From Kribbella flavida DSM 17836 (GTDB taxonomy: Bacteria > Actinomycetota > Actinomycetes > Propionibacteriales > Kribbellaceae), in assembly GCF_000024345.1 (NCBI RefSeq), contig NC_013729.1:868001-932000 (forward strand): a stretch of DNA of 64,000 nt, in the 5' to 3' direction. Positions 1 through 64,000 of this stretch are shown here, one piece after another. A program made the translations under genes and the position numbers. Each line of letters begins with the position of its first letter. Position 1 is the first letter of the stretch. The notes under the pieces were generated by a model that was not told where the DNA came from, searched no databases, and saw nothing but the letters and a program-made list of their open reading frames with translations.

Positions 1-386
1 AACACCACCAGCACGAGATCACTGGGCCGGTCGGTCACGACCGCGAGTACGACGAGGACCAGGGTCGTCTGGATCACCGCCAGGACCGTGCCCGGCAGGA
101 CCATGCCGACCAGGATCCCGGCGTCGCCGGCCGAGGTCGACCGCAGTCGCTTGAGGAACAGGTTCTGCCGGCGTGCGGCCAAGGAGGTCACGGCGCCGGC
201 GTACAGCCCGAAGGCAGCGATGGTGAAGACCACCAGGGCGGCGATGAACCCGTGGCCGAGGCTCGCGAAGATCTCGCGGCGCCAGATGAAGAACGCGCTG
301 GCTGCCACCGGCATGAAGAAGCTGGTGATCAGCACCGATCGGTTGCGGAAGGTCTGAGCGAGTTCGCTCAGCGCGATGTCGAACAT
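1..386 (-). CDS. ABC transporter permease (N-terminal part, runs off the window)
   Basis: Reading leftwards from the ATG at 386 gives an open frame to the window edge with no stop, about 128 residues. It starts MFDIALSELAQTFRNRSVL, followed by hydrophobic segments near residues 18-34 and 45-65 and another near 90-115, typical of ABC-2 type exporter permeases. It lies 26 bp downstream of the ATP-binding gene on the same strand, so the two should form one exporter in the plasma membrane. The substrate cannot be told; drugs, lipids or peptides are usual for this class. The C-terminal part is outside the window. Confidence 0.8.
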   Translation of the reverse strand, partial: MFDIALSELAQTFRNRSVLITSFFMPVAASAFFIWRREIFASLGHGFIAALVVFTIAAFGLYAGAVTSLAARRQNLFLKRLRSTSAGDAGILVGMVLPGTVLAVIQTTLVLVVLAVVTDRPSDLVLVV

Positions 387-412
387 GTCGATCCTTGTCT
401 GCGAGAAGCTGG

Positions 413-1297
413 TCAGCCGCGCTCGATCGACCGGAAGATGTCGTCGAGCCGGGTCGGGCCGGCTTCCAGTTCGGTCAGCGGCGCCGAGGAGCTGTGGGCC
501 CAGTTGAGCAGGGTGCGAAGGTCCTGCTCGAGGTCGAAGGTCTCGACGCGGTAGCCGCCGTGGTCGTGCCTGGTCACCTGCAACGGTGGGGCCGGCGCGT
601 CGTCGGGGAGCCGGAAGTGGATCACGGCCGGCAGGGTGTTGGTGAGCTCGGCAACGGTTCCCTCGCGGTGGAACTCGCCCTTGTGCATGAGGCCGATCCG
701 GTCGGCCCGCTGCTGGGCCTCCTCGAGGTAGTGCGTGGTGAGTACGACGGTCGAGCCGTCCTCACGCAGGCGGTCGACGGCGTCCCAGAGCGCGTCGCGG
801 GACTGGATGTCCAGCCCGGTCGTGGGCTCGTCGAGGAAAATGAGCTCCGGGGCGCCGTACACGGCGGTGGCGAAGTCCAGTCGCCGCTTCTCGCCGCCCG
901 ACAGCTGGGAGACCCGGGTCGTCGCCTTGTGCTGCAGTTCGGCGACCGTCAGCACCCGCTCGACGTTGTCGGTACGCCGGGACAACCGGCCGATCAGGTG
1001 CACCGTCTCCCGGACCGTGAGGTCGGGGGAGAAGCCGCTCTCCTGCAGCATGATGCCCATCCGGGGCCGGGTCTGGTTCCGGTTCCGCGGGCTGCGGCCG
1101 AAGACGCGCACCGAGCCCGAGGTCGCCGCGCGATGCCCTTCGATCACCTCCAGCGTGGAGGTCTTGCCCGCTCCGTTGGTGCCGAGCAAGGCGTACAGCT
1201 CGCCCTGGCGGACCTCGAACGAGAGATCGCGTACGGCGTGGAAGTCGCCGTACGCGAGGTTGAGTCCTTCGACTTCGATCACTGCGGTGGAGGACAT
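413..1297 (-). CDS. ABC transporter ATP-binding protein
   Basis: 294 residues, the normal size for a stand-alone ABC-2 ATPase. Visible motifs are Walker A GTNGAGKTS near residue 40, the Q-loop region around MLQESGF, the signature LSGGEKRR near 140, Walker B LIFLDEPTTGLD near 160 and the switch histidine in LTTHYLEEA. It powers the permease encoded just downstream. The adjacent sensor kinase and regulator genes on the same strand suggest that they control this exporter, an arrangement common in Gram-positive bacteria. Substrate unknown. Confidence 0.93.
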   Translation of the reverse strand: MSSTAVIEVEGLNLAYGDFHAVRDLSFEVRQGELYALLGTNGAGKTSTLEVIEGHRAATSGSVRVFGRSPRNRNQTRPRMGIMLQESGFSPDLTVRETVHLIGRLSRRTDNVERVLTVAELQHKATTRVSQLSGGEKRRLDFATAVYGAPELIFLDEPTTGLDIQSRDALWDAVDRLREDGSTVVLTTHYLEEAQQRADRIGLMHKGEFHREGTVAELTNTLPAVIHFRLPDDAPAPPLQVTRHDHGGYRVETFDLEQDLRTLLNWAHSSSAPLTELEAGPTRLDDIFRSIERG

Positions 1298-1405
1298 GTC
1301 TCCATCTCAGCCCACGGACCCGGGTGGCCACAGTGGCGTCGCGTCACCACCTGATGTGAGGTGTGTCAGGCAACGAAGGTGACACCACGTCACTTGCGGG
1401 CGGCC

Positions 1406-2008
1406 CTACAGCCAGTCGTGCTCCCGGGCGTAGCGGGCGGCCTCGTGCCGGCTCTTGGCCTGCGTCTTGCGCATGGCGTTGGACAGGTAGTTCCGGACGG
1501 TGCCTTCGGCAAGGAACAGGCGGGTCGCGATGTCGGCCACCGAGTACCCTTCGCTGGTCAGTCGCAGCGCGTCGAGCTCGCGGTCGGTCAGCGGGTTGTC
1601 GTCGATGACGGCACGCGCGGACACCTCCGGATCGATCCAGCGCTTACCCCCGTGCAGGAGTCCGATCACCGAGGCGATGTGGGCCGGCTCCGCGGACTTG
1701 CTGACGAATCCCTGGATCCCGAGCTTCAGCGCACGCCGCAGTACGCCCGGCTTCGCATGGCGGGTCAGCATCAGCACCACCTGCTGCGGGCGTGCCCGCC
1801 GGATCGCCGCCACGGCGTCCAGTCCGTCGGTGCCCGGCATCTCCAGGTCGATGACGAGTACGTCGGGCCCGTGGCGCAACGTCGCCTGCACCGCGTCCGC
1901 ACCGTCGGTGGCCTCGGCGACGACCTGGATTTGGCCCTCCATCGGCAACAGCTTTGCCAGCGCCTTGCGCAGCAGCGCCTCGTCGTCGGCCAGCACGATC
2001 GTGATCAT
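1406..2008 (-). CDS. NarL/LuxR-family response regulator
   Basis: 200 residues from the ATG at 2008, which overlaps the kinase stop as ATGA. The open frame extends further upstream, but that part is a shadow of the kinase gene. The receiver domain has acidic residues in LADDEA and the phospho-acceptor Asp in VIDLEMPG near residue 53. The C-terminal HTH (about 135-190) has the LuxR pattern LTDRELDAL...EGYSVADIA...GTVRNYLS. The closest familiar type is DesR, the partner of DesK-like kinases. It probably regulates the downstream ABC exporter. Confidence 0.92.
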   Translation of the reverse strand: MITIVLADDEALLRKALAKLLPMEGQIQVVAEATDGADAVQATLRHGPDVLVIDLEMPGTDGLDAVAAIRRARPQQVVLMLTRHAKPGVLRRALKLGIQGFVSKSAEPAHIASVIGLLHGGKRWIDPEVSARAVIDDNPLTDRELDALRLTSEGYSVADIATRLFLAEGTVRNYLSNAMRKTQAKSRHEAARYAREHDWL

Positions 2009-3129
2009 CTCGGCGACCTGCCTTCTGTGCTGACGAACAACACCGCCGTACGAAACTCCTGGCCGTGTTGTTCGACGACGAGAGTGCCGCCGCCGTCCAC
2101 GACGCGCTCTCGCAGCCCGGCCAGGCCGCGGAGCTCGGGAATCCGGTCGTGATCGGCGCCGTCGTTGGTGATCTCCATCCCGGCCGCGCCGAGCTCGATC
2201 CGGACCTGCCCGGCCTGTGCGTGCCGCAGGATGTTGGTCGTGGTCTCGCGAAGCACCTGGCTCAACAGGTCGCTCCACGCCGGATCCGGCTCGCCGTCCC
2301 GTGCGATCACGACCTTGGCGCCGGCCGCTTCGAGCAGGTTCTTCGCGTTCTCGAGCTCGGCCTGGAGATTGAGCCGGCGCTCACCGTACGCGAGCGCCTT
2401 GGTCTGGCCGATCGTGTCGACGACCAGCGCGTGGATCTCGCGGAGCTCCTGCTCGGCCTGGACCGGGTCCGACCGGAGGATCTTCTGGGCCAGCGCCGCC
2501 TTCAGCTTGACCACGTGCAACGTATGCCCCTGGATGTCGTGCAGATCGCCGGCGAACCGGACCCGCTCGCGCATCACCGCCAACTCCGCCTCCCGCTCCC
2601 GGGAGTCCTCCAGGTCCCGCACGACGTCGTAGAAGGTGTGGTTCGGAAACCTCAACCCCACCACGACCGCCGTGAGCGCCGCCGGCACGATGACAAAACC
2701 GATCAGGTCACTGCGAAACTCGTCCGGGGCGAGCCACAGCTTGGCCGACCCCACCACGGCGACGAAGACCACCAGCGCCACCCCTGCGGTGAGGCGGAAC
2801 CGCCGCAGCTCCGGCACGACAAGCGGACCGACGATGAGCAGACCGATGAACGAACCTCCGCTGTCGGCCACCGCCGCCCCGAAGAACCAAACGGCGCCGC
2901 CGATCAGCAGGCACGGCACGGCGACGGTCATCACCTTGCCGTCGGCCCACCGCACGAAGCCCACCACCCCGGCCACCACACCGACGCTCAGCACGATCGC
3001 GTGCCACCAATTCTGAGCTTCCAGCGCGACGTGCAGCACGCCACCAGCGGCGACGATCGGCAGCAGCATGAACAGGTTCAGCCGCCGCAGCCTCACCTTG
3101 GATCCTTGCGCACGGTGCTCGGACGTCAC
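2005..3129 (-). CDS. Sensor histidine kinase, DesK/HisKA_3 type
   Basis: 374 residues from a GTG at 3129 preceded by a purine-rich GAAAGAGAG. A longer frame to 3339 exists, but its first 70 residues are low-complexity and unlike a kinase. Several membrane segments fill the first 165 residues. The dimerisation/phospho-acceptor box DLHDIQGHTLHVVKLK lies near residue 195, with the catalytic ATPase region near 290-370 (N-box LRETTTNILRHAQ; G-box around LRGLAGLRERV). The ATGA overlap with the response regulator shows a two-component pair. The signal is unknown; membrane state is typical for DesK relatives. Confidence 0.92.
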   Translation of the reverse strand: MTSEHRAQGSKVRLRRLNLFMLLPIVAAGGVLHVALEAQNWWHAIVLSVGVVAGVVGFVRWADGKVMTVAVPCLLIGGAVWFFGAAVADSGGSFIGLLIVGPLVVPELRRFRLTAGVALVVFVAVVGSAKLWLAPDEFRSDLIGFVIVPAALTAVVVGLRFPNHTFYDVVRDLEDSREREAELAVMRERVRFAGDLHDIQGHTLHVVKLKAALAQKILRSDPVQAEQELREIHALVVDTIGQTKALAYGERRLNLQAELENAKNLLEAAGAKVVIARDGEPDPAWSDLLSQVLRETTTNILRHAQAGQVRIELGAAGMEITNDGADHDRIPELRGLAGLRERVVDGGGTLVVEQHGQEFRTAVLFVSTEGRSPR

Positions 3130-3573
3130 GGCGTAAGTGCTCTCTTTCCGGCGCGAACGAACCGACCCGGACAGCTCCGGTCCGCCTGCCACGATGCCAG
3201 CACCACCAGGTCCATGGTCACCGCCAGTATGTCGTCGTTGCGCCAGGCAAACTAGTGACATGGTGTCATCTACCGCCTGGCCCGCGTTTGGACGGTACGC
3301 CGAACCACAGCAGCGGCCGATCCGTGCCGCCGGGGCCACGGCCCAGATCGATGCTCAGGCCGGCGAACACGAGAGCGAACAGTTCCAGGGGGTCGGTGAC
3401 GGCCGGAGATAGTCGATGATGTCGCCCGTAGACCGGGTCGATCCCGCCGTACACGTGGGACTCGCAGTACTTGACTGCGCAGGGCTTGACACTGCCTCTG
3501 GGCTCACGCTCGGGGTCGATCTCGGGATGTCAGAACTGACGAGGCCTACATGCATGTGTAAGCCGAGACGAAG
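3130..3573. other. Intergenic region with no convincing gene
   Basis: Both strands hold only short frames with arginine/proline/serine-rich shadow composition. A minus-strand stretch at 3266-3454 reads somewhat protein-like near its middle (GLSIDLGRGPGG), but has no start context or recognisable family. The part next to 3129 should hold the promoter of the kinase operon; I could not pick a clear -35/-10 pair. Confidence 0.4.
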
Positions 3574-4131
3574 TCAGACCGGCGAGAACTCGTCGGCCGT
3601 CGTCTCCCTGATTTCCACTGATCCAACCTGCAGTTCGAACTCTCCCCGCAGTGACCGGCCGCGGGCGGACAGGATGATGCCTGTCTCAAGATCGCGAGTG
3701 ATTGCGGTGGACCTCCCACCTTCGGTACTGAGCGTGAGTCCGGTCGTGGGTCGATCAAGGTACGGTCCAGTTGGAACGGATGCAGACTCGCTGCGAGCGT
3801 CGTACCAGGCGCGGAAGGCGTCGAGACTCGCGAGAGCCCGTGCCTCGGCGCCAGTGTCACGAGGTACGAGAGTGGGTTCGTCGTCGTGGCGGACAATCCT
3901 GACCTGGCCATCGGTGTCAGTGAACGCGGATAGCAGAGCGGTCTCCAACCAGATCAGCCGGTCCGCGGCGTCCCGGACGCACACGCTGCTCGCTCCGACC
4001 AGGAGTCGTAGCCTTCGAGGGGCATGCATCAACTCGCCGACGCCAGCCACGTCGGCGATCAACGTCTTGCGGGGCTCGACGGTCTCGGGTGAGGGGACCG
4101 TCGAACCCATGCTCCAGTCAAAAGTGCTCAT
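3574..4131 (-). CDS. Hypothetical protein, 185 aa
   Basis: Uninterrupted frame MSTFDWSMGSTVPSPETVEP... to ...IRETTADEFSPV with balanced, soluble composition and no membrane segment, signal peptide or recognised catalytic motif. The sequence alternates hydrophobic and charged residues like an alpha/beta domain, and the C-terminal half (ATGIILSARGRSLRGEFELQVGSVE-like beta pattern) looks like a beta-sandwich. It lies alone on the minus strand near the island edge. I do not recognise the family. Confidence 0.6.
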   Translation of the reverse strand: MSTFDWSMGSTVPSPETVEPRKTLIADVAGVGELMHAPRRLRLLVGASSVCVRDAADRLIWLETALLSAFTDTDGQVRIVRHDDEPTLVPRDTGAEARALASLDAFRAWYDARSESASVPTGPYLDRPTTGLTLSTEGGRSTAITRDLETGIILSARGRSLRGEFELQVGSVEIRETTADEFSPV

Positions 4132-4151
4132 TCATTACCCGATACACAGTC

Positions 4152-4631
4152 TCACCCCGGCAGAGTAGCCGGTCCTGGTGGTCTGGACGCCGTCCGGCCA
4201 AGCGTTTCCGCCGAGCAGACGTAACTCGTACGGTCGTGATAGGTGCCGTAGTAGTCGAGTTTCTGAAGCTTGATGCACACCTTCTGCACCTCGAAGGCGC
4301 CGAAGCATTCTTGGCGCCCGTCGAAACCGATACCGCCGGTGATCGAATGCGGCTTGTAGGTAGCCCTTACAAGACCAGGGCAACTCCTCGGCGCCATCGG
4401 TCTTGTTGTTGCCATCGACGGGCTGTGTTCTCTGCCCGGACATGCCCCACTCGGGTCGCGGCTTCTCCTGCGAGCGGTCATGGAGACACATGCCGTGGTT
4501 GAGTCCGTCGGCCAGATTGAGGAGTGCCCTGCTACACGCTGTAGGAAGCAAGTCAGCGGCTTATCATAAGCTTTCCACTTGGTGTCGAGTCCGGCTCGGT
4601 CGTCCCGCTGAGTCTGGTGCTGGACTCCCAC
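4152..4631 (-). pseudogene. Decayed small secreted protein (probable frameshift)
   Basis: The C-terminal half on the minus strand (SITGGIGFDGRQECFGAF, VQKVCIKLQKLDYYGTYH, then SYVC) has the paired-cysteine, aromatic pattern of small actinobacterial secreted proteins. The N-terminal half of this frame is arginine/serine-rich nonsense, and a second minus frame (4135-4551) carries the more plausible upstream piece (NNKTDGAEELPWSCKGY). This suggests a frameshift near 4370. No intact signal peptide can be read. The family is not identified. Confidence 0.35.
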
Positions 4632-5064
4632 CTGCAGACAGCCGAAGCTTATCCAGGAATGCGTATGGGACCGATCACTTTGCCATCGACCCAGATCCGC
4701 GGCGCGTGCCGGCGTTGTGAGAAGCGATCTTCACGCTGCCGATGAGGGGCCGTCTGTGCTCGTCGGCGTCGCGCTTGTCGAACTTGACGACGTTGCTCTC
4801 CGGATCGGCTTCGGCGAGCTTCTCGGCGTCAGGCCCAGCCGGGATGACTCTGTGAGATCGCGTCGACGCTTCGGGATGGGTCAACGCCGGCGTGCACGCG
4901 CGCTCTGACGGTCCCCGCTCGGCAGCGCGTCGATCCCGCCGCTTGCGACCATTTGCTTTGGCGGTGAGGCCGATCCTGGGCACTGTTGCGTCACGAACCG
5001 TGTCATGCCGCGAGTCCGAGCGGTGGCAGCAGGCTCGTTGGAATCGCCCTCTGACCTGCGGTTT
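4632..5064. other. Left-flank sequence with no convincing gene
   Basis: A minus-strand reading through 4675-4900 contains a protein-like stretch (DAEKLAEADPESNVVKFDK) but its upstream part is low-complexity and then runs into the tRNA remnant. It may be a scrap of an older gene. This interval is the chromosomal side of the island boundary. Confidence 0.35.
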
Positions 5065-5102
5065 TGGTAGGCCCCGTGGGACTCGAACCCAAAACCCGCG
5101 GA
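5065..5102. repeat. Left attachment repeat: 3' end remnant of tRNA-Lys
   Basis: 38 bp that match 51814-51851 at 37 of 38 positions; the only difference is at 5092 (a against c at 51841). The block covers the T arm, the 3' acceptor strand and the discriminator base of tRNA-Lys read on the minus strand, and stops at the anticodon stem. It is what an integrase targeting the tRNA 3' end leaves at the far end of an element. The minus-strand reading through it (VRVPRGLP) is a usual tRNA read-through artefact, not a gene. Confidence 0.9.
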
Positions 5103-5181
5103 AACTGACAAGAATACGCTCATCGTTTGTCATCAATTGCCAAATCTACCCGTGACCTGGGGATTCGCCGCGCCGGCCTTC

Positions 5182-5450
5182 TCATCGGTAACCATCCTCA
5201 GCCAGCATCTTTCGTTCATTCTGCTGAGTAAAGGCGAACAACTCAGGACTGTCGGGACCAATCGCTTGCCTGCGAACGTATTCTCCGATCGCGGGACCAC
5301 AGCCGCAAGCGAAGCAGGGTGCGGCGATGGCGTCCGTAGGGCAACAGGTTCGAAGCGCGAACAGTGTCAACTGCCAGAACCTCGCCAACCCTGTCCGTGA
5401 TCGAGGCTTCATCTCTCAGAATGTGCTCGCGCAACTCCGGAATCTGGTCG
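5182..5450 (-). pseudogene. Remnant of an unidentified gene (frameshifted)
   Basis: Two overlapping minus-strand frames complement each other. The upstream one reads LREHILRDEASITDRVGEVLAVD and then an arginine-rich nonsense tail; the downstream one ends with a plausible C-terminus (AIGEYVRRQAIGPDSPEL, then FAFTQQNERKMLAEDGYR). Joined by one frameshift near 5300 they would make a protein tail of about 85 residues. The family is not recognised. It lies just inside the island edge. Confidence 0.35.
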
Positions 5451-5544
5451 ACGGGCTCACACTCTTCCGACCATCCGATCCGAACGAGCCCTCCCCTTTT
5501 AGGTATCGCGCAAGAGATGGTCGTTCAGGATTTCATCAGTTCGG

Positions 5545-6262
5545 CTAACTGGTTGCCGGTTCGACGCTAGGCTCGGCCGTTGAGAGTGAACTCGACAGTG
5601 GTCCGGACTTGAACCTCTCTGAGAAACGTCGGTCCTTCGGCCGCCACAGGTACATCCCGAAACAGAGCGATTGGGCCGCTACCCCCTGGATCTCTTTCCG
5701 CTTCGACTCTCCCGGCCTCATGGACCGCGCATACGTCGCTCCGAATTCTCCAAGTGTCGCGGTGGCATCGAAGATGGCGTCATCGTTCGTGCCGTTATAG
5801 ACCCAGCCAGCGAAACCCAAGAATGTTGTCGCCGCTAGTCCAGAGCGCGCCGACATCGACAGTCGCCTTCTGAGCTTCGGCGGCATCCTGCTTCAGAATC
5901 TCGTCTGCATGCTGAACCCGTTCACGCCGTAACTGCTCGTTCATCGCGTTCGGCCTTTTGGTCAGCAAGCTCTTCCTGCCTGAATTCCGCCTCAGTTCGA
6001 CGATGTCGCTCCTCACTCTGGAACGCTGCAACGGCAAACAAGACCGCGCGATCGTGCCGAGTCCGCCAACCCAGGTACCAGTTGCTTCGATTGCACCCAA
6101 CCTGGGCTCACATCTTGTGCGAAGACAGCCGGTAAGACTGCCAAACAGCCATCCGAGACCGAGGCCGGCAGCTAAGCCAAGCAACATCCAACCGGCCGTT
6201 CTCAGGCGGCGGGCTGAAGAGGCCCTGGGGCTCCGCCCCCGCCGAGTCTTCTCACGTTGCAT
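5545..6262 (-). pseudogene. Decayed membrane-anchored hypothetical protein
   Basis: The upstream frame starts near 6262 and holds a membrane segment (GWMLLGLAAGLGLGWLFGSL) and a plausible following stretch (EATGTWVGGLGT). The protein then continues in another frame (VLFAVAAFQSEERHRRTEAE, a second hydrophobic segment and coiled coil), returns to the first (DEILKQDAAEAQKATVDVGA) and ends in the 5545-5886 frame (YNGTNDDAIFDATATLGEFG ... KRKEIQG). At least three frameshifts and a stop break it. The intact form would have two membrane helices, a coiled coil and a C-terminal beta domain. Function unknown. Confidence 0.55.
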
Positions 6263-6355
6263 CCGAGCCCTCCAGAGGGGAGTTGGACGACGCCTGCTTC
6301 ACGCCTGCCCCGCGTTGCGTGGGGGTCAGCACGCCCTATTCTGGCGAGATCGTTC

Positions 6356-6565
6356 TCATGAGCCGGAAGTGGGCCAAGGCATCCGGCTCGCTAGCAGATT
6401 CGCAACTCGCCGATCAGCCTCCGGGACGAGCGTGCTGGAGACGCGAAGGGTGGTTGCGCCGCCGCCTCCGTGACCGAGGCGGCCAACGACTGTGCGGATA
6501 TCGACGCACGCGGCGATGAGTTCCGTGGCGGAGTAGCGGCGGAGAGAGTGCAGATAGATGGACAT
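6356..6565 (-). pseudogene. C-terminal fragment of a tyrosine recombinase
   Basis: About 69 residues match the end of the phage-integrase catalytic domain: HSLRRYSATELIAA followed by VDIRTVVGRLGHGGGGATTL and EADRRVA. The usual pattern is HxLRH, then the HxxxTT/GH box, then a Tyr nucleophile. Here the second histidine is Arg and the expected Tyr in RVYxxW is Ser (RVSSTL). There is no N-terminal part upstream. It is a dead fragment of an integrase different from the one at 50112, implying an older element. Confidence 0.75.
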
Positions 6566-6919
6566 CGGAAGACAATCGCCTCCACGACGCATTCTGCTGA
6601 GAACTCGGTCCCCATCATGCACGTGATGGACGCCCATCGAGCGGCTCCAGATAACGTCGGTCTCCTGGACGCAATAGTGCGTTGGGTGCAGTTGGCCGCC
6701 CCGGCTCGCACGCTGAAGGCCTGGCTGCGCCACCTTGCCCTCGACGGGCGACTCGCCAAGCCGAACAAGCGCTGCCGACCCCAGCCCGCTCGCCACCCAC
6801 GCCCACCGCAAGATCCTGAAATCCCGCCCGGCTCGCAATGAGCAGGCGACCTGGCACCGCCCACCAAGGTCAAGTCCCAGGAGGTGGTGTACGACGTTTG
6901 GTCCTTCGTCGTTGTCTGG
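6566..6919. other. Spacer between integrase fragment and IS256 remnant
   Basis: About 350 bp without a credible frame on either strand. It should contain the outer end of the IS256-family element near 6850-6920, but I could not match a terminal inverted repeat to the other end near 9480-9540. Confidence 0.35.
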
Positions 6920-7166
6920 TTAGGCGCTGATCGCGCTGGTGGTGGGTGTGTCGTGGTCGGGGTTGGTGATGAGGGTGAGTCGGCTGCGGTGGAGTGCGTC
7001 GAGGCCGAGGTAGCGGCGGCCGTCGGCCCATTCGTCGTGTTGTTCGGCCAGGACGGCTCCGACGAGGCGGATGATGGCGGGTCGGTCGGGGAAGATGCCG
7101 ACCACGTCGGTGCGGCGGCGGATTTCGCGGTTGAGCCTTTCGTTGGGGTTGACGCCCCTATGGATG

Positions 7167-8254
7167 TCAAGTGGTGCTGGAGTTGATGATGTGGCGGTGG
7201 ACTTCGCGCGCGATGTAGCGCTTGAGGCAGCGGATGACTTCGCGGCGTAGTCTTGCCCTGGCTGGTTCGTTTGTGCAGGTAGTCCTGGGTGCGTGTGTCC
7301 CAGCGGAGTCGGCTGAGGGTGATGCGGTAGAGGGCTGCGTTGGCTTGCCGGTCGCCGCCGCGGTTCAGTCGTCGTCGGCTCGTCTTGCCGGATGAGGAGT
7401 CCAAGGGGCTGACGCCGCAGAGAGGGCGGCGAAGGACGCTTCGCTTGTGAGCCTGTCGGGTTGTCGCCTGCGGTGATGAGGAGGATCGCGGCGCTGTCGG
7501 GGCCGATGCCGGGCTGTCGAGGGAGCGTGGGTGCGGCGCGTTCGACTGCTGGCGTGATGCGTTTGGTGAGTTCGTCGATCTCAGCGGTGAGGTAGCGGAT
7601 CCGGTCGGCCAGGAGCCTGAGGGTACAGATGGGTGGCCTGCGTCGTGTCGGTGGTGCCGGTTGCCGTTGGTTCCAGGGCAGCGCATGCGGTGATCAGGCG
7701 TGGTGTCGACAGCGCGGTGAGCTGCTCGCGCAGGCATGGATCAGCCGAGACCAGCAGCGCCTTGAGTTGGTTGATCGACTGAGTCCGCGCTTTGATCGCG
7801 GAGTCTTTGGCGACCTTGAAGACTCGCAGCATCTCCACCGGCCCATCTGCGGTCTTCGGGATGGCGGTCGCCTCGCCGGCCAGCACGGCTCGCGCGGCGT
7901 TCTCCGCATCGATTACGTCGGTCTTGCCGCGGCGTCGCCGCACTGCACGGTCCGGCCGGTTGACCTCCAAGACTGTGAATCCCTCGCCTTGCAGAGACCG
8001 GGCCAGCGCCGCCCCGTAGGAGCCGGTGCCCTCAACTCCCGCTCGGCGGACCTCACCATGCGAGCGCCCCCAGGCGATGAGCCGCAGGTAACCCGATCTC
8101 GTGGTCGGGAACGAGGCGTGCGCCACACGCCACCTGTCAGGGTCAGCACAGCCGCAACGTGCACGTCTTTGTGTGTGTCGACACCCAGGACGATGTCTTC
8201 ATTGCCTTGTGTGTAGTGCTGGTCGTCGGCCTCGGCCATGCTGGCGATGGTCAT
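7167..8254 (-). pseudogene. IS110-family transposase (DEDD), frameshifted
   Basis: The N-terminus in the 7913-8254 frame reads EDIVLGVDTHKDVHVAAV, containing the first catalytic Asp. A frameshift near 8120 moves to the 7581-8126 frame (VEGTGSYGAALARSL; RRGKTDVIDAENAARAVL with the D..D pair). A second shift near 7640 leads to the C-terminal Tnp_20 part ([17 protein letters not shown]) and a third to [20 protein letters not shown] near the end. The family is normally about 400 residues, and the joined pieces add up to about that. The enzyme is therefore inactive as it stands. Confidence 0.8.
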
Positions 8255-8476
8255 CTGGCTCCTTGAACGGCGTCGTTGATGGCCGTCGTCGGACCGGCGT
8301 GACGGTCAGAACTGTGACGGTGCCTTGTAGCCGCAAGGCCCCTATCGGGACACGTCTGCCGGTCCGACGGCAGCAAGCACCCGCCCGGAACGAGGACCGG
8401 CAATCAACCCAGAGGCAACAACGCCAGTTAGACCACGGGCCAGGAACCTCGTCCGGACGGCACGACGAAGATCCTT
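8255..8476 (-). ncRNA. Candidate IS110 bridge-RNA region
   Basis: This 222-bp stretch between the IS110 transposase start and the element end has no reading frame. IS110 elements such as IS621 carry the bridge RNA gene in exactly this kind of long non-coding end, so this is the place to look. The call rests on family knowledge and position only; I have not folded the RNA or identified its binding loops. The transposase is broken, so any RNA would be a relic. Confidence 0.35.
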
Positions 8477-9522
8477 ACAGTTGGACCAGATTTGTCGCCA
8501 GACGTCTTTGGGGAAGGCGGTGAACGCGAGGATCTCGGCGCGGGCGTCGTCGAGGTGGACGTGCACTTGCGGCAGTGTCTGCCCGACCTGGTCGAGGAGT
8601 TTGTCGTACTGCGTGTGCACGGCGGCGGTGTCGATCTGGTCGAACACCGAGTGCAGCATGGCCTTGACCCCGCCCCAGGCGTGTTTGGGACACACACTCA
8701 TCAGATTCGCGGTGTAGTGGGTGCGGCATCGCTACCAGGACGCGCCGGGCAGGATCGCGTCGACCAGGGCCGGCATGCGCGTCGCTGGTGACCAGCGCGA
8801 CCCGTTCGGGCCGCGGGCGACCAGGTCATTGAAGAAGCTGTTCCAGCCGGCCCCGGACTCCGCAGTCCTGGTGGCGACGCCGAGGATCTCGCGGAACCCG
8901 TCGGCGTTCACGCCGGTAGCGACCATGACCGCGATCTTGATCACCCGGCCGCCTTCGCGGACCTTCATCGTCAACGCGTCCGCGGCCAGGAACGTGTACG
9001 GCCCCTCGTTCAGCGGACGTTCCCGGAAGTCGCGCACGAGTTCGTCGAGGTCTCTGGACATCACCGACACCTGTGACCTGGACACGCCGGCGATGCCCAG
9101 TGACTGCACCAGCCGGTCCATCCGCCGCGTGGACACCCCGAGCAGGTAACAGGTTGCCACCACCGAGGTCAGCGCCGCCTCCGCACGTCGGCGCCGCTCC
9201 AGCAGTCAGTCCGTGAAGTAGCTGCCTTCCCGCAGCTTGGGCACCGCGACATCCAACGTGCCGACCGCGTGTCCAGTTCGCGATGGCGATACCCGTTGCG
9301 GGAGTTCACCCGGCCCGGGTCACGGGTCCCGAACGCGGCACCACACGCGCTGTCGGCATCCGCGGACAGCAACGTGTTGATGAACCCTTCCATCAACTCA
9401 CGCAACAGATCTGGGCTGGCCTGCTCGAGATGTTCGTGCAGGAACTCGGCAGGGTCGATACTGGAGCCAGCGGTCATCGCGGTTTCCTTCTTCGAGTCGG
9501 TTGTGAGAGATCACTCGAAGGA

Positions 9523-9720
9523 TCACCCGATGACCGCGTTCACGTTCCCGCGACGCGCCACCAGGACCTCGTCGTACACCACTCTGCTGGACTCAACTCC
9601 CACCAACGACTCTAGGCCATCCACCTCGCCGGAACAAACACTCCCGTCCCGGCCCTCGATCTCGAGATAGGGCGCGATCAACGTCCACCAGCCGACCCTC
9701 CAGCAAGCTCGAAACTGGCT
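9523..9720 (-). pseudogene. Possible C-terminal remnant of an unidentified protein
   Basis: The minus frame ending at 9523 finishes with a protein-like tail (GWWTLIAPYLEIEGRDGSV, then SRVVYDEVLVARRGNVNAV) while its upstream part is low-complexity. It may be the end of a gene cut off when the IS or the Dpd segment arrived. It cannot be named. Confidence 0.3.
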
Positions 9721-9806
9721 CGCCGATCCTCCTGGTACGACTTCGGCTCGAGCCGATCCGCCCGACTTACACCGTCTCTCGAAGACCCTGCCCTGAGTCA
9801 AGTGAA

Positions 9807-9823
9807 GGGTTCGTAACGAACCC
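9807..9823. promoter_or_regulatory. 17-bp perfect palindrome upstream of the dpdE operon
   Basis: gggttcgt-a-acgaaccc: two 8-bp arms around one base, about 125 bp upstream of the dpdE start and about 40 bp upstream of the candidate -35 element. It could be a regulator-binding site for the long dpd operon. No dedicated regulator gene sits beside it. Confidence 0.45.
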
Positions 9824-9859
9824 AGGCGTCCAGTCCAGCCAGGTTGTCTTTCGCGTATC

Positions 9860-9890
9860 TTGAAACATTCCAGTGGGTTGACCCGATAGA
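9860..9890 (+). promoter_or_regulatory. Candidate promoter of the dpdE-F-G-H-I-J-K-D operon
   Basis: TTGAAA at 9860-9865 and GATAGA at 9885-9890, with a 19-bp spacer, slightly long for a vegetative promoter. Transcription would start near 9897. The ribosome site GGGAGGAGA (9915-9923) and the GTG at 9933 follow at normal distances, which supports a short leader. Confidence 0.4.
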
Positions 9891-9932
9891 TTCCCCGTGA
9901 GCGGGTTGGAGGGCGGGAGGAGATCGGTCCGC

Positions 9933-12900
9933 GTGCCGGTTGCGACAGGCAACTCTGTGACATTTCCGGCGTCGCCCGGAATTGGGCGAGTCGCCGCGAT
10001 CGACGGTGGGAGGGTTCGGGTCGACTTCTTCGAGTCCGCGGCGGAGCCCGTGATCGGGTCAGTGTGGGTGGCTGCTAACGACGTCAGGCGTGTTCCGCTG
10101 GGTGAGCAGACTCGGGTCTTCTTCCGTGATAGGCACGGCCGTTGGCGGGCTGGACGCATCGTCGGTGGCGGACCGGACACATACTTCGTCCGGGTGCCGA
10201 ACCTTCGCCTTGATGTTGAGATCCCCGAAGATCGCTTGCGCGTTCGTTGGGAAAGAGTCCCGCACGACCCGCTGCAGGTGTTGCTCTCCGGAGCCAACGA
10301 GACACCCCGCTTTCGCGACGCGCGTGAGCCAGTAAGGCGGCTTCTGCTGGCCGAGCGCGCTGCCACCGCATCGGCGACGGGGATCATGTCGGCCGGCGTC
10401 CGCATGCACGCTCACCAGATCAGCGCCGCGCTGCGGATCATCCGGGACCCGGTACAGCGTTACCTGCTCGCCGACGAGGTCGGGATGGGCAAGACGATTC
10501 AGGCGGGCATGGTGATGCGGCAGGTACTTATCGACGCTCCGGGTCGCCGCATCGGCATCATTGTGCCGGACGCGCTGGTGGCACAATGGCAAGCCGAACT
10601 GCGGGACAAGTTCTACCTCGACGATTTCCCGACCGTCGACGCTGAGTCGCCCGTCCAAGTGCTCGGCCACGGAGAGCCCGAGCGCTGGTCTGGCTTCGAC
10701 GGAGTCGATCTTCTAGTCGTCGACGAGGCACACCTCCTCGCCCGGACTCCCGGTCCGGACGCGTCGCCATACCGGGAACTCGCCGCGGTCGCACACGCGG
10801 CGCCGCGTGTTCTAATGCTCTCCGCGACCCCATTTTCGCGCGGCGCCGTCACACACCTGGCACTGCTCCACTTGCTCGACCCGCAGTTGTTCCGCTGGAA
10901 GGACCAAGAGTCGTTCGAGCGCCTCCTCGAGACCCGGCATGCCCTCGCGCTGGCCGTGTTCGGCCTGGATGAGGAACCGGACGTCGACAACCCCGACTTG
11001 TTACAACTCCAACTCGACGAGATCCGTGAGCAGTTGCCAGAGGACGAGACGCTCCGCAGCGCCATTCAGCGGGCGATGGATGTGTATGGTCCGCCGGGCA
11101 CCCCGCCGGACACAGTCGACGAGGAAGCGCTGCGCCTCGCGGTCGCCGCAGTTCGGACACACGTCTCCGAGACTTACCGCCTCCACCACCGGGTCATCCG
11201 GAACCGGCGGCACATGGTCGACATGCAGCGCCTTGACGACGAGGGCCTCCTTACCCCGTTCGAGTTCACCGGCCGTACCCGCCCGAAAGTCGTCCGCCTC
11301 GATACCGACGAGGTCCAGGTAGGCGCGAAGGCGATGGCCGATTGGGTTGCTGGCTGTGCGGCCGCGATTCTGGACGACGGCCTCGACGCCACCCTGTATG
11401 GCCCGGTGGCGGGGTTGCTCTTTTCGCGCCTGGGCGGGTCGGTGGACGACCTTTGCGCCGTCCTCGAACATCGCGTCTCAGGAACGACGACGCCGGGTTT
11501 GCTGTCGGCCGAGGAGGCCGTCCACGCGGCCGCCCCGACGCTGCAGATCGAAGCCGAGGTGCTCGCCGACCTGCGCGCGGTACGCGGCGCCGATGGGCTT
11601 GATGCGTTGGCAGCGGCTATCGCGAAGCGCTCCAAGGCGCCCGCCAAGGCGATCGTCTTCTGCGGCCGTGGTTCGCTTGCGGGAGACCTGGCCGATCGGA
11701 TTCCTGTGGGCGAAGGGATGGTCAAGCATGTTCACGCCCATCTCGGGAGCCAGGTAGAGGCCGAACGCGAACAGGCGACCGCCGCCTGGCTCGCTGACGG
11801 CGGCGTTCTTGTCGTCGACGAGACCGGCGACGTGGGCCGCAACTTCCAGGAGGCCGACCTTGCCTTCCACATCCGGATTCCAGGCAACCCCAACGCGCTT
11901 GAACAACGGATCGGGCGCCTGGATCGCTATGGCAACCAGCGCGCCGCGCAGCAGTTCGTGGTCGCCGACGACGACCGTGACGGGATCAGCACGGCCTGGC
12001 TTACCCTGCTCGTGAATGGCTTTGGGATCTTCGACGCCTCCACCTCGGCCTTCCAGGAGGTTGCCGACAAGCTCGCTGGCGACGTATGGACAGCGCTGCT
12101 GACAGATGGGGTCGAAGCGTTGCTCGAGCGTTCTGAGCCGATCAAGGCGGCGCTTCTCCGCGAGAAGCGCCGGATCAACGAACTGGATGCGCTCGAGGCC
12201 AGCTTCAACGGCCAGTCCGACGGAGAAGAGATGGCAAGGGCGATCGCGGCGTACGAAGAGGACAGCGCTGGAATCGAGAATGCATATCGCAAGCTCATCG
12301 AAGGAGATGAAGGGTACCGATTCGTCGGAAATCATAAGCGCGACGGGAGCATCTCCTTCGAGCGGGATTACCAGGACAAGCCGTTGCTCAGCGACCGTCT
12401 GCTCGCCCGGCTCATCAGCGTGGAGAACGCACGGACCGGATTCTTCGACCGTTGGAGCGTAACCCCAGCACGACGGCTGTTCCGCCGCGGTAACCCGTTC
12501 ATCGACGGTCTCGAACTCCTTCTCGACCTCGACGATCGTGGCCAGGCGGTCGCCATGTGGCGGCTCGATTCACGCTGGCCGGGCGACCCACTGGCATTCT
12601 TCGGGTTTGACTTTCTCATTGAGGCCGATCTGGAGCCGATCCTCACGATTCTTGACGGTCAGGCGCAGGTCGAGCCAATCGCGCGGCGTCGCGCCGATGC
12701 GGCGTTCCCGCCGCAGCACCAGCGGGTATGGGTACCGGTCTCCACCCGGGAGCCAGTCGCCGAGACCAGGCAGGTCGGCTACCTCAACCAGCCGTTCGTC
12801 AAAGGCCGAGATGTCAATCTGAACCTGGAGCGCATCCCCGCGCTGCACACCCTGGTTGGCGGTGAGCAGTACCTGGCCCCTATCGCCGAGGAGTGCTTCG

Positions 12901-13169
12901 CTGTGGCTCGCACGCACGTCGACCGAGTGGCCGACGTCGTGGCGACTTCCCGGCGGGCCGCCGCACGTGTTAGCCGGGAGACCGAGATGCTCCTCGCACA
13001 GAGCCGAGCGCGCGCCCGGGCTGCGGGCCTGGTCGCCGATCCGGCAGCACTGGAGGCCGAGGTCGCGATGAGCCGTGCCATACAGGCCGGGGTATCTGAC
13101 CCGCTGATCCGACTCAGCGGTGTCAGTTGTATGGTTGCGTCGGCGCAGTCCTGGGCTGACTATGTCTAG
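9933..13169 (+). CDS. dpdE: DpdE: SNF2-type helicase of the Dpd restriction system
   Basis: 1078 residues from the GTG at 9933, chosen over the upstream in-frame GTG at 9897 because GGGAGGAGA lies 9 bases before it. SNF2/superfamily 2 motifs are Walker A ADEVGMGKT near residue 180, VVDEAH near 260, LSATPF near 295, and the helicase C-terminal GRLDRYGNQRAAQQF near 660. The N-terminal 110 residues look like a small beta-barrel domain. In Dpd clusters the helicases belong to the part that restricts DNA lacking the 7-deazaguanine mark. First gene of an eight-gene operon; its stop overlaps the dpdF start by 8 bp. Assignment rests on motif content plus gene order. Confidence 0.88.
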   Translation: MPVATGNSVTFPASPGIGRVAAIDGGRVRVDFFESAAEPVIGSVWVAANDVRRVPLGEQTRVFFRDRHGRWRAGRIVGGGPDTYFVRVPNLRLDVEIPEDRLRVRWERVPHDPLQVLLSGANETPRFRDAREPVRRLLLAERAATASATGIMSAGVRMHAHQISAALRIIRDPVQRYLLADEVGMGKTIQAGMVMRQVLIDAPGRRIGIIVPDALVAQWQAELRDKFYLDDFPTVDAESPVQVLGHGEPERWSGFDGVDLLVVDEAHLLARTPGPDASPYRELAAVAHAAPRVLMLSATPFSRGAVTHLALLHLLDPQLFRWKDQESFERLLETRHALALAVFGLDEEPDVDNPDLLQLQLDEIREQLPEDETLRSAIQRAMDVYGPPGTPPDTVDEEALRLAVAAVRTHVSETYRLHHRVIRNRRHMVDMQRLDDEGLLTPFEFTGRTRPKVVRLDTDEVQVGAKAMADWVAGCAAAILDDGLDATLYGPVAGLLFSRLGGSVDDLCAVLEHRVSGTTTPGLLSAEEAVHAAAPTLQIEAEVLADLRAVRGADGLDALAAAIAKRSKAPAKAIVFCGRGSLAGDLADRIPVGEGMVKHVHAHLGSQVEAEREQATAAWLADGGVLVVDETGDVGRNFQEADLAFHIRIPGNPNALEQRIGRLDRYGNQRAAQQFVVADDDRDGISTAWLTLLVNGFGIFDASTSAFQEVADKLAGDVWTALLTDGVEALLERSEPIKAALLREKRRINELDALEASFNGQSDGEEMARAIAAYEEDSAGIENAYRKLIEGDEGYRFVGNHKRDGSISFERDYQDKPLLSDRLLARLISVENARTGFFDRWSVTPARRLFRRGNPFIDGLELLLDLDDRGQAVAMWRLDSRWPGDPLAFFGFDFLIEADLEPILTILDGQAQVEPIARRRADAAFPPQHQRVWVPVSTREPVAETRQVGYLNQPFVKGRDVNLNLERIPALHTLVGGEQYLAPIAEECFAVARTHVDRVADVVATSRRAAARVSRETEMLLAQSRARARAAGLVADPAALEAEVAMSRAIQAGVSDPLIRLSGVSCMVASAQSWADYV

Positions 13170-15738
13170 GGACGACATCGCCACGCTGCAGGCCGCGTTG
13201 AACTCCTGGCCGGAGATGCCTGACCAGGCGATCGGGGCCGAACTCAGCGATGCCTGTCGGCGGACTCTGGACGCGCTGCGTGGCCTGGGGACTCCAGCCA
13301 CCGGTTGGCTGGACATCGCAGCCTTGGTGCGGCAGGTGCTGCTCACAACTCAGGTGACCTATGGAGGGGACCCGTTCCTGATCGTGCCCGAGATCGCCCC
13401 GTGGCCCGATCTCGACCAATGGAACCGGGTCCGCTGCTCAGCGATCGCGACTGTAGATGGACGGCGTCTGATCCAAGCGGAGGACTGGTCGCCGCCGGCC
13501 TCCTTGCTCGACGACGGAGTCGGGGACGACCTCGCGCGCTTGCAGGTACGCGCCGCCTACCGCGACGCCGATCCGAGTTATGACAACGCCGTGACGGCCG
13601 ACCCGTTTTGGAGAGCTGCGCATGGTTACGACGTCTACCGCGGCGAGCCCCAACGGCAGGCGGCGCGGGCGGCTGTCCTCAGCGATGGGGGGTCGGTGAT
13701 CGTCGCACTCCCGACCGGGCGAGGGAAGACGGCGGTGGCCTGGTCGAAGGCGCTGATGTCAAGCGTAGGCGTCACCATCGTCGTGGTGCCCACGGTCGTA
13801 CTGGCCCTCGACATGGAACGCAGAACCCAAGATGCCTCCCGTGAGCGGGAGCAGAAGGGGAAGCCTGCGCTGAGCCCTCTCCTCCGGTACGCGTACGTCG
13901 GCTCACTGGCACCCGACGTTAAGCGGCAGTTGCGCGAGGCGGTACGTGCCGGCACCCAACGCCTGCTCTACACCTCGCCCGAGGCACTCGTCTCCAGTCT
14001 GGCCGCGGCAGTTATGGAGTGCGCACGTAACGGCCTGCTGCAGCAGGTGGTGATCGATGAAGCGCACCTAGTTGACCAGTGGGGCGCCGACTTCCGGTCC
14101 GAGTTCCAAACGATGCCCGGTCTAATCCGGAACGCCTACGAAGCCGCGCCCAAGGCGGCGAAGCCGTCTGTACTGCTGCTCAGCGCGACGCTCGCCCAGC
14201 GACCGGTCGATGTGCTCGCCCGCCTATTCGCGCTAGGTGACCGCCCGGTCGACCTGGTCTGGGGATCCGAAACCCGGACAGAACCGGCGTTCTTCTTCCG
14301 TAATCACGACGACGAGAATGCGCGAACGACTTCAGTTCTCGAGGCTGTCGCTCGACTGCCGCGTCCACTGATCCTGTACACCTCCACCGTTTCTGATGCG
14401 GAGAGCTGGGCCGTCCGTCTGCGTGCCGCCGGCCTCGCCAGAGTCGGCAGCATCACTGGCAAGTCTGGTGAGACCGAGCGCCGATCGGTGATGGAAAGAT
14501 GGAGAGGCAGAACCGACCACAGAATCGCCGCGCAAACCTCCCTCGACGTGGTGGTTGGTACGTCGGCATTCGGACTCGGCCTCGACATGCCCAATGTGCG
14601 GACGGTCCTACACGCCTGCCTGCCGGAGACTATCGACCGCTATTACCAGGAGATCGGTCGAGCAGGGCGCGACGGGCGTCCATCGTTAGCGTTTCTCTGC
14701 CGTGGTCCAGGGGACCTGCGCATCGCGAAGTCCCTCAACGACGTCTCGATGATCGGGGATGACCTAGGCTGGCAACGATGGCGACGCCTGCTCATGTCCG
14801 CGACTCAGGCGCCGGACAGCCACCTCCGCTACCGAGTGCCGAAAAGCACTCTGCCCGTCTACCTCGAGACCGGCTACGGACGGTCGGCGCGGTGGAACGT
14901 GCGCACGTTGACCCTGATGGCACAGGCCGGCATCATTCGGCTACGGGTACCGGAATTCACGCCGGATCCAAACCAGTCTGCATCCGCCCAGCAGGAAGCT
15001 CGCGATGCGTTCTATCGCGAGGTTGAGGACCTGCTCGATTTCGAAATCCTCGACGGCAAATTGCAAGCGCAAGAGGCCTGGAAGGCGGCCTTGGGGTCGG
15101 TGCGCGGCGAAGTGCGGGCGGCTCAAGGGCATGCATTGCAGTCCCTGCTCACCCTCGCCACCGGCGAGGAGTGCGCCGGCCGGGTCATCGCCCGCCACTA
15201 TGCCGTACGCCACGGGGGCGGGAAGTTCCACACCAGCCCGGCCTGCCGGGGTTGCCCGGTCTGCCGACGCGAACCGAGACGTGCGCCCGGAATCCATCCG
15301 GCCGAACCGTGCCCGTCGCTGCCGGCTCCTCACCGGATCTCCGATCCGCTGGCATCATCGCGCGGAGACGACCCGTTCCTCTTCATCCGGATCGACTACG
15401 GCGACGACGTCGGCCCCCTGCTCGCCCGGTTCGCACAGCGCGGCGCCCAGGCGTTCAGTATCAGCACCAACTTGGCCGCACGTCTGCAGCGTGACGTACG
15501 CACGCCGATTATCCGCGACGACCCGGCATCCGTCGCGACCCTAATTGAGAACTACTCGGGACTCGTTGTCATTATGACGTCGTTACTGCTCGAGGAGTCG
15601 GTGCGGCAACGGATCGCCCGGGGGCAACTCACCTACGTGTTGGGGCCGCCAGATCTGCCCGACCCGGAGAAGCCGGGCAACCTGTTGCGAGACACTCGGA
15701 AGAGCATCACAGCAATGTCAGCGTTGGGGAGAATGTGA
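13162..15738 (+). CDS. dpdF: DpdF: RecQ-like DEAH helicase
   Basis: 858 residues from the ATG at 13162; the earlier ATG at 13120 would run deep into dpdE. Superfamily 2 motifs are PTGRGKT near residue 184, VIDEAHLVDQWG near 298, LLLSATLA near 335, GTSAFGLGLDM near 468 and EIGRAGRDG near 500. A cysteine cluster (CRGCPVC, with a further Cys about 20 residues on) near residue 695 looks like a zinc site. It resembles RecQ in its helicase core. Named by its place between dpdE and dpdG in the conserved gene set. Acts with the restriction arm of the Dpd system. Confidence 0.88.
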   Translation: MSRDDIATLQAALNSWPEMPDQAIGAELSDACRRTLDALRGLGTPATGWLDIAALVRQVLLTTQVTYGGDPFLIVPEIAPWPDLDQWNRVRCSAIATVDGRRLIQAEDWSPPASLLDDGVGDDLARLQVRAAYRDADPSYDNAVTADPFWRAAHGYDVYRGEPQRQAARAAVLSDGGSVIVALPTGRGKTAVAWSKALMSSVGVTIVVVPTVVLALDMERRTQDASREREQKGKPALSPLLRYAYVGSLAPDVKRQLREAVRAGTQRLLYTSPEALVSSLAAAVMECARNGLLQQVVIDEAHLVDQWGADFRSEFQTMPGLIRNAYEAAPKAAKPSVLLLSATLAQRPVDVLARLFALGDRPVDLVWGSETRTEPAFFFRNHDDENARTTSVLEAVARLPRPLILYTSTVSDAESWAVRLRAAGLARVGSITGKSGETERRSVMERWRGRTDHRIAAQTSLDVVVGTSAFGLGLDMPNVRTVLHACLPETIDRYYQEIGRAGRDGRPSLAFLCRGPGDLRIAKSLNDVSMIGDDLGWQRWRRLLMSATQAPDSHLRYRVPKSTLPVYLETGYGRSARWNVRTLTLMAQAGIIRLRVPEFTPDPNQSASAQQEARDAFYREVEDLLDFEILDGKLQAQEAWKAALGSVRGEVRAAQGHALQSLLTLATGEECAGRVIARHYAVRHGGGKFHTSPACRGCPVCRREPRRAPGIHPAEPCPSLPAPHRISDPLASSRGDDPFLFIRIDYGDDVGPLLARFAQRGAQAFSISTNLAARLQRDVRTPIIRDDPASVATLIENYSGLVVIMTSLLLEESVRQRIARGQLTYVLGPPDLPDPEKPGNLLRDTRKSITAMSALGRM

Positions 15739-15739
15739 C

Positions 15740-16603
15740 GTGGAGTACTTGAACCCGAGCCCGGCGTCCTTCCTGCCCCAAGTGATGTGGCTGACGTACC
15801 GGACCGTCATGGAGCGACCGGGCCTCGGGGCCGACGACATACTCGAACTCCTCGCGCCAGCAGCGATGCGACAGCGGACGCCGCGCGGGGATGGCGTGCA
15901 CGTCCAGCGTGCTCTCGATGCCCTGCGCCATCTCAGCCTCGTCCGAAGCGAGGACGGCAGATTCACCGCCGACCGGGTGACCAACGCGGCTGCGTTCCTG
16001 CGGGTGTTGCGACATCGGGTGGTGAGCCCGCCGGATACGTTCGGGCCAGAATTCGACGCGCCCGACGACCTCCGCCGTGGATTGATTTGGCTACTGAGGC
16101 AGTCGCCAACTAAGCCGCTCGACTTCGACCTCGACGTGCGCCCGGTAACCACGGCCTTCACCAATGACACCCGCTGGAACACCTTTCGGCCGTGGTGCGA
16201 GGTGCTCGGTTTCGGGCAAGTGGTACTCGGCGTGCTCGCCGGGCCTGGTCAGAAGCAGGGGGGCGGCAAGCTCATCCCCAACCCGACCGGTGCCGTAATC
16301 GACGCGATCCGTGAGCCATTCGGCGATCCCTTGCCGCGCGACGAGCAGATCCCGATCACTCAACTGGTCGCGTTCCTCCGTGCGGAGATCCCCGTTCTCC
16401 CCGGTCACCCGAGTGCCACTTATGACGGTCTCACCGGCGAAGCCGATGAGGCATTGCGTGCGCTTGGCTTGGCCCTCACTAGCGCAGAAGAGCGGCAGAT
16501 CCTGGACATGACCTATCAATCCGACCCCTCGAGCGTGATGGCGCTTCACGACGCCCATGACGGCCGCCCACGGTACGTCTCAACCGTCACGATTCGGATG
16601 TGA
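15740..16603 (+). CDS. dpdG: DpdG: conserved protein of the Dpd system
   Basis: 287 residues from a GTG at 15740, one base after the dpdF stop, starting MEYLNPSPASFLPQVMWLTY when GTG is read as Met. No catalytic motif is visible. The N-terminal third (AADDILELLAP; ALDALRHLSLV) has the helical pattern of a winged-helix-like domain, which is inference. Length and position between the RecQ-like helicase and the large ATPase match DpdG. Its biochemical role is not known to me. Confidence 0.8.
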   Translation: MEYLNPSPASFLPQVMWLTYRTVMERPGLGADDILELLAPAAMRQRTPRGDGVHVQRALDALRHLSLVRSEDGRFTADRVTNAAAFLRVLRHRVVSPPDTFGPEFDAPDDLRRGLIWLLRQSPTKPLDFDLDVRPVTTAFTNDTRWNTFRPWCEVLGFGQVVLGVLAGPGQKQGGGKLIPNPTGAVIDAIREPFGDPLPRDEQIPITQLVAFLRAEIPVLPGHPSATYDGLTGEADEALRALGLALTSAEERQILDMTYQSDPSSVMALHDAHDGRPRYVSTVTIRM

Positions 16604-16608
16604 GGGCG

Positions 16609-19600
16609 ATGAGTACACAGGTCAACTTCGTCTGCTGGTCCGCCGACACCGTCACCGCAACCATCCCAACCGAGGCAGCGACGCCGTCGGACGCGGTGCT
16701 TCTCGGAACCCACTCACCGCTACGGATCACGCGCCGGGGAGGCAAGGGCGGCCATGCCGCCGAGGAGCTCATCACCGAGCACGAAGTGCTCGAGGAGTTC
16801 CTCGCCGCCGAGCCCAACAATGGTGTCCTCGTCGCCACCGTCATCGGCAAGTCTGGCGCCGGCAAGTCGCACCTCGTCCGGTGGGCCAAGGCGAACATGC
16901 CCGAAGCAACCGGACGGCGCCTGATCTACTTGCAGAAGACCGAAACCAGCCTTAAAGATGTGGTCGAGGCCCTCCTCGTCGACCAGCATGACCCGGCCTT
17001 CGACGAAATCCGACGCCGGGTCTCAACCCTCGGCAGTGGCATGACCGTCGACGAGATGGAGCAGCGGATCCTCAATGAGATAGCCGAGGCTCTCCGCGTC
17101 CACGAGGCACCGACGCCCCTGGGCAAAGCCCTGGTCGGTGACAACGGCCTAGCGCTCTTCTTCTTGGACCCACTCTTCCGGCAGCATCTGCTGCGCGAGG
17201 ACTCGTTTGTGAAGCGCCGGGCCAAGCACGCTCTGCGCGGGCGTGACGCCGACGAACCGGATGTCCCTCTGGAGTTCACCGTTGACGAACTCCCACTCGA
17301 CATCGGCGAGTTCGCGAACATCCGTGAGGCCGCCGCCACGACCCAGAAGATCTTCCGAAGGCTGTCGAGCAGCGCACAACTCCAGGTCGAGGCAGTCGCC
17401 CTGCTCAACGAGTTGTTCGATGTCGCGGTCACGAAGGCCGCTAGCCTGGGCGTGGGCGACGTAAGTCAGGCCTTCAAGAAGATCCGCGAGAATCTCGTCG
17501 GCCAGGAGATCGTCCTGCTCATCGAGGACGTGGCGCTGATCCAGGGCGTGCGTCGCGACCTACTCGACGCTGTCGTCGAGGTTGGGGTGGTGCAAGGTGA
17601 GCAGAGATACGCGACCGTACGCACAATGATGGCGGTCACCGATGGTTACTACACCGATTCGCTCCCGGAGACCTTCAAGCGGCGGGCAGAGGCTTCGTCG
17701 CCGCTCTATGAGGTCGATGTCGACCTCGACAGCAGTGCTGCGGACGAGCAGGACCTGATCGACTTCGTCGGCCGCTACCTCAATGCCGCACGGGTCGGCA
17801 AGGACGATCTTGAGGCGGCGACCCCTCAGGTACCGAATCACTGCGCGAGTTGCCGGTTCCAGGCTCCGTGCCACGACAACTTCGGGGCTTCCTCCGACGG
17901 CTACGGGCTCTACCCGTACAACAGGCCGGCGATCGTTCAGGCCGTCCGCGCGTGCGCCGAGCGAGATCAGGCGCGGCTCAACTTCAATCCGCGCAAGGTA
18001 CTCTCGCGCGCTGTCCGCGACGTGCTCAACGACAACGTCGACGTCATTCGCGAAGGACTCTTCCCCCTGGCGACCTTCCTCGCCGCGGAGGTTGAAAACG
18101 TCGGAGTGCAGCACCTGCCGCTGAGTGTCCGGGAACGGATCGAGGAGCAGTACCCAAACGACGAGGCGGAGCGTCTGACGACTCTTCTAAATTTTTGGGG
18201 CGACGGCGGTCGCAAGGTGATCCCGGCAGGCATCCTTACGGCGTTCTCGCACGAGCCGATCCCAGCGGATCTCTTCGACGAGCGGCAGACTGACGAACCT
18301 GGCGCGGACGGCGCAGGGGTCACCAGGGACGACGGGCCCATCCCTCCCTCGGTCCTCAAGCAACTCGAGGCAATCGACAACTGGTCGACTGGCCAGACAT
18401 TGCCCCAAGGTCTGGCCAACGAGATGCGGTCGGTGCTGCGGGAGGCCATCCTCGCCCGACTCACCTGGCTCGACCCGGTCATAAAGGAACCGGACAGCGC
18501 GTCACTGAAGAAGGCGATTCCGACGAACGCACGCGGAATCTCGATCGCAGGCGCGTCAGAGAACCTACAGAACTCGAACCCGGTCCTAGTAGTTCCGCGG
18601 ACGGCGCGGATGGCGCGCATGTTTCGCGGGCTGGTGATGCTCCGTGCAGGGTTCCCAGAGCGTGCTGGTGAGGCCTTGCCGCGGCTCGACGCCCTCGCTG
18701 AGTCGGCCGTCGTCGAGACGCGAAAGAGAGTGATCGCCGAACTAGCCGTAGACGACGCATCGCTGATCGACGCAGCGGCATCGCTGCTGCGCGGCGCAGC
18801 GGCCTCCGGTCGGCTGCCGGCGAAGGCCAAGGAGCTCGACCTGGTTAACGCCGTGCTCTGGTCCGAACCGGGACACCATCGTCCGGACGCCGGTGGTCGT
18901 GCCCCGCAGTGGACAGCCGCCTACGCGATCTACCTCGCCGCGCGCGCCACCGTCGTTGATCGATTCCTCGCCGGGGTCGGCGCCGCACAAGGCACTGGCG
19001 CGGTGCACGCGGTGGACATTCACCGCTTGTTGCCGATTGTCCGTCAAGCCATGGCTCGCGCCGAGGCGGGTGGCCAGGTCGTCCCCGAGTGGTGCGCGGA
19101 CGCAGACCGAAAGTTGAGGGCTCTTGAACGCTTGGCACCAGTTCAACTTGAGTATTGGCGAGGACTCACCTCTCGTATCCGGCGGCACATGCCCGCTGGC
19201 ACGAGCTACGGAGATACGGTCGGCGCAGTCATCGAAGCCGCCACAGTCGGTCATGCCCACGGGCTGGTCAAGGTCAACGACCTAGCGGCGCTAAACGCGC
19301 GTAACGAGACCGCGAAGTCCTGGGATTCAGGCAGCATCGGCGAGGTCGAGAAACTGCTCGCCGAAGCCGAGAGCGCGCCCGCGCTGACCCTGCTGGCACT
19401 GGCCGGCACCGAAGCGGGCGCCGAACTGCCAGCGATTGCTGATTTCCTTGATTCGACGGCCGCTTGGGTCGACGCAGGATTGCGGGAAGCTGAAGCCAAC
19501 GGAGGCGTAGCGACCGATCTAGATGCCCAGATCGATGCGACGATCGCGACCTGGTTTGGAATCCTCGGCGACCACGCGAAACGTGAGGCAGGCTCGGAAC

Positions 19601-19665
19601 TTCCAGGGACACCACAAACGTCGCCGGCGACTCAACTGGCGACCCAAGAAGGGAGCGCGCACTGA
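16609..19665 (+). CDS. dpdH: DpdH: large P-loop ATPase
   Basis: 1018 residues from the ATG at 16609; a GTG at 16600 overlapping the dpdG stop (GTGA) is an alternative start. A P-loop GKSGAGKSHLVRW lies near residue 79 and a Walker B-like LLIEDVALIQG near 305. A Cys/His cluster (CASCRFQAPCH) near 411-420 may bind zinc or a cluster. The second half is alpha-helical and unlike known enzymes. Position and size match DpdH. It probably uses ATP to control the nuclease/helicase partners, which is inference. Confidence 0.85.
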   Translation: MSTQVNFVCWSADTVTATIPTEAATPSDAVLLGTHSPLRITRRGGKGGHAAEELITEHEVLEEFLAAEPNNGVLVATVIGKSGAGKSHLVRWAKANMPEATGRRLIYLQKTETSLKDVVEALLVDQHDPAFDEIRRRVSTLGSGMTVDEMEQRILNEIAEALRVHEAPTPLGKALVGDNGLALFFLDPLFRQHLLREDSFVKRRAKHALRGRDADEPDVPLEFTVDELPLDIGEFANIREAAATTQKIFRRLSSSAQLQVEAVALLNELFDVAVTKAASLGVGDVSQAFKKIRENLVGQEIVLLIEDVALIQGVRRDLLDAVVEVGVVQGEQRYATVRTMMAVTDGYYTDSLPETFKRRAEASSPLYEVDVDLDSSAADEQDLIDFVGRYLNAARVGKDDLEAATPQVPNHCASCRFQAPCHDNFGASSDGYGLYPYNRPAIVQAVRACAERDQARLNFNPRKVLSRAVRDVLNDNVDVIREGLFPLATFLAAEVENVGVQHLPLSVRERIEEQYPNDEAERLTTLLNFWGDGGRKVIPAGILTAFSHEPIPADLFDERQTDEPGADGAGVTRDDGPIPPSVLKQLEAIDNWSTGQTLPQGLANEMRSVLREAILARLTWLDPVIKEPDSASLKKAIPTNARGISIAGASENLQNSNPVLVVPRTARMARMFRGLVMLRAGFPERAGEALPRLDALAESAVVETRKRVIAELAVDDASLIDAAASLLRGAAASGRLPAKAKELDLVNAVLWSEPGHHRPDAGGRAPQWTAAYAIYLAARATVVDRFLAGVGAAQGTGAVHAVDIHRLLPIVRQAMARAEAGGQVVPEWCADADRKLRALERLAPVQLEYWRGLTSRIRRHMPAGTSYGDTVGAVIEAATVGHAHGLVKVNDLAALNARNETAKSWDSGSIGEVEKLLAEAESAPALTLLALAGTEAGAELPAIADFLDSTAAWVDAGLREAEANGGVATDLDAQIDATIATWFGILGDHAKREAGSELPGTPQTSPATQLATQEGSAH

Positions 19666-20348
19666 TGTCTGAGGCGACAACGACCAACACCCTGGCGCTC
19701 CGGACCAGGCGCCTCAGTGCCTTGGCGCGCGCGAAGCGCGATAATGAGGGCGAAACGCAAGCGCAGGGTCAGGTGGCCACCGCGCTGTACAAGCTCAATG
19801 GCCTGCTCATCGAACTGGACTCCAGCCTCAAGACCCGCCGGGCGCTCGTGCGGGCCGGTGTGACGTTACCGCCACTCGACGGTCTCTCCAAGCCTGCAAC
19901 CGCGCTGCGAGATCACTTTAAGAACGTTGGTCGACCAGCAGCGCAGTTCCTCACTGCCCGTTCAAAGGACGTCGCCAAGCTGCGCGACACGATGACCGGG
20001 AGTCACAAACAGGCGTGGCGGCAGTGGGCCGAGAGTCAGATCGACGCCCTCGATGAGGCCTCGCTCCCGCCGTTCGGCACCCACGCGAATGCAGTACGAG
20101 AGCGCATTCAGAGCCTGCGCCGATACGCCGCGGAAAGCCCCACGCTAGCGGTCATCTCGTCGTTCAAAGTCACACTAGACGCCGCTCGTGACAACCTCGC
20201 TGCGATCGCGGAAGGCCTCGATCCTGAAAACCTTGAGGCCCGCATAGTCGCCGGGGGGATGACACTGGCGGATCTTTCCGATGACGACCTTGTCGAACTG
20301 CGCGCCGATTCCGCGTTGGCCGCGCGGATCCAGTTGAGCATCCGGTGA
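19665..20348 (+). CDS. dpdI: DpdI: small helical protein of the Dpd system
   Basis: 227 residues, beginning at an ATG that shares one base with the dpdH stop (TGATG). Rich in Ala, Leu, Arg and Asp in heptad-like spacing (residues 20-60 and 95-180), so it should be largely helical and perhaps coiled coil. No enzyme motif. Size and position between the ATPase and the large helicase match DpdI. Likely a structural or adaptor subunit; function not established. Confidence 0.82.
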   Translation: MSEATTTNTLALRTRRLSALARAKRDNEGETQAQGQVATALYKLNGLLIELDSSLKTRRALVRAGVTLPPLDGLSKPATALRDHFKNVGRPAAQFLTARSKDVAKLRDTMTGSHKQAWRQWAESQIDALDEASLPPFGTHANAVRERIQSLRRYAAESPTLAVISSFKVTLDAARDNLAAIAEGLDPENLEARIVAGGMTLADLSDDDLVELRADSALAARIQLSIR

Positions 20349-23300
20349 GTGACGAACATTGGGCTGGCGTTCCCGACCTGCTCAGCCATCTCGAGGACCT
20401 GGAGTTGCCGCTACTCTCCTGGGGCGTCGTCGACGGCTACCTCAGCAAAGACGATGTTCTCCGGGCGATCGACGGGCAGTTGAGCCGCGAGGCCCGGGAA
20501 CGACCCTCGGCGACCCCGCCCACGGAAGAGGAGTACCTCGACCATCTCATCAACACCGGGTTGCTACACATAGTCCCGGACACTATCCCGAAATACCGGA
20601 CCCGACTGGCCGAAACGCTCCGACTGCTCCGCAGCCTCCGACAGTTGCTTCCGAGCGACGAGTCTCAAGTCGGGTGGTGGCGCCAAGCAAACGCACTGGT
20701 CGCGGACTACCGCCTACACGTGTCCCCACGTTGGTACCCCAAACGGGCGGTCACAACGCAGGAGGTGATCGCCGCCCTCGCGGCCCGAGATGGTTGGACG
20801 GCAGAGCAGGCCGGCGTGCTGCGCCGTGTGGTTGGGACCAGAGACCTAGCTCGCTTCCAGGTGCACGCGACCCGATCGATCCTTGAGGCGCTGGCGGACC
20901 CCCGTCCCGCCGGCCGGATCGTGACGGCGGGCACCGGCTCGGGCAAGACTCTGGCCTTCTATCTGCCCGCGATGCTCGACATCGCGGCCCGCGCCGAGGA
21001 GAGCCGCACGGGTCCGCACACCCTGGCGTTGTACCCGCGTAACGAACTGCTGCGCGACCAAGCGCGGGAGACCCTTCGGGTCGTCGAAAGTGTCGGCCCG
21101 CTGAACGGACCAGGGTCGAGGACCGCTCGAATCGGCCTGCTCTACGGAAATACTCCGACCGATGCCAACATCACCGGTGTGAGCACCTCGCGAGCCTGGA
21201 AGCGCGAAGGAGACGGATGGATCACGCCTTACTTCCCCTGCCTTGATGACGATTGCGGCAGTTACCTCGTCTGGACTGACTCCGACCGTAGTAACGGAGT
21301 TGAGCGACTCTCCTGCCCGAAATGCGGTGCGATGACGACACCCGGGACGGTCGCGCTGACCCGGCAGTCAATCCGAGCGGAACCGCCGGACATCCTCTTC
21401 AGTTCCACAGAGATGCTCAGCAAGCAGTCCACCGATGCACGTCTCTCCACCGTTCTTGGCTGGCGCGGGTCGAGTGGAACCCGATTGGTCTTGCTCGACG
21501 AAGTGCACACGTATTCTGGCGTCCATGGAGCCCAAGTGGCGCTAATGCTCCGGCGCTGGCGCTATGCAAATCGTCAACCCGGTGCGGTCTCGCCGGTGAT
21601 GGTCGGGCTTTCCGCGACCCTGCGCGACGCCGGTGACTTCTTCGCGAATCTGACTGGTGTCGACCGAGCCAACGTCGAGGTGATCGCGCCGGCTCTCGTC
21701 GATCTGAGGCCAACGAGTCGCGAGTACGGTGTAATCTTGCGCGGCGACCCCCTCTCGGGGGCATCGTTGCTCTCGACGACCATCCAGACCTCGATGCTTC
21801 TCGCCCGGGTACTGGACGGAAAACCGGGTCACTTCGGCTCGGTGACGTTCGCATTCACCGACGATCTCGACGTGATCAATCGGCTGCACGACAACCTGCG
21901 TGATGCCGAGGGACATGACAGGTTTGGTCTGGCACGTGGACGGGTCCTTGCTGACCTCCGCTCGCCTGCGGCGCCGCACGCGGCTGTCCGCTACAGGGAA
22001 GGACAGTCCTGGGATCTCCCTGAGCATCTGGGGCGGATGGACCGCCCGTTGCGGATCGCACGGACGTCGTCGCAGGACGCCGGGGTCGACAACGCGGCGG
22101 ACGTGATTGTCGCGACCTCATCGCTTGAGGTCGGCTTCAATGATCCCCGCGTTGGCGCCGTCATCCAGCACAAGGCGCCGCGGGACCTGGCCTCGTTCCT
22201 CCAACGCCGAGGTCGCGCGGGACGCTACCTGGCGATGCGCCCGATCACGGCGGTCGTGCTCTCCGATTACGGCCGGGATCGAATCGCCTACCAGTCCTAT
22301 GAGCGTCTCCTCGACCCGGAGATCGGGGCCCGCTCTCTGCCGGTTGGCAACCGTTTTGTGGTGAAGATCCAGGCCACCCACGCGCTACTCGACTGGATTC
22401 AGAGGCGGATCAAGGCCGACGCACGCTGGGTGTTCCGGCCCCCGCGCAACGGCAACATCAACGACAAGACACCGCAGGTCGCAACACTCCTTCAGGACCT
22501 TCTGGTCAGCGCCGACATTCAGCGCGAACTCGCCACCCATCTGCAGCGGTCACTGATGATCAGCCCCGACGAAGCACAAGCCGCTCTCTGGGAGGAACCT
22601 CGATCGTTGCTGCTGTCGGTAGTTCCCACCGCGCTCCGACGGCTCGAGTCCACCTGGATGACGCTCCCAGGCGAGGACGACCCCGGCGCACAAGGCGCGG
22701 AACCGCTGCCAGAGTTCATGACAAACACCCTGTTCGACCCGCTGAACACCCCGGACGTCCAGTTCGATCTGCCCTTCGCTGCCCGCGAGGATGCTTCGAT
22801 GGGCATCGCCCAGGCATTGCGCGAGGCCGTCCCAGGCAGGGTAAGTCGCCGCTTCGGCTACGCCCACGCCAGCCACAGCACTTGGCTCCCAGTTCCGGCC
22901 AACGACGAGCTGGCGCTCACCGACGTGGTTGCCAAGGGACATGGATTGGGCGCCTGGACCACGACTGAGGGAGAGGAATACCTCGTCGTTCGGCCTCTGG
23001 TGCTCAAGCTCCAGCAGCCGCCGCGCGGCGTTGCACCAAGTTCGTCCGCGTCCCCGGTATGGCGCTCAGCGTTCCACTACTCCGACGAGGCACTGCACGA
23101 CGTCAATATCCCGACGCCGTCGTTCTGGGCCGAACTGATCGATCGCTGTGCTTTCGCACTTCACATTACGGGCGGCCCGCTGCGGGTTCAGCGGATGACG
23201 ATTGGATCGGAGGGTGAAATTCTCGAGTCGCACAGGAAGCGATGGACTCGCCGGCCGATCTCGGTCCGGTACACACACCACGGCCAGTCGGCAGCGCTCG

Positions 23301-24754
23301 GGTTCGAACTCGACGTCGACGCCCTGATCCTTACCGGTCACTTGCCCAAGGATGGGGCGGAGTTCTTCGGTGACTTTGCAGAATCACCTGCGTGGCGCAC
23401 CCTTGCATTCCAACAACGCGTGCGTGAGGACACACGTCTCGACGGGCATGCGAACGGGTTCCACCGCGACTGGCTCACAGAGATCTACCGGCACGCCCAT
23501 GTGACGTACGGACTCACTGGTGGTGACCTCGCTGGCGCCCCAGCCGCCCTCGCCGACGGGCATTGGGCCGACGAGATCGAGGAGTTCTTCGCGGCGGCGT
23601 ACCGAACAGACGAGGAAGAGGTCACCGGGGCACGATTGCTGGCTACACTCCGCGAACTAGCGGAAAGCACCCTGATCCGCAGCGTCATCGAGGAACACGG
23701 TCGGCTCCTGGTTACCGACGACCCACGCCCCCTGACAGTTGACCTGCTCGACAGAGTCCTGCTTGACACCCTGGGTTGTGCCGTTCTGACTGCGGTACAA
23801 GAATGCATCCCCGACGCACAGGACCAAGATCTGACCGTCGACATCGAGTTGGCTGCCAACTGCGACGTAATGTCAGGAGACCGCAACTTCCGGATCATCG
23901 TCTCCGAGACCTCGATCGGCGGGTTGGGTCTGCTCGAAGCGCTCCATCGCGACTACGTGCTCGATCCGCGTCGGTTCTGGGACTCAGTCGGACGCGCCTG
24001 CGCGCCCACCGAAGCCGAGGACGTCGACACCGCGATGCAACGACTCGTTGCCGACCTCGTCGATCCCACCTCAGTGTTCGCCCCTTCCGTCAAGGCGTTT
24101 CGGGACGCAGATGGCATCGACTCGATGGACGCTGCTCTGAGGGACCTCATCCATATCTGGACTGAGCACGACGGACCGCCACCGCACCTGCTCGTCTCCA
24201 CGTTCGCCGCCCGACTGCTGCGCCCCGGCTCAAAACCGGCCATCGATCGGGTTGTCGCCAGCCTGGCGGGCGCTTGGGTTCGCGAGGAGTCAATGCTGGG
24301 CGTCGAGATCGATGCGCGCACTATCGCCTTTCAGGCCCATCGCGGCCGACTCGGCTTCGAACTCGCGCCGCTGACCCCGGACATGGCGTTCTCGATGCTC
24401 TGGATGCGCGGCAGTCAGGCCCGCTCGCAGCGCCTGGAGCACTGGCACCCATATCGCCAAAATGTGGTCGTGGAACGCACGATCCTGGACAGAGCCCTCA
24501 GCACCGGACTGGTGGACGTCGACGTTACCGCCCCGGCCTGGAACGACGACTACGTCGCCGCGATCGAACGCGACGGACGGGTCTCCCTCCGCGCACCATA
24601 TTCGCAACGGGTCATGGTGTCGGAGGCGTTGCGCGAAGTAGCCGTGACACCAGTTGAGCGCGCCGGCCTACGCGTGTACGGGAGAGTGACTGCCGTATTG
24701 CAGCGCAACGGGATCGTCCGCGCCGATGTCTCCTTGGCCGAGGAGTTGCAATGA
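20345..24754 (+). CDS. dpdJ: DpdJ: very large DEAD/DEAH helicase with zinc module
   Basis: 1469 residues from a GTG that overlaps the dpdI stop (GTGA). Helicase motifs are TGSGKT near residue 197, LLDEVHTYSG near 384, GLSATLRD near 420, ATSSLEVGFNDP near 588 and FLQRRGRAGR near 620. Between motifs I and II there is a four-cysteine module (CLDDDC and CPKC, residues 298-325). The long C-terminal part resembles the DUF1998 type of large helicases found in other defence systems such as DISARM, an analogy only. Position and size match DpdJ. Confidence 0.88.
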   Translation: MSDEHWAGVPDLLSHLEDLELPLLSWGVVDGYLSKDDVLRAIDGQLSREARERPSATPPTEEEYLDHLINTGLLHIVPDTIPKYRTRLAETLRLLRSLRQLLPSDESQVGWWRQANALVADYRLHVSPRWYPKRAVTTQEVIAALAARDGWTAEQAGVLRRVVGTRDLARFQVHATRSILEALADPRPAGRIVTAGTGSGKTLAFYLPAMLDIAARAEESRTGPHTLALYPRNELLRDQARETLRVVESVGPLNGPGSRTARIGLLYGNTPTDANITGVSTSRAWKREGDGWITPYFPCLDDDCGSYLVWTDSDRSNGVERLSCPKCGAMTTPGTVALTRQSIRAEPPDILFSSTEMLSKQSTDARLSTVLGWRGSSGTRLVLLDEVHTYSGVHGAQVALMLRRWRYANRQPGAVSPVMVGLSATLRDAGDFFANLTGVDRANVEVIAPALVDLRPTSREYGVILRGDPLSGASLLSTTIQTSMLLARVLDGKPGHFGSVTFAFTDDLDVINRLHDNLRDAEGHDRFGLARGRVLADLRSPAAPHAAVRYREGQSWDLPEHLGRMDRPLRIARTSSQDAGVDNAADVIVATSSLEVGFNDPRVGAVIQHKAPRDLASFLQRRGRAGRYLAMRPITAVVLSDYGRDRIAYQSYERLLDPEIGARSLPVGNRFVVKIQATHALLDWIQRRIKADARWVFRPPRNGNINDKTPQVATLLQDLLVSADIQRELATHLQRSLMISPDEAQAALWEEPRSLLLSVVPTALRRLESTWMTLPGEDDPGAQGAEPLPEFMTNTLFDPLNTPDVQFDLPFAAREDASMGIAQALREAVPGRVSRRFGYAHASHSTWLPVPANDELALTDVVAKGHGLGAWTTTEGEEYLVVRPLVLKLQQPPRGVAPSSSASPVWRSAFHYSDEALHDVNIPTPSFWAELIDRCAFALHITGGPLRVQRMTIGSEGEILESHRKRWTRRPISVRYTHHGQSAALGFELDVDALILTGHLPKDGAEFFGDFAESPAWRTLAFQQRVREDTRLDGHANGFHRDWLTEIYRHAHVTYGLTGGDLAGAPAALADGHWADEIEEFFAAAYRTDEEEVTGARLLATLRELAESTLIRSVIEEHGRLLVTDDPRPLTVDLLDRVLLDTLGCAVLTAVQECIPDAQDQDLTVDIELAANCDVMSGDRNFRIIVSETSIGGLGLLEALHRDYVLDPRRFWDSVGRACAPTEAEDVDTAMQRLVADLVDPTSVFAPSVKAFRDADGIDSMDAALRDLIHIWTEHDGPPPHLLVSTFAARLLRPGSKPAIDRVVASLAGAWVREESMLGVEIDARTIAFQAHRGRLGFELAPLTPDMAFSMLWMRGSQARSQRLEHWHPYRQNVVVERTILDRALSTGLVDVDVTAPAWNDDYVAAIERDGRVSLRAPYSQRVMVSEALREVAVTPVERAGLRVYGRVTAVLQRNGIVRADVSLAEELQ

Positions 24755-25272
24755 GTAGGTCACGCACCGTGCGGACTCGGCCGCGCAACGGCCTGGCCAT
24801 CACCGACGTACTGACCGCGGCCCTGCTCTCAGAGTTTTGTGCTCCGAGTCCAGAACTGTGGCTCGTCACCGGTTGGGTCACGGACATGCCCGTGCTCGAC
24901 AATGCACACCGGCAATACGACGCGGTGCTTGGCGACGATGCCCGATCCAGCCTGACCCTTACAGAAGTCCTCGGCGCGCTCACCCGCAGGGGATCCCACG
25001 TTCATGTCGCTGTTCGCGAGGTTGACCACAACCGGCGTTTCGTGGAACGGCTCCGTGCCGCCGCCGAACCCACCGCGCTATCAGCCTACTCAAGTCCTGA
25101 CCTGCACGAGAAGATGCTGGTTGGCTGGACCTGGCTGATGAAAGGGTCGATGAACTTCACCTGGAGCGGGCTCCAGCGCAACGAGGAAAGCATCGACTTT
25201 GAACTCGATGTCACCGCGGCGGCGACCCAGCGCCTGGAGTTGCAAACCCGTTGGAGGGGTGACGCGCCATGA
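24751..25272 (+). CDS. dpdK: DpdK: phospholipase D-like nuclease
   Basis: 173 residues, ATG overlapping the dpdJ stop (ATGA). One PLD-type HxK motif (LHEKML near residue 118) is followed by GSMNFTWSG, the expected Ser/Asn continuation. With a single HxK motif it should work as a dimer, like Nuc-type endonucleases. It is the best candidate for the strand-cutting enzyme of the restriction arm. Coupled translation with the helicase before it and dpdD after it. Confidence 0.88.
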   Translation: MSRSRTVRTRPRNGLAITDVLTAALLSEFCAPSPELWLVTGWVTDMPVLDNAHRQYDAVLGDDARSSLTLTEVLGALTRRGSHVHVAVREVDHNRRFVERLRAAAEPTALSAYSSPDLHEKMLVGWTWLMKGSMNFTWSGLQRNEESIDFELDVTAAATQRLELQTRWRGDAP

Positions 25273-27272
25273 CGAGCGTGACCCCTGACGAGTTCGTCAG
25301 CCGATTCTTTTCTGCACCGAACACTATTTGGCCGGACGCCGATCCGGGCCACGGGATCGTGAGCACCCTCCGGCCGTTCTTGACCGCGCTCAGCAAGCGC
25401 GGGGAGTGCCCGGTCGTGTTGCCGCGCCGCGATCTGGCGGCCCTCCCCGCAGAGATTTACGTGATCTGCTGGGACACCGCTCACTCCGGTCGGATCCGCG
25501 CACTCTTGGAAGCCGCAATTGCACACCACTGGTGCCATTTCGACGGCCGGGTAGCCATTCTTGACCCGGGCGACGCCGTGCATAAGGCAGTCCTCGACTT
25601 CGTCGGGCCTGGGACCACCTTCGTGCTCAGGCCACCGCCCGAGACCGCGGGCCAGACGTTCCGGGCGCTGACTCGGCTGGTCCGGACACTCGCCGAGGCG
25701 CCGCTGCGGACCCCGCAACTCGCCCGTCCGCTCGGCCGGATGTTGCGCGAATTCGATCTTGCGCTCGCCAGCGGTTCCACCGAGACCTCAGCGACCCTGC
25801 TGCGGGAGATCGAGGGCTTCGGTGGCATCTCCCACGAGAACATCGCGTTCCTGCAGATCCGTCGCTTGTCGCGGCTCGGACAAGACAGAGAACTCCTCGC
25901 GGATCGCTCTCTGCCGACGCTCGTCTACACCGAGCCGCCACGCGTGGTCCGGGAGGCGGTGCTCAGCGCCTGGGGGCATGACCGGATCCTCCCCGCACTG
26001 GCGGCGGACGGCGTCGACGCGGCTCTCAGCCGAATCGGGGAGCCCGGGCCAGACCTCGCGTTGCTGGTGGACGAACGCATCGCGGCGACGTTGGACGGAG
26101 AGGTCGCGACCGTTGGAGCACTGGTCACGCTTACCCGAGCCGATCGCGGGTTGGCCGCCTCATTCGCCGAGCATCCCGGACTGCCGGACGCTGTACTGGA
26201 GCGACTATCCGCGCTCCTGGCCACCGTAGAGCCTGAGCCGGAACTCAAACCCGTCCTCGAGCCCGGATCGGCCGCTGAGCCCCAGGCCCAGCCCGAGCAT
26301 GAGGTGGAGCCCACGCCCGGAGGGCCTAGTGACCCAGGCTCTTGGCAAGAATGGGTTGCGAGGCTCGGCGCGCCTGACCTCAAGCACCTGGAGGCGGGCG
26401 CTGCCGACGAATGGCCGCCGGCGTGGACAGTCGACGCAGACCTCGCCACGGCAGTCGATGCCCTGGCCGACCTGGCTGTTGACGACCTCCTCTCCGGGGT
26501 AGCTTGCTTCCTTGAGACCGACGATCCCGAGCACCCGGCCACCGCTACCGCGGCGGCGCTAATTAACCGACACCTGCTCGCCGAGCGATTTGACCCCGCA
26601 GATCTCGGCGCGCTCTGCTCGCTGTTGCAGGTGTTTCTGCGTGGAGCGCCGGATGCTTGGGCATACCACGAGGTGCTCGACGGCATTCGCAGTTACGCCA
26701 TGCAATGGGTCGCAGTCGGGACCGCGGTGCGGGCCGTCGACCTGGCCGACGCAGTGGCATGTGGTCCGGCTGTCGATAATGACACCCGTACCGGTCTCAT
26801 CACCACTTTGCTCTCCCCGCTGAATCAGCAGAGGACCAGGCTCTCCGCGCCGCTCCGTGCGCTCGCCGAGCTCGTCTGCAGCGACGTTGGCCTCGCCTTC
26901 GACTGGAGCATCCTCGAGTCCCACGAGGTGCCCGTTCTGGCCACGGCCGTGGACCCGTTCGTTCTGCTCTACAGCCTCGATTCTGGGACTGTTTCCCGAG
27001 TCAAGGCCACGATCGAATTGCAGTGGCCGCAGGCACGGGTCGAGGTCTCCTCGGCCAAGGTCGGCGGAGATCCGGCCCTCCGCCAGTACGCCCGCGACGC
27101 GGACATCATCGTCCTTGCCACCCGCCGGGCCGCTCATGCGGCGACGGGCTACATCGCCGACAACGCGGGCGCCCAGGCAGGCTTCTACTATCCGGACGGG
27201 TCCGGTACTGGCTCGATGCTCCGCGCCGTGGAAGCGGCCATCGGGGAGTGGGGTCGGCTGACCGGGAATTAG
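25269..27272 (+). CDS. dpdD: DpdD: conserved Dpd protein
   Basis: 667 residues, ATG overlapping the dpdK stop (ATGA), last gene of the operon. The N-terminal half is an alpha/beta region; a Pro/Glu-rich linker (residues 320-355, e.g. PEPELKPVLEPG) separates it from a helical region. The C-terminal 100 residues are alpha/beta (PFVLLYSLDSGTVSR; ADIIVLATRRAAHAA) and end near a Gly/Ser-rich turn (YPDGSGTGSMLRAVEAAI). No known active site is visible. The assignment to DpdD comes from length and from being the one restriction-arm member left in the set. Confidence 0.72.
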   Translation: MTSVTPDEFVSRFFSAPNTIWPDADPGHGIVSTLRPFLTALSKRGECPVVLPRRDLAALPAEIYVICWDTAHSGRIRALLEAAIAHHWCHFDGRVAILDPGDAVHKAVLDFVGPGTTFVLRPPPETAGQTFRALTRLVRTLAEAPLRTPQLARPLGRMLREFDLALASGSTETSATLLREIEGFGGISHENIAFLQIRRLSRLGQDRELLADRSLPTLVYTEPPRVVREAVLSAWGHDRILPALAADGVDAALSRIGEPGPDLALLVDERIAATLDGEVATVGALVTLTRADRGLAASFAEHPGLPDAVLERLSALLATVEPEPELKPVLEPGSAAEPQAQPEHEVEPTPGGPSDPGSWQEWVARLGAPDLKHLEAGAADEWPPAWTVDADLATAVDALADLAVDDLLSGVACFLETDDPEHPATATAAALINRHLLAERFDPADLGALCSLLQVFLRGAPDAWAYHEVLDGIRSYAMQWVAVGTAVRAVDLADAVACGPAVDNDTRTGLITTLLSPLNQQRTRLSAPLRALAELVCSDVGLAFDWSILESHEVPVLATAVDPFVLLYSLDSGTVSRVKATIELQWPQARVEVSSAKVGGDPALRQYARDADIIVLATRRAAHAATGYIADNAGAQAGFYYPDGSGTGSMLRAVEAAIGEWGRLTGN

Positions 27273-27362
27273 TGAGTGCAACGCCCACTAAGTACGCGTT
27301 AGCGGGTGCCCGCGATGAGCGCGCCGATACCGCCGGCGATTGGCTGACCAAGAAGTGGCGGC

Positions 27363-28133
27363 TTATCGACGATCGATCGATGCAACAGCGTCATGACTAT
27401 GGATGCTCTCGAGGTTGCGCACCTCAACGCGGTGCCTAACCTGGAGCAAATCGCATCTGACCGACAGGTCCCGTACCATGTCCTCCACAAACACTGGATG
27501 ATCAAAAGCCTGCATTGTGATATGCCGCTCATCGGGACGCTTGACAATTGGATAGACGGGAGCCGAACCGATCGATCGGATCATCGAAACCGCCTCGCTT
27601 GCCGAGATTGGGTACGGAGTGTCAGCACTACCCACTGTCGTCAGACGCACGTTGCTGCGCTGGTTGTGTGCTCCATAGTCTGAGATCGCCTTCGAGCATG
27701 GGCAGAGACTGGTGACTTCCGCCGTTACCGTTGACTGAATGTCTACCCCGGCTTGATCAAGACTCGCGTCGAGCCTCAAACCGTGCACCTGGTAAACGGA
27801 GCGACCTGTTACAGGTGCAGCCACTTCGGTCGCAAACTGAATCTCGGCGCCGATGCTGACCGTCCTTGCCTCAAACGCATCTGCTGCCACCTTTAACACG
27901 ATCGGCAGGCGGCGGGGATCCAATTCAGTCAGATGATCACGAATGAGTTCGACCATTCGACTCATGTGAGTTCCTCGCTTGTCCGCCGATAGCGCCACCG
28001 TGATATCGAAATCAGCAACTCCACTCTGCGCCAACTGACCGTCCACCAGGGAAACTGGGTACTTCACACTTGCTACGCCGACCCGGTCAATCGGAACACC
28101 TCGTATATCGAGTTCGTTCTGAATGTCACGCAA
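27363..28133 (-). CDS. folE2: GTP cyclohydrolase FolE2
   Basis: 256 residues from a TTG at 28133, preferred over the GTG at 28175 because GAGGAG lies 7 bases upstream and the product then starts [13 protein letters not shown], like FolE2 proteins. The FolE2 signature [18 protein letters not shown] lies near residue 148. It converts GTP to dihydroneopterin triphosphate, the first step to preQ0. Last gene of queC-queE-queD-folE2, its start overlapping the queD stop by 8 bp. A dedicated FolE2 frees the island from the host enzyme; the FolE2 class can work with metals other than zinc. Confidence 0.92.
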
Positions 28134-28494
28134 CGTCGACTCCTCGATAGCGACAGCCGGACGTACATGTCTCACGGACGACTACCTCAGTCAATCCGGC
28201 AAGTTCTGGTCGCAGCCGATCCCAGATCCAGCGGGCAAGGTTCTCGCTCGTGGGATTCTCCAACCCATTGACCTCATTCAGGTATCGATGATCGAGTTGG
28301 TCCTCAAGGGGAGTGAAGGCAGCCTTCACGTCCCCGAAATCCATCACCCAACCCAAATCCGGATCGACAGGGCCCGCTACCGATACCACCACCTTAAAGG
28401 AGTGCCCGTGCAGCCTCGAGCACTTGTGCCCCTCTGGAACGTTCGGCAGCCGATGCGCGGCCTCGAAGGTGAACTCTCGAAAGATCTCGGTCAC
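28126..28494 (-). CDS. queD: 6-carboxy-5,6,7,8-tetrahydropterin synthase QueD
   Basis: 122 residues from a GTG at 28494 overlapping the queE stop (GTGA), the usual QueD length. Zinc-binding histidines lie in FEAAHRL and in LHGHSF; the catalytic Cys is in HKCSRLHGH near residue 27; downstream are [16 protein letters not shown] and ENPTSENLA, all typical of the family. It makes 6-carboxytetrahydropterin from dihydroneopterin triphosphate, the substrate for QueE. Confidence 0.95.
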
Positions 28495-29126
28495 GGAATC
28501 CCCAGGTACTTGTGAGTCTGAAGGCTCAACTGCCAACGCGGATGCTTGAGGCAATACTCGACGGCCGCGGCCGTGTTCTGCTGCCGATCAGGACTGTCCA
28601 TCGGCTGCAATCGGAAGTGCTCGAACTCCAGGTGCTCGAATTGCGCCGGATCTCCGCCCGCCTGTGGATACACCAACTTGAGTTCATCACCCGACGTCAC
28701 AATCAGTTCAGCGCCGATCTTCGGGCTCACGCACAACCAGTCCAGGCCCTGCGGAGGGATCTGTGTGCCGTTGGTTTCGACGGCAACGTAGAAGCCCCGT
28801 TCATGGAGTGCGGATACCGCATCTGCGTCCAACTGGAGAAGGGGTTCGCCACCAGTGCACACCACCATTCGCTGATCGTGTCCGTCGTGCGGCCAGGCGT
28901 CCTCGACTGCGCGTGCTAAATCTTCAGCACTAGCGAACTTGCCACCGCCAGGTCCGTCGGTTCCAACGAAGTCGGTATCACAGAAACTGCAGATCGCTCG
29001 GGCCCGGTCCTTCTCGCGCCCGGTCCACAAGTTGCATGACGCGAAGCGGCAGAACACCGCCGGTCGACCGGCGTGTGAGCCCTCGCCCTGCAGCGTGTAG
29101 AAGATCTCCTTTACCTTGTAAGACAC
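28491..29126 (-). CDS. queE: 7-carboxy-7-deazaguanine synthase QueE
   Basis: 211 residues from a GTG at 29126, one base after the queC stop. Radical SAM enzyme: [14 protein letters not shown] near the N-terminus, then cysteines spaced C-x14-C-x2-C (from CNLWTGRE to CSFCDTDF), a spacing known in one QueE group. [10 protein letters not shown] and [15 protein letters not shown] follow. It contracts the ring of 6-carboxytetrahydropterin to carboxy-deazaguanine. Part of the island's own preQ0 pathway. Confidence 0.95.
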
Positions 29127-29127
29127 G

Positions 29128-29817
29128 TCAGCCCGCCTGGTACACCAGGGGGTCCTCGCTGCCGGCCTCGGCGAACCCCTTCCGCCGCAGGAGGCAGGAA
29201 TCGCAATGGCCACAGGGGCGGCCGTCGAGGTCAGGGTCATAGCAGGACGAGGTGAGCGCGTAGTCAACGCCCAACTTGAGTCCGAGCTCGACGGTCTGCC
29301 CCTTGGTCATCTCTATCAGCGGGGTGTGAATCTTGAGCCTGTGGCCGTCGACACCCGCGCGAGTCGCCAGGTTCGCCATCGCCTCGTAGGCTTCGATGTA
29401 TTCCGGCCGGCAATCCGGGTAGCCAGAGTAGTCGAGCGCGCTGACGCCGATGAACACATCAATGGCACCGACAGTCTCCGCGTATGCGAGCGCGAAAGAC
29501 AGGAAGATCGTGTTGCGTGCCGGCACGTAGGTAAGCGGGATGCTCTCATCAACGTCGCTCACGTCGTCATGCTTCGGCACGTCGATATCGGATGTGAGCG
29601 CCGATCCACCGAAAACCCTCAGATCGATGTCGGCGATGACGTGTCGAGCGACGCCTTGCGCCTCTGCGACGCGCGTGGCAGCGGCTAGTTCGACGACGTG
29701 CCGCTGGCCGTACCGAAAACTGAGCGCATACGGTGTGAATCCCTCCGAGCGTGCGATCGCGAGCACCGTCGTCGAGTCAAGGCCACCACTGAGCAACACT
29801 ACGGCCGGACGATCCAT
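29128..29817 (-). CDS. queC: 7-cyano-7-deazaguanine (preQ0) synthase QueC
   Basis: 229 residues from the ATG at 29817, with GGAGG-type sites upstream; an ATG five codons earlier is an alternative. PP-loop [10 protein letters not shown] near residue 10, [11 protein letters not shown] near 110 and a zinc site [17 protein letters not shown] near 190-206 are the QueC hallmarks. It converts carboxy-deazaguanine to preQ0 with ATP and ammonia. No queF follows, as expected if preQ0 itself is the base given to DpdA. First gene of its operon, divergent from dpdC. Confidence 0.95.
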
Positions 29818-29939
29818 CTTCTCCTCCACCTCCATAAGGGGTTGCACACACCCCGCGAGCCACGTCCAGGGTACGAGTAACTGCACGCTACAGTAGCTGC
29901 GACACCCTGACAGTTTCCGATCAGCGAGAGGCGGTGGAC
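29818..29939. promoter_or_regulatory. Divergent promoter region between queC and the dpdC-B-A-B operon
   Basis: Only 122 bp separate the two start codons, so preQ0 synthesis and DNA modification genes can be controlled together. It contains an 11-bp inverted repeat gctac-a-gtagc at 29887-29897. On the minus strand CTGTCA and TAGCGT 17 bp apart, overlapping the repeat, are a weak promoter candidate for queC. Confidence 0.4.
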
Positions 29940-30833
29940 ATGCGGAAACTGACGATCATCGTTACGTGCACTGACCGCAAGTCAGCGCGGCCAACCCGTG
30001 ACACTCTTGCGCGAAGCCTGCCGATCGGTAGCCTCTCAGATCGCTCCGACATCTGGCGAACTCGGCTGAAATCGGCCCCGAGTAGGCACCCCCTGAGCGC
30101 CCTATACCAGGGCGAGTCATGGTCACAGGTCACCAAACTCGGCACCACAGTTCGACGCGCGGGCTTCGAACCCCGGATACTTGTCGCCTCGGCCGGACTC
30201 GGCCTTCGTGACCTGACGTCCACAGCGCCCGCCTACGGAGCAACCTTTACGCGGTACCAACAAGACTCCGTCTGTCAGACAAGGGCAGACAGTCAAGATT
30301 GGTGGCATGACCGGATCCATGACCACTCTGCGCTCGATCCTGCCCGGGAGTTGCGCGGGCAGGTGCTCCTCGTGTTGTCAGCCAACTACGCGGTCGCGCT
30401 CGAGGCAGATCTGTTGGCCCTTGCTCAGCGGGGTAGCGACTGCCTACTCGTCGGAGGAGCCCGGGACATTGCGGGCCTACCGCGCCTTGCATCGGACAGA
30501 CGACTGCGCAGCCATCTCGGTGGCACAATCACAGGCCTGAACATGCGCACGGCGATCGCGTGGCTGGAACGATTGGACGGCTACAGTCTGCACTCCGACT
30601 CCCTGCAAGACGCCTGGAACACCTGGGCCTCCACCGTGTTGCGATCTGAGAACTACGAGAGAGCGACTGTAGGTGACGAGGAGGTTCTGACCTTTATTCG
30701 CGAGGCACGAGCAGCGAACCCAACGCTTCCACGGACGCGAGCACTACGATTGCTCCGCGACAACAACTTGGCATGCGAGCAACGACGCTTCGCGCAGCTC
30801 TTCGCGCAGGCGGTGAGCGCTCCATGCCAGTAG
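29940..30833 (+). CDS. dpdC: DUF6884/YaaA-like protein, probable DpdC
   Basis: 297 residues from the ATG at 29940, which has GAGAGG at a good distance; a GTG six bases earlier is possible. The N-terminal half has the pattern of the YaaA/DUF6884 superfamily: VTCTDRKSA, then [10 protein letters not shown], then [21 protein letters not shown] and QDWWHDRI. It opens the operon with dpdB and dpdA, and the dpdB1 start overlaps it by 10 bp. In Salmonella DpdC converts the preQ0 base in DNA to the amide form (dADG). The link of this gene to DpdC rests on position and on my memory that DpdC is YaaA-like, so the symbol is provisional. Confidence 0.6.
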
Positions 30834-31957
30834 AGAGACTGGAGCGCCGAGCGCTGCGCCTAGTACAAAGTGAGGCAGCCCCCCTTTACCTCTTCGCTCT
30901 CGCAGCCGATGAGGTTGACTTGGTCGCCGACGTCGCGCGCATCTCTCGAGACCAGGCCGGCAAGCTGATCGGATACCAACGTCCGGAGAAGAGAAGCCAC
31001 GTGCGACAGATCCTTGAGTACCTTGACTCCGGCGACGTCCTCTTCCCGAATGGCCTCATCCTCGCGCTGCCGGACACCGTCAGGTTCAAGTCCAGCCGGG
31101 GTCCAACAACCACAGACGGACTCGCTACCGCGGGGACGTTGACCATACCGTTGTCAGCCAGCTCCGATGGACCACGGCCCGCTTGGATCGTCGATGGCCA
31201 ACAACGAAGTCGGGCCTTAGCCCAGACGAAGAACACCCGGCTCCCGATACCCGTCGCCGGGTTCGTCGCCGATACCCTCGAACTGCAGCGCGACCAATTC
31301 CTTCGCGTGAACACGGTCTCCCCCTTGCCGGTGAATCTCGTTACTGAACTTCTACCGGAGATCGTTGCCGCACCGTCATCTCGGCTTTCAGCCCGAAGGC
31401 TCCCATCAGCGCTAGTCGACATGCTGAATCGGGATCCCGAATCGCCATTCCATAACCTCATCAAGCGAGCATCGGCAGATCCAGTCGAACGTAAGCACTT
31501 AGTCGTGACGGACAACAGTCTTGTCGAGGCGCTCAAGGAGTCAATCGAGTCGCCGTCGGGCGTGCTGTTCCCGTACCGCAACATCGCTGCCGGGACGACA
31601 GACACCGAGGGCATTCGTCGGGTCCTCTTGATCTACTGGACCGCGGTCCGCGAGACCTTCCCAGACGCATGGGGCTTACCCCCCGCTAAGTCGCGCCTCA
31701 TGGGAGGTGTGGGTATACGTGCGATGGGGCGCCTGATGGACCGCGTCATGGCTCACGTCGACCTTAGTAGTCAAGACGCGCTCGTCCAAGCCAAGAATGA
31801 ACTCTCCAGAATTGCCCCGCTTTGTCACTGGACCCAGGGCACCTGGCCCGAATTGCGCCTCTCCTGGAATGAACTACAGAACATGCCTCGCCACATCAGC
31901 GCCCTGTCGAACCTGCTGGTCCGGAGTTACCTCAGCGCCCGGACAGGTTCCCGATGA
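30824..31957 (+). CDS. dpdB: DpdB paralogue 1 (DGQHR/DndB-type protein)
   Basis: 377 residues from the ATG at 30824; the frame is open from 30773, but that part lies inside dpdC. Core motif WIVDGQQRSRAL near residue 123, the DGQHR signature shared with DndB and ParB-like proteins. FLRVNTVSPLPVNLV and GYQRPEKRSHVRQI are also typical. DpdB is needed with DpdA for inserting preQ0 into DNA. Its stop overlaps the dpdA start (ATGA). A second paralogue follows dpdA with the same layout but clearly different sequence, so this is not a recent duplication. Confidence 0.85.
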   Translation: MPVERLERRALRLVQSEAAPLYLFALAADEVDLVADVARISRDQAGKLIGYQRPEKRSHVRQILEYLDSGDVLFPNGLILALPDTVRFKSSRGPTTTDGLATAGTLTIPLSASSDGPRPAWIVDGQQRSRALAQTKNTRLPIPVAGFVADTLELQRDQFLRVNTVSPLPVNLVTELLPEIVAAPSSRLSARRLPSALVDMLNRDPESPFHNLIKRASADPVERKHLVVTDNSLVEALKESIESPSGVLFPYRNIAAGTTDTEGIRRVLLIYWTAVRETFPDAWGLPPAKSRLMGGVGIRAMGRLMDRVMAHVDLSSQDALVQAKNELSRIAPLCHWTQGTWPELRLSWNELQNMPRHISALSNLLVRSYLSARTGSR

Positions 31958-33192
31958 AGTTCTATTTCCCCGATAGCCAGGACCTGGTCAGTCCGACCTA
32001 CGACTTTCTCCATGACGAGTATTCCCCTTTGCGGGTGCGTCAACGCGACGACCTCTACGCTCACGAAGTGCTTAGCCGGCCTCCATATGATGGAATCCTC
32101 GTCAGCAAGGCCATCGTCGACGGGTCGGTCCGCGGAGCCGGAAAGTACACCGCACCGCAACGTGCCAGACTCCACCGCCTTGGGGTTCGTAAGTTCTTCA
32201 GACTCCCGCGCGGGGTCGAAACTCTGGGCGACAATGGGGCCTTTAATTATGTCGAAGAACGCATTCCGCCTGTAACCGTTCGAGAGACGCTCGACTTCTA
32301 TCAGGAATGCGGCTTCGATGCGGGTGTGAGCGTAGACCATGTAATCTTTGGCTATGACCCCGACGCAACTCCAGAGACCGTTGATACAGAGTGGGCTGAG
32401 CGCCGCCTACTCACACTTCGCCTGGCCGCCGAATTCATTGAGGCGGTAGACGCAGGCAACTCCACCATTCAGCCGGTTGGCGCCGCTCAAGGTTGGAGTC
32501 CAGATAGTTATGCGGACAGCGTGCGGCAGTTGCAATCGATGGGCTACCGCCGGATCGCCCTCGGCGGAATGGTTCCACTTAAGACGCCAGATATCATTCG
32601 ATGCCTCGAGAAAATCGCCGAGGTGCGCAGACCTGAGACTCAACTGCACCTACTCGGCATTACTCGCATCGAGTCGATGGAGGAATTTGCTCGGCTTGGG
32701 ATCGCGAGCTTCGACAGCACGTCCGCCTTCAGGCAGTCCTTTATGGATGACCGGAGAAATTACCATTCCCCAGAAACTGACTACGTCGCGGTGCGAGTTC
32801 CGCAGGTCGAGGGGAACAGCACTCTCAAGCGCAACATCCTTGGCGGCGTGGTGTCTCAGCGAGATGCAATCCGAACTGAAAGAGAGTGCCTCAGAAGGCT
32901 ACGCCGCTACGACTCCGGCGACTGCCCACTGGAATCGGTCCTAGACGCTCTTTCCCAGTACGAGGCAATCACCAAGAGCGAGAAGACATATCTCGACGCC
33001 TATCGGCGGACACTAGAGGCCACTCCGTGGAAGGCATGCTCTTGCGCTCTGTGCCGAGAGCACGGAATCGAGATTATCATCTTCCGCGGCACCGAACGGA
33101 ACAAGCGCCGGGGATTTCACAACCTCTCGGTTCTCTTCAAGAAGATGAAAAAGCTCACCCTCTGCAGCACGAACGGGAGCCGGCGTGGCTGA
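31954..33192 (+). CDS. dpdA: DpdA: DNA-guanine transglycosylase (TGT homologue)
   Basis: 412 residues, ATG overlapping the dpdB1 stop. TGT-fold features are an Asp in GVSVDHVIFGYD near residue 127, PVGAAQGWS near 172, RRIALGGMVPL near 200, a second Asp in IASFDSTSAF near 253 that matches the nucleophile position, and zinc ligands CSCALC near 361-366 with a His about 25 residues later. It exchanges guanine in DNA for preQ0. It is shorter than queuosine TGT at the N-terminus and differs throughout, as DpdA does. It sits between two dpdB genes and is coupled to both by short overlaps. Confidence 0.93.
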   Translation: MKFYFPDSQDLVSPTYDFLHDEYSPLRVRQRDDLYAHEVLSRPPYDGILVSKAIVDGSVRGAGKYTAPQRARLHRLGVRKFFRLPRGVETLGDNGAFNYVEERIPPVTVRETLDFYQECGFDAGVSVDHVIFGYDPDATPETVDTEWAERRLLTLRLAAEFIEAVDAGNSTIQPVGAAQGWSPDSYADSVRQLQSMGYRRIALGGMVPLKTPDIIRCLEKIAEVRRPETQLHLLGITRIESMEEFARLGIASFDSTSAFRQSFMDDRRNYHSPETDYVAVRVPQVEGNSTLKRNILGGVVSQRDAIRTERECLRRLRRYDSGDCPLESVLDALSQYEAITKSEKTYLDAYRRTLEATPWKACSCALCREHGIEIIIFRGTERNKRRGFHNLSVLFKKMKKLTLCSTNGSRRG

Positions 33193-34297
33193 TAAATACA
33201 CCCTTTGCCTACCCGCACTGCGGATACGGCAAGGAAAGCACTACATCTACTGCTTTGGAGTCGATGGAAAACGAATCCATGACTTCACCACTGTATCTCG
33301 AGTTCGACGAGAGGACGATCACCTACAGGGCTACCAACGTCCCGAGGTATTGAGCCATATCAACGCGATCCGGAGGTATCTCGAATCAGACGGCGCGATG
33401 CTGCCGAACGCCGTCGTCCTTGCCTTCGACGAAAGAGTCAAGTTCAAGGTATCCAAGACCGCCACGCTTGTGGACTACACCACAGTTGGCGAACTCATAA
33501 TTCCAATCGACGAGGCTTTACCAGAGAACGACAAACCTGCATGGCTTGTCGATGGACAGCAGCGTAGCGCGGCCATTCGCGATGCGGAACTCGCCGAGTT
33601 CCCGATCGCAGCCGTGGGGTTCATCGCGGACGGGCAGGATCACCAACGCTCACAGTTCATCCTGGTCAACAATACCAAACCTCTACCGAAAGGCTTGATC
33701 CACGAACTTCTTCCCGACACTGCAGGGCATCTACCCGCTCGCTACGCTCGTCGGCAACTTCCCACCCGGATCATGGCGCGGCTAAACAACGAAGTGACCA
33801 CCCAGTCGGACATCGACAGTCCGTTCCGCGGCCTGATCTCCACCCCAACGGTGCCCGACGGCTACATTAAAGACAACAGTGTACTAAAGATGATCGAGAA
33901 TAGCCTGTATGAAGGCGCTCTCTACCAATACCGCGATCCTCGCGACGGATCCGGCGACGAAGAGGCGATGCTTCTCCACTTGAAGATTTTCTGGGGCCTT
34001 GTTAAGGCTACGTTTCCAGAGGCTTGGTCACTGCCACCGCGCAAATCCCGTCTTAGCCATGGAGTGGGGATCCAAGCGCTTGGATACGTGATGGATCATC
34101 TGACGGACGGCATCCCAGCCAGGGAACTGCCGACACTTGACCTCGGCAAACCATTGGCGAGACTTAAGTCCGTCTGCGCGTGGACAAGCGGCGTTTGGGA
34201 ATTTGGAAATGGCGAGTCGCGCCGCTGGAATGGTCTGCAGAACACACCGTCGGACGTTCGCCTTCTTAGCAATCACTTACTGAGGTCAATCCGGTAA
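33185..34297 (+). CDS. dpdB: DpdB paralogue 2 (DGQHR/DndB-type protein)
   Basis: 370 residues from a GTG at 33185, overlapping the dpdA stop by 8 bp. The same architecture as dpdB1: GYQRPEVLSHINAIRRYL, then WLVDGQQRSAAIRDAEL near residue 122, then FILVNNTKPLPKGLIHELLP, and near the end KSRLSHGVGIQALGYVMD. The asparagine-rich FILVNNTKPLP box is closer to DndB than the dpdB1 version (FLRVNTVSPLP). Both copies look intact. They may form a heteromer with DpdA or serve different steps. Confidence 0.88.
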   Translation: MADKYTLCLPALRIRQGKHYIYCFGVDGKRIHDFTTVSRVRREDDHLQGYQRPEVLSHINAIRRYLESDGAMLPNAVVLAFDERVKFKVSKTATLVDYTTVGELIIPIDEALPENDKPAWLVDGQQRSAAIRDAELAEFPIAAVGFIADGQDHQRSQFILVNNTKPLPKGLIHELLPDTAGHLPARYARRQLPTRIMARLNNEVTTQSDIDSPFRGLISTPTVPDGYIKDNSVLKMIENSLYEGALYQYRDPRDGSGDEEAMLLHLKIFWGLVKATFPEAWSLPPRKSRLSHGVGIQALGYVMDHLTDGIPARELPTLDLGKPLARLKSVCAWTSGVWEFGNGESRRWNGLQNTPSDVRLLSNHLLRSIR

Positions 34298-34399
34298 TCG
34301 TCTCTTTGTGAAGGCCATCCTAGACCGTGGTCACGTCGATCTGCCGCAATCACGAAATCCCATTGACCGGCGTTTCGCGTAGTCACAGGGCCTTCCTCC

Positions 34400-34438
34400 G
34401 TAGCGGGGGGCAGGATTGAACCCTACGACCTCTGGGTT
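34400..34438 (-). pseudogene. 3' half remnant of tRNA-fMet
   Basis: On the minus strand this reads the 3' side of an initiator tRNA: the anticodon-stem end AACCCAGAGGTCG, a T arm around GGTTCAATCC and the acceptor end CCCGCTAC. The 5' half, including the anticodon, is missing, and there are small indels in the T arm and acceptor. It is placed 100 bp after dpdB2. It may be an old attachment site of another element. Confidence 0.6.
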
Positions 34439-34440
34439 GT

Positions 34441-35198
34441 GTCCAACTTGGGGACGTGTCGCGGTCCAGACCCTCTCGGCCGGATCCCGCAGAGCCGGCG
34501 GCCCTTGCAGATCGATCCGTTGTCGACTAGACCGCAGCTGCGCCAAACATCAGCTTGACCGGGATCGAGTGCGTGGCGGTCTCTCCTGCAGATCGCAGGC
34601 CGACGCGCTGCGCAACGAGGGCACCTGGGGCGTTGCGAGCCGGGCGACCTGTGGGTGCTGATGGCAGAGTCCGTCTCGCCCACGCACTTGCAGCGCCGGC
34701 AGCCATCTCCACCGTGCTATCGGACGTCGCTCGGCAGTTGCTCGCCGCAGGTCCCCGTCCGTTGGCGCTGGTCCTGATTGGTCGAGATACCGCCTTCATC
34801 GTCCTCGATGCCTTGGGGATGTAGGAGTTCGCTGTCGCGCGGACGACGTCCGAGCCCGGCCTTGTCGGGCGGACGCTCGGCGGCGGCCATGCCGCGACGC
34901 TCAGCGCCGGCGTACCCGGACCACGGATCGGCGTCTGCGCGATCTACCCACACGCGCGTGAGAATGGTCTGTTCGGGGACGGCGAGCACCCGAGAAGACC
35001 GAGCCTGCGATTTCGGTCGTCAAGGTCGACGGAATCGACGTGCGCGGACCGCTTCCGGCCGACACAGAGTTGTCCTGGCCAGCCGCAGAGACTATGGCCT
35101 GATCGCCACAATCTCGTTGAAGCAAGATTACGTTCGGGCCTTGAGCGATCGAGCCTTGCGAGGTTGGTCTTGGCGGTCGAGCGATTGGAGTGTTTACG
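34441..35198. other. Accessory region with no credible gene
   Basis: All frames are arginine/proline/serine-rich shadows on both strands. A plus reading near 34700-34820 (ARQLLAAGPRPLALVLIG, then AFIVLDALGM) is slightly protein-like but has no family match that I can name. Probably eroded coding sequence between two modules. Confidence 0.35.
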
Positions 35199-35450
35199 AT
35201 GAAGTTGATCGCCGCCAACGGAATCAACTGGACTCGCGGGCCAGGCGGTACGTCGACTGGCCGCCAACTCGTTACAGCACTCGAAGGGCTGCGACTTCAC
35301 TTCGACGTGACCCACATCTGGGACTGGAAGGGAGGAGGGGCAGGCACGAGGATGAGCACGACAAGGTGCGGCAGGTTCTGACCGAGCGGGACGAACAGTC
35401 TGGAGGCATCGTCGAACTGTGGCTCCGAAGTCGCCGGCTCGCACCGCCTC
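35199..35450 (+). pseudogene. Short frameshifted hypothetical gene
   Basis: An ATG at 35199 opens MKLIAANGINWTRGPGGTST and reads on to HFDVTHIWDWKGGGAGT. A frameshift near 35345 is needed to continue as HEDEHDKVRQVLTERDEQSG, followed by GIVELWLRSRR in the next frame. The joined product would be about 80 residues. Not recognised. Confidence 0.45.
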
Positions 35451-35590
35451 TGCGGCCGTCCTGGAACTGCAGGCCTCGCTCGAACGAGTAACGCTGCGCG
35501 CTCCAACGCGAGACGGTCCGCCCAGATTTCTGTGAACTGTAACCACAGCGATTGCATGGATCGCGAACTGCGGTGCTGAAACTTACGTCA

Positions 35591-36466
35591 CTACAGGCAC
35601 TCGACACACACGCTCGTCAGATTACTCAGCACCGCGAGGCCACTCTCTCGCTCCTTGCGAACAGTGAGTTCGTGATCCCGTCCACCGCAGCGCCCACATT
35701 CAAAGTTCTGGCGGGCTAGAACGCGATACGTGATGCGTGACGAATGCGCCAGCAAGTTCGCAGCCGGGTTCACCGAACCGGCCCATGGTAAGTCGGCCGC
35801 GTAGTCGAGCTCATGCTTAAGCAAGATGGGTGACCCATCGCCCTTACCTTCGTTGCAGAATCGGCAGAGCAACCAAAGGTTGTCGACTTCGTTTGTGCCG
35901 AACTTGGACACAGGCTCACGATGGTCGACTGTTGCTTGAAGATGCCGACTTGGGTCGACCCAGGCCAGCTTGAACGGGTCTCGCAGGCGAACGGAATCGA
36001 CCTCGTCGGTCGCTTGACTAAAGTCCACGCGGCAGGAGCCACAACGGCTACCGTCACGTTCAAGCAGGTACTCACGGAAGTTGGCAACGTTTTCGCGTTG
36101 CACTTGCCAAGCGTCCAGCGTTCGATCCACAGCCTCTGCCAGAAGATCCACAAACTCGTCCGGTACAAGCGCTTCAGCGAGGAGGTGTCGTTCGATCTTC
36201 TCCCGCCTAGAGACTCGATCAGATCTGCGGTGAGTCAGGGCATCCGCAGGGCAGAGGCTGAGAGCCACGCGAAGGCGAACAGCCAGATCTGCTTGGTCCT
36301 CCAACTCATTCGCCATCCGGAGACGTTCCGCAGCCCAGTCCCGAGCATGCTGCCAGTGCCTCGTCCCTCGACCAACGCTGAGAATCAGGTCGGAGATCAA
36401 CGAGTCAAGCCGGGCGTCGTCCCACGTCCCCGAGCTATTCAGCGCGGAAGATTGCGAAGTTTCCAA
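35591..36466 (-). CDS. HNH endonuclease with two cysteine pairs
   Basis: 291 residues. The HNH/His-Me core begins with CGSC near residue 141, followed by TVDHREPVSKFGTNEVDNLW and CRFC near residues 185-205, so the zinc pairs and the catalytic DH are present. A second CGRC...CVEC set closes the protein (about 250-290) and looks like a second, reduced HNH or zinc module. The first 130 residues are helical. The start overlaps the upstream DGQHR gene by 32 bp, so the two should be made together. Likely a DNA-cutting partner of that protein, acting as an added restriction function or an independent defence pair. Confidence 0.8.
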   Translation of the reverse strand: METSQSSALNSSGTWDDARLDSLISDLILSVGRGTRHWQHARDWAAERLRMANELEDQADLAVRLRVALSLCPADALTHRRSDRVSRREKIERHLLAEALVPDEFVDLLAEAVDRTLDAWQVQRENVANFREYLLERDGSRCGSCRVDFSQATDEVDSVRLRDPFKLAWVDPSRHLQATVDHREPVSKFGTNEVDNLWLLCRFCNEGKGDGSPILLKHELDYAADLPWAGSVNPAANLLAHSSRITYRVLARQNFECGRCGGRDHELTVRKERESGLAVLSNLTSVCVECL

Positions 36467-37817
36467 GGTTCTTCCCGTCGGCAGCTGCGACCTTCCTCAT
36501 CTGCTCCAAGAAGAAAGTCTTGCCGGGTCCGGTATCAAGACCCTTCTTCTTCCATTCCTTCAGATAGAAGGCCTCCGGAATCCGTTTGAGAGCCACAGAC
36601 GCAGCGTCATACAGGTCATCCGGTGACGAGAATGGCGACTTGTCTTGGAAGGCGACGACCTGCTTGAGGACATCAAGCACGTACTCTTGCGTTTGCAGTA
36701 GCGCGACCTTCTGGAAAATCTGGACGAACCCGCCAGTGCCAGTTGCCGCCGCCCACGCCCCTGGGTACGTGTCCTTGACCGCCCTCCAAAGTGCATAGAA
36801 CAGCGCGAGGCGGTTCGAGAAATCTGGATCACCGGACTCCCAGGAGATACCCTTCTTCAGCGCATTATAGGTTTTCGGGAGTTTCATGAACCTACTGACA
36901 ACCTGGTCCATGACATTGTCGTCGATCGGAGCCTCATCGTCAGACAACTTCAGCGAGATCAGGCCCACGAATGGGCTTGACGGATCTGTGTGAACTCGAT
37001 ATGTCCACTGAGCCTCATCAGCACGAAGCCCACTGCTACTGAACCGCTCGTACAGACGCGCGATCTCAGCGGCCGTCAACGATGTAGCAATGATCGACCG
37101 CAACTGGCGCTTGTCCAACGGCTTCGCTTTGTTGTTCAGGACATAGAAGTTGAAGACCTGCTCGCTGACATCCAGGCCCGGAACCAGAACCAACGGCAGG
37201 ACGATCGAACCGTTGTATGCCTCCTTGGCGCCGAAGATACGGTGCTGCCCATCCATGATTAGGCCCGGAGTCATCATGGTCGCTACGAACTCGTCCATCT
37301 CGGCCTGACGCTCGGGATCCAACGATCCATAATCCCTCAACTCGGCGTAAAGGCTAGACATGTATGACTCAGGCCGAATTGCTTCTAGGTCCTCTTCGGC
37401 GAGATCATCCTCCTCCGACTCGTCCGCAGGCCCCACACTGGCCATTTCCTCCGAACTGAGACGCTCGGCCAGTTCCTCCAACAGGATCGCGCGAGACTCA
37501 TCGGGGCCGATCGCATCGATTCGAATCTCCACTTTGCAGTGATTGCCCTCGCCCGTGACTTTGAGGGCCGACGGCCGTATGGCAATCAGTGCTGCAGATG
37601 GTAGAATGTTGTCACTCGAGAGTTCGAGAAATTTCTCGATAGAACCAAGCCGAGATTCATCCAACTCACGCTGATATCCCGCACGCAGACTCGATTTCTT
37701 GTGAGGTGCGTCCGCCCACTTCGTGATCTCATGAGCCGGCGCGCCAACGAGGTAGAAAGGCGGTGCCGAAGGCCGCTGCTGAACTCGGACCGCCTCGTAG
37801 GTGTAAGTGTCAGGCAC
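36435..37817 (-). CDS. Third DGQHR-domain protein (DndB/DpdB-like)
   Basis: 460 residues from a GTG with GAAGGAGAG just upstream. LRAGYQRELDESRLGSIEKF lies near residue 50, the motif GLIMDGQHRIFGAKEA near 187 and VFNFYVLNNKAKPLDKRQLR near 225, the full DGQHR pattern. An acidic insert (ESEEDDLAEEDLEAI) near residue 135 is absent from the two DpdB copies. Paired with an HNH nuclease on the strand opposite to dpdA. In DndB this fold regulates or senses the modification system; here the role is unknown. Confidence 0.82.
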   Translation of the reverse strand: MPDTYTYEAVRVQQRPSAPPFYLVGAPAHEITKWADAPHKKSSLRAGYQRELDESRLGSIEKFLELSSDNILPSAALIAIRPSALKVTGEGNHCKVEIRIDAIGPDESRAILLEELAERLSSEEMASVGPADESEEDDLAEEDLEAIRPESYMSSLYAELRDYGSLDPERQAEMDEFVATMMTPGLIMDGQHRIFGAKEAYNGSIVLPLVLVPGLDVSEQVFNFYVLNNKAKPLDKRQLRSIIATSLTAAEIARLYERFSSSGLRADEAQWTYRVHTDPSSPFVGLISLKLSDDEAPIDDNVMDQVVSRFMKLPKTYNALKKGISWESGDPDFSNRLALFYALWRAVKDTYPGAWAAATGTGGFVQIFQKVALLQTQEYVLDVLKQVVAFQDKSPFSSPDDLYDAASVALKRIPEAFYLKEWKKKGLDTGPGKTFFLEQMRKVAAADGKNLGNFAIFRAE

Positions 37818-37853
37818 GGGCTCTCCTTCTACAGCCGTCGTCTGGTTGCTCGC

Positions 37854-38060
37854 TCATGATGGCATGTCAGTGGCGTGATTCGCTGGCATACCGGTGTCCA
37901 GTCTCGGCAGGCAGGCGTCATACCCGCTTCCAAGCAGAGCCTCCCCGCCGACACCCGCCAAACTTGGAGCACCCGACAAGGGTAACAACTCAAGCGACGT
38001 GGCGACGATGTCATGGAGACTCGCCTCGTCAGAGAACGCCGCCGCGCTGAGATGTGTCCG
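37854..38060 (-). pseudogene. C-terminal scrap of an unidentified gene
   Basis: A minus-strand reading has a protein-like end (FSDEASLHDIVATSLELLPL, then AGVGGEALLGSGYDACLP) and stops at 37854, but upstream it runs into the IS30 fragment on the other strand. Probably a gene cut by that insertion. It lies just upstream of the DGQHR/HNH pair on the same strand. Confidence 0.3.
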
Positions 38061-38393
38061 GCCGTGGCAAGCATCGGCCCAGATTGCCTTCCCGACAATC
38101 ACGGAGCCGAGATGGCCCGGCACACCACCATCTCGGCAACCGTGGGTGCGCCGATCTACTTCTGTGGCTCCCAATCGCCCCGGCGGCGCGGGCTCGAACG
38201 AGAACGCGAGCGGCCTGCTGCGCCAGTAATTCCCGAAGGGCACCGACCTCGGCATCCACACCCCAGCACACCTCCGAGCCGTCGAAACGAGATCAACCAC
38301 CGTCCCCGCCGTGTCCTGGGAGACCGCACAGCCGCCGAACTGTTCACCGCACTGCTAACCTCGCCGACGCACCCGTATTGCGACGTTGACTAG
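38060..38393 (+). pseudogene. IS30-family transposase C-terminal fragment
   Basis: Reading on the plus strand and changing frames gives the end of an IS30 transposase: EMARHTTISATVGAPIYFC, then SNENASGLLRQ, a stop, FPKGTDLGIHTPAHLRAVE, then EINHRPRRVLGDRTAAELF. The Glu of the catalytic DDE triad lies in SNENASG. Three frame changes and a stop show decay. The N-terminal two thirds are missing. Confidence 0.75.
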
Positions 38394-38540
38394 AAGCCGC
38401 CTGGTTGGACCGGAAGACAGATGTGACGCCGTCCAGCGCGATCGGCCTATAACTGGCAGCGGGTGGCGACCGTTCGAAACGACGAAGTCTGAGCGGCAAC
38501 AGCGCAGAACACCAAGGTTCGATGTCCGCCATGTGAGCGC

Positions 38541-38927
38541 TCAGTCGAGGGCCAACTCCCACGCCACCAACTCAGGACGTCTGCCGGTGGCGAAGAACTC
38601 AGAGGCCGCCGCACGAGCATCCTTCACGGTCATCGCTTTGCCTTTGCTCATGGTCGTCGGCACGGCCCCATAGTCGAAAGTGGCCTCCTGCGGCTCGTCG
38701 AGGGTGCCGGCTGAGCGGTACTCGGCGGAGCCATCGACGTCGTCGTAGAGCGTCAAGGAACTGAAGGCCGCCCCTAGCCCAATGTTCATCGTGGCGAGCT
38801 CGTCCGCGCTGACCAGTTCGACCCAGGTCGGCCGAGGCAAACTTGCCACTCGGTCAAGCACTTCGTCGAGCTCGGCCTGGCTGCCGATGCGCTCCTGTCC
38901 CGCGTCATCGTCGTAGTAGGCCGTCAA
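38541..38927 (-). CDS. Imm1-family immunity protein
   Basis: 128 residues. It begins MTAYYDDDAGQERIGSQAEL, with WVELVSADELATMNIGLGAA in the middle, YDDVDGSAEYRSAG and FDYGAVPTTM further on, and an end around EFFATGRRPELVAWE, the Imm1 pattern. It starts 8 bp after the stop of the DddA-like deaminase remnant, the normal toxin-immunity order. In intact pairs Imm1-type proteins block the deaminase toxin. The gene seems complete although its toxin is broken, so it may protect against related toxins from neighbours. Confidence 0.78.
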   Translation of the reverse strand: MTAYYDDDAGQERIGSQAELDEVLDRVASLPRPTWVELVSADELATMNIGLGAAFSSLTLYDDVDGSAEYRSAGTLDEPQEATFDYGAVPTTMSKGKAMTVKDARAAASEFFATGRRPELVAWELALD

Positions 38928-38935
38928 GAAGTCGT

Positions 38936-39260
38936 TCAGGCGAGCCCTCTCCCATCACCGATGTAGACCTTATAGCCGCCTGGCCAATAGACCGTCAGCT
39001 TGGTACCGGTTGGCAACTGCCACGGCAACGTGTTGTCGCAGCCGTACCGACCACCACAGGGACGCTTGTTCACGTACAGGGTCATTTCTCGAGGCGTTCC
39101 CGCGCGGCGCATGAGGGCCGCCTCGCCCTCCGCGTGTTCTCGCGCAGAGTCGAGGCTGGCGGTTCGGCCGCTGAGACCTGGCGCCGTACCTCGGGTCCTC
39201 GCGTCCCGCTGAGCACATGAATCAGGCCTCCACGTCCGGCCTTGTCAGAATTCCGGATGG
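38936..39260 (-). pseudogene. SCP1.201/DddA-like cytidine deaminase toxin remnant
   Basis: The minus strand reads SLDSAREHAEGEAALMRRAG, then MTLYVNKRPCGGRYGCDNTL, then PTGTKLTVYWPGG and KVYIGDG, stopping at 38936. The HAE and PCxxxxGC motifs are the zinc and catalytic signature of double-stranded DNA deaminases of the DddA type. The upstream part (GRGGLIHVLSG) lies in another frame, and no secretion domain is found. It is therefore a broken toxin tail. Its neighbour is an Imm1 immunity gene. Confidence 0.72.
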
Positions 39261-39785
39261 CGGCCCGACGTCTCGCGGCCGGTCGGGTAGTGGCCGAAAA
39301 GTCTGCTCGACGAACGAGCGGGCTCGGGCCTTTCTCCAACTTCATCACTGGAGCCACTGTGCTGCGGCCGATCGTCGATGGTGCCCCAGAGACCGTGGTC
39401 CATCCTCCTCCCAACTCGTCTCGTCGCCCGCCGGGGCGGGCTTATCCGGCTTGTTGGCTTCCCGCACGTCGTGGTCGTCACGGCGACGCCCGGGGGCCGT
39501 TACCTGGCCCTGGCGACCGTCCGCGCCCCTCGAGCCGCCCCTTGGTTCCGCGGTTCGAGTGCCGCTCATCGTCTACTCGAGCCACTGCCTCTCGAACCTC
39601 AGCCTGAGACAAGCAACGGGCTGTCTCTTCGCAACGCCTGGCCGATTGACCAGACGCGGCGATCGCGGCGAGAGATGGCTGCTCTGACGGTGATCGCGAG
39701 GCTGACCTATTCCAAGCTGCCCGATCTGCTCGGATCGCTAACGATGGAGGGCCTCCTCGGACCAGCACGATCTCGTTCTTTGGCC
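39261..39785. other. Eroded sequence upstream of the toxin remnant
   Basis: Three minus-strand frames each show short plausible pieces (KPDKPAPAGDETSWEEDGP; RLFGHYPTGRETSG) broken by shifts, possibly the missing N-terminal part of the toxin gene. No complete gene is supported. Confidence 0.3.
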
Positions 39786-40670
39786 TCAGGTCAGTGGCTT
39801 CCAGTCGGGCCACGGTCTCGGTCCGCGTCGGCCGCGAATACTGGCGACTCGCAGATCGGCCTGCTCACGGAGCGAAGGCTCTTCGCTCGCACGCTGGGCC
39901 GCGTAGCAGGTGACGCGCAACTCACGGATGTCGCGCAGCACATCGAATCCGTCCCACTTGAGCACGTCATGCCCGTATGCCTGTGCGAAGGCTTGGTACT
40001 CCTCGGCCGTCATAGTGCCGAACGTGCTCAACCGAACCGCGGTGCTGACCAAATCCCACTCAGGCGGTCCGAGCGAGAAACGTTCGAGGTCCAGGAGCAC
40101 CGGGCCATCGGCTGTTACCACGACGTTGCCAGCCCAGGCGTCGCCGTGGATCGCGCTCCGTGGCAGGCCGGCGGGAAGGTCATCGAACGCCTCCCGGAGT
40201 CGGGCAAGCTGCCCACGCAGCCAGTCCCGATCGTCTTCGCTCAAGGTCGTCGCTCCTTCGATACGTTCGGCCAGGCGAACGAACGGGGGCAAGCGGTGGA
40301 AGATCGAAGTCGTTCGGTAGTGACTGGCGTGTAGGCGTTTGAGTACGGCGGCGACCTCGGGCGGGGTGCCATGACGATGCTCGGGGAGCTCACGCCAAAA
40401 GGTCACCGGCGAGGCATCAATGACGACCGGCTGGTCAATGCCGGCGACGGTCTCAGCTGCTCGCACCTTCACAGACGCAAGCCATCGTGCGAGGGCGACC
40501 TCCTTCCTAGCGGCGTCAAGCTGCCCGCTTCGTCCGATGCGCACCACCACCTGGCCCGGGAGACGGTAGATGGCGTTCTCGCCCAGCCGAACTGGCTTGG
40601 CGCCCGACGAGGACAGGCCAACCTGACTGCATGCCTGCTCGAGCAGCACCTGTGAAGGTGACACTGTCAC
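39786..40670 (-). CDS. Aminoglycoside phosphotransferase-family kinase
   Basis: 294 residues. APH fold motifs are RLGENAIYRLPGQVVVRIGR near residue 30 (ATP loop), the Brenner motif HGDAWAGNVVV near 193 with catalytic Asp and Asn, and the metal-binding Asp in LLDLERFSLG near 210. The ATG overlaps the stop of the HTH regulator (ATGA), so they are co-translated. Small-molecule kinases of this group often have unknown substrates; resistance to a drug is possible but not shown. Confidence 0.85.
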   Translation of the reverse strand: MTVSPSQVLLEQACSQVGLSSSGAKPVRLGENAIYRLPGQVVVRIGRSGQLDAARKEVALARWLASVKVRAAETVAGIDQPVVIDASPVTFWRELPEHRHGTPPEVAAVLKRLHASHYRTTSIFHRLPPFVRLAERIEGATTLSEDDRDWLRGQLARLREAFDDLPAGLPRSAIHGDAWAGNVVVTADGPVLLDLERFSLGPPEWDLVSTAVRLSTFGTMTAEEYQAFAQAYGHDVLKWDGFDVLRDIRELRVTCYAAQRASEEPSLREQADLRVASIRGRRGPRPWPDWKPLT

Positions 40671-41284
40671 GAGGCGGCCAGCACATTACGGATGTCGTGG
40701 CGCAGTTCGTCGACTTCATCGATTCGCTCGAACACCGTCGCCCGGCGCGCCAGGTCACGCAGGTCGTCAGCTGCCCGACGTGAACGCAAGGACCGAGCGT
40801 CCTTCAGTGCCTGCGCGCCAATGACAGCCTCCTGGGGATCGCCAACCGTCATGGTCAGCGATGCCAGCTTGATACCGCTCATGGCGCGCGAACGCACGTA
40901 GGTCTCGGTGTGACCGGCGACGGCGCTAGCCAGCCTGGCAGCTCCTTCCTGTTCAGCCTTGCCCTGACGGACGGCGAGATCCCACAAGGCATGCCCGGTG
41001 TCGCCAAGGTGCTTGAACTCCATGTACATCGATTCGACCGTGCGAGCCTGGGCGATCAGGTCCGCAATCTGCTCCTCCGCGGAGCACGCCTCGCACCACA
41101 GGCGGATGTCCTCGTTTGAGGGTGCCTGTACCCCGTGCTCCAGCTTCGAGACACGCGTGAAATGCCAACCGGTCGCGGCAGCGAGCTCGCGACCGGTCAG
41201 CCCGGCATCCTTGCGGAGCTCCCGAAGACGCAGGCCCAACGCCTCCTGCGCCTTTCGGGTGGCGCTATTCGGGGTTGTACTCAC
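40667..41284 (-). CDS. XRE-family HTH regulator, probably with an internal deletion
   Basis: 205 residues. The HTH LRLRELRKDAGLTGRELAAA, followed by TGWHFTRVSKLEHG, covers residues 16-55 and is typical of the actinobacterial regulators paired with DUF397/DUF6879 genes. After YMEFKHL near residue 92, where those proteins continue into a ligand-binding domain, the sequence changes to a TPR-like tail (KLASLTMTVGDPQEAVIGAQ, RSRRAADDLRDLARR) seen in a different group of HTH regulators. It looks like a fusion of two regulators. It is open and may still be expressed. Confidence 0.7.
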   Translation of the reverse strand: MSTTPNSATRKAQEALGLRLRELRKDAGLTGRELAAATGWHFTRVSKLEHGVQAPSNEDIRLWCEACSAEEQIADLIAQARTVESMYMEFKHLGDTGHALWDLAVRQGKAEQEGAARLASAVAGHTETYVRSRAMSGIKLASLTMTVGDPQEAVIGAQALKDARSLRSRRAADDLRDLARRATVFERIDEVDELRHDIRNVLAAS

Positions 41285-41783
41285 TGTGCGGTATCGCCAA
41301 CGACCACACCCGCTCGAATGCGTCGCGGCACATCTCCACGACGGACGGGTTAGTTGTGGTCGTGAACGCCGTGTTCAGGCCGGACCCGGCGTAGTGCGGA
41401 AACACCACCCTCTCGTCATCGAGCAGGTAGTAGTCATTGCCGGGTATGCACAACTCCGAGACCGATCGTCGTGGCACTCAGCGGATGTCCTCACCGGCTG
41501 CGGCGATGGGCGTGAACACGGTGTAGACCCACCGCTGGTATTCGCTGAGCGGTTCCGAGACGATCTTTGCTCGTCGCACCGTTCGTCCCGCGGCTACATG
41601 TTCACGAAGTGTCGTACACCACTCCTGCAGCCACTCGAAGTCGTCCGCCTCACTGCGCTTCCACTTCGCCATGTGCGGCAGCTCAACCTCGGTGCCGTAC
41701 GCGTCGCGGGTCTCCAGGTGCACCGAACTGCGCTTGAACTCCGTCAGCAGTTCGTCGAAGGCTTCCTCGGTGATCTCCTCCAC
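41265..41783 (-). pseudogene. DUF6879-family gene with one in-frame stop
   Basis: 173 codons in one frame, from MEEITEEAFDELLTEFKRSS to the end around FERVWSLAIPHSEYNPE, broken only by a TGA at 41478-41480 between GEDIR and VPRRSVSEL. Homologues have Trp at this position, so TGG to TGA explains it. A GTG straight after the stop could allow translation restart. It lies between the HTH regulator gene and a small upstream gene, the usual three-gene module. Confidence 0.7.
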
Positions 41784-41793
41784 GCCGGCCGGC

Positions 41794-41994
41794 CTACGGG
41801 TTCGTGAAGAACGGAATCATCCGGTCCGGAATCTCGACCGCGGTCTCGCCCTCCGGGAGGTTGATCGTCGCGAGGGCATCCGGGTCAGTGACGACCCAGC
41901 CCTGCACGACCCAGCTGCCCCGGTCGGTCTTGTAGAGGGTCGGACTGTTCTTCGGAGTCGAATCCGGGTCGCCTGCAACCAGCGTCAGCTTCAT
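41794..41994 (-). CDS. Small hypothetical protein of the HTH/DUF6879 module
   Basis: 66 residues from the internal ATG at 41994: MKLTLVAGDPDSTPKNSPTL, then DRGSWVVQGWVVTDPDAL and an end around IPDRMIPFFTNP. Small proteins of this kind precede DUF6879 and HTH genes in many actinomycetes. Ten bases separate it from the DUF6879 start. The role is unknown. Confidence 0.7.
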   Translation of the reverse strand: MKLTLVAGDPDSTPKNSPTLYKTDRGSWVVQGWVVTDPDALATINLPEGETAVEIPDRMIPFFTNP

Positions 41995-42368
41995 CGTGAT
42001 CCCCTGTCGCATCGGTTTCTCAAGCTTTGCTTCGCCAAGTTTGAAATTCCTCGATGTTGCATGTCACCGATGTTGCGAAAAGTTGCTAGCCCGAGTCTCC
42101 CACGCTGAGACCGGGCTCCGCCTCTCGACCGCCGGGACCTCCGAGTCCGAAGGTTCGCATTCCTAGGACGGCCTGGCCAGCAGCGCTGGATCGAGACCAT
42201 CTCAACTTGGAGGTAGACGTTGCTCTCCCCCTCGCGGAAGACCGCAGGACAGCTGTTGCCTGGGCAGCGGGGGTCTTTGCCATAGAACCGACGACCGCGA
42301 TCAGCAGTGGGCCTCCGAGTCTGATCTTGTCGTATCGCAGAACGACGTCCGCCCGTGTACGGCGTAGG
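41995..42368. other. Intergenic region between the HTH module and merB
   Basis: 374 bp with only short arginine-rich frames on both strands. It should contain the promoter of the small-protein/DUF6879/HTH/phosphotransferase unit near 42000-42060; no clear consensus is visible. Confidence 0.4.
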
Positions 42369-43337
42369 TCAGCTGGCGGAGAGCAAGTGGCCGAACAGCC
42401 GAGCTGCAAGTTCTTCGGCCTCCTGTTGGCTGAGGATCTGCCCCGGCACATTCGGGTGCGCGTCCGCCCAAGCCTGGGCGGCGCGGTCGTCGGCGAACAC
42501 GTTGAGGTAGTCACAGCAGCAGTCAGCCGACGGTCCGCCGCATTCTTCAGCGCCGACGAATGCCACTGCGGTTGCGGGTTCCCAGCTAGTCCGACCGTCG
42601 CTGGTGGTGATGGTGATCGGCTGGCCGCTGACGACGTCCACCGTTTCGATGACGGTGTCTCGGCCGAGCATCGCCGAGATGCCGAGCGCATCGATCGCGC
42701 ACATCGCGAACACATCCACTCCCTCGCCGGGTGGGCCGGCGATGCAGACACCGTGCCGCGTGGGTACGGCGGAGAACGGGTACGCGATCGCGATCTGCCC
42801 ATCCGGCGCCAGGCGGATCGCGTCGAGGTCATGCAGTGCCTCCAAGGTCTCCTCGACGCTCGAGCCACCGCCGATCGACGCCGCGGCATTCAGATCGCCC
42901 CGGCCGGGCGGTCGGCCTGTAGCAGCGAAACAACGAAGGATGGCCTGATGCACCGCCCGCTGGACGGACTCCAGTGGCAAGGCCCGCGTCCGCCAAGCAC
43001 TCAGTACGCCGGATGGTGTGTCTTGTGGCTGCTGGCTGGCTGCAACGATTGCCTTGCGCAGTTGTTCGACGGATGGCGCCGGAACGATCCGGCCGGCCTC
43101 GTCGCGGTAAAGACGACAAGACAGGGTGCACGCGCCCTCCTCATCGTCATCGGCTGAGACGAACGGGTCGGCACCGTCGACCAGCAACGTCGGCGAGCCG
43201 ACCATGCCGAACCGGACCGCGTCCGCATCGGTGTCGATCATCCGAGTCATGACCGGAACATCCGTGACCAGTGCCAGCCGGTCCAGCATCGGGATGACGT
43301 TCGGACACCCCGCGACATGCAGAACCTCGAGCCTCAT
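42369..43337 (-). CDS. merB: Alkylmercury lyase MerB with N-terminal thioredoxin-like domain
   Basis: 322 residues from the ATG at 43337 overlapping the merR stop (ATGA). Residues 1-100 look like a thioredoxin-fold domain (LEVLHVAGCPNVIPML; MVGSPTLLVDG). Residues 120-322 are MerB: the catalytic Cys and Asp in FAMCAIDALG near 213-216 and the second active Cys in SADCCCDYLNVF near 278. MerB cleaves the carbon-mercury bond of organomercurials. No merA (mercuric reductase) follows in the window, so the released Hg(II) must be handled elsewhere. Confidence 0.88.
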   Translation of the reverse strand: MRLEVLHVAGCPNVIPMLDRLALVTDVPVMTRMIDTDADAVRFGMVGSPTLLVDGADPFVSADDDEEGACTLSCRLYRDEAGRIVPAPSVEQLRKAIVAASQQPQDTPSGVLSAWRTRALPLESVQRAVHQAILRCFAATGRPPGRGDLNAAASIGGGSSVEETLEALHDLDAIRLAPDGQIAIAYPFSAVPTRHGVCIAGPPGEGVDVFAMCAIDALGISAMLGRDTVIETVDVVSGQPITITTSDGRTSWEPATAVAFVGAEECGGPSADCCCDYLNVFADDRAAQAWADAHPNVPGQILSQQEAEELAARLFGHLLSAS

Positions 43338-43741
43338 CGGGTCGCCTCGCTCTGGGCGCCGAGTGCCTCGAGCAATGCGCACCGCCGATCCGCGCGAGGC
43401 AGCTCGCAGGTCGCGACGAACTCCGCGAGAGAATCACGCACCCGTTGCAGGTCGTGGATCCGTGACTCCACGTCGGCACGACGCCGCTCCGCCAACGCCC
43501 TCGCCATGTCACAGCTTTCCGGGCCGCCCGCGTCCAGATGAAGCAATTCCTCCACCTCGTCTAGGGTGAACCCCAGTTCCTGGGTCCGTTTGATGAATCG
43601 CAGCAACTCCAACATCGTTTCCGGGTAGTCCCGATAGCCACCACTGATACGCGGCGGCGCCGTCAGGAGCCCGCGACGCTCGTAATAGCGCAGCGTCTCA
43701 GCGTTCACCCCAGCACGCCCAGCCAACTCGCTCGTACTCAT
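43334..43741 (-). CDS. merR: MerR-family mercury-responsive regulator
   Basis: 135 residues from the ATG at 43741. N-terminal HTH MSTSELAGRAGVNAETLRYY followed by ERRGLLTAP, then the long coiled helix. Cysteines at CDMARALAERR, at TCELPRADRRC and the closing RCALLEALG match the Hg(II)-binding trio of MerR. It represses and, with mercury, activates its own promoter. Shares a four-base overlap with merB. Confidence 0.88.
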   Translation of the reverse strand: MSTSELAGRAGVNAETLRYYERRGLLTAPPRISGGYRDYPETMLELLRFIKRTQELGFTLDEVEELLHLDAGGPESCDMARALAERRRADVESRIHDLQRVRDSLAEFVATCELPRADRRCALLEALGAQSEATR

Positions 43742-43757
43742 GTCCCCATGGTCAACC

Positions 43758-43779
43758 CCGTACTCAAGTACGGAGTCAA
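43758..43779 (-). promoter_or_regulatory. mer promoter/operator
   Basis: A 16-bp dyad at 43758-43773 (ccgtac-ttga-gtacgg on the minus strand) lies directly after a -35 TTGACT (43774-43779). The spacer to the -10 position is 19 bp, the overlong spacing that MerR proteins correct by twisting DNA. The -10 itself (TGACCA) is weak. The merR start is 17 bp downstream of the dyad. Confidence 0.75.
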
Positions 43780-43781
43780 GT

Positions 43782-44152
43782 GACGACCTGAGCACGCTGC
43801 AACCGAGCACACCGCAGCTTCCGGCTCAACCGGGCGCCGCAACGGATTCTCGACTTGAGTTGACCTTGCCGCCGGAGACGCCACCGGCCGGACCATCCGA
43901 GACGTTGAGACCGATTGCCCGCTGCACTCGGGCAACCTGCAGCGCCCCGTCGTCATCGAACGAAGCACGACCATCTCAGCCCGCGAACTCGAACTCGCCA
44001 CCAGAACGACAACCCCAACACCCGCACACCTCTTGCATGCCGGGCCGACTCCGTCGGGTGCCGCCGCGATCAGCCCCCTGATCGCTCACACGTTGAGCTT
44101 GCATGACCGACCAGGCGAACAGACTCAACAGTTACTTTCCGGGCAGGCGACT
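43782..44152. other. Gap between merR and the relaxase remnant
   Basis: About 370 bp with no credible frame. If the island once transferred, an origin of transfer would be expected near the relaxase start, but no strong inverted repeat was found by eye. Confidence 0.35.
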
Positions 44153-47100
44153 GTGCTAAGTATCCACCGGCTGAACGCCGGAGAGGGCTACCTGTACCTG
44201 CTTCGGCATGTCGCTGCGGGGGATGTTGATCGGCGGATGGGCTACGCCGTTGACGGCGTACTACACCGCATCGGGATACCCGCCCGGCCGCTGGATGGGA
44301 CAGGGCCTCAGCGGTCTCGGCGACGGCGAGTTGGTGCCCGGGAGCCAGGTCACCGAGGCTCAGATGGCGGCGCTGTTCGGACGTGCAGAGGATCCGATGA
44401 CCGGCCGGACGCTCGGCGAGCCGTACCGAGTTTCAAAAGGTCCGGCGGAGCAAAACCCGGGATCGGATCCGCGAACTCGACCCGGCCCTGTCTACCGCCG
44501 AACGCGAGCGCGCTGTGACACGGATTCGCCGGGAGGAGATGCGGAAGAAGTCGCGACAGGCAGTCGCTGGGTTCGACCTGACGTTCTCGCCGGTGAAGTC
44601 GGTGTCGGCGCTGTGGGCGACTGCCGATGTGGGTATCCAAGAGCAGATAGTGGCTGCGCATCACGAGGCTGTCGCCGATGTGTTGTCGCTGATCGAGCAG
44701 CACGCGGCGTTCACAAGGAGCGGCGATGGCGGCATCGCGCAACTGGATACCCGCGGGGTGATCGCGGCAGCGTTCGATCACTGGGACAGCCGCAGTGGCG
44801 ACCCGCAACTGCACACTCACGTGGTGGTCGCGAACCGCGTACAGGGCCCGGACGGCACCTGGCGGACCCTGGATGGGCGGGTCCTGTACCCAGGCCGCGG
44901 TCGCGATGTCGGAGATCCACAACGTGCTTCTCGCCGACCATCTCGCGCGTCGTTTGGGCGTGAAATGGGAGCATCGCGAACGCGGTTCCCGGCGCAATCC
45001 GGCGTTCGAGATCGACGCGATTCCGGACGAACTGCTCCGCGAGTTCTCGCAAGAACCGAACAGATCGAAGCCAACCTGACCGCACTTCTGGACGAGCGTC
45101 TTGACCAGATCCACCCACCCAGCCGCCGCGAAATGTACGCCCTTCGGCAGCACTCGACCCTCATGAATCGGCCAGCCAAGCACCTCGCCCAACCCCTCAC
45201 CGTACTGATGGCGCAGTGGCGCAAACGCGCCGACCAAGCCATCGGACCGGACGCCGTCGCCGCCATCCAACGCGCCCTCAACAACGCCGCCGAGCGTCCC
45301 TTGGCGGCGGCAGACCTGAGCCCGGAAACGCTCGACGCGTACGGCGCCGCGACCGTCCTGACCCTGCAAACCAAACGCGCGACCTGGACGCGCTGGAATC
45401 TCCTCGCCGAGGCCGCACGGCGAACCCGACTCCTCCGATTCGTCTCCACCACCGACCGGTTCGCCGCGCTACAGCGACCTTCGAACGCGCCGAACAGCAC
45501 TCGGTCAGCCTCATTGCACCCGACCTCGTGACCATCCCCGTCACCCGCGCCAGCGGCGAGAGCGTGTTCACCATCCACAACGGCCAGATCTACACCTCAC
45601 CCGTCATCCTCGGCGCCGAAGCCGTCCTGCTCGACCTCGCCCACGACGCCAACGGACCAGTCCTCGCCCCAGCCACGATCCACACCACCGGACTCAGTGC
45701 GGACAAGGCCGCCGCACTCCACCAAATCGCGACCAGCGGCCAGAAGCTCGAGGTCCTCATCGGCCCAGCTGGCACGGGCAAACCAGTCTGTTGTCTGCAC
45801 TCGCGGCCAGCTGGGAAGCTAGCCACGGCGTCGGTTCAATCATCGCGCTCACACCATCGTCGGCCGCCTCAACCGTCCTGGCCGACGCCATCGGCGCCCC
45901 CGCCGAGAACATCGCCAAATGGATTTTCGAGTCCGCCGGCCTCGGCGCCGAACAATGCCGCGAGATGATCCTGCACACCGAACACGCCGCCGGCCTCGCC
46001 CGCCGCTCAGGGCGCCGTCTCCGCCACCAGCGACTCATTGCGCAGCTCGCCGCTCTGAGAGCCGAGCACGATCGATGGAGCTTCCACAAGAACCAGTTCG
46101 TCATCGTGGACGAAGCCTCCATGGCCAGCACCATGGAACTCGCCACCCTCGCCCGCGCCGCCAACACCGCCGGCGCCAAACTCCTCCTCGTCGGCGACGA
46201 CGCCCAGCTCTCCGCAGCAGACACCGGCGGCGCCTTCCGCCTCATCGCCCAAGACACCCGAGCCGCGGAACTCACCGACGTCTGGCGCTTCACCAACCCC
46301 TGGGAACGCGACGCCAGCCTCGCCCTACGCCGCGGCGACCTCGCCGCCATCGACGCTTACGACAATCACGAACGGCTCACCGTAGGCTCGTCAGAGGAGA
46401 TGGAAGATGCCGCCTACAAGGCCTGGCTCACGGACACCCACAACGGCAAAACCAGCCTGCTGCTCGCCGCCGACAACGTCACCGTCGCCCGGCTCAACGC
46501 CCGCGCCCGCCTCGACCGCATCACCACCGGCAAGGTCGAACCCGACGGCATTGAACTCCACAACGGCAACCACGTCGGCCTCGGCGACCACATCGTCACG
46601 CGCCTCAACAACCGCCGCATCCCCTACGGCCACCGCCAGTTCGTGAAGAACGGCGACCAGTGGACCGTCATCCAGCGGTGGCCCGACGGCTCCCTCACCG
46701 TCCAGAACCACAGCAGAGACACCGTGACCCTGCCCAGTGCGTACGTCCAAGAATCCGTCGAACTCGCCTACGCCACCACCGCCCACCGCGCCCAAGGCGC
46801 CACGGTCGACACCGCCCACCTCCTCGTCACCGACCACCTCACCCGAGCCCTCATGTACGTCGGCATGACCCGCGGCCGCACCTCGAACCGCGCCTACGTT
46901 GCGACCCACCAGACCAACTCAGACCTGCACGAACCCCACCCCGAACAGACAATGCAGGACGTCCTCGAAGCCGTCCTGAGCGACCCCGGTGTCGAACAAT
47001 CCGCCCACGAAGTTGTGCGCCAAGAGCTCGACAACGCCACCCGCCTCGACCGCCTCATCCCCATCCACCAACACCTCTGCCAACTCGACGCCAAGAAGCG

Positions 47101-47766
47101 CTACCAACCCGCCATCGCCGCCTCCGGCCTCGACCCAACCGACCAAGCAGCCCTCCAAGCCTCCCCCGCCTACGGCCCCTCATCGCCGAACTCCGCCGCG
47201 CCGAAAACGCCGGCCTCAACATCACCGACCTCCTCCACCGCGCCGTCAACCAATCACCACTCACAACCGCCAACGACCTCGCTGCCGTCATCCACCACCG
47301 AGTCCACCGCCTCACCGCCCGGTCACTCCAGAAGACCGGCCGCCACCCGGCGCAGATCGTAGGCCTCGTCACTCCAGCCACCCACGTCAGCGATCCGACA
47401 CTGATCGCGCCGCTGCGCGAACTCGAATCGCGGATCATCGAACGGGCCAATTGGCTCACCGACCAGTTACTCACCGAGCCACACGCCTGGCACCGCGAAT
47501 GGCGTCGCGCTGCCGGTGATCCTCCAGACCAGGAACTCGCCGAAGCTGCCCGTGAGATCGCCGCCTACAGGGAGCGCTACCAGATCCACGGCCATTCCGT
47601 CCTAGGAGACGCTCCACCAGCCAACGCGGACGAGCGACGCCGTCAGCACTCCCGGCTCACGAAGATGCTCACCTGCTTCTCTACACAGGCCGCCGAACGA
47701 TCGACCGATGGCACCTGCATTACCGAGACGCCAACACAGTCCGCCCCACTGCCGCAGCCAGACTGA
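44153..47766 (+). pseudogene. traA: MobF (TrwC/TraA-type) relaxase-helicase, multiply frameshifted
   Basis: Starts at a GTG (VLSIHRLNAGEGYLYLLRHV). After a shift comes YYTASGYPPGRWMGQGLSGL, then from 44515 GFDLTFSPVKSVSALW and the histidine motif DPQLHTHVVVANRV of the relaxase. More shifts occur near 44890 and 45060. The helicase Walker A GPAGTGK at 45769 is followed by a shift to LLSALAAS; from 45791 the RecD-like part is open (FVIVDEASMAS; LLVGDDAQLSAAD; TTAHRAQGATVDTAHL; YVGMTRGR). A last shift near 47180 leads to the C-terminal tail. Intact homologues exceed 1100 residues. The gene cannot make a working transfer enzyme. Confidence 0.85.
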
Positions 47767-47944
47767 CATAGCCATGCCAAGCGATCGGCCAGATGTAGCG
47801 AGCGTTGGTCGGTAGGGTGCTGACGTACGACGGGGTCGCCCACTTGCACCTTGGCATCAACGCGTCCACCAACCCTCACGCCGATCGGCCGCGCCACCGA
47901 CCAGAACCAGCACGGCTCCGGCCACCCGACAACTGGTGATCTGA

Positions 47945-48304
47945 ATGGCTCTTCCCGAACTGGATGTTGCACGCGTACAGCAAGGGTGCGCCGCGCGAGT
48001 CCCCGAGCACGCCCGCGACCAACTGCGCATCGAGTGCGAACTCGCTCCGCGCCACCTAACGATCGTGGAACGGCGTCCGCCGTGGCGCGAGGACCTCGGT
48101 CCGGATTGGACCTGCTCCGCAATCGCCCGCCTGCGCTACATCGCCACTGACAAGTCCTGGACGTTGTACTAAGCCGACCAGCACCAACGCTTCCACGCCT
48201 ACGACCGACTCGCCCCGTCGCTGAGTATCGACGACCTACTGACCGAGATCGACCGCGACCCCACGAACATCTTCTGGGCTGACCGCGCCCCGTCGGTGAG
48301 ATAG
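47945..48304 (+). pseudogene. DUF3024-family gene with one in-frame stop
   Basis: The frame reads MALPELDVARVQQGCAARVP, VERRPPWREDLGPDWT, then a TAA at 48170-48172 after SWTLY. It continues in the same frame as HQRFHAYDRLAPSLSIDDLL, then TEIDRDPTNIFW, to a TAG at 48302. Apart from this one stop it looks complete at about 119 residues. Function of the family unknown. Confidence 0.65.
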
Positions 48305-48370
48305 TTCTGCCTGCACAAGAGACAGGCTGATGAGTGGGATGCGGCCACGTGGGGCGTCTAGGGTTCCTCT

Positions 48371-48742
48371 GTGGCCAATGACAGCGTTCGTGAGCGACTC
48401 CTTCAGGTGGTCTGGAAGGAGATTCGTTCCGCCGACGAGACCAACGTCCTCAACGTCCCCGCGGCTCGGCGGGCCACCGAAGCGGGCGCCTCTCCAGGTG
48501 ACCTAGCCCGAGCGATGACGGCTGCCTCCTACGAGACGGCGTTCCGATTGCTGTTCCTGTTGTCTGCCGAGCACGCCGAAGAGGCGAACGTTGATGCCCG
48601 GAAGGGATGGACGATCGTCGAGACCGCGCTAGGCGATTCTGGCGAGCCAACGGCCATCACCAGCTCGGAGTTGGAGTTCCTTCACGAGGACCTCTTGACC
48701 TGCGATCCGACTGGCGCGGACGGGCAGGACCTCTTCACCTAG
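48371..48742 (+). CDS. Hypothetical protein, 123 aa
   Basis: From a GTG at 48371: MANDSVRERLLQVVWKEIRS when read as Met, with AASYETAFRLLFLLSAEHAE in the middle and an acidic end around LTCDPTGADGQDLFT. Helical, soluble, no recognised motif. It lies among small genes near the island end, where immunity-type proteins are common; that role is only a guess. Confidence 0.6.
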   Translation: MANDSVRERLLQVVWKEIRSADETNVLNVPAARRATEAGASPGDLARAMTAASYETAFRLLFLLSAEHAEEANVDARKGWTIVETALGDSGEPTAITSSELEFLHEDLLTCDPTGADGQDLFT

Positions 48743-48840
48743 AGTCCATCCGCCCGCTATCCCGGCAACCAGCCGATGAGCGGTCATGTCGTTGCCCTGC
48801 TATGCCACGATCAACGCGCACAGCCGAGGAAGGTCGAAAC

Positions 48841-49553
48841 TTGTCGCTAACGGTCAGGGAAGTCATCGCGCTTCCTGCGCAGGCTGCGGAGGTCTGCGCG
48901 GTAGCCGAAGAATTCCTTCGGGACTGGGTGCCCGCAGTCGCCCTGTCCGACGTGGAGCTTGAGCCGCAACTCATCGCAGCGCAGTCGAGGTTGGGGGCTC
49001 CGTCGCCGTCTGTTCTTCGTTGGCTGTACAGCAGACTAGGCGCCTCCGGCGGACGGCTGTTCCAGCAGGACCCGATCGTGCATCTTGAGAGTCTGATGGT
49101 TGACGAGGACGGCGTTGTCACGTTCAGGACTGAGCAGCAAGGCTGCGTCGAATGGGGCTACCAGGTGATGTCGGCCCCGGACCCTGCAGTGGTTATCAAG
49201 AACCACATGACTGCTGGCTTGTCCAGCTGGCAGCCATTCCAGAACCGCCTCGCGATCCATGTACTGGAAGGTGTGTTGAGCGAGGCGATGTTCTGCTCGG
49301 GAACACATATCGCCAGCCTCGACCCCACGCCGCAAGCGTCTGAGGCACTTGAGCAGCTCGCACCCCTGGGGATCCCGCCGCACCCTTCTGGGCCGCAGGA
49401 GACGGCGCGCCTCCTGCCAGGTGGTACGGACATCGCGACGCGGTGGTACGAAGTGATGCCGGCCACTGGTTATGGGCACTCGGCAAGACCCAAGACGACC
49501 TGCGTCGGTTGATGGACCGAGTCCCCGGTGACTGGCAGGTCATAGATTCCTGA
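48841..49553 (+). pseudogene. SMI1/KNR4-like hypothetical protein with C-terminal frameshift
   Basis: The start is a TTG at 48841 with GAGGAAGG nine bases before it; the frame is open further upstream but without meaning. The pattern SRLGAPSPSVLRWLYSRLGA, then IVHLESLMVDEDGVVTFRTE and QGCVEWGYQVM, is that of SUKH/SMI1-like proteins, often immunity factors. Near 49460 the frame goes off into nonsense and stops at 49512. A +1 frame supplies the expected end (WALGKTQDDLRRLMDRVPGD), stopping at 49553. Family call moderate. Confidence 0.5.
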
Positions 49554-49633
49554 CCACAGGTCTGGGCAACGAACTCGACGTCCGGATCTACGACTAGCCA
49601 TCCGGTCGATCAGGCAATCGTGTCAGCGAGGAT

Positions 49634-50056
49634 TCACCTGCGACGGATGAACCGCCATCGGGATGAGGATGCCGGGGCGGGCACCGCGGCCGCTCTTGGG
49701 ATGCCTGCTGGTGAATAGACCTCGGCCTGCTCTTGGTCGTAAAGGACGATTCCGCGTCGTCTCGCGACCTCAATGCAGTACGGGATCGACTCAGTCAGCG
49801 AACTCACGCCTAGCGAGAAGACGAAGAGACGCCCAGAGGCGTTGGCGATCAGCGGCCCATCGGCCCATGGGGAGTCTTCGCCGCCGTCCTGCGTGATGTC
49901 GGGCCACCGAGCGAGCAACTCCTCGATGTATCCCCGTACTGCGTCGGTCGGTGGGTCGTCCTCGTCAACCGAGGACTCCAGTTCTTCGAGGATCCGCGCC
50001 GCATCGTCGGTGCTGGCCGGCACCGGTCCATCCCAAGCCACCAGAACCCATGACAT
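49634..50056 (-). CDS. Hypothetical protein, 140 aa
   Basis: MSWVLVAWDGPVPASTDDAA at the start; DSPWADGPLIANASGRLFVF in the middle; YCIEVARRRGIVLYDQEQAE near the end. The plan (short beta start, acidic helix, then an alpha/beta end with GIVLYD) recurs in small actinobacterial proteins near toxin genes. No motif tells its function. Intact. Confidence 0.6.
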   Translation of the reverse strand: MSWVLVAWDGPVPASTDDAARILEELESSVDEDDPPTDAVRGYIEELLARWPDITQDGGEDSPWADGPLIANASGRLFVFSLGVSSLTESIPYCIEVARRRGIVLYDQEQAEVYSPAGIPRAAAVPAPASSSRWRFIRRR

Positions 50057-50111
50057 GACGAGGATTCTAGAGCGCGCCCTCCATGTGGCGCCCGCGACGC
50101 GATGCGGATTG

Positions 50112-51570
50112 TCACCAGAGGTCGAGGCCGGCGAATTCTTCGTCTAGGGCATGCACTGCGGAGGGGCTGTGGATTCGGCGGCCCATGTAGACGTCTTGGG
50201 TTATGGAGACCTGGGCTTGGCCTAGGTGGTCGGCTATTTGGCGGGCGGATTGGCCTCGGCGGTCCAGGGCGGTGGCGGTAGTTTTGCGGAAGGTGTGGGA
50301 GCGGATCCAGGTCAGGGCGTCTGAGGGGGACGGCTCGGCTGCTCGGTCGACTTGGTCCCTGAGGGTCGGCGAGGCGTCTAGGTTGATGCGGTAGGTCTTG
50401 ACGAGGGTGACCACCATGTCGCGGTCGATCTTGATGCGGCTGTTCTCGATGAGTTCGAGTCTGGTCCTTGGCCAGCCGAGCTTCTTGACGACTTGCTTGC
50501 GAGTCGGGCCGGCCTGCAGGCGGGCGGATCGCAGCACCTGGCCGAGCTCGTGGCGGGCGGTGCTGCCGACCGGGGACAGTGCGCGGCGGAGGGCTCGGCG
50601 GACGTTGGAGGGGTCGCGGAAGCCTCCGAGGGAGTCGGCGAAGATGGGTTGGTCGAGGTGGACGCCGGCTGCGTGGCGTCGGTGGAGCATGGCGGCGGCC
50701 CAGTCTGGGAGGGATAGGGCGCGGTTCGCCGGCTCTGGACCTCGGTGCCTTGCGGATCAAGCCTTGGCCTGGGACGCGAACCATGGTGTGAGTGATCTCG
50801 ACTGCGCTGGCTTCGAGGTTGACCTGTGACCAGAGGACGGCGAGTGACTCGCCGATTCGGACTCCTGTGCCGAGCATGAAGAGCACTAGGTCCGGGAGGT
50901 CGGCACGTACGGCGTCTTCGTCGGTAGTCAAGAGGTGGCGTAGGCCGGCGATCTCCTCGTTGGTCAGGGCGCGGGGCGGGTTCTTCGGGCGGGACTCGAC
51001 CGCTTCGACTTCGCGGACCGGATTGACGGTCAGGCGCCGTACCGGACGGCTAGTTGCATCATCCCGGCGATGACCGCGCGGCAAGTCTAGGCGGTGGGGC
51101 GGCCGGCGTTGCGCTTGATGGTTCCGATCACTCTGTCGATGCGTGGTGTGGTTGCCTCACCAATCAGGAGTTCGCCGAGGGCGGGCCGTACGTGGTTCTT
51201 GATGGCTGTGCGTCAGCGTCGTCAGCGTCGTCAGCGTCGTCAGCGTCGTCAGCGTCGTCGGTGATCGACTGCCGTCTTCGATGCGTTCCTCGAACTTCTC
51301 GATCCAGAGGTCGATGAGGTCGTTGATCTTGTCCGTCGGGCTCAGCTCGCCTGACTGGGTGATCTTTGCGCGGTCTCGCAGCTTCGCGAGTAGGCGGTGC
51401 TCGGCTGCGCCCTTGGTCTTGGCGGACGCGGTGACCTCACGGGTATGTCCGTCGTGGTCACGGAAGTACGCGGACGCGCGCCAGGAGACCACCTTGCCCT
51501 CGGCGTCCTTCCTCTCAGCACGGGATCGGACGTTGCCCCAGGTTCCGATCGGAAGGGGCGGTCTGCTCAT
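50112..51570 (-). pseudogene. int: Tyrosine integrase of the island, broken, with an HTH inserted in its catalytic domain
   Basis: Starts at 51570 (MSRPPLPIGTWGNVRSRAER), with the SAM-like arm continuing to 51260. The frame is lost at the 9-bp repeats; the protein continues in another frame (AIKNHVRPALGELLIGEATT), meets a TAG near 51086, resumes as LTNEEIAGLRHLLTTDEDAV and LGTGVRIGESLAVLW (first catalytic Arg), and shifts again near 50715. The 50112-50690 frame holds HTFRKTTATALDRRG and HLGQAQVSITQDVYMGR (catalytic His-Arg, His, Tyr). Between the boxes, residues 45-105 of that frame form an XRE-like HTH (LGQVLRSARLQAGPTRKQVV). Located beside the tRNA. Confidence 0.85.
51212..51256. repeat. 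Five tandem copies of a 9-bp unit in the integrase gene
   Basis: Unit gtcagcgtc repeated five times without error, plus a partial sixth. On the minus strand it encodes a TTL repeat in the N-terminal integrase frame. Nine is a multiple of three, so the copy number alone does not shift the frame, but the frame used downstream differs from the one upstream. A slippage event here may have helped break the gene. Confidence 0.85.
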
Positions 51571-51813
51571 CTCAGCCCTCCACAGTCCAACAGCACGTGG
51601 CGGCTCAACGGCTGGGCGAGCCGGAGATCGGAGGAAACGAGACCAGTGCGACAGGATGCGATACGTCGCTCTGTAACGCGCCGCCAGCTGGCTGCGCGGA
51701 GCCGCCGCCCCCCTCTCAGACGGGCATGCATCGGCCACTCTGAGTATTGGCAGAGTTTGCGCAAACCCGACTTTCACAGCCGAGGCGCCGATATGCGCTT
51801 GACCTGGGGAAAC

Positions 51814-51851
51814 TGGTAGGCCCCGTGGGACTCGAACCCACAACCCGCGGA
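51814..51851. repeat. Right attachment repeat within tRNA-Lys
   Basis: Partner of 5065-5102 (37 of 38 identical). It covers the tRNA 3' part up to the anticodon stem plus three bases beyond the discriminator. The anticodon loop lies just outside, so recombination leaves a full tRNA gene at this end. Confidence 0.9.
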
Positions 51852-51889
51852 TTAAAAGTCCGCTGCTCTGCCAGTTGAGCTAGAGGCCC
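51817..51889 (-). tRNA. tRNA-Lys (anticodon TTT)
   Basis: 73 bases on the minus strand from GGGCCTC to the discriminator A. The acceptor pairs G-T, G-C, G-C, C-G, C-G, T-G, C-G; the D arm is GCTC...GAGC, the anticodon loop CTTTTAA and the T loop GTTCGAGTC. CCA is not encoded. The wobble pairs at positions 1 and 6 come from the 3' strand, which lies in the attachment repeat and so may have been supplied by the island. Confidence 0.93.
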
Positions 51890-52035
51890 TTGTGTGGGGA
51901 CAGTCTGACAGGTGGGTGGGGTGGAGTGCTAACCGGATCGGGCGGTGGGGTGGTGGGTGATCGCTTGGGCGGGGGTGGGTGGGGAAAGTAGCCTCGGGGC
52001 GGGAAGCCACGAAAGGGACGGGGCGGGAGTGCCGG

Positions 52036-52545
52036 ATGGCTGATGAGCGGGCGGCGCTGCTGCGGGAGTTGCATGACGTGCACGCGCCGTCGTTGTGGCG
52101 GTTCGTGGTGCGGTTGACCGGGGACGACCGGTTGGCCGAGGACGTGGTGCAGGAGACGTTGCTGCGGGCGTGGCGACGGCCGCAGATCTTGACCGAGGAC
52201 GAGGCGGGGGCGCGGGCCTGGTTGTTCACGGTGGCGCGGAACCTGGTGATCGACGATCGGCGGAGTGCGCGGGTCAACCGGGAGTTCGCGAGTGACGAGT
52301 TGCCGGAGCGGGCGAGTGCGGATCACGCGAACGCCGTGCTGGACGCGTGGCTGGTGGCGGACTCGCTGGCGCAGCTGTCCGACGACCATCGGCAAGTCAT
52401 CGTGCGGGCGTACTACGGGCGCCGGACCGTCAGCGACATCGCGGCGGAGCTCGGGATTCCGCCGGGCACGGTGAAGTCGCGGATGCACTACGGGTTGCGG
52501 GCGCTGAAGCTCGCGTTGCAGGAGAAGGGGGTGACGCAGGGATGA
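52036..52545 (+). CDS. ECF-type RNA polymerase sigma factor
   Basis: 169 residues from the ATG at 52036; an upstream GTG at 51979 is less likely because its extension is not conserved-looking. Region 2 has LTGDDRLAEDVVQETLLRAW (core and -10 binding), region 4 has LAQLSDDHRQVIVRAYYGRR followed by DIAAELGIPPGTVKSRMHYG (-35 HTH). The gene overlaps the anti-sigma gene by ATGA. Similar pairs (e.g. SigL with RslA in mycobacteria) answer redox or envelope stress; the signal here is unknown. Confidence 0.92.
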   Translation: MADERAALLRELHDVHAPSLWRFVVRLTGDDRLAEDVVQETLLRAWRRPQILTEDEAGARAWLFTVARNLVIDDRRSARVNREFASDELPERASADHANAVLDAWLVADSLAQLSDDHRQVIVRAYYGRRTVSDIAAELGIPPGTVKSRMHYGLRALKLALQEKGVTQG

Positions 52546-53204
52546 GCGATCGGTTCCGGGAGTGGGACGCGGCGTACGTGCTGGGCGCGCTGTCCGCGCA
52601 GGAGCGGCGCGAGTACGAGGAACACCTGCGGACGTGTGCGGAGTGCTCGGCCGAGGTGGCTGCGTTGCAGAGTGTTCCGGACAGCCTGGCGATGCTGCCG
52701 GAGGACCGGGCGCTCGCCACCCTCGACCCCACCCCGCCGGATCTGCTGCCGGGCCTGGCGCGTGCCGTCGAGCGGGACCGTCGGCGGCGTCGGTTCCGCG
52801 TGGCGGGACTGGTCGCCGCCACTGCGGCGACCGCTGCCGCGATCGGGGCCGTCGTGGCGGGTCCGCTGGCCCGTGACGAGCCGGAGGGGGAGTACGTCGT
52901 TCTGGCGCAGACGGTCGCCAGCAAGTTGTCCGCCGATGCCCGCCTGGTGGAGGAGCGGTGGGGCACGACGATCGAGATCAGCTGCCGGTACGACGATCTG
53001 GCGACGCCCAGCGAACGGGCCCGCGGGTACGACCTGTACGTCACCGACCGGTCCGGCAAGTCCACCCTGATCGCGAACTGGACCGCCTCGCCGGGCACCA
53101 CCGTCCGGCCGGCGGCGACCACCAAGCTGCACAAGAGCGAGATCCGCGCGCTCGACATCCGCAGTTCCGACACCGGGCGGATCCTGCTGGCCGTCCAGTT
53201 CTGA
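52542..53204 (+). CDS. Zinc-type anti-sigma factor, membrane-anchored
   Basis: 220 residues from the ATG at 52542; the open frame extends upstream only as a shadow of the sigma gene. The N-terminal zinc motif HLRTCAEC (H-x3-C-x2-C) near residue 30 marks a ZAS domain, preceded by YVLGALSAQERREYEEH. One membrane helix lies near residues 90-108 (AGLVAATAATAAAIGAVV), so the rest is outside the cell. It should hold the sigma factor until a signal arrives. Confidence 0.9.
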   Translation: MSDRFREWDAAYVLGALSAQERREYEEHLRTCAECSAEVAALQSVPDSLAMLPEDRALATLDPTPPDLLPGLARAVERDRRRRRFRVAGLVAATAATAAAIGAVVAGPLARDEPEGEYVVLAQTVASKLSADARLVEERWGTTIEISCRYDDLATPSERARGYDLYVTDRSGKSTLIANWTASPGTTVRPAATTKLHKSEIRALDIRSSDTGRILLAVQF

Positions 53205-53548
53205 CCGGTACGCCGCCCGTGCGACTGGTTCTCCCAGCGGCGTACCGGCGGCCGGGCGGACTCGATGCGCAAGGCACGCATGAGGGCCGACGGAAGGGGC
53301 ACCTGATGGCAAGGAAGGACAGATCGCTCGAGAGGCATGTTCTTCCAGGCCCCGGTGTTCAGACCCGACGCACCGGGGTCGCCTGCTGTCCGGGTGAGGC
53401 CGGACCGAGCCCCAGCACTTCGGTGTTAAGGTTCATCCCGGTTGGGAAGTCAGCCGGCGGCGCAGCCTGCCGCCCGCAACGACACCACCAACCGTTGGGG
53501 ATGCACTCCGGTGAGACGACCCTCCCAGCCATTGGACGCAGTGGCCGC
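53205..53548. other. Intergenic region upstream of the GAF-ANTAR gene
   Basis: The frame of the next gene stays open through here, but its reading (arginine, proline, glycine-rich) is not protein-like. An ATG at 53306 with GGAAGGGG upstream would begin such a reading; I do not accept it. Probably the promoter of the GAF-ANTAR gene. Confidence 0.4.
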
Positions 53549-54223
53549 GTGAACGACGAGTTCGCCCAGGAGCTGGCCCGGATGGCGCTGGTGCTGCACG
53601 AGCAACCCGACGTCGAGCAGACCTCCGAACGGTTCCTCGAGTACGTGCTGGCCCGGATCGGGACCGTGCACGCCAGCCTGCTGCTCGCGCACCGCGGCGG
53701 CCGGCTGGAGTCGGCTGCCGCGACCGATGCGCTGGTCGAGGAGGCGGACCGGGTGCAGGTGGAGACCGGCGAGGGGCCGAGCTCCAGCGTCGTCGAGGAC
53801 GAGAAGAGCGTCGTCAGCGGCTCCATCGCGACCGACCCCCGGTGGCCGCGCTGGTCGGCCGGCGTTGCAGAGGTCGGGCTGAGCAGCGTGCTGAGCGTCC
53901 GGCTGCGGACCCCGACCAGCACGGTCGGCGTACTCAACCTGTACGACCCGCAGCCGGACCGGTTCACCCAGTCCGACGACGTGATCGCGCAGGTGTTCGC
54001 CGATCACGCCGCTGTCGCGGTGGCCAACGCCCGCAGCGAGTCGACGTTGTGGCAGGCGATCGACGCCCGCAAGCTGATCGGGCAGGCGCAGGGCATTCTG
54101 ATGGAGCGGTTCGACCTGACCGACGAGCAGGCGTTCGCGGTCCTGCGCCGGTACTCCCAGGACAACAACGTGAAGCTGCGCGACGTCGCCCAGCGGCTGA
54201 TCGCCACCCGCAAGCTGTCCTGA
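53549..54223 (+). CDS. GAF and ANTAR domain RNA-binding antiterminator
   Basis: 224 residues from the GTG at 53549 (MNDEFAQELARMALVLHEQP when read as Met); an ATG at 53501 would add 16 residues. A GAF domain covers residues 20-150 (LAHRGGRLESAAATDALVEE; GVLNLYDPQPDRFT) and an ANTAR domain the last 60 (KLIGQAQGILMERFDLTDEQ, AFAVLRRYSQDNNVKL). ANTAR domains bind two-hexaloop RNA and prevent transcription termination. Ligand unknown; no two-component partner is next to it. Confidence 0.88.
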   Translation: MNDEFAQELARMALVLHEQPDVEQTSERFLEYVLARIGTVHASLLLAHRGGRLESAAATDALVEEADRVQVETGEGPSSSVVEDEKSVVSGSIATDPRWPRWSAGVAEVGLSSVLSVRLRTPTSTVGVLNLYDPQPDRFTQSDDVIAQVFADHAAVAVANARSESTLWQAIDARKLIGQAQGILMERFDLTDEQAFAVLRRYSQDNNVKLRDVAQRLIATRKLS

Positions 54224-54365
54224 CCGGCAAGAAATTTCCCTGACGCGTGTAACACCGGCCGTGGCTCGGCCGATACAGAGGGTGTAACGCTGGGTCCCGC
54301 TCCAGGTCAACCGCCCGAAGGGCCTGGGGCGGGATCTCTTCGCCCGAGGCGCCCGAAACCGTTAC

Positions 54366-54407
54366 AGCCGAAGGGCCCCCAGGCAACTGCCTGGGGGCCC
54401 TTCGGCT
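54366..54407. terminator. Perfect 20-bp-stem hairpin, likely bidirectional terminator
   Basis: agccgaagggcccccaggca at 54366-54385 is followed after two bases by its exact complement to 54407. It lies between the plus-strand GAF-ANTAR gene and the minus-strand gene ending at 54420, so it can serve both. There is no long T run, which is common in high-GC bacteria. Confidence 0.85.
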
Positions 54408-54419
54408 TGGTCGTTCCTC

Positions 54420-54659
54420 CTACGACACTCGGTCAGTCGGTCGGTCCGACTCCGGCGAAGCGATCCGGGCCGCCGGCAGGCGTTCCGTCCGCTCGACACC
54501 GTCGTCGCCCTCGTACTGCACCAGGCCGGTCCATCCCGCGTCCTCGTTGTCACGGCCGATCAGCCAGCCGTGGCGCCACACGCCGTCCACCTCGACGACG
54601 ACATGGCTGGGGAGAGGGAGGCGGGACACCAGCTCGGTGTCGGGCTCGAACTCAGTCAT
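54420..54659 (-). CDS. Small hypothetical protein, 79 aa
   Basis: MTEFEPDTELVSRLPLPSHV, VDGVWRHGWLIGRDNEDAGW and VQYEGDDGVERTERLPAARI read as a short beta-barrel-like fold (SH3 or Tudor-like in pattern, which is a guess). The gene is intact and ends next to the hairpin at 54366. Not recognised beyond that. Confidence 0.65.
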   Translation of the reverse strand: MTEFEPDTELVSRLPLPSHVVVEVDGVWRHGWLIGRDNEDAGWTGLVQYEGDDGVERTERLPAARIASPESDRPTDRVS

Positions 54660-54722
54660 GGCCGAAGGCTAGGCCCTGTCGCCGACATTCGCCTGCTGAG
54701 TGCGTGTTCTGCGCTGGGAATC

Positions 54723-55430
54723 TCACGCTCTGGAAGCAAGATCCAGCATGAGGTCGTCCGGCAGCCCGAGCTCGGCGAGGCTTTCGGTCACGGTGAGTGC
54801 GCGAGCACCGGGGATTCGGCGAACCCAACCTCGGTCGAGCGCATGCCGGCACAGGGCTGCGCCGACAACCCCGGAGACGTGCGGGCGGCGTTCGGTGACG
54901 TCGAGGCAGGACCGGACGAGTGGCCGGCCGCGGCCGGTACGGACAGTGACGCCGAGCTCCTCCAGCCAGCGCAGTCCTGCCGGAGTGAGCGCGACGCCCT
55001 CGGACCAATCGAGCAGACCACGGGTGGTCATCGTGTCGGCCAGTGCGACGCCGAGCCGTCCGGCCAGGTGGTCGTAGCAGGTACGCGCCCGGGCGAACGC
55101 GTCACGCCGGCTCGCCGCCTTCAAGCTGGTCGCGATCTCCGTACGCCGGGGTGCCAGCGCGGCCAGTCCTTCCAGCAGTTGGGCGGTCTCCGAGTTCGCC
55201 AGCTCGACGTACCGGTGTCGGCCTTGGCGGACCTCGCTCAGCAGGCCGCCATCGACCAGCAGGTTCAGGTGCTCGCTGATCGTCGGCCGGGAGACACCGG
55301 CCAGGGTGGCGAGCTCGGTGGCGGTCCACGCTCGTCCGTCGAGCAGCGCGAGGCACACCGTGGCGCGGGTGCCGTCGGCCAGCATTCGCGCCCAGGTCGC
55401 AAGCTGCTGCGCCTCGGTCGAAGGAGTCAC
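54723..55430 (-). CDS. ArsR-family transcriptional regulator
   Basis: 235 residues. The winged HTH LADGTRATVCLALLDGRAWT, then ELATLAGVSRPTISEHLNLL and GGLLSEVRQGRHRYVEL, covers residues 15-85. It lacks the classical CxC metal site. The long C-terminal part (100-235) is helical, ending LAELGLPDDLMLDL. Divergent from the flavin-reductase-like gene, so it probably controls that gene and itself. Confidence 0.9.
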   Translation of the reverse strand: MTPSTEAQQLATWARMLADGTRATVCLALLDGRAWTATELATLAGVSRPTISEHLNLLVDGGLLSEVRQGRHRYVELANSETAQLLEGLAALAPRRTEIATSLKAASRRDAFARARTCYDHLAGRLGVALADTMTTRGLLDWSEGVALTPAGLRWLEELGVTVRTGRGRPLVRSCLDVTERRPHVSGVVGAALCRHALDRGWVRRIPGARALTVTESLAELGLPDDLMLDLASRA

Positions 55431-55446
55431 ACCCTCATCGTGCCTT

Positions 55447-55460
55447 GCCGAAGGTTCGGC
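55447..55460. promoter_or_regulatory. Inverted repeat in the ArsR/flavin-reductase divergent region
   Basis: gccgaa-gg-ttcggc, 17 bp upstream of the ArsR start. A half-site-like ccgaag and a ttcggcc follow towards 55497. Fits an ArsR operator overlapping both promoters. Confidence 0.5.
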
Positions 55461-55496
55461 CCCCGCCGAAGCGTTGCGGCTCTAGGTTCGGCCGTC

Positions 55497-56105
55497 TTGA
55501 CGCATCTGACCATCCAGCCCTCCATCCTGTACGCCGGTACGCCGGTCGCGCTGCTCAGCACCGACAACGGCGACGGCACCTTCAACCTGGCTGCGATGTC
55601 GTCCGCCTGGGCGCTCGGTGACGTCGTGGTGCTCGGTCTCGGTGCCAACGGCCGCACCAGGTTCAATCTGCAGGCCCGGCCGGACCTCGTCATCAACTAC
55701 CCGTCTCCGGCGCTGTGGGAGGCCGTCGAGCGGCTGGCGAGTTTGACCGGTCAGCACCCGGTGCCGCCGGCGAAGCGAGCGCGGTTCCGGTACGAGCCGC
55801 GCAAGTTCGAGGCAGCCGGGCTGACGCCGGTCGCCTCGGAGCTGGTCGCGCCGCCACCGGTGGCGGAGTGTCCGCTGCAGTTCGAAGCGACCGCGACCAG
55901 CGTGGAACTGGATGCCCAGGGCAACTTCCTCGTCGTGCAGGCGCAGGTACTCCGGGTCCACGCGGCGGCCGCGATCGTCGTGCCGGGGACGTCGTACGTC
56001 GACCCGTGCGCGTGGTCGCCGCTGATCTACAACTTCCGGCACTACTTCGGTCTGGGCGATCAGCTGGGCCACAGCTTCCGGAGCGAGACGCCTAGGGGAT
56101 GTTGA
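55497..56105 (+). CDS. Flavin reductase-like (FMN-binding split barrel) protein
   Basis: 202 residues from a TTG at 55497, the only start near the beginning of the conserved part (TIQPSILYAGTPVALLSTDN, NLAAMSSAWALGDVVVLGLG). These are the pattern of flavin reductase-like FMN-binding proteins: PV.L.sT, N.a..S....... and later CPLQFEATATSVE. No ribosome site is visible, so it may be translated leaderless. The last 14 bp overlap the convergent acetyltransferase gene. Substrate unknown. Confidence 0.8.
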   Translation: MTHLTIQPSILYAGTPVALLSTDNGDGTFNLAAMSSAWALGDVVVLGLGANGRTRFNLQARPDLVINYPSPALWEAVERLASLTGQHPVPPAKRARFRYEPRKFEAAGLTPVASELVAPPPVAECPLQFEATATSVELDAQGNFLVVQAQVLRVHAAAAIVVPGTSYVDPCAWSPLIYNFRHYFGLGDQLGHSFRSETPRGC

Positions 56106-56898
56106 GCAGGAGGCGGTCCAGTTCCTCGTCGTTGAGGACGACGTCGAGGGCGGCGAGGGCTGGTCCGAGGTCCTCGCTGGTGAGGGTGCGGTGCTCGGTA
56201 CGTCCGTCGGCGTACTCCGTCGTGAGCTCGGTGCCGACCAGCCGGCGGCTGACGCCGTCGGTCACCCGCATCACCACCAGCTTGCTCGAGAACGGCGAGT
56301 GCGGGTGGGTGGAGACGTAGTGGTGGGCGACGTCGTAGTCGATCAGGCGCTGCGGTTCCGCAGTTGAGGCGTGCTGCGGGACCCAGCCCTCCGCAGTCCT
56401 CTTCGCGAGCGTCCACGCCACTCCGTCGCTGGTCAGGCGGTGGTCCCAGCCGGCCTGGTCGACCACGGCGCCGTCCTTCAGCGGCATCGGGTGCAGGATG
56501 CCGGCGCCGAAGCCCACGTCGGCCAGGAACTCTTGGCCGTCGACCCGGACCACCAGCATCATGTGCGTGCGCGGCCCCGACAGGTGCGGCTGGACGCGGG
56601 CCATCCGTCGCTCGACCTCGAAGCCGAGGTGCTCGAGCGCGGCGGCGAAGAGCAGCGCGTGCTCGAAGCAGTAGCCGCCGCGTTCACGCCCGACCAGCTT
56701 GGCCTGGATCGCGTCGAGGGCCAGGCCCGGGTGGGTGCCGAGCACGACGTCGACGTTCTCGAACGGGATCGTCCGGACGTGCGCCGCGTGCAGGGTGTGC
56801 AGCAGGTCCACCGAGGCGGTGTGCTTGCCCGGCTGCCCGATCCGCCGCAGGTAGGCGTCCAGATCGAGGGTCTGGGTGTTCCACTCGTCGGTCGTCAT
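56092..56898 (-). CDS. nat: Arylamine N-acetyltransferase
   Basis: 268 residues, the usual size. The catalytic triad is visible: Cys in ERGGYCFEHALLF near residue 73, His in GPRTHMMLVV near 111 and Asp in FLADVGFGAG near 126. TIPFENVDVVLG near the N-terminus is also typical. It transfers an acetyl or acyl group from CoA to aromatic amines or hydrazines. Convergent with the flavin-reductase-like gene, ends overlapping. Confidence 0.93.
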   Translation of the reverse strand: MTTDEWNTQTLDLDAYLRRIGQPGKHTASVDLLHTLHAAHVRTIPFENVDVVLGTHPGLALDAIQAKLVGRERGGYCFEHALLFAAALEHLGFEVERRMARVQPHLSGPRTHMMLVVRVDGQEFLADVGFGAGILHPMPLKDGAVVDQAGWDHRLTSDGVAWTLAKRTAEGWVPQHASTAEPQRLIDYDVAHHYVSTHPHSPFSSKLVVMRVTDGVSRRLVGTELTTEYADGRTEHRTLTSEDLGPALAALDVVLNDEELDRLLLNIP

Positions 56899-56931
56899 GC
56901 GAGCATCCCAGCACTTCGAGTGGACTTGAGG

Positions 56932-57972
56932 TCAAGCGCTCGCCTGGAGGGCGTCGAGGAAGCCGTCGACGGCGCCGCACGGTGCGTCCCCGGCCCGGGT
57001 CGCGACGTACACGGTGCGGGTCGGGGAGCCGGTCAGCTCGCGGACCACGACGTCCGGCCGCAGCGCCGGTACGACGAGTCCGGGCACCAGCATCACGCCG
57101 TACCCGGCGGCCACGAACGCCTGCTTGCCGAGCAGACTGCCGCACTCGATGTCGATCCGCGGCACGAACCCCGCGCGGGCGCACAGCCCGGTCAGCACGG
57201 CCGCCGCGCCCGGGTAGTCCTCGACCCAGCTGTCCTTCGCCAGGTCGGTCAGATCGATGCGCTGCTCGCTCGCGAGGCGGTGGTCGGCCGGCAGTGCGAC
57301 GTGCAGGTGGTCGTCGAGCAGCTTGACGAGGTCGAGCCCGTCCGCGGCCGGCAGACCCGGCGGGTAGGGCGTGTCCCCCGATTCCCCGCCTACTGCGCGG
57401 CACTCGGCAGGGCACCTCGCTGCACGGGAGCCAAGGCCACGATGCTCCGCATCGAGACCTCGTCTCCCGCACACCGAGCTACCGCACCGAGCACCTGCTC
57501 GCAACGGCGCGGAATCGGGAGACACGCCCTGGTCAGTGACCACCGCAAGGTCGATCGTGCCGTCCACCAGGCGCGGGACCAGGTCCGGGGTGACCCCTTC
57601 GGCGAAGGTGACCCGGGCGTCCGGACGCACCCGGTGGAAGACATTCAGTGCCTGTGGCAACAATCGTGCGCTCGCGGTGGGCACGGCTCCGACCCGCAAC
57701 GGGCCCGGCCAGCTCTCGGCGGCCGCGACGTCGGCGGCCGCCCGGTCGACCTGCGCGAGAATGCCGATCGCGTGCGTCAGCAGGATCTCGCCGGCGGCAG
57801 TCGGTACGACGCCCCGGGCGTGCCGGGTGAGCAGGTCGCGGCCGAGTTGCGACTCCAGGGTGGTGAGCTGCCGGGAGACGGCTGACTGGGTGTAGCCGAG
57901 GTGCTCCGCCGCGGCACTGATCGAGCCCAGCCGGCAGACCTCGCGAAAAGCGCGTAGCGGGGTCAGTTCCAT
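56932..57972 (-). CDS. LysR-family regulator interrupted in frame by a 161-bp inverted-repeat element
   Basis: 346 residues from the ATG at 57972; LysR proteins are usually about 295. The HTH (LRAFREVCRLGSISAAAEHL, YTQSAVSRQLTTLE) is normal, and the effector domain starts GPLRVGAVPTASARLLPQAL. At DLAVVTDQG the sequence changes to a Cys/Arg/Gly-rich stretch of about 54 residues, then returns with PGLPAADGLDLVKLLDDHLH. The insert falls exactly between 18-bp inverted repeats (see the element). The frame is kept, but the effector domain is probably damaged. Upstream lies the divergent RidA gene. Confidence 0.85.
   Translation of the reverse strand: MELTPLRAFREVCRLGSISAAAEHLGYTQSAVSRQLTTLESQLGRDLLTRHARGVVPTAAGEILLTHAIGILAQVDRAAADVAAAESWPGPLRVGAVPTASARLLPQALNVFHRVRPDARVTFAEGVTPDLVPRLVDGTIDLAVVTDQGVSPDSAPLRAGARCGSSVCGRRGLDAEHRGLGSRAARCPAECRAVGGESGDTPYPPGLPAADGLDLVKLLDDHLHVALPADHRLASEQRIDLTDLAKDSWVEDYPGAAAVLTGLCARAGFVPRIDIECGSLLGKQAFVAAGYGVMLVPGLVVPALRPDVVVRELTGSPTRTVYVATRAGDAPCGAVDGFLDALQASA
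57368..57528. mobile_element. 161-bp miniature inverted-repeat element in a LysR gene
   Basis: The ends ggcgtgtcccccgattcc (57368-57385) and ggaatcgggagacacgcc (57511-57528) are inverted repeats, 17 of 18 matching. The inside has no gene and is unlike LysR coding sequence, and removing it restores a normal LysR protein. No clear target duplication could be seen. Looks like a MITE moved by a transposase in trans. Confidence 0.75.
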
Positions 57973-58080
57973 CAGCTCACGGTATACCGCGAACGCATGG
58001 CTGGTCTGCGAAGTATGCGCTGGTCGGATGGCGCCGGCAGTGGTCAGGATGAAGGCCGATCCGATCTTCGAGGAGGAACC

Positions 58081-58476
58081 GTGAGTCAGCTCTCCTACCC
58101 GCGCCCGGTCGGCGTTGCACCGGGCAACGGGTACAGCCACGTGGTCACCGGGCCTGGCCGCTGGGTGGCGATCGCGGGACAGGTCGCGCTGGACGACACC
58201 GGGTCGGTGGTCGGCGCCGGCGATCCCGAGGCCCAGGCCCGGCAGGTGTTCGCGAACCTGGACGCCTGTCTGCAGGCGGCCGGTGCGAGCTTCGCCGACG
58301 TGGTGAAGCTGAACTTCTACGTCACCGACATCGCGTTCCTGCCGGCGATCCGGACCGCCCGCGACGAGCACGTCGACACGGCGAATCCGCCCGCCAGCAC
58401 CGCGGTCCAGGTGGTCGCGCTGTTCCGCCCTGACATCCTGCTCGAGGTCGAGGCGTACGCCGTGGTCGCCGAGTAG
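58081..58476 (+). CDS. RidA/YjgF-family protein
   Basis: 131 residues from a GTG at 58081 with GAGGAGGAA just upstream, a strong site. RidA pattern: YSHVVTGPGRWVAIAGQVAL, then QARQVFANLDACLQAAGASF with DVVKLNFYVTDI, and the end LLEVEAYAVVAE. The conserved Arg used by imine deaminases (normally in the NxPARxxV box) is not seen: the sequence there is ANPPASTAVQVVAL, with Ser in its place. So it may be a RidA relative with another activity. Divergent from the LysR gene. Confidence 0.88.
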   Translation: MSQLSYPRPVGVAPGNGYSHVVTGPGRWVAIAGQVALDDTGSVVGAGDPEAQARQVFANLDACLQAAGASFADVVKLNFYVTDIAFLPAIRTARDEHVDTANPPASTAVQVVALFRPDILLEVEAYAVVAE

Positions 58477-58493
58477 GCGAAGCCGGTATGCCG

Positions 58494-59396
58494 TCAGCGG
58501 AGCCGGTCGGCGGCGTACCGGGCGGCGTGCGCGATCGCCGCGTCGACCCGGGGGAGTCGCCGGTCGGCCCGGGCCGCGCGGGTGAAGACCGCGAGCGCGA
58601 CCGTCGGCCCGCCCGGCAGTTCCACCACGCCGACCTCGTGCCGCAACGCTCCGAACGACCCGGTCTTGCCGTACACCCGCACCCCGTCGTACGGGAACCC
58701 CGCGGCGATGCGCTGGCCGAACACCTGCAACTCCATCAGCCGTCGCACGAACGCCGTTTGCTCGGCGGAGAGGATCGCGCCCGCCCACAGCATCGCCAGC
58801 AGCCTCGTCATGTCCTGGGCCGTTGTCGACGAGCCGCCGGCCGCCTCGTAGATGCCGTCGGGATCGGCTGTGTCGTTGTCGGCCAGTACGGCGAAGGCGG
58901 CGTCCGGGCCACTGGTCCGCGTACGCCGGACCAGGTCGCGCAGGTTGCCGGCCGTTCCCCGGCGGACGCGGGTGTCGGTGAGCCCGTGCCGCCGCAGGAA
59001 GTCGGCGACCCGATCCAGCCCGACGACCTCCAGCAGCGCGTCGGCGGCCGCGTTGTCGGACACCGCCATCGTCGAGGCAGCCAGGTCGCGCAGAGACATC
59101 GTCACCGGATCGCTCAGGATCGACACCCCGGTCGGTCCGGGCGTACGGTCGCCGGGCTCCAGCGTGAGCGGCTGCCGGGGATCCAGTTCGCCACGATCCA
59201 CGAGCTCGCTGAACGCGACGACCAGCGGCAGCTTGTACACCGACGCCATCGGTACGACGTGGTCCGCGTCCAGCGCGATCTGCTCGTCGGGCCGGTCCAG
59301 TGACACTGCGTGGAACCAGCCACGGGCACCGGCGTCGTCGAAGACCCCGCTGAGGTGTGCGGCAGCGCCCAGGGGCCGGGGTGGCCGCGGGCTCAC
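58494..59396 (-). CDS. Class A beta-lactamase-related serine hydrolase
   Basis: 300 residues. Active-site motifs are SVYK near residue 52 (Ser nucleophile and Lys), SDN near 113 (AVSDNAAADALLEV) and KTG near 242 (VYGKTGSFGALRHE). There is no clear signal peptide at this start, so it may be cytoplasmic or the true start may differ. The ATG overlaps the LysR stop (ATGA), an unusual co-translation of regulator and enzyme. It could open beta-lactams or act as another hydrolase. Confidence 0.88.
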   Translation of the reverse strand: MSPRPPRPLGAAAHLSGVFDDAGARGWFHAVSLDRPDEQIALDADHVVPMASVYKLPLVVAFSELVDRGELDPRQPLTLEPGDRTPGPTGVSILSDPVTMSLRDLAASTMAVSDNAAADALLEVVGLDRVADFLRRHGLTDTRVRRGTAGNLRDLVRRTRTSGPDAAFAVLADNDTADPDGIYEAAGGSSTTAQDMTRLLAMLWAGAILSAEQTAFVRRLMELQVFGQRIAAGFPYDGVRVYGKTGSFGALRHEVGVVELPGGPTVALAVFTRAARADRRLPRVDAAIAHAARYAADRLR

Positions 59397-60277
59397 GACT
59401 CGACCGCCAGTGCGCTGACAAGCTGCGGCAGTACGTCGGCCGGCAGCACGGACGGCGTACGGGAGGTCGGCCAGACGAGTCGCAGTCGCAGCGGCAGCGG
59501 GTCGTCGACGATCAGGTGGCGTCCGAGGCCGGCTGCTTGCAGCGAGGGGTCCGGCGTCACCACGATCGCCTGACCGGCCGCGGCCATCGCCAACGCGGCG
59601 CGCTCGTCGGTGACGACAACTGTGCCGCCGGTGGGTTGGTGGAGAGCGAGTGTGTCCAGGAAGAGGTCCCGCGCCGCCGGAGCCTCAGCCCGTGGACGGA
59701 CTGCGATCGGCAGCGCATCCAGATCGCGCAGCTTCAGTGGTACGCCGTCGTCCGGGTGCAGCGACGTCGGTACGAGAGCCGCGGTCGGCAGGAGCGTCAC
59801 CGGACCGGCCTCCAGCCCATCCAGGACCGCGGGGTGCAGCACGACGCCAAGCTGCAGCCGCCCGGACGCCAGCTGCGGCAGGAGCTGGCTCGTCGGTGCA
59901 GACACCACAGTGACTCGGGTCTTCGGCAGTGCCTCGCCACAGGCGGCAGCGACCGCGGCGCCGGTCGCCGGTGGCAGCTCTGCAGTCAGCCCGAGCCGCA
60001 GCTCCGGCCCGTCGGGGTCCTGGGCGCTTGCCGCGTGGTGGAACTCGTCGAGCGAGCCGAGAGCCCGTCGGGCGTACGGGAGCAGCGCAGCGCCGGCTGC
60101 GGTGAGCTCGACCCGCCCCGGGCCGCGCTCGAACAGCTTCGCGCCGACCAGTGCCTCCAGCCGGCGCAGTCCCTGAGACAGCGGTGGCTGCGTGATGCCC
60201 ACCACGCGGGCGGCGTCGCCGAAGTGTTGCTCCTCGGCCAGGGCCACGAAGATCTGCAGGTGCCGTTCAGTCAGCAT
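59393..60277 (-). CDS. LysR-family transcriptional regulator
   Basis: 294 residues, normal length. HTH at residues 5-60: LQIFVALAEEQHFGDAARVV, ITQPPLSQGLRRLEALVGAK. Effector domain from LRLGLTAELPPATGAAVAAA onward. Translationally coupled to the beta-lactamase gene and divergent from the metallo-hydrolase gene. By position it should control one or both; AmpR-type regulators are LysR members next to lactamases, an analogy only. Confidence 0.92.
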   Translation of the reverse strand: MLTERHLQIFVALAEEQHFGDAARVVGITQPPLSQGLRRLEALVGAKLFERGPGRVELTAAGAALLPYARRALGSLDEFHHAASAQDPDGPELRLGLTAELPPATGAAVAAACGEALPKTRVTVVSAPTSQLLPQLASGRLQLGVVLHPAVLDGLEAGPVTLLPTAALVPTSLHPDDGVPLKLRDLDALPIAVRPRAEAPAARDLFLDTLALHQPTGGTVVVTDERAALAMAAAGQAIVVTPDPSLQAAGLGRHLIVDDPLPLRLRLVWPTSRTPSVLPADVLPQLVSALAVES

Positions 60278-60318
60278 GATTCACGTGACCTGCGGTGATA
60301 CCAGCTGGCAATCGACCC

Positions 60319-60334
60319 ATATGTAAGAGCATAT
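60319..60334. promoter_or_regulatory. Probable LysR operator
   Basis: atatg-taagag-catat lies in the 115-bp gap between the divergent LysR and metallo-hydrolase genes and is A/T-rich against the surroundings. The dyad with T-N11-A geometry is the standard LysR box form. Confidence 0.55.
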
Positions 60335-60392
60335 TCGACACGGCGGCGCGATCCGGCTTTGACTGGAGTCAGTCGAGGTGAGGAGACCACAG

Positions 60393-61343
60393 ATGACGGT
60401 GAGCCGCAGAGGCGTGCTCAAAGGGGCGACCGCCGCAGCGGTCGGCGCAGCGGGGACCGCGGTCGGGATGCATGCGGCGAACAGCGCGACGGCGTCACCC
60501 GGCCAAGCAGTACTGACAGCCGGCAGCGGCCGGCAGCCGGTGGAGCTGACGTGGTGGGGCAACCACGCCTGGCAGATCCGCTGCGGTGAGTCGGTGGTGC
60601 TGACCGACCCGTGGCTGACCCGGTTCCGCACCGGCACCTACAAGCCGGAGGGCGTCGACGAGTCGGCCCGCATCGTCAGCAAGCCGAGCATCGTCGACAA
60701 GTACGTCACGAAGGCCGACGCGATCCTGGTGCACCACGGCCACTACGACCACCTGCCCGACGTGCCGTACATCGCCCGGAAGACCAAGGCCACCGTGTTC
60801 GGCAACGAGACGCACCTCAACCTGCTCCGGTCGCTGCGCGCGCCGGCCGACCAGTTGTCGCAGGTGGTCGGGGGCGAGTACCTGCCGTTCCCCAAGTTCA
60901 CCATCGAGGTGTTCCGCTCGTTGCACTCGTGTGGCGGTGCGCGGCACCAGTTCGCCTTTCCCGGCACGCGCCCCGGCGCCGTGCCGCCCACGCCGCGCAC
61001 GATCGCCGACCTGGTCGAGGGCGGCACGCTCGCGTACGTGATCACCATCGGCGGACTGCGCATCCTGAGCCTGAGCACGGCCGGGTTCGACCCGATCGCG
61101 CTCAAGGACCTCGAGGTCGATGTCGTGCTGGCGGCTCCTGGTGGTGAGCCCGGAGTCACCGACCGGCTGCTGGCGACGCTGAAGCCCGTGCCGCTGGTGA
61201 TCGCGACGCACTGGGACGACTTCGACGAGCCGCTCGACCGGCCGGCGGTGGACTGGGGTGGCCTGGCCAAGCTGCAGGCCTCGGTCGTTGCCGCCGGCGC
61301 CGAGTTCGCGAAGGTCGAGCACCTGCAGTCGATCACCCTCTGA
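60393..61343 (+). CDS. Tat-exported metallo-beta-lactamase-fold hydrolase
   Basis: 316 residues from the ATG at 60393, with GAGGTGAGGAGA upstream; the earlier ATG at 60378 is within that site. A Tat signal SRRGVLKGATAAAVGAAGTA covers residues 4-23. MBL features are TWWGNHAWQIRCGESVVLTD near 55 and the metal motif VHHGHYDHLPDV near 117, with Gly and Tyr replacing parts of the usual HxHxDH. It belongs to the UlaG/L-ascorbate lactonase-like side of the family. Next to LysR and beta-lactamase genes. Confidence 0.85.
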   Translation: MTVSRRGVLKGATAAAVGAAGTAVGMHAANSATASPGQAVLTAGSGRQPVELTWWGNHAWQIRCGESVVLTDPWLTRFRTGTYKPEGVDESARIVSKPSIVDKYVTKADAILVHHGHYDHLPDVPYIARKTKATVFGNETHLNLLRSLRAPADQLSQVVGGEYLPFPKFTIEVFRSLHSCGGARHQFAFPGTRPGAVPPTPRTIADLVEGGTLAYVITIGGLRILSLSTAGFDPIALKDLEVDVVLAAPGGEPGVTDRLLATLKPVPLVIATHWDDFDEPLDRPAVDWGGLAKLQASVVAAGAEFAKVEHLQSITL

Positions 61344-61415
61344 CCGCTCCGACGGTCCACGACTTCACGCCGGGCGCGTCTCCAGCGGCCAACGCGTCCG
61401 GCGTGAACTACTTGC

Positions 61416-62192
61416 TCACAGCAACGTCATGGCCGGGCCGGAGGGAGTCAGCCGGTAGCCCTGGTGGGCGGAGAACTCGGCCGCCAGTGCGAACCGGTCA
61501 CCGCGGACGACGGTGTGCCGCCACTCGATCTTGCGGCCCTGGGCGTGGCCGAGCCGGTTGATCGAGAACGCCGCGGCCTCGGCCGGGCAGTGCAGCAGCG
61601 CCCGCTCGGCCGGAGTCGGGTTGACCGCGCGGATGTCCTCGCGGCCGTGGTCCAGCCGCAGACCGGTCCGCTCGGCCAGTTCGTGGTACAGGCTGGTGTG
61701 GCTGAAGTCGGCGTCCAGCAGCCCCTCGGCCAGGGAGGCCGGCAGCCAGACCCGGTCCAGGGCCAGCGGCTCGTCGCCGGCGAAGCGGAGACGTTCCAGG
61801 TACACCAGCGGGATGGACGCTTCCAGGTCGAGGCGGGTCGCGATCACGCCGTCGGCCCGGACGCCGAGCGCCCGGACGACGCTGTGCTGGGTGAGGCCGG
61901 ACGCCTCCACCGACGAGAACAGGCTGTAGAGCGCACCCATCGGCTGCCGGATCTCCGGCGTCGTCGCGACCCGCGGCTGGCGGCCGCGCTCGGCCACGAT
62001 CAGGCCGTCCGCACGCAGCTGGCTCAGCGCCTGCCGGACGGTGTGCCGGCTGACCTGGTACTCCTCGACGAGCACCAGCTCACCGGGGAAGACGTCGTCG
62101 AACTCGCCGGCCCGCAGCCGGCGGACCAGCTCCTGCTGAAGCTGCTTCCACAGCGGCTCTCCGCCGCTGCGGTCCAGCCTGCGCTCGGTCAT
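61416..62192 (-). CDS. GntR/HutC-family regulator
   Basis: 258 residues. The winged HTH PLWKQLQQELVRRLRAGEFD, then EEYQVSRHTVRQALSQLRAD, covers residues 10-75. The UTRA effector domain (about 95-250) contains IPLVYLERLRFAGDEPLALD and REDIRAVNPTPAERALL. It is divergent from the YeiH-type transporter gene, and an operator-like palindrome lies between them, so it likely represses that gene. Confidence 0.9.
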   Translation of the reverse strand: MTERRLDRSGGEPLWKQLQQELVRRLRAGEFDDVFPGELVLVEEYQVSRHTVRQALSQLRADGLIVAERGRQPRVATTPEIRQPMGALYSLFSSVEASGLTQHSVVRALGVRADGVIATRLDLEASIPLVYLERLRFAGDEPLALDRVWLPASLAEGLLDADFSHTSLYHELAERTGLRLDHGREDIRAVNPTPAERALLHCPAEAAAFSINRLGHAQGRKIEWRHTVVRGDRFALAAEFSAHQGYRLTPSGPAMTLL

Positions 62193-62279
62193 CCGCGCCT
62201 TCCCTGTCGGTCCTGCTCCTACTGCTTGGTCAGCGTGGTCGGTCGCTCGCTTGCCAAATGTCCGGTCATCTCCTAGCTT

Positions 62280-62295
62280 AAATGTGCGTACATTT
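62280..62295. promoter_or_regulatory. Probable GntR operator
   Basis: aaatgt-gcgt-acattt, perfect 6-bp arms, 20 bp upstream of the YeiH-type start. A further caaatgtccgg at 62255 resembles a half site. Likely bound by the divergent GntR regulator. Confidence 0.6.
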
Positions 62296-62315
62296 CAGAG
62301 CTAGGGGTTCCGTCC

Positions 62316-63428
62316 GTGGCGCAAGTCGAGGTTAGGTCACCCGCGTCGCCCGGGGAGGCAGCGGTGAAGCCGCACGTCGCCGACCGCGTGCCCGGACTGC
62401 TGATCGTGCTGGTGCTCGCCGCCGCGGCGGTGCCGCTCGGCCGGCTGGTCCCGGTCGTCGGTGGTCCGGTGTTTGGCCTGGTCCTCGGTGTCCTGGTCGG
62501 CGCCGCCGTGCCCGTACTGCGCGGCGAGTGGTCGCGGCCGGGCTACGAGTTCGCGTCGAGGTTTCTGCTGCAGGTGTCGATCGTGGTGCTGGGCACCGGG
62601 CTGTCGCTGCAGCAGGTGGTCGAGGTCGGCGCCGGGTCGCTGCCGGTGATGCTCGGCACGCTGGCGATCGCGCTCGGTGGGGCGTGGGTGTTCGGGCGGC
62701 TGCTCGGGGTGCGGGGTGACACCCAGATCCTGATCGGGGTCGGCACAGCGATCTGCGGGGCGTCGGCGATCGCGGCGACGACGGCGGCGATCGAGGCCAA
62801 GCGGTCCTCGGTGGCGTACGCGCTGGCGACGATCTTCACCTTCAACGTCGTCGCGGTCCTGGCCTTTCCGCCGCTCGGACACCTGCTCGGGCTCGGTCCG
62901 GAGGCCTTCGGGCTGTGGGCCGGGACCGCGGTCAACGACACGTCCTCGGTTGTTGCCGCCGGCTACGCCTACAGCCAGCAGGCCGGAGACCACGCCCTGG
63001 TCGTCAAGCTCACCCGCTCGCTGATGCTGGTACCGATCGTGCTGGCGCTGGTCGTGCTCAAGTCCCGCCGCGACGCCCGGGCCGCCGCGCTCGCCGACGT
63101 GCCGCACACCGACGCATCCGACTCCGGTGCAGCCGGCCCCGGCGTACGGCGGAAGTTGCCGTGGCGGCGGATGGTTCCGCTGTTCCTGGTCGGGTTCCTG
63201 GTGGCGGCGGGGCTGCGGACGGCGGGGCTGGTGCCGGACGAGCGGCAGGCAGACCTCGCCCTCGTCGGCACCTTCCTGATCACCAGCGCACTGGTCGCGA
63301 TCGGCCTCTCGCTACGCGTCGGTGAACTGCGCAAGGCCGGGTTCCGCCCGCTGCTGCTGGGTGCAATCCTCTGGGTCGGCGTCGCCCTCGGCAGCCTCGG
63401 GCTGCAGTGGCTCACCGGCACGCTGTGA
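62316..63428 (+). CDS. YeiH-family putative sulfate exporter (membrane protein)
   Basis: 370 residues from a GTG at 62316 (MAQVEVRSPASPGEAAVKPH when read as Met). About ten membrane segments can be read, e.g. LLIVLVLAAAAVPLG, VFGLVLGVLVGAAVPVL, GTAICGASAIAATTAAI and TAVNDTSSVVAAGYAYS. The motifs AICGASAIAA and NDTSSVVAAG define the YeiH/UPF0324 family. The substrate is not known for sure; sulfate or sulfonate by-products are the usual suggestion. Regulated by the divergent GntR. Confidence 0.9.
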   Translation: MAQVEVRSPASPGEAAVKPHVADRVPGLLIVLVLAAAAVPLGRLVPVVGGPVFGLVLGVLVGAAVPVLRGEWSRPGYEFASRFLLQVSIVVLGTGLSLQQVVEVGAGSLPVMLGTLAIALGGAWVFGRLLGVRGDTQILIGVGTAICGASAIAATTAAIEAKRSSVAYALATIFTFNVVAVLAFPPLGHLLGLGPEAFGLWAGTAVNDTSSVVAAGYAYSQQAGDHALVVKLTRSLMLVPIVLALVVLKSRRDARAAALADVPHTDASDSGAAGPGVRRKLPWRRMVPLFLVGFLVAAGLRTAGLVPDERQADLALVGTFLITSALVAIGLSLRVGELRKAGFRPLLLGAILWVGVALGSLGLQWLTGTL

Positions 63429-63479
63429 CCCGCTCGGGCTGAAGCGCGACCGATCCGGCCGCGCCCCGGCCCGACCCGC

Positions 63480-64000
63480 TCAGTCCTGCTCGTAAGCCGC
63501 CGCGCGGACCTGGATCTTGCGGATCCGCTCCACGTCGAGCTTGGTCGACCGGTCGAAGCGGTAGATGCCGTTCTCCTCCTGGAAGACGTCGGTCAGCTGG
63601 GTGTAGCAGTAGCCGAACATCAGCGGGTCGTCGAGCAGCACGTCCACCAGCCCGGCGAACCGCTCGTAGAACTCCGCCTCGTCCCGCACCCGCTGGCCGT
63701 AGCCCCAGGACTCCGTCCGGTCCTCGCCGGCCGCCGAGGCCGCCGCCTCCGGGTTCCACCAGATGCCGCCGAACTCGCTGCAGAAGTACGGCTGCCCGTT
63801 ATAGGGCTGCGAGATCGGCCGGTCGTCCGCACCGCCGGTGTTGCCGTACGGCTTGCCCTCGGCCAGCCCTGCCATCTGCTTGCCGAACTCCACCGGGTCC
63901 TGCTCGTAGTTGTGCGAGTCCCAGATGTCGGTCTCCGGCACCCGGTGCGAGTAGCCCGACGCGTCCAGCACCGGCCGGCTGGTGTCCGCGGCCTTGGTAG
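63480..64000 (-). CDS. Glycoside hydrolase family 2 protein (C-terminal part, runs off the window)
   Basis: At least 173 residues from the window edge to the stop at 63480. It reads DTSRPVLDASGYSHRVPETD, IWDSHNYEQDPVEFGKQ, then GQPYFCSEFGGIWWNPE, where the Glu fits the catalytic nucleophile of GH2 TIM barrels (beta-galactosidase/glucuronidase type). GYCYTQLTDVFQEENGIYRF is also typical of that group. The rest of the gene is outside. Confidence 0.85.
   Translation of the reverse strand, partial: TKAADTSRPVLDASGYSHRVPETDIWDSHNYEQDPVEFGKQMAGLAEGKPYGNTGGADDRPISQPYNGQPYFCSEFGGIWWNPEAAASAAGEDRTESWGYGQRVRDEAEFYERFAGLVDVLLDDPLMFGYCYTQLTDVFQEENGIYRFDRSTKLDVERIRKIQVRAAAYEQD

Follow-up and report, generated by a model that had tools for sequence, protein, structure and literature searches.

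A complete Dpd gene cluster with its own preQ0 genes on a now-immobile integrative island of Kribbella flavida

Does the Dpd cluster of Kribbella flavida make up a whole DNA modification and restriction system with its own precursor supply, and has selection kept it in place? Dpd chemistry and the accompanying restriction phenotype have been published for S. Montevideo and its relatives. The window analyzed here, a stretch of 64,000 nucleotides, comprises bases 868001-932000 of the K. flavida DSM 17836 contig, and the cluster occupies its positions 9897-34297. Our reading, to which we give a probability of about 0.83, is that K. flavida has a complete Dpd restriction-modification system which selection has preserved, on an integrative island that sits in the tRNA-Lys gene and can no longer move. 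We found no paper describing the Dpd cluster of K. flavida, and its genes are already named by existing models.

Gene content of the Dpd cluster

The cluster contains all of dpdA-K intact, with dpdB present twice, together with queC, queE, queD and folE2, in 16 uninterrupted ORFs arranged in three directons (Table 1). The genes dpdE-F-G-H-I-J-K-D lie on the plus strand (9897-27272), queC-E-D-folE2 on the minus strand (29886-27363), and dpdC-B1-A-B2 again on the plus strand (29934-34297). A first-pass annotation had placed the system correctly and had recognized the three directons, but it counted 15 genes instead of 16 and left DpdC and DpdI unnamed. The proteins it had described as a TGT-like DpdA, two DGQHR-type DpdB proteins and four preQ0 enzymes were all recovered. 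Its three large helicases were found to be DpdE, DpdF and DpdJ, its P-loop ATPase DpdH and its PLD protein DpdK, all above the curated cut-offs. It had named an assignment of the helicases and the ATPase to another system as grounds for refutation, and the models, when run, assigned all of them to Dpd. An assignment of the helicases to DISARM was not borne out, with the DrmD/DrmA models far under cut-off (130 vs 610 bits). Dnd modification proteins (dndC/D/E) were not found among the proteins scanned beside the cluster, and matches to DndB-type models within it were accounted for by DpdB. Judged by sequence, the cluster is correctly identified as Dpd, a known kind of system.

Table 1 Features of the Dpd cluster, the island and the flanking gene pair (window positions).
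Feature	Position	Strand	Evidence
attL-like copy of the tRNA-Lys 3' end	5065..5102	+	97% over 38 nt; 0 expected by chance
dpdE, SNF2-type helicase	9897..13169 (alternative start 9933)	+	NF041062 1038 bits, cut-off 500; PADLOC DpdE 1576 bits
dpdF, RecQ-like DEAD helicase	13120..15738	+	NF041063 738 bits, cut-off 550
dpdG (probable)	15740..16603	+	NF041064 55 bits, under cut-off 80
dpdH, P-loop ATPase	16600..19665	+	NF041065 850 bits, cut-off 450
dpdI, named by position	19665..20348	+	synteny; matches no model; fast-evolving
dpdJ, large DEAD helicase	20345..24754	+	NF041067 1519 bits, cut-off 800
dpdK, PLD-type nuclease, one HxK motif	24751..25272	+	NF041068 168 bits, cut-off 100
dpdD	25269..27272	+	NF041061 485 bits, cut-off 300; PADLOC 898 bits
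folE2, GTP cyclohydrolase	27363..28175	-	PF02649 (GCHY-1) 227 bits
queD	28126..28554	-	TIGR03367 112 bits, cut-off 89
queE, radical SAM 7-carboxy-7-deazaguanine synthase	28491..29267	-	TIGR04508 348 bits, cut-off 240
queC, preQ0 synthase	29128..29886	-	TIGR00364 201 bits, cut-off 150
dpdC, predicted converter of dPreQ0 to dADG	29934..30833	+	PADLOC DpdC 427 bits over 297 residues
dpdB1, ParB-like ATPase, DGQQR motif	30773..31957	+	NF041060 396 bits, cut-off 300; own clade
dpdA, DNA-guanine transglycosylase	31954..33192	+	NF041059 608 bits, cut-off 200
dpdB2, second ParB-like ATPase, DGQQR motif	33185..34297	+	NF041060 510 bits, cut-off 300; clade apart from dpdB1
HNH nuclease, 291 aa, second gene of flanking pair	35591..36466	-	PF01844 37 bits, cut-off 21
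third DGQHR protein, ParB/DndB-like ATPase, 460 aa, first gene of flanking pair	36435..37817	-	TIGR03187 81 bits, cut-off 59
TrwC-type relaxase/helicase	44208..47362	+	broken over three frames; PF08751, AAA_30 matches in separate ORFs
tRNA-Lys(TTT)	51814..51889	-	3' 38 nt (51814-51851) = other att copy

DpdA aligned over its full length with 7ui4, a DNA-guanine transglycosylase of solved structure (E=2e-117), and keeps the C-terminal CxC..C..H metal-site cluster and the SVDH/SLDH region of that protein. The queC gene encodes the only QueC of the whole genome; judged by this enzyme, the genome has no second preQ0 pathway, and the one in the cluster is therefore dedicated. FolE2 scored 198 bits against an NCBIfam cut-off of 215, and the TIGR04508 match of QueE begins at residue 50, which places the real start of queE probably at ~29120. 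DpdG was sub-threshold and DpdI was unrecognized by the models, so the assignment of these two restriction subunits rests on synteny. Counterparts of dpdG occur at the same position in Gordonia and K. catacumbae with 49-56% identity, and syntenic counterparts of dpdI occur at the same position in both with 31-34% identity.

By analogy with published S. Montevideo-type systems, FolE2, QueD, QueE and QueC would convert GTP to preQ0, and DpdA, with the help of the DpdB ATPases, would replace guanine in DNA by preQ0. DpdC would convert part of the preQ0 in DNA to its amide (ADG), and DpdD-K (the three helicases, the ATPase, the PLD nuclease and accessory proteins) would attack DNA without the mark. 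From the same systems we infer that this chemistry and restriction operate in K. flavida. A survey with GATOR-GC reported 2,335 unique dpd islands, of which Actinomycetota contributed 333, and dPreQ0/dADG were detected in Kineococcus and S. Montevideo with such islands (PMC11888242). The K. flavida locus resembles the known Dpd islands (S. Montevideo, Kineococcus radiotolerans and the 333 from Actinomycetota) in its dpdA-K genes, its clustered preQ0 genes, its mobile-island setting and its extra dpdB. It differs from them in its site, which is tRNA-Lys and not leuX, and in the extra DGQHR-HNH pair alongside, while the Dpd cluster of Enterobacter pPOL9A has one dpdB instead of the two that flank dpdA in K. 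flavida.

Two DpdB families and the pairing of synthesis and restriction genes

The gene most often present in extra copy in dpd islands is dpdB (PMC11888242). DpdB1 and DpdB2 formed separate clades (split support 98%), each of which includes actinobacterial, planctomycete, verrucomicrobial and alphaproteobacterial members, and the single DpdB of Enterobacter pPOL9A fell on the DpdB2 side of the tree. The DGQQR motif is kept in all DpdB1 and DpdB2 proteins, and the order C-B1-A-B2 is kept in the loci examined, including those of Planctomycetes, Verrucomicrobia and alphaproteobacterial plasmids. The tree rules out a recent local duplication of dpdB; in this lineage, the extra dpdB thus represents a second subunit of ancient origin. 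The two proteins are most likely distinct subunits acting with DpdA, since they belong to families that separated long ago and their genes enclose dpdA in all actinobacterial loci examined.

We assembled 15 actinobacterial Dpd clusters and compared trees from two concatenations, one for synthesis (DpdA, DpdB1, DpdB2, QueC and QueE) and one for restriction (DpdE, DpdF, DpdH and DpdJ). Across the 15 clusters, the synthesis and restriction trees were found to be in strong conflict (AU p = 1.6e-55 and 9.1e-36). Gordonia was grouped with K. flavida and K. catacumbae, with 100% support, by 6/6 restriction genes and 0/6 synthesis genes. Likewise, Cellulomonas was grouped with a clade of Nocardioides-type clusters and two Kribbella genomes, G011 and G012, with 100% support by 6/6 restriction genes and by no synthesis gene. 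The phylogeny of DpdC follows that of the synthesis genes. In many actinobacterial loci the que genes adjoin C-B1-A-B2, and their phylogeny agrees with that of these neighbors and differs from that of the restriction genes. The exchanged restriction blocks remain complete. The conflicting gene trees therefore indicate that at least three subtypes of restriction module were re-paired with related synthesis modules and, as read from these sequences, that actinobacterial clusters have exchanged their synthesis and restriction halves. This re-pairing suggests that the restriction half may read the mark generically.

Island setting, selection and alternative explanations

Repeats of the tRNA-Lys end bound a 46.8-kb island that contains the Dpd cluster, a DGQHR-HNH pair, a frame-broken relaxase and helicase, fragments of IS110/IS256 transposases and an integrase, of which a C-terminal remnant alone is left. 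The att sites and the flanking pair are absent from the first-pass annotation. The same tRNA-Lys end recurs in two other Kribbella species, G011 and G012, as a copy of 30-34 nt situated ~250 bp past dpdB2, and tRNA-Lys is therefore a recurrent Dpd address in Kribbella. DpdA was present in 4/38 Kribbella genomes and in 3/395 sampled Actinomycetes genomes, with the genome of the window counted in both.

Selection was estimated against K. catacumbae (contig NZ_AQUZ01000019), the DpdA of which is 81% identical. The dN/dS values, which are approximate because dS is near saturation (pS 0.56-0.76), lay at 0.04-0.07 in both dpdB genes and in the que/folE2 genes, and at 0.15-0.21 in dpdC and in those restriction genes that allowed estimation, whereas dpdI reached 0.54. 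Saturation of synonymous sites affected dpdA and dpdK. The first-pass annotation had proposed that intact cargo among dead mobility genes reflects upkeep by selection. The values of 0.04-0.21 for nearly all genes, next to broken mobility genes, support this proposal.

We weighed this reading against other explanations of the same genes. Modification could work while restriction lies idle, with the synthesis half kept for some other reason and dpdD-K inactive. Islands with synthesis genes alone do exist (PMC11888242), and in our comparison the restriction half is swapped between clusters and its proteins change several-fold faster (dN 0.25-0.38 vs 0.05-0.20 for the synthesis half). However, the swapped blocks are complete, and the restriction genes appear to be constrained, since their ORFs are all open and dN/dS is 0.15-0.21 except for DpdI, which makes idle restriction unlikely. 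It is less probable still that the island is simply decaying and that the Dpd genes are intact merely through recent insertion. The broken mobility genes around them and a GC3 of ~0.63-0.78, compared with >0.9 in core genes, would fit such decay, but the 16 genes run over 24 kb with no frameshift or stop while the integrase, relaxase and transposases are all broken, and purifying selection is strong relative to a genome saturated at synonymous sites.

The least probable explanation is that the preQ0 genes work for queuosine in tRNA or for a natural product, with the dpdA neighborhood incidental. Any preQ0 product would indeed require QueC, the only copy in the genome. Yet DpdA is an NF041059 equivalog that falls under the cut-off of the general tRNA-TGT model (tgt_general, 26.8 vs 47.6 bits), and the linkage of the que genes to C-B1-A-B2 and their common phylogeny also argue against it. 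A complete and selectively kept Dpd system thus remains our preferred reading.

The DGQHR-HNH pair beside the cluster

The two genes of the flanking pair overlap by 32 bp and are both intact, and the Pfam DndB match of the DGQHR protein is sub-threshold. Among 72,556 plasmid records, the closest homolog of this protein was encoded on Bradyrhizobium pB41S5, where an HNH gene of its own comes next and dpdB-A-B-queEDC lies 6 kb away. A search of pB41S5 for DpdH (E up to 1e-3) and DpdJ (E up to 1e-20) gave no match. In Agrobacterium vitis CP146243, an HNH gene and an IS5-interrupted DGQHR gene lie between the Dpd synthesis operon and dpdD-K-J. HNH-DGQHR adjoins dndBCDE in Pseudomonas aeruginosa ppae01, and DGQHR-HNH lies near dndEDCB on the pTi of A. 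larrymoorei. A profile search of another phylum (195 genomes, picked irrespective of Dnd or Dpd) returned one strong member, with dndB-C-D-E-HNH-DGQHR in a row, and a scan of 2.9 million viral contigs added two pairs: L103, which lies downstream of dndD-dndE, and L104, which lies at the end of its contig, where the context is not readable. The HNH core residues are kept in all HNH partners of the DGQHR relatives.

Leaving aside the window itself and M. asiaticum, which were both found through Dpd, the independently found HNH-partnered homologs with readable context all adjoined Dpd or Dnd (6/6). Of the DGQHR homologs that lack HNH (Providencia, Leptospira, Acinetobacter, G163, G275, G689, G728, G756, G846, L105 and L106), 1/11 did so (Fisher p = 5.7e-4, from a small sample and with kinship ignored). 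The HNH-linked DGQHR proteins form a clade with 94% support apart from DndB and DpdB. Within this clade, Dpd-linked members (the window, Bradyrhizobium and A. vitis) and Dnd-linked members (A. larrymoorei, P. aeruginosa and G822) interleave, and the pair has therefore apparently switched its partner system more than once.

The HNH-DGQHR pair of M. asiaticum was rejected as a member of the family, as its DGQHR protein falls outside the clade, and is an analogue only. We also rejected the idea that the unit always occurs with a helicase and a PD-(D/E)XK protein. The accompanying genes differ between Bradyrhizobium, with a UvrD-like helicase and a Cas4-like nuclease, and A. larrymoorei, with an SF2-type helicase and a ParB-like partner. 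A PDB profile search with the DGQHR family gave no match, no DGQHR homologs were found in the phage genomes searched, and a search with the HNH protein through 395 Actinomycetes matched nothing beyond short stretches of the HNH core. AlphaFold models from shallow alignments were unusably poor (DGQHR, pLDDT 48 and pTM 0.40; HNH, pLDDT 40 and pTM 0.26).

We tentatively read the pair as a two-gene family of mark-sensing nucleases interchangeable between Dpd and Dnd. The DGQHR ATPase would read the resident mark on DNA, 7-deazaguanine for Dpd or sulfur for Dnd, and gate the HNH nuclease, which would make the pair a split counterpart of DndI/SspE. In DndI and SspE, a ParB-like DGQQR NTPase domain (DUF262) that senses phosphorothioate is fused to an HNH nuclease (DUF1524), which it steers off self DNA (DndI) or activates (SspE) (PMC11662687). 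HNH nucleases have also been noted around Dnd modification genes (PMC10853773). The flanking pair is similar in that a ParB-like DGQ-R ATPase and an HNH nuclease occur together beside a DNA-marking system, but it consists of two ORFs, of DndB/DGQHR type and PF01844 HNH type, in place of a DUF262/DUF1524 single chain, and its family is linked to Dpd as well as Dnd. With other Pfam families and separate chains, the pair therefore at most works like DndI/SspE and is not a member. The third DGQHR protein shares superfamily and DGQHR motif with DndB and TIGR04172 (phosphorothioation-associated DGQHR protein 1), but it scores 19 bits against the TIGR04172 cut-off of 450 and groups with other HNH-linked DGQHR proteins and not with DndB. 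The searchable literature, which lacks many subscription papers and all supplements, held no statement of a pair common to Dnd and Dpd.

It is also quite possible that the pair is unrelated cargo with no Dpd role, such as an HNH gene of the homing type or a remnant from another element. It may be a passenger because it is absent from the close Dpd islands of K. catacumbae, G011 and G012, lies on the opposite strand from dpdB2 behind 1.3 kb of non-coding or degraded sequence, and has a lower GC content (57.5% vs 63.6% in the Dpd genes). The repeated placement of HNH-partnered relatives beside Dpd or Dnd, as counted above, stands against this. If the pair does read either a mark on the base or one on the backbone, it would connect the two defence chemistries and suggest that they follow a common logic, with ParB-like ATPases as mark sensors.

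The K. flavida locus offers a clean actinobacterial example of Dpd in a culturable type strain: all parts are present, the preQ0 supply is dedicated and the island borders are known. The exchange of halves among actinobacterial clusters implies that the mark of related synthesis modules is usable by different restriction modules, and it bears on the question of what DpdD-K recognize.

The tRNA-Lys-bounded island and DpdI

In two other Kribbella species (loci L055 and L059), Dpd was found to be flanked by the same tRNA-Lys end as in the window.

Features of the Dpd-bearing island of K. flavida
Feature	Window position	Remark
Duplicated tRNA-Lys 3' end	5065-5102 and 51814-51851	Bounds the 46.8-kb island
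DGQHR ATPase and HNH nuclease gene pair	35591-37817	Both intact; adjoins the Dpd cluster
Imm1 immunity protein, APH-family phosphotransferase, HTH regulator	38541-41284	On the island
MerB-type alkylmercury lyase and MerR regulator	42369-43810	On the island

Within the Dpd cluster, DpdI (19665-20348) was found to evolve far faster than its neighbour genes (dN/dS 0.54). This fast evolution may mark an arms-race interface.

DGQHR-HNH pairs beside Dpd and Dnd

Homologues of the DGQHR-HNH pair adjoin Dpd or Dnd in other loci. On a viral-collection contig (L103, 2205-10631), dndD-dndE are followed by an ORF for a GHKL-like ATPase, two more ORFs and then DGQHR-HNH. In Mycobacterium asiaticum (L051, 4638-6474), overlapping HNH and DGQHR genes lie upstream of dpdE, and this DGQHR protein belongs to a different DGQHR branch.

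Variation among Dpd loci

The metagenome-assembled genome G655 contained two differing Dpd clusters and is possibly a mixed bin. In another locus (L067), a helicase fragment (13569-14675) immediately adjoins folE2 of the Dpd cluster; it resembles the Dnd-linked helicase of A. larrymoorei. The Dpd synthesis genes of Bradyrhizobium pB41S5 occur without dpdH or dpdJ, as searches of this plasmid for DpdH (E up to 1e-3) and DpdJ (E up to 1e-20) gave no match. At this locus (L033, 17795-21392), the synthesis genes are adjoined by a UvrD-like helicase, a Cas4-like PD-(D/E)XK nuclease and a DGQHR-HNH pair, which together could possibly form an alternative restriction module.
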